Positions 1-64,000 of a stretch of DNA of 64,000 bases are shown piece after piece. The position numbers and the translations under genes are program-made. Under the pieces are notes generated by a model, which saw only the letters and a program-made list of their open reading frames with translations, had not been told where the DNA came from and ran no database searches. Numbering within the stretch: the first letter of the stretch is position 1; each line of letters starts with the position of its first letter. The stretch is taken from positions 44,842,786 through 44,906,785 of the forward strand of contig NC_077245.1 in the NCBI RefSeq assembly GCF_947179165.1, given 5' to 3'. The DNA comes from Solanum dulcamara (taxonomy: Eukaryota; Streptophyta; Magnoliopsida; Solanales; Solanaceae).

Positions 1-2339
1 AAAGTAATATGTTGTCTTGTGGATCTCCTAAGAGGAATATTTGCTTCTTCCACAATTTCATGAGCAGGAGCATTATCAATAACAATATCATTGTTATTAT
101 CAATATCAACATGTTGGTCTGGGACATGATTCTGGCATCACCATGATCATCATGCCCATCAACATCATGCACACTTGTATGAGGAACTTGATCAAGATGG
201 ACTACTTCAGCTTTTACACTTTGTCAATATATTTAATGGTTTGATTCTTTATGCAGACGATATCATGGTTTCTCACAAGCTTCTTCTCAATTAGATCATA
301 TAGCTTATAACAAAATTCATCAAGGCCATATCCAATAAAGATACACTACGTTGTCTTGTCATCTAACTTTGACCTCTCATCTTTCAGCACATGCACAAAA
401 GCTTTGCAACCAAATACTCTCAAATGGTCATAAGAAACATCTTTGCCATACCAAACTCTATTTTGAACATCACATTGCAAAAAAACGACAGGAGATAAGT
501 TAATAACATGTGCAACGGTCAATAAGGCCTCACCTCAAAAGGAGTTCGGCAACTTTGCTACAGAAAGCAAACGTCTAGCTCTTTCCGTCAAAGTCATTTT
601 CATCCTCTCAGCCAACCCATTAAGCTGAGGAGTCTTAGAAGGAGTCTTATGGTGTCTAGTACCTTGATACTTGCAGTATTCGTCAAATGGTCCACAATAT
701 TCACCACTATTATTAGTACGAAAGCATTTCAGTTTCCTTCCAGTTTCTCTTTCAACTGAGGTTGAAACTGCTTAAAGACACCTAACACTTGGTCTTTAGT
801 CTTTAAGACTTAGACCCAAAGCTTTCTTGAGCAGTCATCAATGAAAGTGACAAAGTAGAGTTCACCACCCAGAGTCGTTGTCTTTATTGGACCACATAAA
901 TTAGAGTGCACCAACTTTAGCAACTCTGTCTTTTTTGATGAAGGGTTTGACTTAAAGGAAACTCTATTTTATTTTCCAGCTAAGCAGTGGTCACGCTTTT
1001 TTAATGTAGCACTTTGACAATCTAACAACAATTTCTTCTTAGCTAAAACGTTAATTCCTTTCTTACTTATATGGCTAAGCCTCTTATGCCATAACATTGA
1101 GGAGTTATCACTCACAAATACATTCACCATATTGGCACAAGTAGAAGTTATAGTCCAGTATAGATCACGATATTTGTTACCATGAGCCATACTCAATAAA
1201 CGCTTAATAAGTTTTCATTTTCCACCGCCATTGATACTAATATATCTTTCATCATCTAGAACACCAACATAGATTACATGCAGAAAAACATTAGGTACAT
1301 GTTTTACATTGTTCAAAACTAGTTTATTTCCAATACTAGTTTCCAAAAAAATTGTACCAACACAAACCACCTTAGATAGAGTCTCATTACCCATAATCAA
1401 GGTTTCAAAGTCACCAGGAATATAGGAACAGAAAAATTCTTTCTTGATGTCACATGAGATGCAGACCAGTGTCCACAACCCATCTTGACTCATCATAAGC
1501 AATATTTATCAAATCTGCATCAAAGACTGTAACAAAATCTTCGGTGGAGATGGTGGCTAGGAAATGTTCATTGCCATCTTCTTTCTTTTCCTCTGTGACT
1601 TTGTTCTCCCCCTTCAATTTTCGATAGAACTTCTTTGTGTGCCCTTTCATGCCACAATGATAGCACTCAATATTCCTAAGTCTGCCTATAGATTTGCTCC
1701 TTCTATATTCTCTATTTTGAAAAATATGATTTTTATTTCTCCCTGGAGCCAGTTACCAGGGCATTCGATGAAGAAGAAGAACCTTGAGATTTTCTTCTCA
1801 TCTCTTCGTTCAATAAACTACTCTTGGCAGAATTCATAGAGAGAACAACATCTGGAGTAAAATTTGACAATGAAGTTCTAAATGTTTCCCTACAGTCTGG
1901 TAGGGAATCAAGTAGAAGCAAGCCTTGAATTTCTTCGTTTAATTAAATGCCCATAGCAGACAACTGATTCATGACTCCCTGAAAATTATTCAGGTGATTT
2001 GTCATCGGAAAACCATCATAATATTTTAAACTTAACATTTTCTTTATTAAGAACATTTTATTTTTCCAGCCTTCCCAGCATACAATCTTTCAAGATGCTC
2101 CTATAGGGTACGGGCATGTCTCCCCACAAATATGGTTCAATACATTATCGCCAACCCATTGCCTAATAAATCCACACATTTGTCTTTACAACAAATTCCA
2201 CTCTTCATCTGTTTTATTATCAGGATTTATAGTGGTAAAGATTGGTTGAAAAAAAATTCTTCAAGTTGTCCATTTCCCCCTTCCAAATGGCATAATTAAC
2301 ACCATTGAAAGTAACCATTCTATGAGTGTTGGCTTTCAT
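1..2339 (-). pseudogene. Copia gag-pol polyprotein, N-terminal half, broken
   Basis: A plausible gag start is the ATG at 2339 (MKANTHRMVTFNGVNYAIW). A nucleocapsid knuckle near 1640 reads CYHCGMKGHTKKFY; its last cysteine is changed to tyrosine. The protease motif WVVDTG follows at about 1480, then the gag-pre-integrase signature LWHKRLSHISKKGINVLAKK (969-1196), then integrase down to the window edge. In the family this polyprotein makes the particle, matures it and integrates cDNA. Several frame changes and stops break it, so it cannot give a full product. The acidic, Asn/Asp/Ile-rich stretch at about 60-200 is the linker between integrase and the missing reverse transcriptase. Confidence 0.85.
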
Positions 2340-2437
2340 CGTTTTCCTCAAAAAAATATATTAAATCAAAGTAAATCTTTTCTGATATGGAAGTTCAGAT
2401 TATGCTGCAACCACAGAGTATACTCAGATAAAATTTT

Positions 2438-2449
2438 GTTCTGATATCA
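2438..2449 (-). other. Primer-binding site (initiator tRNA-Met) of the Tnt1-like element
   Basis: On the minus strand TGATATCAGAAC lies three bases inside the LTR end. It differs at two positions from TGGTATCAGAGC, the usual plant initiator tRNA-Met primer site. Confidence 0.65.
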
Positions 2450-2452
2450 GTG

Positions 2453-2925
2453 TGTTGGGAAAATATGGACAAAAGAAAATATGATCAAAATAGAAGAAAT
2501 AAAATGGGAAAATAATTACACCAATAATTTTACGTTGAAACCCTTTTAAATAAAAAAAAATCGCTGGCCAAGAGGAGCAACTGATATCACTTCAGTAAAG
2601 AATTTTACACTGGGTAGTACTAAGTACAATACTCTAAGAAACTACCGCACACCCTAAAGGAGTAACACTCTTTTGATTTACCACCTTCACCTTACTAAAA
2701 TATCTCTTATACTCTATTTTTACTTCACAGACTATTTTTTATATCTAGTATATAGAAACATCACAACTCTCTAAATATTTTTCTCTCTGTCTGTAAATTT
2801 TTGGTGTCTATTACAAATGAACTGCTAAGCTCTTTATATAGAGGTGCAAAAACTTTTCTTCCACGTTTTTTCCACCAGCCTTGCCAATCAAAAGAATAGG
2901 TTGCAATTTGCTATTGCAAATTACA
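2453..2925 (-). repeat. 5' LTR of the Tnt1-like element
   Basis: The inner end (plus strand TGTTGGGAAAATATGG, from 2453) abuts the primer-binding site. The outer end is placed at TTACA (2925), where the minus strand would begin TGTAA; this outer boundary is approximate because there is no second LTR to compare. A minus-strand TATATAAA (plus 2833-2840) is a likely promoter. Confidence 0.6.
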
Positions 2926-3937
2926 GTAATATTTGACTAAGAGAAATGGTGGAAATTGCCTTGGGAAGCAATTCTTGATCATTGAAATAAAAGGGACTGA
3001 ACCCCACAGGTATAGTGGTCATAACCTGAGGCAAGGTATTGAGTTTTAAGGCTTGCTTGAGGACGAGTAGGAGTTTAAGTGTGGGGTGTTGATGTGAAGT
3101 CAAGAAGTCATATATTTATTTATGATTTGACTCATATTTAGTGCTTATATTATCTTGTTGAGTAAAGATATGACAAACAATGCTTATGTTGGTTATTTTT
3201 AAAAGTGTAGGACAAAAACAAAGAAATTTAAGAAAAAAAACAAATATATTAGAGCTTTCGAATTCTGGAGACATAAAAGCCAATGCAAAGTGTTTATGAA
3301 GGTGTAGGACCATGTAGGGAGATTAAAGTGAAGAAAAATCAAGAATGATACCGTAAAAAGTCTATTGCGTCGCAAAAGCACTGAAAACCAAGTGGATATC
3401 CACTGTCCAAATTGCTAGTCGCGGGGTGCCTAGCAAGGTGGGACACAACAATGCAATTTAGTTTCCAAAGCTGTACTCTATTTATTGAAGGATATACATA
3501 TCAAACATGATTTTGAGGGATTATCAAGCGTAAGACGCAAAGGAGAAGAATGTAATTTTTATAGGTTTTAGAACGTAATTTGTATTTCATTTTTTTATCG
3601 GACACATGTTATTCATCAATTGTTTGCTTTGTAATCAAATCATGAGTGGTTAAACCTCTTAATAGGGTTGTGGCATTTACATGATATTTGCAGTTTGACA
3701 ATCATATGCTTACGAAAAACTTTTATTATTGAGTTATTTACTTTTTCTTGAGCTTAAATATTTGATTTCTTGATCACCCTTTAAATATTATTTTTAGCAT
3801 AAATTGGACTTGAAATATAGAATTTATGAGCGTAGGAAGATAAAATAGTGTTTAGTCGAGAACCTTGTAGAAAAAGGGGATTGATTTGCTAATGTTGATA
3901 AATATACCCATTAGCCTTACTTAGCATAGATGAAACA

Positions 3938-3942
3938 TACAT
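3938..3942. repeat. Target-site duplication TACAT, left copy (Gypsy-1)
   Basis: TACAT directly precedes the TGTCACGCC LTR start and is repeated directly after the other LTR end at 12591-12595. Confidence 0.9.
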
Positions 3943-6182
3943 TGTCACGCCCCGGAAGGGTACCCTAGACGTAACCGACACCCGAAGGCCATTTCTGACC
4001 TCCGAGCGAACCACCTGGTCCAGTCACTCATTCGTTCATTCACATTCTCTTAGCGAAACTCAATTAATCAAATACTTTTCATACTATAAGGGCCGAAGGC
4101 TAAACATTTACAACCCAACAAGAATAGTAAGTTAAGACTCCTCAAGATAACAGTTTAATCCTCCCCACACTCCAGTCTACGAAGCCTCTATTCAAGTCTA
4201 AAAGGTACCAATGACAAGCCCATGGCTACCAACAATCTAAATAAAAGAAGAGACAACAAAACTATACAAGAAGGCCCAATATCCTCCGGGAACTAGGAGG
4301 ACTCACCGACTGGCTGGAAGTGTATGTGGATCTTCAACGGAGCGCCGGTTGATGATCTCTAGTACCTGTCTCTGCATCATTAAATGATGCAGGCCAAATG
4401 ACGTCAGTACATGGAATGTACGAGTATATAAAATGGACGGATGAAACCACATTAAGAAAACATCAATATCAACTCAGGACCTCAACTCATACATGTATAC
4501 ATCACAACTCACTCAATGTCCTAAGTCCAACAAGAATAGTTTAGACAGTACTAACTCATAAGCCACTTAATTCAACTGACTCGGAGCACTAACAAGGCCT
4601 AAATGAGAGTTTCTCTTAACCGACAACCATCACCTATGAGCCGGTGATAGTACAACAATCCGACATTGTTGCCACGTCCGTCCATACCTTGCCAGGGTAT
4701 GAACGCCTCTCTAATCATGAGTACCATCGACTAGTCAAGTCCTATCATTTTAGGACAATACAAACGGGAAACATCCGACTTTAACGGTTCGATCCCACGG
4801 GAAGCATCCGACTTTAACGGTTCCAATTCCTCGAGAAGCATCCAACTTTAATAGTTCCATACCTACCGACGTTGGTGGAGTAGTTTTTGGGTTCGAGTAT
4901 GGACTATACTCTCACCGCTTTGGTGCTCGATACTCCTCCCATGACTCTATGCTCATAAGACTCCTCGAATCATCTCAAACAAGCCCTCACGGCTAGTTTC
5001 ATGTGGTACAATACCACCTCATCAACTCTGTTCTCATTTGCAATTCAATTGAGGCACAATGACAAGTATCATTTAGGACCTTGTCCACTTGCCAATTCCT
5101 TCCTCATATCAACTCAATCAAGCCTCCTCTATATGAACATTTATGACATCTCCTCAAGATTTAACACAACTCTATGACTTCAACTCAACCATTCAAATAG
5201 AATAGCGCATTTAAGGAAATTGACTTAAACAACATATTCACATGGCTAAAGAGGTCAACAAAACATAACAACAATTCATCTCCATCAATTCATACTAATC
5301 ATGAAGGAAATGGAGAAGATGAAGAAGAGAGAGAGAGAGAAGCTCCTAGGGCTTTTTAGAGAGAGAGTGGGGTCTGCCAAAATAGGTTCCCAAAAGACCA
5401 AGGGTTACATATATATAATTTGGGTAAGTTCCCAAATTGCCCCTCCTCACAAGTTCTGAAAATAGGCTAAAACGCCCTTGGCGCGATAGTGGCGCGTCGC
5501 GCCCTTACAGCACCAAGGCCAATCACGCCTAAAACCTGTACAACTTCTAGTGGTGCATCGCGCCAAGGACCAAACTACTGAGGCATATTTCTGGCGCGAT
5601 AGTGGCGCATCGCGCCCTTACGGCGCCAAGCTCATTTTTCTGAATTCTGGGAATTTGGCCTGAAAAACCCTGCACGACTTTTAGTGGCGCGTCGCACCAG
5701 GGACCAAACTATTGAGGCATGTTTCTGGCGCGATAGTGGCGCGTCGCTCCCTTACAGCGCCAAGACCATTTCCCCAGTAGTTGCAACCCAGGCCAAAATA
5801 GAATTCCTGTCGTGCTAGTTCATCTTCGGATCGTCATATCTTTTGACTCCGAACTCCAAAATTTACGTCCTTGGTGGCGTTGGAAAGAAGACTCGACGAC
5901 CTTTAATTTGATAGGTCGTGGGCCACCTAGACTGACGTCCTTCCAAAGGTAGGGTTGTTAAAAGTTGAGCCTTACATGAACTCGTCCTAAACTTAGCCAC
6001 GACGGATCCTTTGGACTTAGCTCGGTCCTAGGGGTCCTCAATGACCCCACATTACCTCCAACACTCTTAAATTCCTCAGGGACTCATCTTAACTCAAGCA
6101 CATACTTTGAAATAAATACGATGGGCCCCACACGTATACAAAAAAGGCCCGAATCTCAGGAAAAATTTTGAGGGGTATTATA
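3943..6182 (-). repeat. 3' LTR of Gypsy-1 (left)
   Basis: Starts TGTCACGCCCCGG and ends GGGTATTATA; the TACA of the partner end is mutated to TATA. It is 2240 bp against 2504 bp for its partner. The main difference is one 261-bp deletion at about 5301-5305, between two GGAA tetramers present in the intact LTR. TATA-like ATATATATAA lies at 5409-5418. Confidence 0.92.
5478..5770 (-). repeat. GC-rich dyad array in LTR of Gypsy-1 (left copy)
   Basis: Repeated units of the type GGCGCGATAGTGGCGCGTCG followed by CGCCCTTACAGCGCC begin near 5480, 5593 and 5727. They alternate with shorter units ending in CCAAGGACCAAACTACTGAGG. Each unit is rich in GGCGC/GCGCC inverted repeats. In transcript direction the array lies just upstream of the TATA-like sequence. 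Confidence 0.8.
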
Positions 6183-6194
6183 TTATCTTCCCCT
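6183..6194 (-). other. Polypurine tract of Gypsy-1
   Basis: Plus-strand TTATCTTCCCCT abuts the left LTR and reads as a purine run on the minus strand. It is followed by the family-wide motif TTGGGATCATTCGTCCTCG. Confidence 0.7.
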
Positions 6195-6307
6195 TGGGAT
6201 CATTCGTCCTCGAATGACGGGCAACCAAGAATGGACTCGGGGTACAAATCATAATCAAAACTCAGTCATTCAATCAATCAAATTCTTAATCAATTATTAA
6301 TCAAGAC

Positions 6308-9300
6308 TCAAAATGCACAAATAAATTCAATGTCGAGAAAAGGGACATTACCTTCGATAACCTTCTCGGTAGGCACGAATAGATGTGGATACTTAGATTT
6401 TATGGCTTCCTCTGCTTCCCACGCGGCTTCCTCAACAAATTGATTCCTCTACAGGACCTTGACTGAGACGACTTCTTTGTTCCTCAATTTGTGGATTTGG
6501 CGATCAAGAATTTGGATTGGGACCTCCTCATAGGATAAGCTATCCTTAACTCCAACGGTGTTAATGGGGACTACCAACGAGGGATCGCCCAAGCACTTTT
6601 TCAGCTTTGAAACGTGGAACAGCGGATGAATAGAAGCTAGCTCTGAGGGTAAGTCCAACTCATACGCAACACTCCCAACCCGCCTCAAAATTTGGTACGG
6701 ACCAATGTATCGAGGACTAAGTTTCCCCTTCTTTCCAAACCTCATGACTCCCTTCATGGGTGACACTTTCAAATACACCCAATCATCCACCTCAAACTCT
6801 AAGTCTCTCCTCCTCACATCGGTGTAAGATTTTTGGCGACTTTGGGCTGTCTTTAGCCTCTCTCGGATAATTCGTACCTTTTCCATGGCTTGGTGAACGA
6901 GGTCAGGCCCAATCAACTCGGCTTCACCAACTTCAAACCACCCAATAGGCAATCTACACCTCCTCCCATACAAGGCTTCATAAGGAGCCATTTGAATGCT
7001 TGCATGATAGCTATTGTTATATGCAAACTCTATGAGAGGCAAGTGATCATCCCAATTTCCCTTGAAGTCAAGCACACACGCCCTCAACATATCTTCCAAT
7101 GTCTGAATTGTGCGCTCTGCTTGGCCATCTGTCTGGGGATGGAAGGCTGTACTCAAGTTCACTCTCGAACCTAATCCCTTCTGAAAGGATTTCCAAAATT
7201 AGGAAGTAAATTGAGCTCCTCTATCTGAGATAATAGACAAAGGGACCCCATGCAATCTGACGATCTCCTGTATATACAACTTTGCATAATCTTCTGCGGT
7301 GTCAGTAGTCTTAACCGCCAAGAAGTGAGCTGATTTCGTCATTCTATCCACAATCACCCAAAAGGAATCAGGTTGCTTTCGGGACTTCGGCAAGCCTGTA
7401 ATAAAGTCCATGTTGATCATCTCCCACTTCCATTCTGGAATTTCTATGTTTTGGGCTAGACCACATGGCCTTTGATGCTCAACCTTCACCTGTTGGCAAT
7501 TCGGGCACTTGGAAACAAATTCCGCAATATCCTTCTTCATCCCACTCCACCAATAGATTTCCTTCAAGTAATGATATATTTTCGTGGAGCCTGGATGAAT
7601 GGAGTACCTGGAACTATGCGCTTCGGCCATAATCCTCTCTCGAACATCATCGACATCCGACATACATAATCTATTTTGGTACCTCAACACAGCATCTCCC
7701 CTTTTGGTGAAAACCATTACCTCTTGTTTGTGAACAATTCCCTTCAATTGGAGAAGGATGGGATCTTGGTCTTGCTTCTCCTTTACCTCTTCCATAAGTG
7801 AGGACGTAGACCCATCTTGAATAGTAATTTCGCCTTCATTGTTCTCTTCCAGATGAACTCCCAATTGGGATAATCTGTGTACCTCTTTCGCCAATTCTCT
7901 CCTTCCTTCCTCCACGTGGGTAGTGCTACCCATAGACAACCTGCTAAGAGAATCAGCAACAACATTAGCTTTACCTAGGTGGTAGAGGATGCTCATATCA
8001 TAGTCCTTGAGTAGCTTAAGCCATCTCCTTTGCCTCAGGTTGAGTTCCCTCTGGCTAAAGATGTATTGCAAGCTCTTGTGATTGGTGAATACATCGATAT
8101 GCACTCCATACAGGTAGTGGCGCCAGATTTTAAGCGCAAACACCACAGCTGCCAGCTCAAGGTCATGAGTTGGGTAATTCCTCTCATGAAGCTTAAGCTG
8201 TCTTGAAGCATAGGCTATCACCTTCCCCCTTTGCATCAATACACAACCCAAACCAATTCTGGATGCATCACAATAAATCACAAAACCCTCTATTCCATCG
8301 GGCAACGTTAGAACAGGGGCAGTGGTTAGCTTGGTCTTCAATTTCTGGAAACTCTCCTCACAAGCATCAGACCATTGGAACTTAGCCTTCTTTTGGGTCA
8401 GTTTAGTCAATGGTGATGATATGGATGAGAATCCCTCCACAAACCTTCGATAGTACTCGGCTAAACCCAGGAAGCTCCTTATCTCTGTTGGAGATGTGGG
8501 TCTAGGCCAATTCTTCACAGCTTCAATTTTCTGAGCATCAACCTGGATACCATCTCCAGATACAATCAAAAGAAGAGACTCGAATCATACCCGTCATGAC
8601 GTTTGGAGAGTTCTCCTGATCTTGGCGACTACCCATGGTATATAGGCGGTTGGTACCTCCGCTGGTGCCTGAAGTAGTGCCCCTATGATTACCTCTAGCC
8701 GGCGGTACGGTGGCAGAATACTGGACTCTATTCCCCCCTGTTGGACACTCCCTCTGAAAATGGCCCATTTGGCCTCATTTATAACAACCAACCCTTCCCG
8801 CTCGGCATTCTCCAAAGTGGAGCCTACCACACTTACTGCACGATGGCTTCTCCCTCGCACCTTGACTTGCACTGACCTGGGATTGAGAACCCTAGGGTAT
8901 GAAATTCTAACGACTCTGTCCCTGCCTATCATACCTGTTCTGCGGCATCGGTGCACTGGCGGTAGATGAGGCATAGTTGGAAGGCCTCTCCTGGAAGAAG
9001 GACCTGCTGCATTTGCTTTGCCTTTGCTCATTCTCATGCCCAGATGACCTTGCCTTTTTGCTCAGGGGCTCTTCTCTGTCCTTTCTTTTCTCCTCCTCTA
9101 CCTGTTGAGCATACACCATTAATCTGGAAAGATCCATATCCGAGATCAACAATGCTGCCTTGCACTCTTTTTTCACATGCCTCCCTAATCCGGAGAAGAA
9201 CTTTCTCATCTTTGTTCTCACATCAGGAATCATTTCTGGAGCATACCTGGATAGATGGATGAACTTTAGGCCATACTCCTTAACCAACATACCTTCCTGT

Positions 9301-9869
9301 TTCAGATTAACAAATTCCTCCACCTTCGCTTCCCTCAATTCTCGGGGAAAGAAGTGGTCAAGAAAAGCCCCCTCAAATTCATCCCACCTAGCAGGTACAG
9401 CATCCTCACCCCTACCTTGTTCCCATTGATTATACCAAATATTTGCCACATCTTTGAGTTGATAAGACACCAACTCGACCCCCTCAATTTCTGTAGCATG
9501 CATAGCTTTCAGAATCTTCCACATTTCATCAATAAAGTTCTGGGGATCTTCATCAACCTTAGAACCCATAAATGCCGGTGGATTCATCCTCAGAAAGTCT
9601 CTAATTCTAATGGCAGCAGATGGCTCCTGGGAACTAGAGCTGAGAGTCGGCGAACTCTGATTACCATTTTGGGCAGCCATTAGTTGAGTGAGCATTGCAA
9701 TTGCCCCTCGAAATTCAGCTTTTGATGTGGGTACAGGTGAGGTAGATGGCACTTGAGGTGCCTCCGCATATCTCGCGGGTCGGCCTCTAGCCCTTGCTGG
9801 GCGTGCCTCTGACTGTGACATCCCCGCATTATCAACATTCCTCTGGCTAGCGGCACGTTTCGGAGGCAT
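6308..9869 (-). pseudogene. Gypsy-1 gag-pol polyprotein, deleted for protease and most of RT
   Basis: Starts at ATG 9869 (MPPKRAASQRNVDNAG) and ends with TGA at 6308. Gag matches the retrotransposon-gag fold (PPAFMGSKVDEDPQNFIDEMW ... WYNQWEQGRG). Stops lie at about 8907 and inside the second CCHC knuckle (CYK-stop-GQMGHFQREC near 8775). Near 8570 the frame jumps from the protease start (VSSFDC) to the end of reverse transcriptase ([19 protein letters not shown]), a loss of about 1.17 kb relative to Gypsy-2. RNase H, the HHCC integrase zinc module ([15 protein letters not shown] ... CPNCQQVK), integrase core ([31 protein letters not shown]) and chromodomain (EAEEAIKSKYPHLF) follow in one frame, with stops at 7199 (CAA to TAA) and 6449 (TGG to TAG). 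It cannot supply its own reverse transcriptase. Confidence 0.92.
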
Positions 9870-10070
9870 TATCTGTAATGTATAAACGCACGAATCAGAA
9901 AGGAAGTTTCATGGAGTTTAACTCCATCGCACGAATTCAGAGTATGAAAGAAGTGAAATAATTCCTAATGTCTTATAGCCTCCTGCTTATAAGTGTGGTG
10001 CACAACACACCCATAAGTAAGACTCTACTAGACACGGCTTCATAGACTCCCTAGGACACTTGAACTCTGT

Positions 10071-10082
10071 GCTCTGATACCA
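10071..10082 (-). other. Primer-binding site of Gypsy-1
   Basis: The minus strand reads TGGTATCAGAGC, a perfect match to the initiator tRNA-Met 3' end complement, four bases inside the right LTR. Confidence 0.93.
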
Positions 10083-10515
10083 TATTTGTCACGCCCCGGG
10101 AGGGTACCCTAGACGTAACCGGCACCCAAAGGCCATTTCTGACCTCCGAGCGAACCACCTGGTCCAGTCACTCATTCGTTCATTCACATTCTCTTAGCGA
10201 AACTCAATTAATCAAATACTTTTCATACTATAAGGGCCGAAGGCTAAACATTTACAACCCAACAAGAATAGTAAGTTAAGACTCCTCAAGATAACAGTTT
10301 AATCCTCCCCACACTCCAGTCTACGAAGCCTCTATTCAAGTCTAAAAGGTGCCAATGACAAGCCCATGGCTACCAACAATCTAAATAAAAGAAGAGACAA
10401 CAAAACTGTACAAAAAGGCCCAATATCCTCCGGGAACTAGGAGGACTCACCGACTAGCTGGAAGTGTATGTGGATCTTCAACGGAGCGCCGGTTGATGAT
10501 CTCTAGTACCTGTCT

Positions 10516-10536
10516 CTGCATCATGAAATGATGCAG
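10516..10536 (-). other. Conserved LTR stem-loop (9-3-9), reference copy
   Basis: Arms CTGCATCAT and ATGATGCAG pair perfectly around a 3-nt loop. A second dyad, GTACAT/ATGTAC around GGA, follows at 10551-10565. The same 21-bp arrangement is found in eleven other LTRs of this window. Function is unknown; an RNA structure in the LTR-derived leader or 3' end is an inference. Confidence 0.7.
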
Positions 10537-11815
10537 GCCAAATGGCGTCAGTACATGGAATGTACGAGTATGTAAAATGTCCGGATGAAACCACATTAAG
10601 AAAACATCAATATCAATTCAGGACCTCAACTCATACATGTATACATCACAACTCACTCAATGTCCTAAGTCCAACAAGAATAGTTTAGACAGGACTAACT
10701 CATAAGCCACTTAACTCAACTGACTCGGAGCACTAACAAGGCCTAAATGGGAGTTTCTCTTAACCGACAACCATCACCTATGAGCCGGTGATAGTACAAT
10801 AATCCGACGTTGTTGCCACGTCCGTCCATACCTTGCCAGGGTATGAACGCCTCTCTAATCATGAGTACCATCGATTAGTCAAGTCCTATCATTTCAGGAC
10901 AATACAAATGGGAAATATCCAACTTTAATGGTTCGATCCCACGGGAAGCATCCGACTTTAACGGTTCCAATCCCTCGGGAAGCATCCGACTTTAACAGTT
11001 CCATCCCTACCTACATTGGCGGCGTAGTTTCTGGGGTTCGAGTATGGACTATACTCTCACCCACTTCGATGCTCGATACTCCTCCCATGACTCTATGCTC
11101 ATAAGACTCCTCGAATCATCTCAAATAAGCCCTCATGGCTAGTTTCATGTGGTACAATACCACCTCATCAACTCGGTTCTCATTTGCAATTCAATTGAGG
11201 CACAATGAAAAGTCTCATTTAGGACCTTGTCCACTTGCCAATTCCTTCCTCATATCAACTCAATCAAGCCTCCTCTATGTGAACATTTATGACATCTCCT
11301 CAAGATTTAACACAACTCTATGACTTCAACTCAACCATTCAAATAGAATAGCGCATTTAAGAAAATTGACTTAAACAACATATTCACATGGCTAAAGAGG
11401 TCAACAAAACATAACAACAATTCATCTCCATCAATTCATACTAATCATGAAGGAATTTAAGGACTTCTTGGCTCAACCACATCAACACATATAGCATTAT
11501 ATAAATAGGAGACAAAGTTCATATAGACATACACCATACCAAGAACTCTATTTTTCATTAGTATCTAACCTCAAGCAAGAATAGGGCACATGGGTGAACT
11601 TAGCCCATGTTTTGGATAGCCTTACATACCTTGTTTGAAGACTTTGAAGAAACCTTGATGTTGGGTCTTCAATGGGGGACTCAAATCTTGAAGCGCTTGG
11701 ACTCTTTTTGTTGGAAATGGAGAAGATGAAGAAGAGAGAGAGAGAGAAGCTCCTATGGCTTTTTAGAGAGAGAGTGGGGGCTGCCAAAATGGGTTCCCAA
11801 AAGACCAAGGGTTAC

Positions 11816-11825
11816 ATATATATAA
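11816..11825 (-). promoter_or_regulatory. TATA box of Gypsy-1 5' LTR
   Basis: ATATATATAA (minus TTATATATAT) stands at the same place in both Gypsy-1 LTRs, and related TATA sequences occupy this place in Gypsy-2 and Gypsy-3. GA/CT-rich DNA follows downstream on the transcript strand, and the GC-rich dyad array stands upstream. Confidence 0.5.
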
Positions 11826-11883
11826 TTTGGGTAAGTTCCTAAATTGCCCCTCCTCACAAGTTCTGAAAATAGGCTAAAACGCC

Positions 11884-12175
11884 CTTGGCACGATAGTGGC
11901 GCGTCGCGCCCTTACAGCGCCAAGGCCAATCACGCCTAAAACCTGCACAACTTCTAGTGGCGCGTCGCGCCAAGGACCAAACTACTGAGGCATGTTTCTG
12001 GCGCGATAGTGGCGCGTCGCGCCCTTACGGCGCCAAGCCCATTGTTCTGAATTCTGGGAATTTGGCCTGAAAAACCCTGCACAACTTTTAGTGGCACGTC
12101 GCGCCAGGGATCAAACTACTGAGGCATGTTTCTGGCGCGATAGTGGCGCGTCGCGCCCTTACAGCGCCAAGATCA
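11884..12175 (-). repeat. GC-rich dyad array in LTR of Gypsy-1 (right copy)
   Basis: Same array as 5478-5770, with units near 11885, 12000 and 12135. CpG sites are still well preserved here, unlike the copies in Gypsy-2 and Gypsy-3. Confidence 0.8.
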
Positions 12176-12590
12176 TTTCCCTAGTAGTTGCAACCCAGGC
12201 CAAAATAGAATTCCTGTCGTGCTAGTTCATCTTCGGATCGGCATATCTTTTGACTTCGAACTCCAAAATTTACGTCCTTTGGTGGCGTTAGAAAGAAGAC
12301 TCGACGACCTTTAATTTGATAGGTCGTGGGCCACCCAGACTGACGTCTTTCCAAAGGTAGGGTCGTTAAAAGTTGACCCTTACATGAACTCGTCCTAAAC
12401 TTAGCCACGACGGATCCTTTGGACTTAGCTCGGTCCTAGGGGTCCTCAATGACCCCACATCACCTCCAACGCTCTTAAATTCCTCAGGGACTCATCTTAA
12501 CTCAAGCATATACTTTGAAATAAATACGATGGGCCCCACACATATACAAAGAAGGCCCGAATCTCAGGAAAAATTTTGAGGGGTGTTACA

Positions 12591-12595
12591 TACAT
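12591..12595. repeat. Target-site duplication TACAT, right copy (Gypsy-1)
   Basis: Directly follows the LTR end GGGTGTTACA and matches 3938-3942. The interrupted plus-strand LTR resumes at 12596. Confidence 0.9.
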
Positions 12596-12657
12596 GCACT
12601 TCACTATCGACCGACGATCATGAGAATATAGGCATTAGGAATAGTTGAGTAATCTTA

Positions 12658-12862
12658 GAGCCTGTTTAGATTGATTTTTCATTTTTGACTTAAGCCAAAA
12701 GCCCTAAGTTGGACATTCTAGCTTATGGTTTTTGGCATATTTTTAGCATTTTAGCTTAAAATTAAATGCTTACAAGCATTTTTTAAAGTTACCCAAAACT
12801 CTAAAAGTGATTAAAAATTATTTTAGCTTAAAAGCATTTAAAATAAGCCAATCGAAATAGGG
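12658..12862. mobile_element. Small MITE, possibly Tourist/Harbinger-like
   Basis: A 205-bp AT-rich segment has imperfect terminal inverted repeats. The left end GCCTGTTTAGATTG matches the inverted right end CCCTATTTCGATTG at 11 of 14 positions. TTA lies on both sides (12655-12657, 12863-12865), as expected for PIF/Harbinger. There is no coding capacity. Superfamily assignment is tentative. Confidence 0.5.
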
Positions 12863-13171
12863 TTATTGGCACAATTCTCAATTAGTGGTACCAACCTACA
12901 ACTAGTAACTCAAGAATATAACTAAACATTAAAAATTGAATAACTCAACCGAATTGTTAAATTACCACGACCCTGGACCATTGTTTAAGCTAAATTATAT
13001 CAAACAATCGTTAGCTTGATATAAAATTTACTATTATACTTGGTTAAATTTAGTAGAGTAAAACATAACTCTCAGAATTATTTGTTACTTATCGAATAGT
13101 TAAAATAAAAATTCAAATTAGCTATCAATCCAACAAGTATTTATGGGTATGACATCTAGACTTAAAGCATA

Positions 13172-13456
13172 CTACTTCCGTCCCATATTAGATGGATATC
13201 TTAGTAAAAATATTTGTCTCATATTACTTAATCACTTACCAAATCAAGATAGAATTAATTAATTTTTTTCTATTTTACCCTACAATTAATATGGCCTTTT
13301 GAATATAAATAATTTTTAATACTAGCTATTTTTATACTCTATGTATATTGCATTAATATAAACAAAGAAAAAAATGGTAAAGTCTTGCAATGTATTAATG
13401 ATTTCTTAATTACTGTATAAAGTTGAAAGTGTCTCTCTAATATGAGACGGAGGTAG
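13172..13456. mobile_element. Stowaway-like MITE (Tc1/mariner type)
   Basis: Terminal inverted repeats begin CTACTTCCGTCCCATATTAG on the left and CTACCTCCGTCTCATATTAG on the inverted right end, with TA on both sides. The 285-bp length, the CTCCGTCCCA-type ends and the TA target are typical of Stowaway elements. The interior is AT-rich and non-coding. It sits inside the Tat/Athila-like LTR. Confidence 0.9.
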
Positions 13457-13977
13457 TATATTATTTGTATAGGAGTGTGCACTTTTGTGTGCGTTTAGAT
13501 GCAACACTTGATGACACCACTAATGATGTCTTCCACATCACTATCGTATAACTCGTCAGTATCAATGGCTGAACTTTCTACAGAAGCAATTTCTTAGATC
13601 CTCTGAGACTCAACTATACCCTTTCGTCTCTCCTCCACATGTTGTTCCATTATTCTGAAAAAATCATCGAAGCTATTTGAAAGGCTACATGACATTTAAT
13701 ATACGGCATGGATTGTAGAACATTATTGTGAAAGGATAAAGAGACAGAAGATTGAATGCAACTCGTACAAGTTTGAGTAGGTCAGCTTTGTAAGCTACAG
13801 ATTCAACAAAAGATAGCAGATTTAAACATAAAACTTGAAATATGGTACATTGAAAACCTTTTAGATAAAATGTTGTCTATAATCAACCCTGTGGAAATCA
13901 ATTTGCTCTTTTAGAAAATAAAAGGCACTAGAATTTCCACAAAAATGCGAAGGTTGTAAAGCATATATAGAACTAAC

Positions 13978-14137
13978 AGTATGAAACTGTTGGCACATGT
14001 AGACATTATCTTGTACAAGATGTGAGACCTACTTCTCAATTCGGCCATTCTCTTCTATCAATAGCTTGTTCATAGCAGTCAACTTCCTGTCAATAGTCTA
14101 GAAAACAGATGCCTCCTTCCCCTATTTCTCACGACAT
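13978..14137 (-). pseudogene. Decayed exon of a class III HD-ZIP transcription factor
   Basis: The minus strand reads CREK, stop, GKEASVF, stop, TIDRKLTAMNKLLIEENGRIEK, stop, VSHLVQDNVYMCQQFHT. This matches the end of the homeodomain and the leucine zipper of REVOLUTA/PHABULOSA-type proteins, family pattern CREKQRKEASRLQ then LTAMNKLLMEEND. Three family glutamines have become TAG. The ends look like splice sites: a pyrimidine-rich CCTTCTCTAG precedes it and GTTAGT follows, and the 160-bp size suits a single exon. That implies a DNA-level duplicate with introns rather than a processed copy. No other exon was found by eye. The family regulates leaf polarity and vascular fate; this copy cannot function. 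Confidence 0.8.
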
Positions 14138-15791
14138 CTAGAGAAGGTAAAGGAAATACTGCTTTACACTATTTTTTCTTTTGAGCTATACACATGCTTC
14201 AAATGAAGCATGCCTTAAGCAGAGTATTGACAACAACAGAATGGTGAGTAGAACTTGACATTTTTTCAAAAGAAATACTGAAAAGTTCTAATATGACTGT
14301 GAAGTTGAGAAAAACACAGGTTCATATACATATTTACCACTCTCTTAGTGAAGACATAATAGAAAGATTTGATACTAAAAATTAAAGATCATACTTATCT
14401 GACCTCACAAACTTTTATCTTAACTAGTTATAGAGTTCTAGTCACTACACAAGAGATACATTATAGCTCTACATCCGTTTTTTTGCTTTCAACAATTCCA
14501 TATTAGATAATCTTGTAAAAATCCTTAGAAGAAAGTGTTTAAATTATACAAGAAAATCTTTAAAGAAAAAGTGTCTATTCTGTAACATAAAACACGAAGA
14601 ATCAAAGAACAACCACCACACAATAAACTTGTTTTTTGCTAAGCTCACAAATATACCAATTTGATAACCTTTCTTAGAGAAGGTAACAAATTTTACATGC
14701 ATGGTGTAACAACTAATTAATCATATAGGATTAGCAAGCAACATATTAACAAGCCTGTAACATGGAAAAGTCAAAGCACTTACGATCAAAAAGAAAAGGT
14801 TTAAGGTTTAAATGACATTTATCCAGAAAAAGATATTCCTTATAATGATTTATAAGTTTTGACTAGATAAAAGAAGAATATCAATTAAAAAAAAATCAAA
14901 TTAAAGTTGTATTCCATGAAAATAAAAATTTAAGCTTATCATATGCATTTGTTTCAATTAAAGAAATTTAACCAGACAATCAAGCAGAGACATAAAATAC
15001 TAATATTCAATATAAAGAATATTACTCCGAAAAAATATATATCATGAAGTTCAAACACTAATTTCAATTATCAAATAAAGTAACATGGAGTTGAGTACAT
15101 GATAATTACCCCAGAAAATTGAAAACCTGCAAATATCCGTGTCCAGTTTTCATCTGCATTAGAAGTGTATGAATAATCTATCATTATTACCTAAACAATA
15201 AACCATTTATATTGATGAAAGGACAATATCCAACCAAGACATGTTGAATTTCACATATAGCCTCGCTCAACCTCCTCTTAGAACAAAGACGAAGGAAACA
15301 AAAAGAAGCAAATGAATAAGAACTATATATATCAAGAACGTAAATGAAACAAGGTGGACAAAATTTCAATTTAATTTCGATTACTAATACTGATTGATGA
15401 CAGAAAAGAGACTAATAAGGTATCCGCCTTCTAGATTCAAGTAACCAATATGACATTCACTTCTAATTCTTCTATATATGAGAGATTGAGAATACAACCA
15501 GGAATGTTTCAATTTAAACAAGGTAAATATTAAGATTAAAATGAGTAAGTGCAAACTATTTCATCCATAATTCACGTCTAATGGACAATTTAAAGAACTA
15601 GATCAAATATCTTCATAAAACATATGGGTTACACATTATTCCCTGATAAATAAATATACATCTTAAACTTTATTTTCACATCAAAATTAGGTCAGGTGAG
15701 TCCAAATTAAATCTTTTCAGTAAAGGATCTACAAAAATGGAACGAAGACTATGAATTAAGGCCTACTAGCAAAGGAAGAATAAACAAATAA

Positions 15792-15796
15792 GGTAG
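15792..15796. repeat. Target-site duplication GGTAG, left copy (31-kb nested copia)
   Basis: GGTAG directly precedes the LTR start TGTTAAAATC and recurs at 46742-46746 after the partner LTR, 31 kb away. Confidence 0.88.
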
Positions 15797-16091
15797 TGTT
15801 AAAATCTACCTATGAAGCTGCAATAGATCAAGCTAAGCTACATTGAACTAGAGAGATTCGATTAGAGTGAAAGAAGGAGAACTTTTGATATATTTCTGAA
15901 GCCATTCTAATGGGCTATTTATACAAATAGATTTCACCAATTGTTGCAGCTAACAATTACTTAACAAACTCCTGACAATTACTAACAAACTTACTCTTAA
16001 CAGTGTGAGTCAAGTTAGTTACAACTAACTATAACCACCTCTTGACAACTAATATCCAGTTGTACCATCCATCCTTCAGCTGGATTTAATA
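15797..16091 (-). repeat. 3' LTR of the nested copia (left)
   Basis: Matches 46444-46741 along its length (start TGTTAAAATCTACC, end GCTGGATTTAATA; the terminal CA is TA in both copies). Plus-strand CTCTCCCTCAAGC from 16092 is the polypurine tract on the minus strand. Confidence 0.9.
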
Positions 16092-16104
16092 CTCTCCCTC
16101 AAGC

Positions 16105-17607
16105 TAGGAAGGAAGTTGTTAAGGACTCCTAGCTTGGAAGGAAGGAACCGCCCAATCTCTTTGTAAGCAAGTTTGCCAACTAAGATTTGGTCCCAACATA
16201 TTTTGTCTTGATCAAGCCATCCTTGAGCCTTTTCTTACAAAATGACAGTCAATCTCTATAAGCTTGGTTCTCTCATGAAAAATTAAATTGGAGGCAATTT
16301 GCATAGCTGATTTACTGTCACAACAAAGTCTAACTAGTGTAGTGACCTCCACTTTGAGTTCTTTGAGCAATCCTACTAACCAAATAATCTCTGCTATTAG
16401 TCCTGCGATGGCTTTATACTCAGCCTCTACTGAACTACTACTCACCGTGTGCTGCTTCTTGGATTTTCATGAGATCAGTGATTCACTATGCTGTATCATA
16501 TAGCCTATCACTGATCTTCTGACGTTAGGGCGAGCTACCCAATCTGAGTCACAAAAATCTATTATAGTGGAGATTGAACCTCTGTTTAGTAATACTCCTT
16601 TCCCTGGTGATTTCTTCAAGTATCTAAGTACTCTCAAAGCTGCATCCCAGTGTATCTTTTTGGCTTTTGCATGAATTGACTAAGAACTTGGACAGCAAAA
16701 CATATGTCAGGTCTGGTAATTATCAAATAAATCAACTTCCAACTAGCTATTGATAATTGTGAATGTCATCTAGAATAGGATCATCAATTTTACCTACTAC
16801 TGAATCATACTTCACTGTAGTAAGCTTCATGCTTATCTCCACAGGAGTAGAAGCTGGTTTGGCACCACTAAATCCTACTATGGAGAGTAGCTCTAATGTA
16901 TATTTCCTTGATTAAGTAGGATTCCTTTTTCTGATTTCAATACTTCAATTCCTAGGAAATATCTAAGTTGTCATAAATATTTTACCTTGAACCTGCTACG
17001 TAGGGTACTTTGAGCCTCATCTATCATCTGCTGGCTTTTTCATGTGATCAACAAGTCATCAACATAGACCAGGACTATTACAATATCATTGTCTGCATGT
17101 TTGGTGAATAAAGAGTGGTCATGTGAGCTCTAAGTATACCCTGTTTCTATCAAGGCTTTAGAAAACTTTATATTTCATTGTCTAGAAGCTTGCTTCAGAC
17201 CATATAAAGATTTCACAAGCTTACACACCCCTTTCTCCCCCTACTTGTGATATCCATGGGTTAAATACATATAGACATTTTCATAGAGATCATCTTGTAG
17301 GAAGGCATTATTGACATCCATTTGCCTCAAAGGCTAGTCATTGGAGGCTATAATGTTGATAATTGTTTTCACTATCACCATCCTTGCAACAGGTGAGAAT
17401 GTCCCATGATAATCTAATCATTCTTTTAGATTATAGCCATTGGCTATCAATGTTGCTTTGTATTTATTCACAATCCCATCTACTTTGTATTTTATCATAA
17501 AAACCCATTTTGAACCTACAGCCTGCTTCCAGGGGACAAGTCAACTACTTTCCAAGTGTGATTACTTTCTAAAGCATTTATCTCATCTGTCAAGGTTGCA
17601 ATCCATC
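16105..17607 (-). pseudogene. Nested copia: reverse transcriptase and RNase H part
   Basis: Read from 17607 leftwards: RWIATLTDEINALESNHTW, then AVGSKWVFMIKYKVDGIVN (reverse transcriptase start), the catalytic VIVLVYVDDLLIT near 17050, and RNase H with SSSSVEAEYKAIAGLIAEI, LCCDSKSAMQIASN and IEIDCHFVRK (16212-16445). Frames change several times and stops are present. Its upstream continuation is not the adjacent DNA but the 51-bp islet at 35261-35311, then 43590 onwards. Confidence 0.88.
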
Positions 17608-20057
17608 TGTCACGCCCCGGGAGGGTAACCTAGATGTGACTGGCACTTGAAAGTCATTTCTGACCTTCAAGCGAATCACCTAACTCAATCATACCGTCAT
17701 CCAGTCTTATACGCTCAAAGGAAGGCTCAATTATAACATGCTATTTACAATATGGTGGCCGAAGGCCAAACATATTTAACTCAACAAAATAAGTATAATT
17801 GGACTCCTCAAAATAACAGTTCAACCTCTATGAAGCCTCTACCAAAGTCTGGAAGGTGCCAATAACAAACCCATGGTTACCAACAATCAAAATACAAAGA
17901 CAAAACAAAACTATGCAAAGAGCTCAAGATCCTCCGGAAACTAAGATGACTCACCAATTAGCTGGGAGTGTATGTGGATCTTCAACGGAGCGCCGGTTGA
18001 TGATCTCTAGTACCTGTCTCTGCATCATGAAACGATGCAGGCCGAATGGCGTCAGTACATGGAATATATGAGTATGCAAAATGGCCGGATGAAACAAACA
18101 TCAAGAAAACATCAACATAAACTAAGGGTCTCAACTCATACATATATGACAACTCACTCAAGTATCCTAAGTCTAACAAGAATAGTTTAGACGGGACTAA
18201 CTCATAAGCCACTCAACTCAACTGACTCGGAACACAATCAAGACCTAAATAGAAGTTTCTCTTATCCGACAACCATCACCTATGAGCCAGTGATAGTACA
18301 ACAATCAGACATTGTTGCCACGTCTGTCCATACCTTGCCAGGGCATGAACGCCTCCCTAATCATGGATACCATCAATTAGTCAAGTTCTATCATTTCAGG
18401 ACAATAAAATGGGAAACATCCGACTTTAACGGTTCGATCACATGGGAAGCATCCGACTTTAACGGTTCCATCCCTACCTACATTGGCGGCATAGTTTCTG
18501 GGGTTCGAGTATGGACTATACTCTTACCCGCTTTGGTGCTCGATACTCCTCCCATGACTTCATGCTCATAAAACTCCCTCTAATCATCTCAAACAAGCCC
18601 TCACAGCTAGTTTCATGTGGGACATTACCAACTCATCAACTCTATTCTTATTTCAACTCAATTAAGTCATAATGGCAAGTTCCATTTAGGACCTCGTCCA
18701 CTCGTCAATTCTATCCTCCAATTAACTCAATCAAGCCTCATTTAGGTAAGCATTTATGATATCTCCTCAAGACTCCTCACAACTCTATGACTTTAGCTCA
18801 ACAACACAAGTAAAATAACACATTTAAGGAAATTGACTTAAGCAATATAATCACATGGCTAAAGAGATCAACAAAACATAATAACAAGTCATCTCCATCA
18901 ACTCATAATAACATGAAGGTTTTAGGAACTTCTTAGCTCAAAAACATCAACACATATAGCATCAAATAAATAGGGGACAAAACTCATTCAAACATAAACC
19001 ATACCAAGAAACTCCATTTTCATGGACATCTAACCTTAAAGCAAGAGTAGGGCACATGGGTGGACTCAACCCATGTTTTGGATAGCCTTACATACCTTAG
19101 TGAAGGCTTGAAGAAAACCTTGATGTTGGTTCTTCAATGGAGGACTCAAATCTTGAAGCTCTTGGAACTCTTCTTATTGGAAATGGAGAAGAAGAAGAAG
19201 AGAGAGAGAGAGAAAAACTCCTAGGGCTTTTTAGAGAGAGAGTGGGGGCAAAGAATATGAGCTCAAAATGGACTAGGGTGATACCTATATAATTTGGGTA
19301 AGTTGCCAAATTACCCCTCCTCAAAAGTTCTGAAAATAGGCTAAAAATGCATCTGGCGTGATAGTGGCGCGTCGCGCTCTTGTAGCGCCAGGCTGATTAC
19401 GCCTAAAACCTGCACACCTCATAGTGGCGCGCCGCGCCAAGGACCAAACTACTAAGGCACATTCTTGGCACGATAGTGGCGCGTCGCGCCCTTATAGCGC
19501 CAAGGCCAATATTTTCTGGGTTCTGGAAATTGGCTTGAAAAACCCTGTACACCTTTTAGTGGCGTGCCGCGCTAGAGACCAAACTACTGAGGCATGTTTC
19601 TAGAGCGATAGTAGCACATCGTGCCACTGCGGTGCCAAGCCTAGTTTTCCAGCAATTGCAACCCAGGCCTGAAAATCTCTACTGTTCTAGTTCATCTTAG
19701 GATCGTCATATCTTTCGACTCCGAACTCCAAAAATTACATTCTTGGTGGAGTTGGAAAGAAGACTCGACAACCTTTAATTTGATGGGTCGTGGGCCACCC
19801 AGATTGTTATCTTTCAAAAGATAGGATTGTTAGAAGTCGACCCCTCATATGAACTCATCCTAAAACTTAGCCACGACGAATCTTTTGGACTTAGCTTGGT
19901 CCTGGGGGTCCTTCGTGACCCCACATCACCTCTAACACTTCTCAATTTCTCAAGGACTCGTCTTAACTCATGCAAATGCTCCACAATACTTGAGTTCGAC
20001 CTTACCCAAATACAAGAAGGGTCCGAATCTTAGGGAAACATTTTGAGGGGTATTACA
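17608..20057 (-). repeat. 3' LTR of Gypsy-2 (left)
   Basis: Starts TGTCACGCCCCGGG and ends GGGTATTACA. Contains the 9-3-9 stem-loop at 18020-18040 (one mismatch), GTATGT donor-like motif (plus 19087-19099), TATA-like CTATATAA (19285-19292) and the GC-rich dyad array (19355-19640). It lacks about 14 bp near 17830 that the right LTR keeps. Confidence 0.92.
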
Positions 20058-20067
20058 TTATCCCCCC
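20058..20067 (-). other. Polypurine tract of Gypsy-2
   Basis: Plus-strand TTATCCCCCC beside the LTR end, followed by the family motif TTGGGATCATTCATCC. Confidence 0.7.
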
Positions 20068-20175
20068 TTGGGATCATTCATCCTTGAATGACGAGTAACC
20101 AAGAATGGACTCGGGGCGCAAATCACAATCAAGAATTCAGTCATTTAATCAATCAAATTCTTAAACAATTATCAA

Positions 20176-23100
20176 TCAAGACTCAAAATGCACAAATGAA
20201 TTCAAGTCAAGGAAATGGGCATTACCTTCAACATGCTCGTCGGTAGGCATGAATAGATGTGGATATTTAGATTTCATGCCTTCCTCCGCTTCCCATGTGG
20301 CTTCCTCAATGAATTGGTTCCTCCACAGGACTTTGACTGAGGCGACTTCTTTGTTCCTCAACTTGCGAATTTGGCGCTCAAGAATTTGGACAAGAACCTC
20401 CTCATAAGACAAGCTATCCTTAATTCCAATGCTATCAATAGGGAATACCAATGAGGGATCGCCCAAGCACTTCTTCAACATTGAAACGTGGAACACCAGA
20501 TGAATAGAGGCTAGCTCTGAAGGTAACTCCAACTCATAGGCAACACTCCCAATCCGCCTCAAAATCTGGTAAGGACCAATATATCGAGGACTGAGCTTCC
20601 CTTTCCTTCCAAACCTCATGACACCCTTCATGGGTGACACTTTCAAATACACCCAATCACCCACCTCAAACTCCAAGTCTCTCTTCCTCACATCGGTGTA
20701 AGATTTTTGGCGGCTTTGGGTTGTCTTTAGCCTATCTTGGATAACTCTCACCTTCTCCATGGCTTGGTGAACAAAGTCAGGCCCAATCAACTCAATCTCA
20801 CCAACTTCAAACCACCCAATGGGAGATCTACACCTTCTCCCATACAAAGCTTCATAAGGAGCCATTTGGATGCTTGCAAGATAGCTATTATTATATGCAA
20901 ACTCTATGAGAGGTAAGTAATCATCCCAATTTCCCTTGAAGTCAAGCACACATGCCCTCAACATATCTTCCAATGTCTGGATGGTGTGCTCTACTTGGCC
21001 ATCTGTCTGGGGATGGAAGGCTGTACTCAAGTTCACCTTCAAACCTAATCCCTTCTGAAAGGATTTCCAAAATTGGGAAGTGAATTGGGCTCCTCTGTCT
21101 GAGATGATAGACAAAGGGACCCCATGCAATCTGATGATCTCCTGTATGTACAACTTTGCATAATCTTCTGCGGTGTCAGTAGTCTTAACCGCCAAGAAGT
21201 GAGCTGATTTCGTCATTCTATCCACAATCACCCAAATGGAATCGTGTTGCTTTCGGGACTTCGGCAAGCCTGTAATAAAGTCCATGTTGATCATCTCCCA
21301 CTTCCATTCTGGAATTTCTATGTTTTGGGCTAAACCACATGGCTTTTGATGCTAAACCTTCACCTGTTGCCAATTCGGGCACTTGAAAATAAATTCTGCA
21401 ATATCCCTCTTCATCCCACTCCACCAATAGATTTCCTTCAAGTCATGATACATTTTTGTGGAGCTTGGATGGATAGAGTATCTCGAAATATGCACTTTGG
21501 CCATAATCCTCTCTCGAACATCATCGACATCAGGTACACACAATCTACTTTGGTACCTCAACACACCATCTCCCCTTTTGGTGAAAACCATCACCCCTTG
21601 TTTGTGAACAACTTCTTTCAGCCGGAGGAGGATGGGATCCTGATCTAGTTTCTCCTTTACCTCTGCTACAAGTGAGGATGTAGCCCCATCTCGAACGTTT
21701 ACTCCACCTTCATTGTTCTCTTTGAGTCGAACTCCCAATCGGGCTAATCGATGTACCTTCTTTGCCAATTTCCTCTTTCCCTCCTCTACATGGGCAGTGC
21801 TACCCATAGACAACTTGCTAAGAGCATCAGCAACAACATTAGCTTTACCTGGATAGTAGAGGATGCTCATGTCATAGTCCTTGAGTAGCTCGAGCCATCT
21901 CATTTGCTTCAGGTTGAGTTCCTTCTAGCTGAAGACATATTGTAAGCTCTTGTAATCGGTGAATACGTCAATATGCACTCTATATAAGTAGTGATGCTAG
22001 ATTTTAAGCGCGAATACTATAGCCGCCAGCTCAAGGTCATGCGTTGGATAATTCCTCTCATGAACCTTAAGTTGTCTTGAAGCATAGGCTATCACCTTCC
22101 CCCTTTGCATCAACACATAACCCATACCAATTCTGGATGCATCACAGTAGACCACAAAGTCCTTTATTCCATCGAGCAAGGTTAGGACAGGAGCAGTGGT
22201 TAGCTTGGCCTTTAGTTTCTGGAAACTCTCGTTACAAGCATCAGACTATTGGAACTTAGCCTTCTTTTGAGTCAGCTTAGTCAATAGTGACGATATGGAT
22301 AAGAATCCCTCTACAAACCTTCGATAGTAGCCGACCAAACCCAAGAAGCTTCTTACCTCTATCGGGGATGTGGGTCTGGGCCAATTCTTCACAGCTTCAA
22401 TCTTCTAGGCATCAACCTGAATACCGTCTCCAGATATAATGTGGCCTAAAAAGGCTACTGATGCAAGCCAAAATTTTCATTTAGAGAACTTTGCATACAA
22501 TACCTGGTCTCTCAAGGTTCGTAAAATGACTCTAAGATGACAGGCGTGCTCCTCTTCATTCTTGGAGTAGAGCAGAATATCATCTATGAATACAATCACA
22601 AACATATCAAGATATGGTTTAAACACCCGGTTCATGAGATCCATGAAAGCTGCGGGGGCATTTTTCAACCTAAAAGACATGACCAAAAATTCAAAGTGGC
22701 CATAACGAGTCCAAAAAATGGTCTTCAGAATGTCACATTCCCTCACTTTCAACTAATGGTAGCCGGATCTCAAGTCTATCTTTGAGAAGCACGTGGCACC
22801 CTGAAGTTGATCAAATAAATCATCTATTCTGGGGAGAGGGTATTTGTTCTTTACGGTGACCTTATTCAGCTGCTTGTAGTCAATACACATTCTAAGAGAC
22901 CCATCCTTCTTTCGCACGAATAGGACCAGAGCACCCCATGGTGAGACACTCGGCCTAATGAATCCCTTATCTAATAAGTCCTTCAACTATTTTTTTAACT
23001 CTTTCAACTCGGCTGGAGCCATTCTATATGGAGGGATTGAGATAGTATGGGTGTCAGGAAGAACATTAATCCCAAAGTCGATCTCCCTATTAGGAGGGAC

Positions 23101-24958
23101 TCCAAGCAGATCCTCGGGAAAGACATCAGGAAACTCATTGACAATTGGGACTGACTCAATAGATAGGGGCTCAATATTGTAATCTTTCACTCGAACAATG
23201 TTATAGATACACCCTTTTGAGATTAGCTTCCTGGCCCTAAGGTAAGAAATAAACTTACCCTTAGGCATAACCGGACTACCCTTCCACTCTATCACAACTT
23301 TATTTGGGAATGTGAACTTAACAATTCGAGTCCTACAATCAATGGAGGCATAACAGACATAAAGCCAGTCCATGCCAAGGATCATATCAAAATCGACCAT
23401 GTCCAACTCAATTAAGTTGGCCAAGGTGTCCCTATGATGGATTGACACAGTGAAATCTCTATAGACTCTCTCAGCTAAAATAGAATCACCGATAGGAGTA
23501 GCTACGCAAAAAGGCTCATGAAGATATTCAGGAACTTTATCGAATTTACTAGCCACATAAGGAGTCACAAAATATAGGGTGGCACCCGGATCCATCAACA
23601 CATAACAATCAAGAGAAGAGACTAGAATCATACCCGTCACGACGTTTGGTGAGTTCTCTTGATCTTGGCGACTACCCATGGCATACAGGCGGTTTGTACC
23701 TCCACTCATACCTGAAGTAGTTCCCCTCTAGTTACCCCTAGCCGACGGTGCGGTGGCAAAATGCTGGACTCTATTTCCCCCTGTCGGGCACTCCCTCTGA
23801 AAATGGTCCATTTGGCCGCATTTATAACAACCAACCCTTCCTGCTCTACATTCTCCCAAGTGGAGCCTACCACACTTGCCGCATGGTGGCTTCCCTCTTG
23901 AGCCTTGACTTACGCTGGCCTGGGATTAAGAACCCTGGGGTCTGAGATTCTGGCGACTCTGTCCTTGCCGATCATACCTGTTCTGCGGCATAGAAGCACT
24001 GGCGGTAGATGAGGCATGGTTGGAAGTCCTCTTCTGGAAAAAAGGACTTGTTGCCCTTGTTCTGCCTCTGTTCATTCTCATTGCCAGCTGACTTTACCTT
24101 CTTGCTCAAATGCTCCTCTTTATCTTTTCTCTTCTCATCCTCTACCTGTTGAGCATACACCATTAATCTGGAAATGTCCATATCCGAGATCAGTAATACT
24201 GCCTTGCATTCTTTCTTCACATGCCTCCCTAATCCGGAGATGAACTTCCTCATCTTTGACCTCACATCTAGGATCATTTATGGAGCATACCTAGATAGAT
24301 GGATGAACTTCAGGCCATACTCCTTAACTGTCATACCCTCCTGTTTTAGATTCACAAATTCCTCCACTTTCGCTTCCCTCAATTCTCGGGGAAAGAAGTG
24401 GTCAAGAAAGGCTCCCTCAAATTCATCCCACCTAGCAGGTTCAGCATCCTTACCCCTACCTTGCTCCCATTGATTATACCAGATGTTTGCCATATCCTTG
24501 AGTTGATAAGACACCAACTCAACCCCCTTAATTTCCGTAGCATGCATAGCTTTTAAAATTTTCCACATCTTATCGATAAAATTTTGAGGGTCTTTATCAA
24601 CCTTAGAACCCGTGAATGCAGGCGGATTCATTCTCAGAAAGTCTCTAATTCTAGTGGCAGCAGATGGCTCTTGGGAACTAGAGCTTAGAGTCGGTGAACT
24701 CTGGTTACTGTTCCGGGCAGCCATTAATTGTGTGAGCATTGCAATTGCCCCACGAAATTCTGCCTCTGATGTGGGTGCAGGCGGGGTAGTACGCACTTGA
24801 GGCGCATCCACATATCTCACAGGTCGGCCTCTAGCCCTTGCTAGACGTACCTCTGATTGGGGCATCTCGGCGTTATCAACATTTCTATATCTAGCCATAC
24901 GTTTAGGAGACATCATCTGTAACGTACATTTAGGAGGCATCATCTGTATAGATGACAA
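20176..24958 (-). pseudogene. Gypsy-2 gag-pol polyprotein, full domain set with stops
   Basis: Gag starts near 24958, with gag fold, a stop at about 24278 (GAA to TAA) and one frame change before 23709. Both zinc knuckles remain (CGKCGRLHLGEC, CYKCGQMDHFQREC; the usual GH is DH). From 23709 to 20176 pol stays in a single frame: protease (VLMDPGAT), reverse transcriptase ([20 protein letters not shown], catalytic FIDD), RNase H ([11 protein letters not shown]), integrase zinc module with one cysteine lost (CPNWQQ), integrase core ([31 protein letters not shown]) and chromodomain (EATWEAEEGMKSKYPHLF). Stops interrupt at about 22987, 22753, 21930 and 21352; these are CAG/CAA or GAG changed to TAG/TAA. 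The gag start lies in a short direct duplication (AGGAGGCATCATCTGTA-type, 24905-24945). Confidence 0.92.
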
Positions 24959-25107
24959 CTCTATCGCACGAAGTCAGAGTATGAAAGAAGTGAAACAATT
25001 TCTAATGTCCTATAGCCTCCTGCTTATAAGTGTGGTGCACAACACACCCATAAAGAAGACTCTATTAGACACGACTTCATAGACTCCCTAGGACACTTGA
25101 ACTCTGG

Positions 25108-25119
25108 GCTCTGATACCA
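25108..25119 (-). other. Primer-binding site of Gypsy-2
   Basis: Minus strand TGGTATCAGAGC, perfect initiator tRNA-Met complement, four bases from the right LTR. Confidence 0.92.
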
Positions 25120-25123
25120 TGTT

Positions 25124-27422
25124 TGTCATACCCCGGGAGGGTACCCTAGATGTGACCGGCACTTGAAAGCCATTTTTGACTTTCAAGCGTACCACCTAAC
25201 TAAATCATACCATCATCCAATCATATACGCTCAAAGGAAGGCTCAGTTATAACATTCTATTTAGAATATGGGGGCCGAAGGTCAAAAATGTTTAACTCAA
25301 CAAAATAAGTATAATAGGACTCCTTAAAATAATAGTTCAACCTCCCCATACTCTAGTTTATGAAGCCTCTACCAAAGTCTGGAAGGTGCCAATAACAAGC
25401 CCATGGTTACCAACAATCAAAATAAAAAGACAAAACGAAACTATGCAAGGAGCTCAAGATCCTCCGGAAACTAGGAGGACTCACCAACTAGCTGAGAGTG
25501 TATGTGGATCTTCAACGGAGAGCCGGTTGATGATCTCTAGTACCTGTCTCTGCATCATGAAACGATGCAGGTCGAATGGCGTCAGTTCATGGAATATACG
25601 AGTATGCAAAATGGCCGGATGAAACAAACATCAAGAAAACATCAACATCAACTCAGGGTTTCAACTCATACATACATGACAACTCACTCAAGTGTCCTAA
25701 GTCTAACAAGAATAGTTTAGACAGGACTAACTCATAAGCCACTCAACTCAACTGACTCAGAGCACTATCAAGACCTAAATGGAAGTTTCTCTTATTCGAC
25801 AACCATCACCTATGAGCCGGTGATAGTACAATAATCAGACATTGTTTCCACATCCGTCCATACCTTGCCAGGGCATGAATGCCTCCCTAATCATGGATAC
25901 CATCAATTAGTCAAGTCCTATCATTTCAGGACAATAAAATGGTAAACATCCGACTTTAACGGTTCGATTCCATGGGAAGCATCCGACTTTAACGGTTCCA
26001 TCCCTACCTACGTTGGCGGCGTAGATTCTGGGGTTTGAGTATGGACTATACTATTACCCGCTTCGGTGCTCGATATTCCTCCCATGACTCCATGCTCATA
26101 AGACTCCCTCTAATTATCTCAAACAAGCCCTCATAGCTAGTTTCATGTGGGACATTGCCAACTCATCAACTCTATTCTCATTTCAACTCAATTAAGTCAT
26201 AATGGCAAGTTCCATTTAGGACCTCTTCCACTCATCAATTCTATCCTCCAATTAACTCAATCAAGCCTCATTTAGGTAAGCATTTATGATATCTCCTCAA
26301 AACTCCTCACAACTCTATGACTTTAGCTCAACAACACAAGTAGAATAACACATTTAAGGAAATTGACTTAAGCAACATAATCACATGGCTAAAGAGATCA
26401 ACAAAACATAATAACAAGTCATCTCCATCAACTCATACTAATATGAAGGTTTTAGGAACTTCTTAGCTCAACAACATCAACACATATAACATCAACTAAA
26501 TAAGGGACAAAACTCATTCAAACATAAACCATACCAAGAAACTCCATTTTCATGGACATCTAACCTCAAAGCAAGAGTAGGGCACATGGGTGGACTCAAC
26601 CCATGTTTTGAATAGCCTTACATACCTTAGTGAAGGCTTGAAGAAAACCTTGATGTTGGTTCTTCAATGGAGGACTCAAATCTTGAAGCTCTTGGAACTC
26701 TTCTTGTTGGAATTGGAGAAGAAGAAGAGAGAGAGAGAAAAACTCCTAGGGCTTTTTAGAGAGAGAGAGGGGGATGAAAATATGATCTAAAAATAGATTA
26801 GGGTGATACATATATAATTTGGGTAAGTTCCCAAATTACCCCTCCTTAAAATTTCTAAAAATAGGCTAAAAATGCACCTGGCGCGATAGTGGCGCATTGC
26901 GCCCGTGTAGCGCCAAGCTAATTATGCCTAAAACCTGCACACCTCGTAGTGGTGCGCATCGCGCCCTTACAGCGCCAAGGCCAATATTTTATGGGTTCTG
27001 GAAATTGGCTTGAAAAACCCTGCACACCTTTTAGTGGCGCGCCACGCCAGAGACCAAACTACTGAGGCATGTTTCTGGCATAATAGTGGCGCATCGTGCC
27101 ACTGTGGCGCCAAGCCCAATTTTCCAGCAATTGCAACCCAGGCTTGAAAATCTCTGCTGTGCTAGTTCATCTTAGGACCATCATATCTTTTGACTCCAAA
27201 CTCTAAAAATTACATTCTTGGTAGCGTTGGAAAGAAGACTCGACGACCTTTAATTTGATGGGTCGTGGGCCACCCAGATTGTCGTCTTTCAAAAGATAGG
27301 ATCGTTATAAGTCGAACCCTCATATGAACTCATCCTAAAACTTAGCCACGATGAATCTTTTGGACTTAGCTTGGTCCTAGGGGTCCTTCGTGACCCACAT
27401 CACCTCTAACACTTCTCAATTT
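25124..27422 (-). repeat. 5' LTR of Gypsy-2 (right, 3'-flank end truncated)
   Basis: Starts TGTCATACCCCGGG. It aligns to the left LTR until TTCTCAATTT (about 27420), then switches to Gypsy-3 LTR sequence. Stem-loop at 25550-25570; donor-like motif at plus 26617-26629; TATA-like at 26810-26817; dyad array 26876-27115, CpG-decayed. Confidence 0.9.
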
Positions 27423-30119
27423 CCAAATGGACGTCAGTACATGAAATGTACAAGTATGTAATATGGCAGAATGAAACATACATCAAGGAAGAACAACGTT
27501 AGCTCAAATATCTTAATTCATAAAGATAAGAGAGACTCAATCAAAGTATCATAAGGCTAAAGTAAGAATACAGTTTTAGACAAAGACCGATCATATACCA
27601 TACAACCCATTCCAATCACACACTATCTGGTCGCATATCATTTAATCCATTCCTCCACATATCACTTATTCCAATCCAATCATACACAAACCAATCATAT
27701 GTCATCCAATCCAATTCAATCATATACAAACAACTCAACAATCAAGTCAAAGGACTTAACTCAATAAATATGCAACTTAGATCTTTGAAATGTTGTACAA
27801 TCCAAATCTATCATCAAACAATCTCAATCGAACCAATCATATCATGCACAAACCACTCAATTTGGGAGTTTCTCTAACCGACAACAATCTCACTACCTAT
27901 ATATAGGTGATGCACAATGAGTCATGTCATTTCCATGTCTGTTCATACTTTCCAGGGTATGAACGACTCAAACCAATCATGGATCCGTCAATCAATCAAG
28001 TCCTATCATTTAAGGATAATGAAATAGGGAAACATCCGACATGGTACAATCCCTTCCTATGTTGGCAGTGTAGTTTATGGGATTCGAGTATAGACTATAC
28101 TCTTACCCAATTCGGTGCTCAATACTCCTCCTAAGACTCAATACGCACATATCTATCGAGTAAAATATTCAAAATACTCATTTAGTCTCTTAGGACTTAA
28201 TTTCAAATCAACTCATTTAGTCTCATTAGACTCTTTTCAAAACTCAATCAATCTGGTCTCATTGGACCTTCTTTCAAATCAACTTATCTCAATCATCAAA
28301 CTCTTCTCTTTAAATTGATACCATCTCAGCTCAATGGATGTAGAAAATATCATATGCATTTAAAAAATATAGTTCCAACTCCTCAAATCTACCACAAAAT
28401 AGATATTCTTATGTAAAAATGTTTAACTCATTTATACTCAAAATACTCATGTTCAAAGTGATAATTAAGAGACTTTTCAAACTCAAATCGTGCTTAAACT
28501 CTTTTTAAAATCAGAGATGAAAATAATCATTCTTTAATACTCAAAATAGTGTATAAATAGTCTATGCAAAAATGCTTGCAATTATTTATTTAAAACTCCT
28601 TCTCAAAAGATCATTTATTTTCAAAACGTTCATAAGACTCCAATCAAATCAAATTATGCAAATCACATATCACATAATCACATTAGACTCCAATCTACTT
28701 CATCACACCACATCCTCATCAACAAAACCTATTCATTCATATCCTCATCAAATATCATCATCACATCATAACTATTCCATTTAATTCTTTTCAATCCAAT
28801 CAATACACATACACAAACCATCTATCTCAAACTCAAGACAAATTATGACCAAAAGAAATCTCACCTTGGGTTCATGTCAATGAATACATGAATCCATACT
28901 CTCAACAAAACTCAACTCAAGAACACCATCAATACATATGAATTTATATACAAAAATTCATTTGTAGTCAACAATATGAAATATCACTATTTAGTCATTC
29001 AAGTCATGAGAATCATCATTCAATTAATAATATCAAAAAATATATTCTATAGTTTAGGAAATTCAAGTAAATCTTCATAGAAGTTTCAAACCTTTCACAA
29101 TCTTCATCCAACACATCTATGGGGCATATGGAAGAACTCAATCCATATTTTAGGTTAGCCTTACATACCTTAGAGTAGATTTTGAAGAAATCTTGTTGTT
29201 GGGTCTTCAATGGGAAGCTTGAATCTTTAAATATTTGAGGGAAAATTTTGTTGGAAATGTTTGGAAGAGAAGAGGATGGAGATTAGGGTTTTTAGAGAGA
29301 GGCACAAGACTGAAAATATGGTCCATATCGTCCAAGGCTAGAGTATATATAATTAGGGAAATAGTCCAGTTTTCCCTTCCTCAAAATCTAGAAAATTGGG
29401 TAAAATTTCCTGCTGGCGCTATAGTGGCGCGTCGCGCCACTGCAGCGCCAAGCCAAAATAGGCTTAAATCCTGCACATATGATAGTGGCGCGTCTCGCTA
29501 AGGACCAAACTACTGATCTGTTTTATGGATCTATAGTGGCGCATCCCGCCCTTACAGTGCCAAGCCTAAGTTTTCTGGGTTCTGGAAAATATGCTTAAAA
29601 ACAAAACCTGCAAGCCTAATAGTGGCATGCTGCGCCAGGGACCAAACAACTGAAGCTTGTTCTTGGCGCGATAGTGGCGTGTCGCGCCACTGCGGCGCCA
29701 AACCCAGGCTTCCTGCAGTCACAACCCAGGCCTGAAATTCCGGCAGTATTAGTCCGTCTTAGGATAGTCATAACTTTTAACTCCGAACTCTAAAATTTAC
29801 AATCTTGGCGGCGTTGGAAAGAAGACTCAAAGAAAGTTAATTTAACCGATCATGGGCCACCCAATTTATCCTATTTTAGGAGACATGGTCATTAGAAGTC
29901 GACCCCTTATACGAACTCATCCAAAAACTTAATCGATTAGGATTCTTTGGACTCGACTAGGTGTTAGAGATCCCTTATGACCCCTAAACACATCTAACAC
30001 ACTTAAAAGACTTAGGAATTAATCCTAACTCATATATAAAATTACAAGTCGTACGGTTCGAGTCTACACACACGTGGAGAAATGTTCGAGTCTTTGCAAA
30101 AAAAATCTGGGGTGTTACA
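27423..30119 (-). repeat. 3' LTR of Gypsy-3 (left, first ~500 bp missing)
   Basis: Begins at AAATGG-CGTCAGTACATG, equivalent to about 32582 of the right LTR, and ends GGGGTGTTACA. Donor-like motif at plus 29160-29172, TATA-like 29344-29352, dyad array 29413-29705. Near-identical stretches with the right LTR give duplicated spurious reading frames. Confidence 0.9.
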
Positions 30120-30289
30120 TTATCTCCCCCTTGGGATCATTCATCCTTAAATGAAGGTCAACTAGGGATGGACTCGAGGAATGAATAACAATTGAGACTC
30201 AATCAAATTAACCAATCAAGCAATCTAGACAATCAACTATTCTAACTCAAGAATAGCTAAATCAATTTAAGTCAAGAGTAGGGACATTT

Positions 30290-30500
30290 CCTTCATCATT
30301 CTCATCGTTAGGCATAAATAGAAAATCAAAACCCTAACAATCGAATCATTCAAACATCTAGGTCATCAACTGTCGAACTTCAATTCATGAGTGACATCCT
30401 TAATCCTCTTCACAATTTTGTAAGGCCAATATATCAGTGCCTAAGCTCTCTTTTATTCCAAGCCTCATGACATCCTTTATGTACATCTAATCACTCCCCC
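30290..30500 (-). pseudogene. Gypsy-3: remnant of integrase C-terminal region
   Basis: Weak but ordered similarity to the same place in Gypsy-1/2: a run equivalent to the GPIYR / KLSP / KLR segment, then a gap to DNA beside the polypurine tract. No open frame survives. Confidence 0.45.
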
Positions 30501-31230
30501 AAAAGGCAACAATATCCCACTCCCATCACTCTCATAGTGACTACCACACACTTAAGCCTATCACTCTAACCATTCCAACCACATCTAAGAATTGTTATGC
30601 TTACTTTAATGCTTCTACTTTCATTATTGTATGACCTCTTACCCGGAGACATACTGACACACTCTTATCTATCTATTGCACGTCACAAGGTCGCATTCCG
30701 CTCATTTTCCCCAGATCTATCCTTAACTAGACAAGCACAACACAACTATCACAATCAAGAAATACTAACTCTTCCCCATCCACTCTCACTCAACTCTGCC
30801 TACTATCATCTTAGCTAACTCATCACTATCGAAATCTCAAAACTTACTTTGGTTCATTACCCTATCATCTCATCTCCCCCTTAGCATAAAAGGCAACAAC
30901 TAATGAATACTAACTAGACACCTAAATCTAGTCATAAAATTAGAGCCTCATTCAAATCTATACTATCTCATATACACCTCTTAAGCCTCTTCTTACCATA
31001 TGACTTAGACTCAATTCACTATTTACATGTGAGGGTCACATACCCATTCATTTGTAACACACACACCCCACAAGTTAATATCTTAATTTCTCGTATCTAT
31101 CATATCAAGTCTACTAAATCAAATCCTAATACTAGCAATATCACAATCATTATCGACTCACTCAATCACAGTAAGCTCATCTCTAAGCATCATAAAAGAT
31201 GTGGTACCTGGACCAAACATTTCACAACTA
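30501..31230. other. Gypsy-3 internal spacer, unrecognised
   Basis: A/C-rich DNA with many ACTCAT/CATCACT-like words lies where protease, reverse transcriptase and integrase should be. Two open stretches on the plus strand (30597-30818, 31029-31271) show no family motif, and I treat them as chance. Confidence 0.4.
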
Positions 31231-31890
31231 TCATAGGAAAGGATTCGAAATATACCAGGGACATCATCTGATGAGCTCTCCAAATCTTGGTGATTACCTA
31301 TGGCATACAAATGGTTTGTAGCCCCGCTCGTACCAGAAGTAGCACCCCCCTGATTTCCTCGAATTGGTAGTGCTGGGTTAGAAAATTAGGATTTGCTGGC
31401 CCACATTTGACATTCTCTCTGAAAATGACCCCCTTAACCACACTTATAGCATCCACTGGTGCCCTTGCAACACTTCCCCAAATGGAGTTTTCCACAAGTA
31501 CCGCATGGCGGTTCTCCCTTAGGACCTCGAGCCACACTTCTTTTCAATTGAGGATTTTGGACCTTGAAGTTCTGATTACCACACGGACTTAGGTTATACC
31601 TATACTAGACATAGGCGTCCTCACTGATGGTGGTTCACAACTCGAGGACCCCTTGAGAAAGGAGAACTTGTTTTTATTCCCTTGCTTCTGATGATGATGC
31701 CTACCTCATACCGCTTCAGTCTTTTTACCTTGGGATGAGTAACATGCTCGAGCTCCTCTGCCCGGAACTTGGTCTCTATTCCAGATTGTGAGGGGATGCT
31801 TGGAGAGGAAATCTCAGTGCTGACGGCCTTTCTCGGGCCCACTGTGTGTTTTAGAGGCACGGTCTGACAACACCGCGTAAACACATGAGT
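31231..31890 (-). pseudogene. Gypsy-3: gag and zinc-knuckle remnant
   Basis: The minus strand near 31420-31520 shows two decayed CCHC knuckles in the spacing seen in Gypsy-1/2, including GGHFQREC-like sequence after frame changes. It is followed by the protease-proximal motif equivalent to TNRLYAMGSRQDQ. The segment to 31890 holds N-terminal gag scraps. Confidence 0.55.
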
Positions 31891-32063
31891 TAGAAGTGAC
31901 TATACGGAGTTAAACTCTAAAGCATGAAATAGAATACCAAAAGAAAGTCAGCACTTCCTAATGTCATATAGCCTTCCCATTATGGATGTGGTGCACTTCA
32001 CACCAGTAACAAGGACTCTACTAAACACGGCTTCATAGACTCCCTAAGACTTTTGAACGTTGT

Positions 32064-32075
32064 GCTCTGATACCA
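32064..32075 (-). other. Primer-binding site of Gypsy-3
   Basis: Minus strand TGGTATCAGAGC, perfect match, four bases from the right LTR. Confidence 0.92.
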
Positions 32076-32079
32076 TGTT

Positions 32080-35000
32080 TGTCATACCCCGAGAGGGTAC
32101 CCTAGATGTGACCGGCACTTAGGAACTATTTCTGGCTCCCAAGCAAACCACATAGCCTGATCACATATCCGTTCAATCATTCAATCAGTGGAAGACTTAA
32201 AATAAAGAGAATGTTTGGTGGAAAAATCCCAAATCAACAATCTAACTCAAGAAACCAAGGCCATGTGCCAACAAATCAAACTCCGATCTTTGTCATTAAG
32301 ATAGTTTGACAAGAATAATTCAAGGAAAGAAAATACTCAATCGACCCATTACTTTCTAGTCTATGAAGCCTCTATCACTACTATCTAATTAGTGCCAATG
32401 ACATGTTCATGGCTACCTCAAATCAAAATGAAAAGGGCTAACTTGATGCAAGAATAACATAAGCGGTGTCCTTCGAATATAGGAGAGGACTCACTAATAC
32501 GCTGAATGTGTATAGATCCTCAATGGTGCTCCTATTGATAATCTCTTAAACCTATTTCTGCATTATGAAATGATGCAGGTCTAAATGGCGTTAGTACATG
32601 GAATATACGAGTATGTAATATGGCAGAATGAAACATACCTCAAGAAAGAATAATGTTGGCTCAAATATCTCAATTCAGAAAGATAAGAGAGACTCAATCA
32701 AAGTATCATAAGGCTAAAGTAAGGATACAGTTTTAGACAAAGACCGATCATATACCATACAACCCATTCCAATCATACACTATTTGGTCACATATCATTT
32801 AATCCATTCCACCACATATCACTTATTCTAATCCAATCATACACAAACCAATCATATGTCATCCAATCTAATTCAATCATATACAATCAACTCAACAAAC
32901 AACTCAACAATCAAGTCAAAGGACTCAACTCAATAAATATGCAACTTAGATCTTAGAAATGTTATACAATCCAAATCTATGATCAAACAATCTCAATCGA
33001 ACCAATCATATCATGCACAAACCACTCAATTTGGGAGTTTCTCTAACCGACAATAGTCTCACTACCTATATATAGGTGATGCACAACGAGTCATGTCATT
33101 TCCATGTCTGTTCATACTTGCCAGGGTATGAACGACTCAAATCAATCAAGTCCTATCATTTAAGGATAATGAAATAGGGAAACATCCGACATGGTACAAT
33201 CCCTTCCTATGTTGGCAGTGTAGTTTATGGGATTCGAGTATGGACTATACTCTTACCCAATTCGGTGCTCAATACTCCTCCTAAGACTCAATACGCACAT
33301 ATCTATTGAGTAAAATATTCAAAATACTCATTTAGTCTCTTAGGACTTAATTTCAAATCAACTCATTTAGTCTCATTAGACTCTTTTCAAAACTCAATCA
33401 ATCTGGTCTCATTGGACCTTCTTTCAAATCAACTTATCTCAATCATCAAACTCTTCTCTTTAAATTGATACCATCTCAGCTCAATGGATGTAGAAAATAT
33501 CATATGCATTTAAAAAATATAGTTCCAACTCCTCAAATCTACCACAAAATAGATATTCTTATGTAGAAATGTTCAACTCATTTATACTCAAAATACTCAT
33601 GTTCAAAGTGATAATTAAGAGACTTTTCAAACTCAAATCGTGCTTAAACTCTTTTTAAAATCAAAGATGAAAATAATCATTCTTTAATAATCAAAATAAT
33701 GTATAAATAGTTTATGCAAAAATGCTCGCAATCATTTATTTAAAACTCCTTCTCAAAAGATCATTTATTTTTAAAACGTTCATAAGACTCCAATCAAATC
33801 AAATTATGCAAATCAAATATCACATAATCACATTAGACTCTAATCTACTTTATCACACCACATCCTCATCAACAAAATATCTTCATTCACATCCTCGTCA
33901 AATATCATCATCACATCATAACTATTCCATTTAATTCTTTTCATTCCAATCAATACACAAACACAAACCATCCATCTCAAACTCAAGACAAATTATGACC
34001 AAAAGAAACCTCACCTTGGGTTTATGTGAATGAATACATGAATTCATACTCTTAACAAAACTCAACTCAAGAACACCATCAATACATATGAATTTATATA
34101 CAAAAATTCATTTGTAGTCAACAATATGAAATATCACTATTTAGTCATTCAAGTCATGAGAATCATCATTCAATTAATAATATCAAAAAAAAATATTCTA
34201 TAGTTTAGGAACTTTAAGAAAATCTTCAAAGAAGTTTCAAACCTTTCACAATCTTCATCCAACACATCTATGGGGCATATGGAAGAACTCAATCCATATT
34301 TTAGATTAGCCTTACATACCTTAGAGTAGATTTTGAAGAAACCTTGTTGTTGGGTCTTCAATAGGAAGCTTGAATCTTTGAATTTTTGAGGGCAAATCTT
34401 GTTGGAGATGTTTGGAAGAGAAGAGGATGGAGATTAGGGTTTTTAGAGACAGGCACATGACTGAAAATATGGTCCAAATCGTCCAAGGCTAGAGTATATA
34501 TAATTAGGGGAAAAGTCCAGTTTGCCCATCCTCAAAATCTGGAAAACTGGGCAAAATTTCCTACTGGCGCTATAGTGGCGCGTCGCGCCACTGCAGCGCC
34601 AAGCCAAAATAGGCTTAAAACCTGCACATTTGATAGTAGCGCATTGCGCTAAGTACCAAACTACTAAGGCTGTTTTATGGTGCTATAGTGGTGCGTCGCA
34701 CCCTTACAGCGCTAAGCCTAAGTTTTCTGGATTCTGGAAAATAGGCTTAAAAAAACCTGCAAGCCTAATACTGGCGCGCCGCACCAGGGACCAAACTACT
34801 GAGGCTTGTTCCTGGTGCGACAGTGGCGCCACTGCGGCGCCAAGCCCAGGCTTCCTACAGTCACAACCCAAGCCTGAAATTCCGGCAGTATTAGTCCGTC
34901 TTAGGATAGTCATAACTTTTGACTACGAACTCCAAAATTTACAATCTTGGTAGCGTTGGAAAGAAGACTCATAGACCTTTAATTTGACCAGTCATGGGCC

Positions 35001-35260
35001 ACCAATTCATCCTACTTTAGGAGACATGGTCGTTAGAAGTCGACCCTTTATACGAACTTATCCAAAAACTTAATCGATTGGATTCTTTGGACTCGACTAG
35101 GTGTTAGAAATCCCTTATGACCCCTAAACACATTTAACAAACTTCAAATACTTAGGAATTAATCCTAACTCATATATAAAATTACAAGTCATACGGTTCG
35201 AGTCTACACACACATGGAGAAATGTTTGAGTCTTTGCAAAAAAAAATTCGGGGTGTTACA
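32080..35260 (-). repeat. 5' LTR of Gypsy-3 (right, complete)
   Basis: Starts TGTCATACCCCGAGAGGG and ends GGGGTGTTACA. Stem-loop 32558-32578, donor-like motif at plus 34311-34322, TATA-like TATATATAA 34495-34503, dyad array 34563-34845. Confidence 0.92.
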
Positions 35261-35311
35261 GAAGCCTCCTCAAAGGACTTAGGTTCAACTGATGAAGCCA
35301 AACCACTGAAG
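35261..35311 (-). pseudogene. 51-bp islet of the nested copia reading frame
   Basis: The minus strand encodes FSGLASSVEPKSFEEAS. This is the segment expected between SPYQA (end of the 43590 side) and RWIATLTDEINAL (start of the 17607 side) in copia proteins, just before reverse transcriptase. It is flanked by the Gypsy-3 LTR end on the left and the Gypsy-4 LTR start on the right. It is the only copia sequence left between these insertions. Confidence 0.88.
35307..35311. repeat. Probable decayed target duplication of Gypsy-4 (TGAAG/TCAAT)
   Basis: TGAAG here and TCAAT at 43590-43594 flank Gypsy-4 and match at three of five bases. Removing one copy joins the copia frame without a shift, which supports them as the duplicated site. 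Confidence 0.5.
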
Positions 35312-37432
35312 TGTCACAACCTGACCTAGATCCTAGTCGTAACACGGCAATCAAAACTCTGAAGGGCTCCAACCAAGCCTCTTGTACATATCATAAGCAT
35401 ACATAAGGTGAAATATAAAAGCGAAAACATCATAAGAGAGTCTAAATCATGAATAGAAATCTGAAAATGTCTTATGACAACATAGACTCAAACATATGTC
35501 CAACTAGATGCCTCTACACATGAGTATGAGCGAGGTCTAAGACATGTCCTTAGCTCACCCTCAACAAACAGTGCAACCAAAATTCTTTTGAAAAGGAAAC
35601 AGTAACCAACTTGAACTAGTCCCCGGTCAATGAGGACTCACCACAACACCTTAGGATAGGAACGCCTACTAGTAACGTAGACGATAAGAATCTTAAACCT
35701 CAACCCCTATATTATGTGATAATGTAGGCAAAAAGTATGCATTAGTACGTTGAAATGTACTAAGTATGAGGACGTGACATGAAACGTAAATCATGGAATA
35801 CAAAGGTCAAGTAAAACACACAATAAGTTAGAATACGTAAAGTCATGAGAAAATCAAATTAACCAATGCATTTAAAAACATAAATTCAAAACCATAACAT
35901 TCTTAAGAGATCATACATATGTGGGATAGGAACCATAACCGAAAATAAAACCATGCGAGCTATAACGTGGAATACGATGATACCCACATTGAGAAAGAGG
36001 AGACTACTTTGCCAAGGTAGACTCTTAATCATAAACTGTGCTATTTGTGGATCCACTAGCTAGGCCATAAAGGTAACCTACGGTGGCACGCAGTTATGAG
36101 ACATGAGGCTGCTACTAAGGCTTTTCGTAGGGCCCCCACCTCAAGTCCACTCCGTGCTAAGTCAAATCCCAAGGAATACGTACATAACATAAGATCATAA
36201 TTTCATACATCATAGTCATGATCATAGGCTTGAAATCATAGAGTAGCTCATTTTCATAACATACTTGTAATGTGAGAATTGTCCTTTCATCATTACAATC
36301 ATTTTTGCATAATTCATATCAATAGGCCTTAGGTCACCACATAGGACCCTAAGTACCCTTACTTCATAACTTGCATAAAATTCATACCTTGAAAGATACT
36401 TATAATTCATGATCATCATGGAAACACATAGTCATAATTCCTACTTTGAAAATTCATGACCATAGCTTGTACTTGAAATTTGGGTATGACATGGATGCAT
36501 AATCAATTGACTTGAAAATCATAAAATTAACTTGAAGATATGCATGATCATAAACTTTATTTCAACCCATACATAATATCCTTTAGAAGTATAAATCAAA
36601 ATACTCATAATTTACATCATGAACCCTAGAAATCAAAATAGGAGAATTCATGGAAAAACTCTTCAATTTAATTCAATAACCATCAATTTATATCAAAATA
36701 GTGTCATGATCATGATTTAAATCAAAATTCATGCAATTGGAATAGAAATCACAAAACCCATAAAATACTATACTTTAATTTGATAGAAAACCTTAAAAAA
36801 TTGATTAGGCTTCATAAATGAAAGGATCCATAAATCAGTACCCACATACCTTGAGTGAGAACACCAATTAATTTGGAAGAACTTGAGAATTTTGATAGAG
36901 AAATTGAGTGAATTTGCTTGAAGTCTTCAATGGAAACCCTTGAGAGCCTTTTTGTAGAGAGAGAAATATTTGATAGATGAATTGTAGAAGAATAAATAGA
37001 ATTAGAGGTTTAGGTTAATATATAGAGTTGAATTAGGTCATAAAAATGTCTAGGTTCATTAACTAATAATTTGGAAAAAGTGTAAAATGCCCTTAAAAAA
37101 ACTAAATTCGGATAGAACTGCTGCCCCAGTCCGTAATGTGGTCCTATCATGGACCACTTGGCCGAAAAACTGTCCCCAGGTCTGTGACGCGGTCCTGTCG
37201 CAGACCACACTATTTTGTGGATTCTTTAAAAATCCTTCTTCCATTCTACAGGTCCTAAAAATCCATCGAGACCATTTTCCCACAGTTTTTGACCCCCTGA
37301 TCAATATTTCGAACTCGGATTTTCCTAAAGGATTAAGAATAATGCATTAAATGAGCGGCCTATTTTCAAGGCATTCTGAAGGCACTTATGAGCATTTTGT
37401 GAGCATTTTTTTTATTTTTGAGGGATGTTACA
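35312..37432 (-). repeat. 3' LTR of Gypsy-4 (left)
   Basis: Starts TGTCACAACCTGACC and ends GGGATGTTACA. Stem-loop 35707-35727 (one mismatch); nearby dyad TTAGTAC.../...GTACTAA; donor-like motif at plus 36843-36853; TATA-like at 37016-37025; dyad cluster with GGTCC/GGACC arms at 37118-37205. Confidence 0.92.
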
Positions 37433-37686
37433 ATATCTCCCCCTTGGGAACATTCGTCCTCGAATGAGATTCAACTAATATCGGAAAGACATGGAAAAAG
37501 GATCTAGAAACTCGACATGGACATGAGGACACTTTGAAAAAAATGCATAGAACGTGTAACCTTCATACTTAAAGTAAAACATAGTCTTGAGAGAAATCAT
37601 TTTCATGAATCATGCATGCATATGAATGACATATGAAACTGAAGCATAGGAGTTTAATCGATTTGATTATGAGCAACTTAGTACTT

Positions 37687-40600
37687 TTAGGCTTGAGTGA
37701 AAGGAAATATATAAGGATATCGCTTCATCATGCCTGATTCCGCTTCCCACATAGCACTCTTTACTTGTTGATTCCTCCACAACACCTTGACAGATGCAAT
37801 ATCTTTATTTCTTAGCCTCTTCACTTGGCGGTCTAAAATCTCAATCGGGACCTCCTCGTAAGTCAAATTCTCTTCAATACTCACGTTCTCTATTATCACA
37901 ATAGAATTTAGATCACCCATAAAATTTCTTAACATCGACAAATGAAATACCGGATGAACCAAAGCCAACTCAAGTGGCAAGTCTAACTCAATGCTACCTT
38001 ACCAATGCGCTTCAATATCCTATAAGGTCCTATATATCTAGGGCTCAACTTCCCTTTCTTACCAATTACCCTTTTTATAGGTGAAATCTTTAAATACACC
38101 ATGTCATCCACATCAAATTCAATCTCTCTCCTCCTAGTGACCGAATAGGACTTTTGATGACTTTGAGCTATTTTCAATGTCTTATGAGCCTTACTTTCTC
38201 CATTACATCAATTACCAAATCTAGATCAATCAACGCCATCTCACCAACTTCAAACCACCCCATCGGAGACCTACATCTTCTCCCGTCCAAGGCTTGAAAA
38301 TGAGCCATTTAGATGCTAAAGTGATAACTATTATTATAGGAGAACTCAATCAATGACATATGGTCATCCCAACTTCCTCTAAGGTCAATCACACATGCCC
38401 TAAACATAACCTCCAAGGTTTGAATTGTTCTCTCGGCTTGCCCATCGATTTGAGGATAAAAGGCGGTACTTAGCTTGACTTTAGTGTCGAGACCTTTTTG
38501 AAATGACTTCCAAAAGTGTAAACTAAATTTAGTACCTCTATCCGATATAATCGACAAAAGAAAACCATAAAGTTTCACAATTCACGAATGTACAACTTAG
38601 CATAGTCTTTGGCACCATAAGAAAGTTTGACCAGTAAAAAATGCACCAATTTGGTCATTCGGTCCACAATGACCCAAATAGAATCATCTTGTCTTCTAGT
38701 ATGAGGAAAACCCATGACAAAGTCCATATTCACATATTTCCACTTCCATGTAGGAATTTTGATTTCTTGAGCTAGGCCTCCTATCCCTTGATGCTCAACT
38801 TTCACTTATTGGTAATTAGGACACTTAGCCACGAATTCTGCTATGTCCTTCTTCATGCCATTCCACCAATACACTTCCCCTCATGTCATGATACATCTTG
38901 GTGGATCCTGGATGAATTGAATACCAAGAACTATGGGCCTACTTTAATCCTATCACTGGATACCACATGGCTAAGAAATGCAACCTCTCTTAGACAAAAT
39001 TCGCACTTACTAAATTTAGAAAATAGTTTCTTTTTCCTAAATGTTTTCAACACAATTCTCAAGTGACCCATATGATCTTCCTCATTTCGAGAGTAAATCA
39101 AGATGTCATCAATAAACACCACTACAAACATATCCAAACATGGCTTGAAAATGCGATTCATTAAATTTATGAATATAGCAGGAGAATTTGTCAACCCAAA
39201 GACATTACTACAAATTCAAAATGACCATACCTTGTCCAAAAGGCCGTCTTGGGAATATCACACTCCCTTACCCTCAATTGATGATAACCGGAATAGAGGT
39301 CAATCTTAGAAAAATAGCTTGCTCTTTGTAATTGACCAAATAAGTCATCTATTCTTGGGATTGGCTATTTGTTCTCTATGGTGACCTTATTCAATTGTTG
39401 GTAGTCTATACACATTTGGAGTGACCCATCTTTCTTTCTAACAAATAACACGAGACCACCCCAAGGTAAAATACTTGGTCTTATAAAACCCTTATCCAAC
39501 AAGTCCTTCAATTGTTCTTTCAACTCCTTAAGTTCTGCCGAAGCCATATGGTAAGGAGGAATAGAGATAAGTTGGGTATTAGGAAGGAGATCTATGCCAA
39601 ATTTAATCTCCCTTTTGGGAGAAATGCTGGCTAAATCATCGGGAAACACATCGGAGAACTCATTAACTATAGGGACTAATTTAAGAGTAGGAGTTTTGGA
39701 ATCAATGTCCCTATCTCGCATAATATGATAAATGCACCCTTTGAAAAATCATTTTCCAGACCTTAATACATGAGATGAATCGACCTTTAACCACTGAATC
39801 ATTTCCTTTCCATTCAAGAATAGGCTCATCAGGGAAGTGAAACTTAACTACACGGGTTCTACAACATATAGATGCGTAAGCGATATATAACCAATACATA
39901 CCAAGGATGATGTTGAAATTAGTCATATCAAGTTCAATAAGGTCACATGGAATAACTTTGTGCAAGACCCATATGGGACAATTTCTATAAGCTCTCTTGG
40001 CTAATACCGAACCACCAATGGGAGTATAGACCGAGAAAGGTTCTATTAACACTTTGGGGCACACATCAAATCTCATAGCAATGTTAGGAGTAACAAAAGA
40101 TAAGTTGGCACCCGGATCAAGTAATTCATAAACATCAAAGTTAAAGACTCATAACATACCCGTGACCACATCGGGAAACTCATCAACCTCTTGTCTAGCA
40201 TGAAAAGCATAAAATCGATTGTTACGTTGGCCACCTTTAGGTTGAGCTTGGGCGCCTTGTTGTACTTGGCTTCCTATAAGACGACCATCTCCACCCTTGT
40301 TAGCTATAAGAGGGCACTCGGATCGCTTATGGCCTATCTTGCCACATCCATAGCAAGCACTCATTCTGATCAAGCACTTTCCTCCATGATTTCTTCCACA
40401 CCTTGCACATTTTGGAAGAGAAGGGTTACTAGAATTTATACCTCCTTTACCTTGAGCTTTAGGGTATGGCACCTTATCCTTAGCAATTTTTTTCCTCGAG
40501 CTTTGGCCTTGATGAGAGCGTCCACTGCTACCAACGGTCCTAACATTGGAGAACCCACCTCCATATTGGGCCCTCTTAGATTCCCTCATGCTCATTTCTT

Positions 40601-41330
40601 TGAGATTTTCTCCTTCAATTTATTTGGCAAAAGTCATAAGCTGAGATATGTCCATCTCCTTAACAAGAATAGCGGTGCGACATTCCTTGGCAACTAAGTC
40701 GAACACCTCCGATATGATTTACTCATTTGGGCACGTGGATCGGCAACCATTAGAGGAGCATACTTGGATAGCTTAGTAAACTTGAGGGCATAGTCCCTAA
40801 TCCCCATATTGCCTTGTCGAAGATTTATGAACTCCAACACTTTAGCCTCCCTTAACTCAAGAGGTAAAAAGTGATCAAGGAAAGCAAGTTTGAAAACTTC
40901 CCATTCGGCAGGACCTTTATCCACCCTCTTCGACTTCCATTGAGTGTACCATAGTTGAGCAACACCTTTGAGTTGGTAAGCCACCAACTCCGCTTTTTCT
41001 TCCAAAGTCACCCCCATAATACTCACTATCTTGTAGATCTCATCAATGAACTCTTGAGGATCATCATCAACATTTGAGCCATGAAAATCCAGAGGATTCA
41101 TTCATGCAAAGTCCCTTATTATTGAGGCTGGAGTAGGAATATTAGGAGGATCCACGATACCTTGGTTGGTCACTTCTCTGGCTAGCATAGTGATAGCAGT
41201 TTGGAACTCCGTATTAGTCACTTGGTCCGGTAGAGGACCATTGTCTTGAAGAGCCGGGGGAGCTTGAGCTTCATTAACATTCTCTCCCCTTGGAAATGGT
41301 GGTCTTCTTGGAACTATTTTTCTGAAAATC
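37687..41330 (-). pseudogene. Gypsy-4 gag-pol polyprotein, many frameshifts, RNase H deleted
   Basis: From the right: gag N-terminus (PRRPPFPRGENVNEAQAPPA), a CGA-to-TGA stop at 41102, gag core (PLDFHGSNVDDDPQEFIDEI, 40694-41101), knuckles CARCGRNHGGKC and CYGCGKIGHKRSEC (40149-40595), a second CGA-to-TGA stop, protease (LLDPGANLSFVTP), reverse transcriptase ([20 protein letters not shown]; catalytic FIDD at 38931-39194). At about 38930 the frame jumps from the reverse transcriptase end (SSDRIKVG) to the integrase zinc module, so RNase H is missing. Integrase core (NMDFVMGFP, SDRGTKFS, DGQAERTIQTLE) and a chromodomain (VKVLWRNQQVKSAMWEAESG, to 37687) lie in changing frames. Confidence 0.9.
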
Positions 41331-41521
41331 GCAAAGAAAGACTTTTAGGGAAAAGAAGTCTTAATATAAACTCTATAGCACGACATGGATCCCTAAAGAG
41401 GTCAGAATTCCTAAAATGCCCTATAGCCTTCTACTCATAAGTGCGGCGCACTTCACACCCATAAATAAGACTCTACTATACACGGTATGTTGAACACCCT
41501 AGAACACTTGGAAAACCTTGT

Positions 41522-41533
41522 GCTTTGATACAA
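41522..41533 (-). other. Decayed primer-binding site of Gypsy-4
   Basis: GCTTTGATACAA on the plus strand differs at two positions from GCTCTGATACCA, the complement of the usual site. Confidence 0.65.
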
Positions 41534-41537
41534 AGTT

Positions 41538-43589
41538 TTTCATGACCCAACGTAGGGCCTAGTCGTAACACGACGATCGAAATCCCGAAGGCCTCCAAAT
41601 AAGCTTCTTGTACATATCATAAGCATACATAAGGTCAAATACAAAAGCAAAAACATCATAAGAGAGTCTAAATCATGAATAGAAATCTAAAAATGTCTAA
41701 TGACAACATAAACTCAAACATATGTCCAACTAGATACCTCTAAACATGAGTATGGGCGGAGGCTAAGACATGTCCTTAGCTCACCCTCAACATACAGCGC
41801 AAACAAAAGTCTTTTGAAAAGGAAATAGTAACCAACTTGAACTAGTCCCCGGTCAATAAGGACTCACCACAACATCTTAGGATAGGAATGCCTACTAGTT
41901 ACGTAGATGATAAGGATCTTAAACCTCAACCCCTATATTATGAGATAATGTAGGCAAAAAGTATGCATTAGTACATTGAAATGTACTAAGTATGAGGACA
42001 TGACATGCAACGTAAATCATGGAATACAAAGGTCAAGTAAAACAAATGATAAGTTGGAATACGTAAAGTCATGAGAAAATCATATTAACCAATGCATTTA
42101 AAAACATAAATTCAAAATCATAACATTCTTAAGAGATCATACATATGTGGGATAGGAACCATAACCGATAATAAGACCATGCGAGCTATAACATGAAATT
42201 CGATGATACCCATATCGAGAAGGAGAAGACTACTTTGCCAAGGTAGACTCCTAATCATGAACATGTTCTATTTGTGGATCCTAACCTACGGTGGCACGCA
42301 GTTATGAGACATGAGGCTGCTACTAAGGCTTTTGGTAGGGACCCCACCTCAAGTCCACTCCATGCTAAGTCAAATCCCACAGAATACATACATAACATAA
42401 GATCATAATTTCATATATCATAGTCATGATCATAGGCTTGAAAGTATAGAATAGCTCATTTTCATAACATACTTATAATGTGAGAATTGTCCCTTCATCA
42501 TTATAATCATTTTTGCATAATTCATATCAATAGGCCTTAGGTCACAACATAGGACCCTAAGTCACCTTACTTCATAACTTAAATAAAATTCATACCTTGA
42601 AACATACTTATAATGCATGATCATCATGGAAACACATAGTCATAATTCCTACTTTGAAAATTCATGACCATAGCTTGTACTTGAAATTTGGGTATGACAT
42701 GGATGCATGATCAATTGACTTGAAAATTATAAAATTAACTTGAAGATATGCATGATCATAAACTTTATTTCAACCCATACATAATATCCTTTAGAAGTAT
42801 AAATCAAAATACTCATAATTTACATCATGAACCCTAAAAATCAAAATAGGAGAATTCATGGAAAAACTCTTCAATTTAATTCATTAACCATCAATTTATA
42901 TCATAATAGTATTATGATCATGCTTTAAATCAAAATCCATGCAATTGGAATAGAAATCACAAAACCCATAAAATACCATACTTTAATTTGATAGAAAATC
43001 TTGAGAAATTGATTGGGCTTCATGGATGAAAGGATCCATGAATCAATACACACATACCTTGGGTGAGACAACCAATTAATTTGGAAGAACTTGAGAATTT
43101 TGATGGAGAAATTGAGTGAATTTGCTTGAAGTCTTCAATGGAAACCCTTGAGAGCCTTTTTATAGAGAGAGAAATATTTGATAGATGAATTGTAGAAGAA
43201 TGAATAGAATTAGATGTTTAGGTTAATTTATAAAGTTGAATTAGGTCATATAAATGTCTAGTTTCATTAACTAATAATTTAGAAAAAGTATAAAATGCCC
43301 TTAAAAAAACTAAACTCAGCTAGAACTGCTTCCCAGGTCCGCGATGTGGTCCTGTCATGGACCACACTGTTTTGTGGATTCTTCAAAAATACTTCTTCCG
43401 TTCTAAGGGTCCTCAAAATCCACCGAGACCATTTGCCCATAGGTTTTGACCCCTTGATCAATATTCTGAATTTGGATTTTCCAAAAAGATTAAGGATAAT
43501 GCGTTACATGAGAGGCCTATTTTCAAGGCATTCTTAAGGCACTTATGAGCATTTTGTGAGCATTTTTTTTATTTTTGGGGGATGTTACA
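41538..43589 (-). repeat. 5' LTR of Gypsy-4 (right)
   Basis: Begins TTTCATGACCCAACG (the TG is changed to TT) and ends GGGATGTTACA. Stem-loop 41933-41953, then a 10-bp-arm dyad TTAGTACATT/AATGTACTAA around GA at 41968-41989; donor-like motif at plus 43051-43060. About 70 bp of the dyad cluster present in the left LTR is missing. Confidence 0.9.
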
Positions 43590-46390
43590 TCAATCAAGCT
43601 TGGTAAGGAGATGAAACATGAGATTAGTCTATGTAATCTGAGATAGGATAGGAACAACTAACAGATGGTTTAGATGATTTTGAAGTAGTAACATAATCAT
43701 TAAGCCAAGTGGGTTTCTTAGTGTTCCTAGTGGGCCTGATATTGGTGTGAACTTTTGTTGGACCTCCAATGGCATAGATACTTAAACTACTGGTGGTACC
43801 TCTTCTAAACACCTCCAATCTGTATTGTCTTTGGGGTCTTGTTCTACAACAACATTATTGGTTAGTACTCTGATATGGGAACTACTTTCAATATTTCATT
43901 TAGTGGGATGATTTGATATTGAGGATGTTATATCATCATTATTTACCTCCATTGCCTGATCTAACACAATAGGCTTATCACACCTAGGTAAAGAATCTGA
44001 ATCCAATGAAGTAGATAATTCAAACATGTCAAGATCAACTACTGAGCTTCATTCATAATAAGGGAATATGTGTTCTCTGAATGAGACATCTCTACCCACA
44101 AAGAACATTTTCTCAATTAGATCATATAGTTTGTACCCCTTCTGAATTTCTAAATATCTTAAAAACACTGCCTCTCTAGATCTAGGTGCAATCTTGTCCC
44201 TTTTTAGGACTCTAGTTGCATATCATAGGCAACTAAACACTCTTAAATGATCAAGACTGGGTGTTTTCTTATGTAGAATCTCATACGGTGTGTTTCCTCC
44301 AAGCACATCAGTAGATAGCTTATTGATCAGATATACTGCAGTTCTGACACATTCTCACCATAAATGAATAGGCAATAAACTCTGATAACCTCAGTGCTCT
44401 AGCCACTTCTAGGATGTGTCTATGTTTCCTCTCCACTATCCTATTCTGTTGAGGAGTATAAACACAACTACTTTGGTACATAATCCCATAAGATTCAACC
44501 AAATTAATGACTGAAGAATTGAAAAAATCTGACCCATTATCAGATCTCAGTGTTTTCACAAACAAGGCAAATTGATTTCTTATAAAAGAAATGAAATCTT
44601 TCAGTACTACAATGACTTCACTTTTAGAATTGATCAAACATATCCATGTGTACCTGCTATGATTATCTACTATAGTCAAAATGTAGTTCTTCCTATCATG
44701 AGTAGGTTTGCTATATAGACCCCATACATCAATATGAATCAGTTCAAAAATTCTAGATGCCTTACTGCTACTGACAGGAAATATCAATCTACATTGCTTT
44801 GCTAAAGGACATATCTCATAGTTGTGTTGCACACTCTTGTTTGAGAGGTGCCTTAGTGACTGAATATCTTGTATTTCCCCAGTTGAAACATGTCCTAGCC
44901 TCAAATGCCATAGCTTTGCATCGGCATTTTCATTTTCAACCACTACTGCATTTATTGTGGACTTTATTGACTCCTTTAGTATGTACTAACCTTTCTTATC
45001 CCTACCAATATCCAATACATTGGCATTGAAGATTCCCTGAAATAAAAAAAATCAGGGTAAAAAAACTGAACAAGATAGTTCCTTGGTTAGCTTGGAGACT
45101 GACAGTAGATTGAACTTGAAGTCTAGTACCTACAAGACATTCTTAAGTTCATGGCCTTCTAGGATGTTTGTGGTTCCTGTACCTTTGATATCACATCTAT
45201 TGCCTATTGACAATTGTTACACCACTAGAATCTCTATCTTTTATTCTTCTAATAGTGGTTAGTAAATCTTCATTAGGTGTTATATGATGTGTATCTCCAC
45301 TATAAACTATCCATTCATAAACCTTACTAGCTTTGGAAAGCAAGGAGGTGATACCTGACATGTTAGCAACACAGTCAAATGTTCCCGCCCTATTCATTTT
45401 GTCAACTAGATCCAAAGTTATCAACATTCTTTGTGAGATGTGCATTTGCAAGCTTTAAGTTATTCTTAAAATCATTAGTTCCCTTCCTATTACTTTTAAA
45501 ATCTTGTTGATATCCAACCAGCCTATAACAATCACCTTCAAAATGACCTTTGAACCCACAATGGCATACATTATACCAGGTGGTACAAACTTCTTTGGAT
45601 TTGACTTGTATTCCTGAGATCTGCCTGCTAGAAGTGTTAATGCATCCCTTTTTTTGTCTATAACTCCCAGTGATCTTTGTCTTTCTTCTTGTGTTGCTAC
45701 AGCATATGCTTCATTCACAGTTACTATAGGTTTTCTAGCGAAGATACTACTTCTAACATTACCAGAACTCTCAGTCAATACCATCACGAATTGGAGTAAC
45801 CTCTTTGACTTCAGATGCTCCACATAAGAAGGTGAACTTGCACAATTACATCCAGGTGATAGAATCATCACATCTAATTCAGACCATAGATCCTTCAATT
45901 TTGAGTAATATAAAGAAACAAAATCAGTACCTTGTTTTAAAGTGGAAATTTCAGACCATAGATGGTAGGTTCTTGTGAGATCTGATCTATCAAATCTCTC
46001 TTAGAAATTTGACCAAACTTTCTTTGCATTCGAAGAATACATGATTCCTAGAAACAATTCACTTGTAACAGTGCTTGCAATCTAATACAATACTATTGCA
46101 TTGCATTTTTCCCATTGTTCTTCTAATGCTCTTTTGTAATCTCCTTTTGCACATGATCTAGTAAGGAATCCAAGCTTTTATTTTCCCCTTAGAGATAACT
46201 TCATCGATCAGCTCCATAGGGCATAGTTTTCTGGTCCTATCAACTTGATTGGAATGAGAACAACTCTAGGTGTATCAGATGTTTGGAGATAGAGTGGATG
46301 ATTGTGATTTAGTATTGTTACTTCATTTACTTCGTCTACTTCTATTGATGCTTGTCTTGAGAAAATTCTCTTCGGGCTTCACAGCATCAA
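43590..46390 (-). pseudogene. Nested copia: gag, protease and integrase part
   Basis: Gag starts near 46390 and includes NHPLYLQTSDTP and LIGPENYALW-like sequence, a gag core (LWSELDVMILSPGCNCAS, 45455-45898) and a decayed zinc knuckle (CHCGFKGHFEGDC). The protease motif is WIVYSGDTHHI, the catalytic Asp of the family's DSG being Tyr. Integrase is the best-kept part (44320-44943): LWHLRLGHVS, IHIDVWGLY, LRSDNGSDFF and TPQQNRIVERKHRHILEVAR, with the D, D and E residues present. It ends at SPYQA where Gypsy-4 enters. Stops and frame changes elsewhere make it inactive. Confidence 0.88.
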
Positions 46391-46431
46391 TTTTTATCTT
46401 CTTCTTTGCAAATCAATCCCTCATGATCGTT

Positions 46432-46443
46432 GCTCTGATACCA
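46432..46443 (-). other. Primer-binding site of the nested copia
   Basis: Minus strand TGGTATCAGAGC directly abuts the right LTR. Confidence 0.92.
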
Positions 46444-46741
46444 TATTAGAATCTACCTATGAAGCTGTAACATATCAAGCTAAGCTAGATTGAACTAGAA
46501 AGAATTCGATTAGAGTAAAAGAATGAGAGCTTTTGATATATTGCTAAAGCCATTCTAATAGGTTATTTATACAGATCGATTTCACCACTTGATGTAGCTA
46601 ACAACTTACTTAACAAACTCCTCACAAGTACTAACAAACTTACCCTTAACAGTGTGAGTCAAGTTAGTTACAACTAACTATAACCACCTACTTGACAGCT
46701 AATAGCCATACGCACCATGCATTTTTCAGCTGGATTTAATA
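46444..46741 (-). repeat. 5' LTR of the nested copia (right)
   Basis: Begins TATTAGAATCTACC, partner of TGTTAAAATCTACC at 15797, and ends GCTGGATTTAATA before the target duplication. Confidence 0.9.
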
Positions 46742-46746
46742 GGTAG
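46742..46746. repeat. Target-site duplication GGTAG, right copy
   Basis: Matches 15792-15796 exactly and confirms that both copia LTRs belong to one insertion. Confidence 0.88.
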
Positions 46747-47716
46747 AAAAGCAGAAGAAAGAAAAAAAAAGAATTGTGAATTTTGACTAGTAAAAAAATC
46801 CTAGTGATGATGAAATGTATATTTAATTTAATTGGCATATAGACCTAAAAGTTACTAAAAAGGTTATGATGAGTATTCTTCTTATATACTTTATAAACAT
46901 AAAATCAACACACACGCACTTTAGCTTTCTATTTCATGAGTAGAATAGGCATTAACAGTGAAGAAAATTGAAATCAAAAGAAAAATGAAGAGAGAGAGAC
47001 AGAGAGTAAAGATAGATTACCCAGTTATAAGGGTCGGTGATGGTGTGTGAGAGAGAGAGAGTTAGGGCATCCACAATGATATGAGAGAATGATCTAGTCT
47101 GGTAATGGCGAGTGAGGCGAGTCAGGTCACAATAGATGTGTGTGTACATTACAGATGAAAAAATATTTTACAGTAAAGAAGTCGATCAGAGGGAGAATAA
47201 AATTACTAAAAAGAGGCTTTTAATATCATAACCTTAGTGACCATTAGTTTGACTTTTTAGTAAAAAGCATCATATATTCAAATGTCGTTGATGTTTGTGT
47301 ACGGATAATGAAATTAGAGAGGATTAGTTAATTTCCACTAAAAAGCATTGTTGTGATAGTGACAGAAGTATTAATATTAGATGAATATGTTATAAATTAG
47401 TGAATGCTACTTTTGATTCTTGAATAGTTGTTGCAGAGCATAGGTTTAGACTATGATTATATATTTCTTAGTATTCTTTCATTTTGTAGTGTAATTCAAC
47501 AGAAATATATATTTTTATTCTATTCTTGTACTTAATCTCATTTTTATAATTTATGATTTCTATCTCTATCTTAATTTTTATGTTACCTCTTTAATTTACT
47601 GGAGAATGCAGATATTCATCACTCATTTTATAAGTATATTTTATATTAGTCGGATAAATTTCACATATGGCCATATACCTATCTTTGTTGTCAAAAAAAT
47701 CACTTAACTATGTTTT
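46747..47716. other. Flank of the nested copia, unassigned
   Basis: This DNA was continuous with 13507-15796 before the copia inserted. It has pyrimidine-rich runs on the minus strand (CTCTCTCTCTC at about 47050-47070 and nearby) and a 65-codon minus stretch with no family motif. No exon is recognised. A 5'-leader-like region of the HD-ZIP III duplicate is conceivable but unsupported. Confidence 0.35.
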
Positions 47717-47826
47717 TATCATGACCCAACCCATCAGGTCGTGCAGACACTTACTCTAACACCTAGATAGGAGAATGATTACCACCCAATTTTAAAATGG
47801 GCACTACAGAAATTAATAAATCATGG
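47717..47826 (-). repeat. Gypsy-5 left LTR, only first ~110 bp
   Basis: Aligns with the starts of the LTRs at 48171 and 58583. It then jumps at AATCATGG (about 47826) into the 5' internal region, consistent with a deletion at shared CATG. Confidence 0.7.
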
Positions 47827-48170
47827 ATGGCTCTTAATCGATCATTCATGCATTCACAGAACTTCTAAGGTTAGATAACAATTGGATCATCCCTGTTCCA
47901 ACTTCCCTTGCTTGTGTCCCTTCAACCATGATAACGACATTCAGTTTAATTCGTAGAGATACCAATTAGAATCTGGAGATATCAATTAGACTCAACCCAT
48001 ACCACAAGAGATAGACACATGCAAAGAGTGAAAGAAGTGGAACGACTTCCTAGAATATTTCATAGATTTTCAAAGATTAGATGTGGACGTCAACACACCA
48101 ATCCTCAAAACTCTATTCGACATTTTCTCTTATAGCGGGAAAAGAGGTTCCCTCTGCTCTAATACCAAAT
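47827..48170 (-). other. Gypsy-5 5' internal leader, left copy, with primer-binding site
   Basis: Homologous to 58232-58582 (shared words TTAATTGATCATTCATGC, CTTGCTTGTGTCCCTTCAAC, CGACATTCA). It carries a primer site at 48156-48167 (GCTCTAATACCA on plus, one mismatch). No gag frame survives. Confidence 0.7.
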
Positions 48171-48318
48171 TATCACAACCAAATCCATCAAGTCATGTGA
48201 CATCTACTCTAACACCTAGACAGGAGAACTCTTACCACCCAATTTAAAAAGGGCACTACAAAAATAAATAAATACATGATATAACACTTTTAAAGAATTG
48301 ATTTAATAAAACTCAACG

Positions 48319-50455
48319 TGTAAGATCCCGAGTATTTGAAGGCAATATAATATCTAAATGACCTCGGTGAGTTTATTTTTGGGTCAAGTAAATTTTTGAA
48401 AGTAATAAAATAAAATGGGAGAAAAGGAGGTTGCCCAAGTATGTATGTATATATATACATTAATATATTCATTAAGGGTATTATGGATTTTTCCTATATT
48501 TTTAGTAGAGAATGAATCTGAACAGTTTGTGGACTACATTCCTAATATATATAATGCCCAAAACCCCCAACTATTTTAATTCTCTCCCACTACAAAAATC
48601 TTCTCTACAAAAAGGCTCTCAAGACCTCCATTAAAGATCAAGCTAGGATTCTCTCAAAAATCTCCATTGATCATCCATTTTCCTAAAGCAATTTACTCTG
48701 GGTATGTGAGTTTATCCATGGGTACCTTTCACCCATGGATTTCAAAGACTTCTTCGAATCTTCCATGAATTTTGATTACATCTTTGAATCTTCTCAATTT
48801 CAATTTCAATTGTATGGACTATGATGTATCTTATAAATTCAAATTTATTTTTGGCATAAATTGATAAGAAAGTTCTTGGAATTGGTAGATTCTTCATATA
48901 TAATTATTATATTGCTAATTAGGGCTTAGGATCTCATTATAGGGGATGAAAACTCATGACAAATGATGAAAAAAACTGATAATTTTCTGGGGAAACTGTG
49001 GGGAGGCATGCCACCAGAGCAACCCCTCTATAGTTTAGAGGCTGGGGCGGTGCGCTAGCAGTATACCATGCCCTGGTCTCTAAAGTTTTAATCCTGAGGA
49101 GGCGCGCCAGCAATGCGCCACCGCCCTGATTCTTCTCCATTTTATCCCTTTTATGTATTTAAGCCTTACCCCTCATCAACTACTCTTTCAAGTGCATGAA
49201 TTATGTTTTATTTATGATTTAGCCTCCCAACTAAGCATGAATTACTACTTAATCACATGAAGTTGCTTTCAAGTATGACTATTCGAGTGTAATTTCACAT
49301 ATGTTCTAAACATAAGTTACATGCAAGCTTATGAAAAAGAGTGACTTTGGATCTTTAATAAGGTGACCTAAGACTCTAATGATGTTATATGAAAATAATT
49401 AGTAATGATGGAAGGCATGTACCCACATTATATGATGATAAAATTAATGAAAAAGGTGACTCAAGATCCTTCATAGGTGACTTGAGGTCCTTATTGAGCT
49501 ATTCATATAAACATGTTATGAAGTATGATTATGAAAAGTTATGATTTATGCAAGTATAATCTATTACTATGATTATGATTATGATATGTATTCTGTAGGT
49601 TGATATACTTAGCATCGAGCAGACTTTGAGCTGGGGGCTCGATCTAAGCCTTAGTAGCAACCTCTAGTCCCTTAAACTATGTTTCCATCATAGGTTGCCT
49701 TTATGACCTAGCTAGTGGATCCACATACAAAAATTAATAATAATAATAATTGGAAAGAGTCTATCTTGGAAAGTAGTCTCCCCCTTCTCGATGTGGGGAT
49801 CATCGAATTCTATATTATAGCTCGCATGGTCTTAATATCAATTGCGGTTATATCCCACATATGTATACTCTCTTTTATTTTCTTGATAATCTCAATTATG
49901 TCTCTTAATGCTTGATCATTATGGTTTCTCTCATGTCCTTACTTATTATCTTATATATCATGTTTACTATTTTGATCATTGCATCTTACGTTTTATGTTG
50001 CATGGCATGCCCGCTTACTTAGAATATTCAAACATACTAATGCATACTTTATTGCCTACATTGTATCATAATGTAGGGGTCGAATATCATAATCTTCCTT
50101 CCACACAAGGCTAGTTGAGTTCCTATCCGGCGAAAATTGATGAGTTCTTATCTATCGAGGGCGAGTTATGAGTTGTTTTCTTTTTAAGGACTTTATTTAC
50201 ATTTATATTGAGGGTGAGCTAGGGACATGTCTTAGCCCCGGACCATCTTGATTAGTAGAGGCATCATTGGATAAATTATGTATAGTCTATGTTTGCATAC
50301 TCCTATAATTTTATGACCTATGTGTTGAGATTTTCTTATGTCATTTCTTCTTTAATTTACCTTATGCATGCTTACGATATGTCAAGAAGCTTGGTTGGGG
50401 CCTCTTCGGAGTTTCAATTACTATTTCATGACTTGGCCCTAGTTTGATCGTGACA
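48319..50455 (+). mobile_element. Solo LTR, Gypsy-4-related, plus orientation
   Basis: Starts TGTAAGATCCCGAG and ends TTTGATCGTGACA; no internal region. It is flanked by CAACG (48314-48318) and CAATC (50456-50460). The uninterrupted copy near 58730 reads CAACC, so each flank differs from it by one base, as expected for an aged 5-bp duplication. Reverse-complement similarity to Gypsy-4 LTRs includes the stem-loop (50056-50076), GTATGT donor-like site (48701-48710) and the segment around 49775-49860. Confidence 0.88.
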
Positions 50456-50637
50456 CAATCTTAACTTGTAACAAAAATTCTTTTGAAATACAAGAAAGAC
50501 TTTTAAGAATACCATGAAAACCCTCCCTAAGAACTAGCCTAAATAGATAAGAGCTACTAAGAGAGTACAATATACAAAAATAAGACACATATCCAACCAT
50601 GTGGAATAGTGGTGTAGAAGCTGTTAGAGATTATCAT

Positions 50638-52285
50638 TGATGTGTCATGTAATTACAATACTTAGTCGCTAAAAGCGGTGAGTTATTGTAAGTTATGACG
50701 CTCAAAATGGTGAATTAGTGTGAGTTACAAGTATGCTTTTGTAGAATTAATGTATGTTTTTTTGTTTTAAAGGAAACTGGAGTTGTGCATGGTTTTTTGG
50801 ACTGATCGACAAGTTTGTTGTGAAACATTGGCCAAGTGTGGGTCCACGTGGGCTTTCACGGATCGTGGACCAATGAAAGCCCTATGGTAGTGCCTCATGA
50901 AATGCTTGTTGGAGACTGTGTTGAAGAAATTTACACCCTTCACGGGACGTGGATATTTACATGAGCCGTGAAATATGTCCATGATTGGTGAGATAAAATT
51001 TGATCCAGGAAAGTGCAAAGGAAAGATCCATCAACCCAATCATGGATCGTTTAAAGTTCCACGAATCGTGAATGTTTCCCTTGAAAAAGACACAGAATTC
51101 AAAGAAAAAGTTAAAGGAGATTCCAACGATCTAGTTCATGGATTGTGGTGTCCTGAAATGACCATGAAAGATGGTCGTGAAGATGATATCCATGCAGAAA
51201 ATTTTCAAAAGAGAAGACCACGACTTCATACCATGGAGAGTGAATAGCTCCACAGCTCGTGAAGAGCCTTCTAACATACGCCGACTCAGATTTTCTAATT
51301 AGTTTAGGATTAGGTTTTGTACTTCTATAAATACCTGAATTTATTATATTTTAGGATTATGCATTTTATTATCAGTTTGGAGTATTCTTTTGAATGACAT
51401 TAGAAGACACAATCTACTACTTTTTGAGATTGATTTTTGAAATAAAGTTTTGGTTTTCATTCTTGATTCATGGTTCATGTGCGTGATTCAAGGTTTACTT
51501 CTTCATTCACGTAGGTATTGATTCTTGAATTCTATACAAATTATTATTCCTTTACTTACAATAATGAGTATCTAATCCCACAATTAGGGTTGTGGGAACC
51601 ATGACAAAATAAGGAAGTAAGAAAACATATAGGGTGATTTTCGTTAAGGTGTCTTGCATGTATTGTGATTTTCTTTATTTAAAAGTCTTTCTTGATGAGT
51701 GCATGCATTATGAACTTGCCTGTATCCATTGCTTTCCTAGGAGGGAGGTAGTGATTAGAAAAGATTATCACAACAGAAATTTGGAGAAACAAAACTTCGT
51801 CAAAGTTACTTGAGCTCGGGAAGAGATGGTACTCTGAGGTCCAAAGCAAGGGTTAGTAAAGCACATATTTTGAGACCGAGAGGAGATGAATGAAATGCAT
51901 CTAAGAATAACAAGGAGGTGAATTAGATATTATATAACTCACTAGATTTTACATACAACTTATTCAAACATTATCCCTAATAATATTAGTCTGTAGAGTT
52001 AAACTTCATGGGGAACACATTCCTAGATATATTCTCATCTTGTTCACAACCTAATTACTATTTACTTTTTTATCGTATCATTAAGTGTTATTAAATCAAT
52101 CAACAAAACCCCATTTTACTCTATGTACTTTTATTTTCGGAAAGTACAAATTACAACTGAAAAGTGCTCGCTAATAGACTTATTTCAACTTATTCCCTAT
52201 ATGATTAACCCCGACTCTTAGTTGGGTAAATATATTGCTAACGATCATCTATATTTCTTTTGAGAGGTATACTTGAACGTTATTA
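50638..52285 (+). mobile_element. Solo LTR of another gypsy family, perfect ATCAT duplication
   Basis: A 1648-bp block begins TGATGTGTCATG, ends ACGTTATTA and is flanked by ATCAT at 50633-50637 and 52286-50290 equivalent (52286-52290). The related uninterrupted LTR near 58915 lacks it. The TGATGTG start resembles the LTR at 3090. A TATA-like CTATAAATA lies near 51325. Repeated CACG...CGTGG dyads (50820-51250) stand upstream. A 90-codon open stretch (50975-51247) lies within these repeats and shows no family motif. Confidence 0.8.
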
Positions 52286-53083
52286 ATCATTATTTTCACC
52301 TAAGAAACATCATTGAATTTGCAATCAGACTATACCAAATTGTATGGAAACAACAGTATCAATACAAAAAACATATAGTGGTAGGCATTATCGATCGACC
52401 CGAACCCACCATATAATATAAAGTAAATGTCAGAAGAAATCATGAAATATAAAGTTATACCACCCCAAGTATTATTCCACATGCTCTTACTATCCTAGGT
52501 ATAATACCTATAAACTAGTACACTTTTAATTCCATCTTCCCATCGCATTTTGTTGCCAACTCTTTCATTAAACATTCAATTCTCTTACCACGCCCTACGA
52601 TTTCCCAAGCCTAACCTTTATTCCACCCTAAGGCTTTCCAAGCCTAATTTAATAAGATATTTTCTAGACCAATTTAATATACATACACAATCAACGTAAA
52701 TCAACTAAGAACAAGACCCCTGTTCATCAACCTAACCTAACTACAACATGAGACATAAAAAGACCATCATGCCAAACCATACCTGAGTCCAACTCTCCTT
52801 TTAAGTAACTCAAAACACTCAAGGATCCTCTAAGACATAGTCTATGTTGTTTAATATGCAATGCTGATCTACATAAGAACTATCTCAGTATTTATATGCA
52901 TTAACCCGACCACTTATGGACCAACATATAATCATATCCACAGTTAGAACATAAAGAAGATTCCAGTCACCCATCCTAACTTAACATTTGCATGAAAATG
53001 ACCCTCATTATCACATCAACATATACCCAATCCACTCAAGGAACCAATATACATGTAAGCAATCACACATGCATATAATAAAA

Positions 53084-53386
53084 TATGTATCAAGGGTGGT
53101 ACCTGAGCCAATAAATGATATCATATACTAGGTATCGTATACCTAATCCAATCAATAATATGTACCAAGAATGGTACCAAATCTAACTGAGAGATACCAT
53201 GTACTAAGCGTGGTTCCAAAGCCAGCTGTTAATATCCCATACTAGGTGGGGTATCTGACCTAAATATTAGTATCATGTACCGGGTGTGGTACCCGAGCCA
53301 ACAGTCAATATTTCTTACTAGGCGTGATAATCGAGCCAACTGTGAGTATCCCATATCTGCTGTGGTGTTCAAGCCAATCACCAATT
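53084..53386. repeat. Degenerate ~38-bp minisatellite, about eight units
   Basis: Units centre on GTACC-like and GGTAC-like halves followed by GAGCCAA. The GAGCCA-type word recurs near 53105, 53145, 53181, 53221, 53258, 53295, 53333 and 53371 (spacing 36-40). The best unit reads ATCATGTACCGGGTGTGGTA then CCCGAGCCAAC. It lies within the Gypsy-5 central LTR. Confidence 0.8.
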
Positions 53387-54884
53387 ACAAATAACATGCA
53401 CAATCATAACCACAATAAAATAACCACACTTATAAGCCATGAATAAAACAAATATGTCCATTGCATGTGATTGACAATATGATATCATTTCATCTTCACC
53501 CTTTTGTTTTCTCCAACATGCATTGTACAAGTAATACTATAAGACAGTTAACATACACACATCACATACTTGGCAAGCAAACAGCATGAAAACAAATATA
53601 TATAAAGTATATATACCAATAAAATTTAATGTTGGATCCCATTATGACCACACATCCATTTATGAGAATTACATCCTTACTTCCATGATTTAGTACCCTT
53701 CCCCTTTTTTCTATTCTCCTTGATTACCAAAACCTCAGAAACTTACTCTAACCCAACATTTTTATTACAATTAAGCCTTATAAATATAATCCAACCATCT
53801 CAATAAGAATTCCCAAGATCAGCAATCATGAACTAAACAACCACCTCTAGTCATAGAATAATCATAACCTACACGATACATTCCTACCCTAATGAACAAC
53901 AACCAACACATTTAGCCATCCAAAATCCATGCATGAAGGACTAGATATGCAATCTCCCATTAATCTATAATATATCATGCAATTTAAGCAAGAGTAAACT
54001 AATCAGTTAATCCTAGCCTAACTGGGTGCTAAGTAGTTATTGTAGAAGTCTGATTAAGAACTTTTGACTCCTTTTGTGAAACTTTAGCTTGTTCTTGGTC
54101 TAAAATAATAACACAATAAAATAGTAAATGAAAAAAGGAGTAAAACCTAAATTATAACTTAATCCCAACCCCAGGCCAGTTTCGTGATTATTCCACCCAA
54201 ACCAGAGTGTTTTCGCCATTAATTTAAGTCAAAATCCTCCCCTAAGATTACCACCACAGATTCTAAGGCTTAAGAATCAAATTATTAAGTTAGGAGAGAA
54301 ATTAACTTACCTTTAATGAAGAATACAATGGAAAATAGGTGAAATTTCCATAGGTCGCCTATGTACTTCGCCAAAATGTGATTGAAGATTAATGAGCGAT
54401 TCTGGGTTTTTCTGCACTTTTTAGCGAATTAAGCCCCTTATAGTTGGCGCCATCCCTCTATAATGGCTCTTCCATAATTGAATCCTACCCGTTGTAGCGG
54501 CTTGCATAGAAAATAAACTCAAAAATCCTCCCAAAAGTCTTCATTTTGCAACACCCCTTCAAACTTTGAATTTCCAAATGAACTTCTTTACTCCAAGATT
54601 GATATCGGGAGTTCTTTCCACCCAAATTCACTTCCCAAAAGTCCTATAGACTTCTTAACGACTTAGATAATAGAAACATCTACCCAATCCTAGAAATTTT
54701 ACCCAATCCTTCTCTGGATTTTTCTAGACCCCACCTTGCTCAGATTTTATTTGAGATTAACCTAGCATGAAATTCTTAACTTACTACCACAGAAATTTAC
54801 TTACCCAAATCTTTTCACCATTGGCTTTTCTATAATGACTGAAGGGATAGTCATAATAGATATCAATTTACACATCGCTCATCC

Positions 54885-55797
54885 TCAAGTGATCAATTAG
54901 GAAATACTAGGTTATGTCAACAATAAGGTAGTACCTGAATCCTCAAACAAGTGAGGGTATTTGTCTCGCGTTTCCTTCTCAGTTTACCAAGTGGATTCCT
55001 TAATTGGACGATGCTTCCATTGAACTTTCATGGATTTAATTTCCTTTGTCCTCAACTTCCAAACATCCTGATCAAGAATTACAAGCGGCTTCTCCTCATA
55101 CTTAAGAACCTTATCTAGCAAGACCAAAACCTACTTGATGATGTACTTTTCATCCCCGTGGTACATCTTCAACATGGATATATGAAACACTGGATGGACT
55201 CTAGATAAACTAGGCGGCAATGCTAAAATCTCTAATATACTGATATATCTAGGGTTAAGCTCACCCTTATTTCCAATCCTCATCACTCTTTTCATTGGTG
55301 ATATTTTCAATTGAACTTGGTCAACCAACCTGAACTATCATGTTTCTAACCTTTTCCTGATCTTCCCTTACCATGTCAAAGCCTAGCGATTTCACATCAC
55401 CTACCTCAAACCATACTATGGGAGATCCACATCCTCTCCCATAAAGTGCCTCAAATGGTTTTATATTTATGATAGAGTGATAACTATTATAATACGGTAA
55501 GAACTAATCTCAATAGCCCCCAATAGAGTTGGCTCAAGTGCAGATATATTTTGTTTACACCAGGATGAATCGAATACAGCAAACCATAAGATTTTGTCAA
55601 CACATTTTAAATCAATTCATCAAACCGAGGAACAATATTTTGTCCTCAAAACACAACACTCCATCCACCTTTTCTTTTATCATTGTTAACCCTTTAAATT
55701 GCATCTAGGTTACAAATATAACCTCAAGGTCATCCCCAAAAATGCATAAAAAAACTTCACATCATATTAACATGAAATTAATCATGTACAAACAAAA
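54885..55797 (-). pseudogene. Gypsy-5 integrase and chromodomain remnant
   Basis: Read from the right: a scrap of the integrase zinc module (YSIHPGVNKIYLHLSQ near 55540-55590), the integrase C-terminal part (YYNSYHSIINIKPFEALYGR, then SPIVWFEVGD at 55380-55490), the KISPMKRVMRIGNKGELNPR segment with VHPVFHISMLK (55131-55328), and a chromodomain relic (VQWKHRPIKESTW, then DKYPHLFEDSG, near 54950-55040). The integrase catalytic core is missing between the first two parts, and frames change. The family is chromodomain gypsy, distinct from Gypsy-1 to Gypsy-4. Confidence 0.82.
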
Positions 55798-57823
55798 TGT
55801 AAGACTTCGAAAGTTAGAGGGATCGGAGCAAGTTCAAAAAAAAGAAGAAGAAAAAGAGAAAAGGAAGAAGAGAGAACTCAGTTTGCTGAATGATTCAAAG
55901 AACTGCCGAACAGGTTCAGTGAGCTCAAAGAAGACCATCAAAAGTTACAGAAAGTTTGGTTTTTACCACTACCTAGTCAATGAATAAGGGAAAACTCGAT
56001 GGACCACCGATCCAATCAGTGATCTAGATGGAGACTGCCGAATAGACCAGAAACTTGACCTTTGGGGATTGGCTAGATCGGCTATGGAAGGTACCATTCC
56101 GGGAACTGCTGAATGGGTTTGGTCAACTCGACCGACTTCTTCGAATTGACTCATCAGTTATTTTCTTTCCGATTTACTTTAGTCTTTTCCTACCCAATTA
56201 AACTCCAAGAAACGTCATTTTTTTACTATTTTTGAAAGACCTATAACTATCCAAGCCCTTTGAATCCCCTCATTCACTCCCCATTTCTCAATTTCAATAT
56301 TTCTCTCTCTAGAACATTCTCCCAAGGGTTTCACCTTTAAGACAAGTTAGGGTTCTTATTATTCAAGTCCAAGCCTCCATTATTGGAGCTTGCTATAGAT
56401 ATTTATTATCAAGGTATGTGAAAATTCACCAATGGATTTCATTCCTTCATTGGGTCCCAAAAGATCTCAAATCTTTCAATTCAACTTCACCCAATTTGTG
56501 AGGGTTTCATATCAATTCTTTATGGGTCCTTGTTATTTGATTTCAATCAACGTTATTCTTACTTATCATGCATGAATTCATTAGAGTATATGATTTCCAA
56601 TCTATTTCACATGGACACATGCATTGAGCTATGATTTCAAATTGTGAATTTTGAATCTATGAAATTATGATTTTGAATTTTAACCGATATATTATATGAA
56701 AAACTATGATGATAATGAATTATATTTCTATGATGTTTCACGCAATGTATTAATATTTGTTAAAGGTTTTTTCACAACTCATGTTTAAGTGGTGAAAGGT
56801 TTTTCTCACCGACTCAAGGATTCTGATTAATCACTCATGTAATGAGCTACTCTTATGATTATGTTATGATGAAATTATGATGATGTTTTAATGAATTTCA
56901 TTGGGATAATGACTATTCACCGAGAGGAATTTTAGGTGGGATTCGATTTGGTAGCCAAAGTAGCTACCCAAGGAAATCCTAGTAGCAACCTACAGTTCCT
57001 AAATACGTTACCACCGTAGGTTGCCTTATGAATTAGCTAGTGTATCCACGCATAGCTCATGATATTAAGAAAGGTTCTTATGAATTCTACCTTGGTAAGT
57101 AGCCTTTGTCTTCTCGGTATAGGAGTTACATCAGATTCCCTATTATAGCTTGCATGGTCTTAAGTGTCAGTTAAGGTCCTATCCCACACAAGGTATATAC
57201 TATGATATGATTTCTTACGTCAATTATATGATGCATTGACCACTATTACAATGGTTTAAATGTTTTCAAATTTTACTCATGCCTTCAAATATATTGGTCA
57301 TGCATCCCCACGTTTATTTTGCTTATGCCCATTATTATTGTTTATGCATGTTTCTTGAAAACTTAGTGTATTTCATATACTAACACATACTTTTTCCTAC
57401 ATTGTATCATAATGTAGGGTCATACGATCACGTTCATCCTCCTACGCGTGGCTATAGTTGCTTTTCTCTAGTCTATTGATCGGTGAGTCTTCATGTGTCT
57501 AGGGCATAATCAGGATGAGTTTATGTTCTTTTATCATGACATTTCTTTCTTCTCATGGGTGAGCTAGGAATATTTCTTATTCCTCCATCTAGTCTATAGT
57601 AGAGTCATGTTTAGATGATTAAGAATTTTAGTACCGAATATTTGAACATGTTTCTTGGAGCTCTTCCTTCTATCTGAGTTTGTTTTGAGATTTATCTTCC
57701 ACTTATGATTGATTTGATATTTTAAGTTACCTTATATATGCGATGTATGCTAAGAGACTTGTTTAAGGTCCCTCGGGATTCTGATCACCGTGTCATATAT
57801 AGGGTCGAGCTTGGTTCGTGACA
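55798..57823 (+). mobile_element. Solo LTR, Gypsy-4-like, plus orientation
   Basis: Starts TGTAAGACTTCG and ends GGTTCGTGACA. Flanks are CAAAA and CCATA, only a weak match, so the target duplication is uncertain. It shares the order of LTR landmarks: pyrimidine-rich leader, AAG/GTATGTG at 56411-56420, a segment with CTTGGTAAGTAGCC.../TCTCGGTATAGG, and a stem-loop at 57397-57417. It interrupts the Gypsy-5 internal region. Confidence 0.75.
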
Positions 57824-58582
57824 CCATAAAGTTGTTCATCGCATCATATGCTGCTATCATATAAGAATATCACTTTTCCTCATAGTTCCTGATCAATACT
57901 GATTATCCCAAAATTGGAGTTTCTCCAAAGTAACAATTCATTCTTTCTCCCTTGCCATCTTTACCAATGCTAAGTCCATGCATAATTTTTAACACAAAAA
58001 CGTTCAGTTAATCACATAGCAAGTTATCACTAAACAATTACACATAACTAAGTTACAACTTTTCCCTGTCTACAATCTCACAAAAATTCAACAAATTATA
58101 TCTCACACAATTTTAGTCATTCAGGCAAGTACACTTTACATATTTGTATTTAATTAGGCAATACTATACACATAGTTACAATCATCAATTCTTGTCACAA
58201 TATCAGATCTTATCATTACCTTATATTCGCATCATGGATAACCCTTAATTGATCATTCATGCATTTACACAGCCTATAAAGCCAGATACCAATTGGAATA
58301 TTTCCGGTTCTAACTTTCCTTGCTTGTGTCCCTTCAACCACAACAACGACATTCAATTTACTTCGTTGAGATACCAATTGAAATTCATAGATACCAATTA
58401 GACTCAACCTAAACCACAAGCGACAAACCATATGAAAGGAGTGAAAGAAGTGAAACGACTTCCTAGAATGTTTCATAGATTCTGAAAGATTAGTTGTGGA
58501 CGTCAACAAACCAATCTTCAAAACTCTATTTGATATTTTCTCTTGTACTAGGACACTGGTAACCTCATCTCTAATACCAAAT
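57824..58582 (-). other. Gypsy-5 internal region, 5' part
   Basis: 58232-58582 matches 47827-48170 and ends in a decayed primer site (58568-58579, ATCTCTAATACC-type) beside the right LTR. 57824-58231 should be gag or its neighbour by position, but no family motif is readable. Confidence 0.55.
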
Positions 58583-59193
58583 TATCACGATCCAACCCAT
58601 CGATTCATGCGGGCACTTACTATAACACCTAGATAAGAGAACTCTTACCACCTAATTTTAAAATGGTCACTGCAAAAATTTAAAAAACATGATATAACAC
58701 TTTTAAATAATTGATATAATAAAACCCAACCTTAACTTGTAACAAAAACCTCTTTAAATACAAGAAAGCCTGTTAAGAATATCATGAAAATCCTCCCTAG
58801 GAACTAGTCTAAACAAGTACTAGAGCTACTAAGAGAGTACACAATACAAAAATAAGACACAGCTCCCACCATGAGAATAGAGGAGTAGAAGTTTTCAGAG
58901 ATTATCGTCATTATCACCTTTAGAAATATCACTGAACCTGTAACCAGACTATGCCAAATGGAATAGAAAGAATATAATTAGTACAATCAATATGTACAGG
59001 TAGGCACCATCGATCAACCCAAACCCATCATATAATATAAAGTAAATTGCAGATATAAAGTTACACCGCCTCAAGTCTTATTCCACATGTTCTTACTGTC
59101 CGGGCATAACACCCACAAACTAGTACATACTTAATTCCATATTCTTACCTCATTTTTGTGCCAACTCTACTACAAAATGTCACACCTTCTTAC
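58583..59193 (-). repeat. Gypsy-5 right LTR, interrupted by Gypsy-6
   Basis: Starts TATCACGATCC after the primer site and aligns with the central LTR, providing the uninterrupted versions of the solo LTR sites at 48319 and 50638. It stops at 59193 where the Gypsy-6 LTR begins; the rest is beyond the window or lost. Confidence 0.72.
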
Positions 59194-61577
59194 TATCATG
59201 ACCCAAACTAGACACTAGATGTGACACGATAATTAGAATTCTAAGAAACTCCAACCAAGCTTCTTCGAATACATAGAAATATATGCAACAACAACAACAA
59301 TAAAAACATACCCAGTGAAATCCCACAAGTTAGGTCTGGGGAGGATAGGAAGTATGCCGACCTTACCACTACCTCATGGAGATAGAGAGGTTATTTCTGA
59401 AAGACCTTTGGCTAAAAAGTCACCATAGCAAGATATGCATGACATAAAATTGAAAGTAAACAGAAATGCAGAAGATAAGTCTTAAAACATAGTAAATCTC
59501 AATAAAGGAGAAGTCAAAATATAACATCTGAAATGAATGGAAAATATGCTCCTCTAGTATGAACATGCCTCTACTAAACTAGATGGGTGCATAGGACAAA
59601 TCTCAGCTCACCCAAACATGAAGAAGTACATAAGTCAGGTAATAAAAGAAAGACATAGCGGGTTCTCCCTCGAATCATAAGGATTTACCAAAATAGTTAA
59701 ATTTTAGAAGAATCCCGAACTAGCCACAAGGACAAGTAGAAGCATCATAACCTATATTATAAAATAATATAGACAAAAGTATGTGTTAGTATATGAAATG
59801 TACTAAGTATGTGAAAATATGAATAACATGAATAAAAGGACATAATAAACATGAACATGAGATGCATGACCAAAATAACTTGAAAAGCACAAAGTAAATC
59901 ATAAAATTATGTTATTAGTTCAATATATCATAAAAGATATCATTTAAGAAAGCTTGTAAGAGACATAGTCATTTTGTGGGTTATGGACTGTAACCAACAC
60001 TAAGACCATGTAATCTATAAAATGAAATCCAGTGTAACTCCTACACCAAAAAGAAGAGGCTGCTTGCCAAGGTAGACTCCAAATCATTAACACCATGAGC
60101 TATTTATGGATCCACTAGCTAAGTCATTTAATACAACCTATGGGGGCATGTAGTCTGGGACAAAAGATTGCTACTAAAGACTCCCTTACTAAGCCTCCAC
60201 TTCAAAGTCCTCTTGGTGCTAAGTCAAATACCAAAGGGACAGATAAAATCTATCATCATCATATCATTAGGAAATACAATAATCATATACCAATCAACAT
60301 AATAAAATAATATAAAAGCAGCTCCTTTAAATCATGATTTTATGACATAGTTCATATAGTCACTTACCTTTCTACGCATCTAAAATCATGATTTAATTCA
60401 TATTCTGAGAAAAACTTTCACAATTCATTGATACATAATTTAAAACATCCTTGAAACATCATTCATTACTTTCATAAAACATTCGTAAATTTTTCATAAA
60501 GTTCATGTTCATAAGGAGAAAATCATATACATAGAGCATGGGTCCAAGTGAAATCAATTGAAAATCATGTCTTAAAGTGAATTCATTTATAATAAGGTAA
60601 AACACTATCATTTGAATCAAAATAGAAAGGACCCAAGAAGAATTAACATGAAACCCTCATTGAATTGGGTGAAATTTAATTTGTAGAATTTAGTTTATTT
60701 GGGAGCCAATGGATTCAAGGAAATCCATTTATAAATTCCCACATACCAGGGTAATCAAAGCCTTAAATCAATGGAGGTTGAACTTGACTTGAAGCTTAAA
60801 CTCTAACTTGACTTGGCAAAGAGGATTTGGAGAAAATTCCTAGAGAGAAGATTTTGTATCTTTGGAGAATAAGAGTGAATAAGAGCTTAGAAATCAAATA
60901 TACTCCCTTAATTAAGTACAAAATGATAGGTTAGGGGTTAAAAGAGTAGGTAATGACTAAAGTACCCCTTGAAAACTTAACTGATTTACTCCCAATATGG
61001 ATTCTTATATGGTCCATATAAGTTCCCATGGAATGTATAGATGTCCGTGGAAAGAGATGAGTTCTGGCTTATGGAGGTTGATGTTCACGAGGCTTTTCAC
61101 AGGCCGTATTGATCATCACGGGTCGTGTAACAACTCATGGAATACATGAATCTTTGGTTTCTAAAGGGTCAGCATCCACGGGGGGTCTACAATTTGTGGA
61201 ACCTCTCCTTGTACAAAGTCCTTCTACGGGCCATGTAACCTTGTACGGGTCGTGTAACCTTGTACAGTCCGTAGAAGGTCTCGTCCAAGTCATCAGTGGC
61301 TAAACTTTTCCATCTCTAAGTTTTCTCTATTCTACCGCTCGTGCACCATTCCACAGTCTGTACAAGGGCTCGTGGAACCAGTGCTCATGTTAGTGCTTTT
61401 GAAATTTTCTTTTCATTCAAACCTTCCTACTTCTGGGGTATTACAATATCTCCCCCTTAGGAACATTCTTCCTCGAATAAGACTCAAGATAACATGAAAA
61501 AAGTAGGAAAAGAGAACTAACAAACCAACATAAATGCAATGAAACATAAAATACATAAACCAAGGAGTAATCACTAC
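59194..61577 (-). mobile_element. Gypsy-6: 3' LTR and 3' internal end (minus), cut by Gypsy-7
   Basis: LTR 59194-61445 starts TATCATGACCC and ends GGGGTATTACA. It is followed by a polypurine tract (61446-61456, ATATCTCCCCC on plus) and the shared motif TAGGAACATTCTTCCTCG. The internal region is cut at 61577. A perfect stem-loop lies at 59752-59772, donor-like motif at plus 60741-60750, and a dyad array with CACGG/CCGTG-type arms at about 61010-61380. Related to Gypsy-4 in layout. Confidence 0.85.
59752..59772 (-). other. Conserved LTR stem-loop, Gypsy-6 version
   Basis: Arms CTATATTAT and ATAATATAG pair perfectly around AAA. Compared with Gypsy-1 (CTGCATCAT/ATGATGCAG), three positions differ and in each case both sides of the pair changed. 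Confidence 0.7.
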
Positions 61578-63661
61578 TGTTAATTTATCTTGGAACCATG
61601 ATGGAGGACCAAGGACCGTGGTGAGAACCATGGACCATGAAGTACTCTATGGTGGCCCCTGCCCAAAGCCCTCATAAACCATCCCAATTCAAGTACCACA
61701 AATGACCACCATGGGTAGTGGAGCACATCACGGACTGTGATGTGATCTATGATAGTCACTCCTGCAGGACCTGCACCACGGCCAAGTTTCATGGGTCGTG
61801 ATGCTCTAAACGTACTATTAAGGTATTCCATGAAGGAACTTCATAGAGATACCCTAGAGGCTTTTCAAGAACTTTTCCCAAGTCAAACACCATAGGACAC
61901 CACTACAAGCCGAGGTGAGCACCGCAGAACATGAAGGGATCCTCGTAAGTCAGTTTCAGACAAATTTTAAAAGGGGAATTTTGGTCTTTTCCTGCGTTTT
62001 AATTCAAAATGGAGTCATTTTGAGGGCAGAATTCTCTCATCTAAAGACCTAAAACCCTTCAAAACCCTCATTCTTCACACTTAGCCTTAATACACATAAA
62101 TTCTCTTCTCAAACTCTCCCAAGAACTTTAAGCCAATCTAGGGTTTAATCTTAAGTCATCTTCAAGTCTCATTTCCTTCTTAATCTTTCATTAGGGATTT
62201 TGTTTCCCCAAGGTATGTGGATTTCATCTTAGGTTCTTCCATCCATTGAACCCAAATGTTTTATCAACTTAGTATTTTAAATTCAAAATGATGAAATCTC
62301 ATGGGCTTTTACATGATGATCTCAAATGCATAGCTTATTGGTTATTTGAAGTTTATTTAAATAAATTGATATGTATTAACTGTCAATTTCTTGAAATGAT
62401 TGATTTATCAAGACTCTTATATGAATACTTGAGAGTAGCTTTAAACTATAAATGGTGGGTTGTTTAAGATATTTTAATTAATGCATTTCCATCACTCTCA
62501 TGTATGCAAGTATTATTTTAAAATGTATTTAAAGGTTATGTCAAATAAACCTGCCTAGTTTTCTTATGTTGAAATGAAGTTGCATTGAAAGCTTGACTCT
62601 AAATAAAAGTTTTTGAAGCAAATGTTAGCTTTTAAGGGAGTCTTATGAAATGATTGAATGATGATGAAAGAGATTCTTAGTCAAAGAAAGGATTCATATT
62701 CTAATGACCTATTCCACCTAATGATGATTTGTTATGTAAAGTTCTATAGACGTTTATGCTATTATGATATCTAAATGTTATTTCATGAGATTGACCTAGC
62801 ACCGAATGTAGCATGTAGATGAGGACTCGACCTAAGTGGTCCTTAAGTAGAGTCTCATGTTGCATTAACTATGCGCCAACATAGGAGCCCTTGTAGGCTA
62901 TTTATGCTAGTGGATCTATGTTTAGCTATTAAAGTTAAAGTTAAAAAAGTGATTACAGTTGACGGAGTTATACCTAAAAAGTAGTCTCCCCGTGCCAATG
63001 TATGGGGTTATGCTGGATTTCATGTAATAGCTCTCATGGTCTTAAATATCGATTACAGTCATCTTTTCCCAAAATAAATGTTTTTAAGTTTTCATATGAT
63101 AACTTCTCATGCATGCATTCACTTATGCATATTGCTTATCAATGTACTAATGTTCTTCCTTGTATAGCAAACACACATACTTAGTATATTCAAAGTACTA
63201 ATGTATATTTTTTCCTATTTGATATCACTATGTAGGGACCGGAGTTGATACACACTCTCCTCCCCATGGCTAAGTTCAATTGTTGAAGGCTACTACTATT
63301 TGGTGAGTTCCCATGTTTTGGCAACAACATTCATATCTTTCTACCTTATGTTATGTATAGACTATTAAGTTACTTTTTCTACTTTTCACTTATATCTTGA
63401 GTATTAGTTAGGGACATGTCTTAGTCATAGCTAAGTCTTTAAAGTAGAAGGTATGGTTGGACAAAATGTATAAAGTTCAAATGAATTTGGCTCTTATTCT
63501 ATGTGGAATCCCTTAGTCCTGTTATCCCTTATGTTTCCGCTTGTTTTCATTATCATCACCGATGAAAAGCTTAATAAATGCTAAGAGACTTGGGTGAAGT
63601 ACCTCCATGTACATCAGTCGTCATGTCACTTCTAGTCTCTAGGCTTCAATCATGACAAACT

Positions 63662-63673
63662 TGGTATCAGAGC
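63662..63673 (+). other. Primer-binding site of Gypsy-7
   Basis: TGGTATCAGAGC, perfect initiator tRNA-Met complement, four bases after the LTR end. Confidence 0.93.
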
Positions 63674-63865
63674 TTGAGGTTTTAAAATGGTCATCAGAGT
63701 CCAACATACCGTGATAAATAGGGTCTTATTGATGATTGTAAAGCACACCATAACTATGAATAGGATACTAAGGGACGTTTAGGAAAGTTTTCACTTCCTT
63801 TAAATTCATGTCGTGCCTTAAAGTGTCCTAAGTCTTCCTCTAACTAACAACCCATTTTGTGTTCT

Positions 63866-64000
63866 CTAGATAATACCTTAGGGAAGATCACCTCCAAGAG
63901 CAAGATTGATGATGAGGACCAAGCTTCTCCGATTCCCAATGCTCCCTATGATTAGGAAGGGTTAACTCATGTGAAATTCCACAATATCATCACATTATTG
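63866..64000 (+). pseudogene. Gypsy-7 gag N-terminus, broken and cut by window end
   Basis: Plus strand reads DDEDQASPIPNAPYD, a TAG stop, then EGLTHVKFHNIITLL. This fits the chromodomain-gypsy gag N-terminus, where an acidic and proline-rich stretch leads to VT-A/H-EFR...LLAQ. The start codon is not clear; a proline/arginine-rich start in another frame (PRARLMMRTK) suggests a small frame change. Confidence 0.6.

Follow-up and report, generated by a model that had tools for sequence, protein, structure and literature searches.

Ty3/gypsy elements make up a large share of many plant genomes, yet little is known, to our knowledge, of how they share out one RNA between translation and replication. 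In a stretch of 64,000 nt from Solanum dulcamara (contig NC_077245.1, positions 44,842,786 to 44,906,785; from here: the window), long terminal repeats (LTRs) of several families carry an inverted repeat with 9-nt arms and a 3-nt loop. In the initial annotation, paired substitutions in its arms were taken to argue for selection on a folded RNA, acting as a leader, packaging, dimer or 3′-end signal. This raises the question whether both arms change together, whether RNA or DNA is the selected form, and which function the surroundings of the repeat suggest.

Results

The inverted repeat in the window

The 9-3-9 inverted repeat (from here: SL2) was present at all eleven coordinates given for it, at one common LTR position (Table 1). 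Twelve LTRs had been announced and eleven copies were found; the truncated Gypsy-3 copy indeed lacks SL2, as its sequence stops at 27425 with the neighbouring palindrome SL1 (see below) partly kept. In total, the window holds 31 repeats of the 9-3-9 form in which eight or all nine pairs are Watson-Crick, compared with a mean of 10.7 and a maximum of 18 in 100 first-order Markov simulations, and ten of the eleven SL2 sites are among them. Because the copies sit in related Ty3/gypsy LTRs, the recurrence of SL2 alone reflects shared ancestry. The elements have gag, protease, RT/RNase H and integrase in gypsy order between LTRs, with Pfam matches to gag, RVP_2, RT_RNaseH, H2C2, rve and SH3_Tf2-1 across the open reading frames of the first two; for the chromodomain (PF00385), which marks chromoviruses at the integrase C-terminus, one element gave a match at E 7.4e-5 and 23.0 bits, under the curated 25.1.

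The sense strand was set by open reading frames in the first elements and by alignment to those in the remainder. It is the minus strand for eight copies and the plus strand for three (50056, 57397, 63215); therefore, pair types are not comparable on the plus strand alone, on which the earlier comparison was made. In sense, all pairs are Watson-Crick in three copies (4372, 10516, 59752), a single G-U is found in four (18020, 25550, 50056, 57397) and a single C-A mismatch in three (32558, 35707, 41933), while one (63215) is decayed. The Gypsy-6 arms, described as all still pairing, had been misquoted for two sites: CTATATTAT/ATAATATAG holds only at 59752-59772, whereas the plus-strand arms at 35707 and 41933 are CTATATTAT/ATAATGTAG, each with its C-A mismatch. 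Since this mismatch is common to both Gypsy-6 LTRs, a broken pair did not prevent that element from transposing. The invariance of arm and loop length was borne out for all eleven window copies but not genome-wide, where 2 of the 100 matches listed have a one-base length change in the repeat, both among the four left out of the SL2 count below.

Table 1 Modules (SL1, spacer and SL2), putative donors and LTRs in the window
Feature	Position	Strand	SL2	Remarks
Module, Gypsy-1 3′ LTR	4372..4427	-	4372-4392	all Watson-Crick in sense
Module, Gypsy-1 5′ LTR	10516..10572	-	10516-10536	all Watson-Crick in sense
Module, second element 3′ LTR	18020..18076	-	18020-18040	single G-U in sense
Module, second element 5′ LTR	25550..25606	-	25550-25570	single G-U
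Truncated twelfth copy	27425..27458	-		SL1 part only; LTR ends just short of SL2
Module, Gypsy-3 complete LTR	32558..32615	-	32558-32578	single C-A mismatch
Module, Gypsy-6 LTR	35707..35768	-	35707-35727	C-A mismatch in sense
Module, Gypsy-6 second LTR	41933..41994	-	41933-41953	C-A mismatch in sense
Module, solo LTR	50015..50076	+	50056-50076	single G-U
Module, solo LTR	57360..57417	+	57397-57417	single G-U
Module, LTR copy	59752..59811	-	59752-59772	perfect pairing
Module, decayed copy	63176..63235	+	63215-63235	
Putative 5′ splice site GGTGAGTC	4300..4307	-		preceded by 65-nt putative exon
Putative 5′ splice site GGTGAGTC	10444..10451	-		
Putative 5′ splice site GGTGAGTC	17948..17955	-		
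Putative 5′ splice site GGTGAGTC	25478..25485	-		
Putative 5′ splice site AGTGAGTC	32488..32495	-		
Putative 5′ splice site GGTGAGTC	35635..35642	-		
Putative 5′ splice site GGTGAGTC	41861..41868	-		
Donor-equivalent place GATGAGTT	50139..50146	+		AT replaces GT
Putative 5′ splice site GGTGAGTC	57482..57489	+		
Putative 5′ splice site GGTAAATC	59682..59689	-		
Putative 5′ splice site GGTGAGTT	63302..63309	+		
Gypsy-1 3′ LTR with first module	3942..6183	-		SL2 to LTR 3′ end, 430 nt
Gypsy-1 5′ LTR with second module	10086..12591	-		

A two-palindrome module with splice-like motifs

Directly upstream of SL2 lies a second palindrome, SL1, which was absent from the earlier description. In sense, the 3′ arm of SL1 contains CTRAY, the plant branch-point motif, and the 3′ arm of SL2 ends in YAG (TGYAG in eight window copies, TATAG in three). 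Then follows a stretch of 62–66 nt in the window copies, its length nearly kept and its sequence unconserved between family groups, and after it G/GTGAGT or a near variant, matching the 5′ splice-site consensus (GTGAGT in 9 of 11 copies). The octamer GGTGAGTC occurs eight times in the window, compared with 1.2 expected by shuffling, and seven of these instances are at the putative donor place. All splice-site calls are consensus matches made post hoc.

The layout of an intron 3′ end plus exon, i.e. CTRAY, an AG-poor zone, YAG and a donor after an exon-like length, was also found in a wider set of 41 modules. CTRAY occurs in all 41, of which 18 were retrieved by a pattern requiring it and 23 were not, the profile locating modules having been built from CTRAY-bearing copies. 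The branch-point-like A is 31–37 nt from the AG, and the putative exon measures 58–68 nt in 39 modules, a donor not being found in the remaining two. Between branch point and AG, 3 AG compared with 39 GA dinucleotides were counted (1264 nt, 41 modules); among the genome-wide matches listed the numbers were 6 and 69 in 54 distinct zones and 4 and 15 in 37 distinct spacers. The eleven window copies gave 1 AG and 11 GA, or by family about 1 and 4–5, and the depletion is inflated by the relatedness of the copies. The putative exon had a lower T fraction than the 105 nt before the module in 11/11 window copies, and a lower one than the downstream 60 nt in 9/11; for these base-composition counts, as for the AG count of the window copies, the donor of copy 50056 was placed by hand. 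U-rich introns are described as the rule in plants in the relevant section of PMC3735527.

Between the two family groups, identity was 0.70 in the SL2 stem and 0.75 in SL1, but only 0.38 over the 60 columns preceding them and 0.30 over the 63 columns that follow. The distance to the next downstream island is 87–97 in nine of the eleven window copies (the other two were misassigned by the search pattern), and because this spacing is fairly constant as well, the putative exon is not alone in nearly keeping its length. For nine window modules, folding z-scores lay between -1.0 and -4.3, five of them being -2.75 or lower. A third hairpin over the donor recurs, yet in most of the 10 copies examined its folding did not surpass that of shuffled sequences. 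A search for a first exon with its donor at a conserved place found none, and neither TATA boxes nor poly(A) signals recurred at a common position.

Covariation of the two arms

Covariation was tested against a tree-based null on the 41 modules, which are not a random sample. In this set, covariation beyond phylogeny, as expected of a structured RNA, was found: Watson-Crick pairs filled 315 of 369 cells compared with 241–258 under the null (P 0.0003–0.0013), and both Watson-Crick plus G-U pairing (P 0.003–0.006) and double-change cells (P 0.004–0.023) exceeded it. The sense model allowing G-U (P 0.003–0.006) fits somewhat better than the antisense model allowing A-C, for which P was 0.029–0.035. 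Stem pairs rank 1, 4, 12, 18 and 19 among the 210 column pairs of the 21-mer. Three double changes fall on inner branches, including one from T-A to G-C; the T-A to G-C double transversion at pair 7 is seen in modules L040, L045 and L046. At pair 8, 59 of the 96 listed matches with SL2 have G-U, while G-C occurs in none of these, nor in any of the 41 modules.

The count of pairs changed on both sides did not exceed that in shuffled data, 398 of 500 shuffles attaining it, and tree steps to G-U (20) were not clearly in excess of those to A-C (14). Three pairs of LTR twins have no stem differences where 3.05 were expected. The inference from paired substitutions to a folded RNA stood in its first part, the arms changing in a coordinated manner that goes beyond transitions. 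The preference of RNA over DNA is unproven. In the window, every pair that changed on both sides and stayed Watson-Crick is a GC/AT transition pair, covariation would be expected of a mirrored DNA site as well, and G-U has no clear advantage over A-C.

Genome-wide abundance and searches for relatives

The sequence CTGCATCATNNNATGATGCAG occurs at 3076 places in the whole genome (reversed control, 0), and TACTRAYR followed by GGTGAGTC at a spacing of 86–104 gave 15,974 matches in the 942 Mb genome (reversed control, 30). Among the 100 of these matches listed, 96 hold SL2, and the final AG is intact in 87 of the 96. Extrapolation from 10 profile matches in 200 kb gives perhaps ~47,000 copies in the genome.

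Seven loci from scans of viral and genome contigs had contexts unlike the module outside the matched pattern and were rejected, being taken for coincidental matches to viral or bacterial sequences. One of these scans covered the RNase H-integrase piece and recovered no relative, plasmids yielded no match, and Rfam had none in the window at gathering score. No literature on a two-hairpin LTR module appeared among the matches listed, subscription journals being mostly outside the coverage, and of the LTR sequence words looked up in paper texts only the shortest matched among the matches listed.

Discussion

None of the roles proposed initially was singled out by these results; the best fit to the surroundings came from splice signals, which were absent from that proposal. 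Tentatively, and with somewhat less than even confidence, we suggest that an intron ends, on its 3′ side, with this module, a two-hairpin unit controlling the splicing of plant Ty3/gypsy LTR RNA. Acceptor, small exon and donor would belong to the leader RNA of the element, and the hairpins would keep branch point and acceptor double-stranded, the donor perhaps also being masked via the weaker third hairpin. Such masking could keep splicing inefficient, so that unspliced genomic RNA would be left for packaging and reverse transcription, and selection on pairing would make both arms change together. The copy with its donor-equivalent place at 50139, which has no donor GT, counts against this proposal, as do the mismatch shared by both Gypsy-6 LTRs and the failure to find a first exon and its donor at a conserved place.

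The arms might instead be an inherited palindrome free of selection on pairing, in which mirrored methylated cytosines decay to T on both strands. The transition-only double changes of the window would suit this, since mirrored sites would decay alike, but the module is a conservation island relative to its flanks, pairing exceeds the tree-based null, pair 7 shows a double transversion and, weakly, the LTR twins speak against it as well. Deamination alone was set aside in view of the G-C pair type, and this explanation, already disfavoured, appears very improbable. Hairpins serving packaging, dimerization or 3′-end formation, as proposed earlier, would account for the folding z-scores and the maintained pairing, and the relevant part of PMC5454406 proposes the stem-loop palindromes PAL1-3 near the 5′ end of Ty1 RNA for dimer formation. 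Three splice-like motifs would, however, have to arise by coincidence in the right order and spacing, and the loops are 3 nt long and, unlike those of kissing-loop dimer sites, not themselves palindromic; such a role is unlikely.

The main rival to splicing would be a DNA dyad as in Sirevirus LTRs. Dimeric regulators would bind SL1 and SL2 as palindromic sites within the LTR promoter, and the two arms would change together as half-sites of one protein. Palindromes of Sirevirus (copia) LTRs, e.g. CACCGGACNNNGTCCGGTG (8-3-8), are interpreted as cis-regulatory, and their symmetry is maintained though letters vary among elements (PMC10760457 and PMC2829016, in the parts dealing with these motifs). 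The invariant SL2 arm and loop length in the eleven window copies, the tolerance of A-C mispairs about as often as G-U, and a TRYAT core recognized by eye in SL1 and SL2 arms of most copies would agree with such sites. They would, however, leave CTRAY, the final YAG and the G/GTGAGT at near-fixed distance unexplained, the search for a TATA box at a common position found none, and the prevalence of G-U at pair 8 without any G-C is more readily reconciled with RNA wobble than with site symmetry; we therefore regard a DNA dyad as rather doubtful.

If the splicing proposal is extended, a whole plant Ty3/gypsy lineage might carry an LTR cassette for structure-gated splicing, made up of branch point, acceptor, a small exon of nearly fixed length but free sequence, and donor, whose co-varying hairpins would tune how much RNA is spliced and how much stays genomic; this we put forward with more reserve than the splicing role itself. 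Such a lineage-wide cassette would parallel, in plants, the splice-donor hairpin of HIV. With it, RNA mapping could test directly how these elements allot their RNA to translation and to replication, and solo LTRs would become candidate exon donors for neighbouring genes. The module is also an alignable landmark in LTRs otherwise too variable for modelling; models of plant Metaviridae LTRs are described as not buildable owing to LTR length variation in the pertinent passage of PMC3601003.

Several known systems resemble the module in part. With the LTR motifs of Sireviruses (Ty1/copia) it shares short small-centred palindromes in plant LTRs whose symmetry outlasts letter changes. According to the sections of PMC2829016 and PMC10760457 on these motifs, they occur in many copies per LTR, mostly with a CGG-CCG core and 5′ of the TATA box, whereas the window LTRs belong to Ty3/gypsy and have a single copy each of two different palindromes, with internal splice-like motifs and without CGG in SL1 and SL2. 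Maize Ty3 elements generally show no obvious peak of such palindromic structure, as stated in the corresponding part of PMC10760457, which cites Bousios 2016. Spliced RNA is known from the plant LTR retrotransposons BARE1, with an alternative and U-rich intron, Bagy2, Ogre and CRR; in the account of PMC3735527 concerned, the introns of BARE1, Ogre and CRR lie in or between coding regions, whereas the signals described here are within the LTR. The Ty1 palindromes PAL1-PAL3 are likewise stem-loops close to the 5′ end of a retroelement RNA, their dimer role having been proposed from structure probing (PMC5454406, in part), while the window hairpins are known from sequence. In HIV-1, where unspliced RNA is needed as well, a local leader hairpin masks a splice signal; there it is the donor, with earlier experimental evidence by the same authors (PMC4974535, in the part on this hairpin), whereas in the window chiefly branch point and acceptor would be masked.

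Methods

The sample of 41 modules (SL1, a second palindrome just upstream of the 9-3-9 inverted repeat SL2, plus spacer and SL2) comprised the 11 window copies, 4 modules retrieved with a perfect-stem pattern, 18 of 20 chosen for diversity among the listed matches to TACTRAYR followed by GGTGAGTC, and 8 of the 10 matches from evenly spaced stretches. The low-scoring L034 and L013 and the partial matches L028 and one of L037, all stretches from elsewhere in the same genome, were left out together with the truncated window copy. The first elements were assigned to the minus strand by their ORFs and the remaining copies were oriented through alignment to those, which placed 3 of the window copies in plus sense.

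Results

SL2 was present at 11 of the 11 positions reported in the initial annotation. In total, 31 repeats of this form with at least 8 pairs occur in the window, against a simulated mean of 10.7, and they include 10 of the 11 reported sites. In sense orientation, three copies are fully paired, four contain one G-U, three contain one C-A mismatch and one is decayed. The arms originally quoted for Gypsy-6 apply only to the copy at 59752, and the G-U read on the plus strand at 35707 and 41933 is C-A in the sense RNA.

The SL2-bearing LTRs belong to plant-type Ty3/gypsy elements, whose ORFs contain gag, protease, RNase H and integrase together with a weakly scoring chromodomain. Among the best 120 of 7959 protein matches, the highest-ranking named one is from Solanum tuberosum. 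The LTRs are ~2.2-2.5 kb long, and TGGTATCAGAGC, which we take to match an initiator tRNA, lies directly internal to both 5′ LTR ends inspected (n = 2). In three LTR pairs, SL2 is located about 380-430 nt upstream of the 3′ end of the LTR, the Gypsy-6 boundary being an alignment boundary. The Gypsy-3 inverted repeats in the table sit in an LTR part with ~180-nt internal repeats, and the module profile had no above-threshold match at the Copia-like remains.

Further features in the window and in one other stretch (L046) of the same genome
Feature	Coordinates	Strand	Observation
Truncated Gypsy-3 3′ LTR	27412-27458		Ends within a few nt of the expected SL2 start; abuts the shortened 5′ LTR of the second element (single case)
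GC-rich 18-nt inverted repeat, both Gypsy-3 LTRs	29414-29450; 34565-34601		TGGCGCTATAGTGGCGCG / CGCGCCACTGCAGCGCCA, 1 nt between arms
290-nt repeat	15799-16091; 46446-46741		89% identity; outside the studied LTRs
Extra GGTGAGTC	15695	+	Close to the 290-nt repeat at 15799-16091
Copia-like integrase and GAG-pre-integrase remains	44320-44985	-	Amid gypsy elements
Opposed module copies, L046 (evenly spaced 10-kb stretch)	5071-5132; 6067-6128	+; -	~1 kb apart

SL1 lies directly upstream of SL2 in sense, one Gypsy-6 LTR reading TTAGTACATT-TC-AATGTACTAA. Its pairing is kept in 91.8% of 97 cells, with covariation weaker than that of SL2 (13 of 500 shuffles attain the SL1 score). Together, SL1, spacer and SL2 are a conservation island: between the two groups of LTR families compared, identity is 0.75 in SL1 and 0.70 in the SL2 stem, versus 0.38 upstream of the module and 0.30 downstream of it. 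Above the inclusion threshold, the only matches of the module profile in the window were the 11 copies and the truncated copy. The truncated copy breaks off near the expected start of a palindrome, a type of sequence known to be fragile.

Genome-scale searches covered one genome of 942 Mb, in which the window corresponds to C9:44842786-44906785. SL2 in its Gypsy-1 form has 3076 occurrences there (reversed control: 0). TACTRAYR followed by GGTGAGTC at 86-104 nt, a pattern that puts no constraint on SL2, gave 15,974 matches versus 30 in the control; SL2 was found in 96 of 100 rows among the matches listed, and in 2 of the other 4 it was altered by one base in length. The profile matched 10 times in 200 kb of evenly spaced stretches, or ~1 in 20 kb.

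Pairing in SL2 exceeded a null in which an equal number of changes was put randomly on a tree derived from short flanks. In the non-random sample of 41 modules, 315 of 369 cells were Watson-Crick (null 241-258, P 0.0003-0.0013); P was 0.003-0.006 with G-U added, 0.029-0.035 with A-C added and 0.004-0.023 for double-change cells. Restricted to SL1 and SL2 in the window, with one copy per LTR pair, the signal was weaker (double changes P 0.0006-0.04, Watson-Crick plus G-U P 0.05-0.15). Ranked by average-product-corrected mutual information, five stem pairs took places 1, 4, 12, 18 and 19 among 210 column pairs; the remaining four scored 0 because they are near-invariant. Among 33 distinct 21-mers, 0 of 500 shuffles matched the covariation score or the paired-cell share, and slid structures scored lower on both. 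Pairs changed on both sides and further pair types were not above shuffles in this set (398 and 77 of 500, respectively, attained the count).

Splice-like motifs surround these stems, as recognised post hoc. The SL1 3′ arm reads TACTRAY on the sense strand in the copies displayed, including CTRAY, the plant branch-point motif. In the window copies, the SL2 3′ arm ends in TGYAG (8 of 11) or TATAG (3). In 41 of 41 modules the putative branch A precedes the AG by 31-37 nt, and the zone between them is poor in AG (3 versus 39 GA in these modules; 6 versus 69 in 54 distinct zones among the matches listed, and 4 versus 15 in 37 distinct spacers alone). The stretch after SL2 measures 62-66 nt in the window copies, nearly keeping its length at a between-group identity of 0.30, and is followed by a putative donor (GTGAGT in 9 of 11, GTAAAT and ATGAGT in 1 each). 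The putative exon spans 58-68 nt in 39 of 41 modules; in 2 of 41 the donor was not found. In the window copies it is T-poorer than the 105 nt upstream (11 of 11) and the 60 nt downstream (9 of 11). Plant rules outlined in PMC3735527 include U-rich introns and the acceptor CAG/G. Judged by these motifs, SL1, SL2 and the following stretch are laid out like the end of an intron followed by a short exon with its donor. SL3, a weaker third hairpin over the putative donor, is only suggestive. A further conserved island occurs 87-97 nt beyond the donors in 9 of 11 window copies, e.g. GAGCTAGGGACATGTCTTAG in group 2 and GCCATGGGCTTGTCATTGG in group 1.

Discussion

The LTRs carry two conserved palindromes with paired change, holding motifs in a kept order and spacing. 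Inheritance plus deamination alone is an unlikely source of the pairing. Pair 7 is the strongest single item for selection: besides C-G and T-A it is G-C, a state that deamination is unable to produce, in four modules of one family (L040, one of L045 and two of L046; CTACATGAT-ATC-ACCATGTAG, with A-C at pair 8).

The main rival is a DNA dyad. Steps on the tree from a full pair led to G-U 20 times and to A-C 14 times, numbers that vary with tie-breaking and are too close to decide the strand. At pair 8, 59 of the 96 rows holding SL2 among the matches listed have G-U and 1 has A-C, much of this coming from a single family; of the 41 modules, 14 have G-U there and 6 have A-C. The paired change claimed initially is supported. 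With step counts this close and much of the pair-8 skew owed to one family, covariation alone does not prove the step from paired change to RNA. Dimer or packaging hairpins (cf. the RNA elements treated in PMC5454406) are a possible reading of the same stems.

We favor a role in splicing, in which transcription would start upstream and pass through the module, and element RNA would be partially spliced at its signals. The AG itself is paired in SL2 and the putative branch point in SL1; the hairpins may repress splicing, and a retroelement requires spliced and genomic RNA alike. For HIV-1, a hairpin masking the major donor was proposed, with evidence described in PMC4974535, to secure both RNAs. 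The nearest known kind to SL1 and SL2 are the LTR palindromes of Sireviruses, one of them 8-3-8, which PMC2829016 and PMC10760457 discuss as regulatory sites and small-RNA targets.
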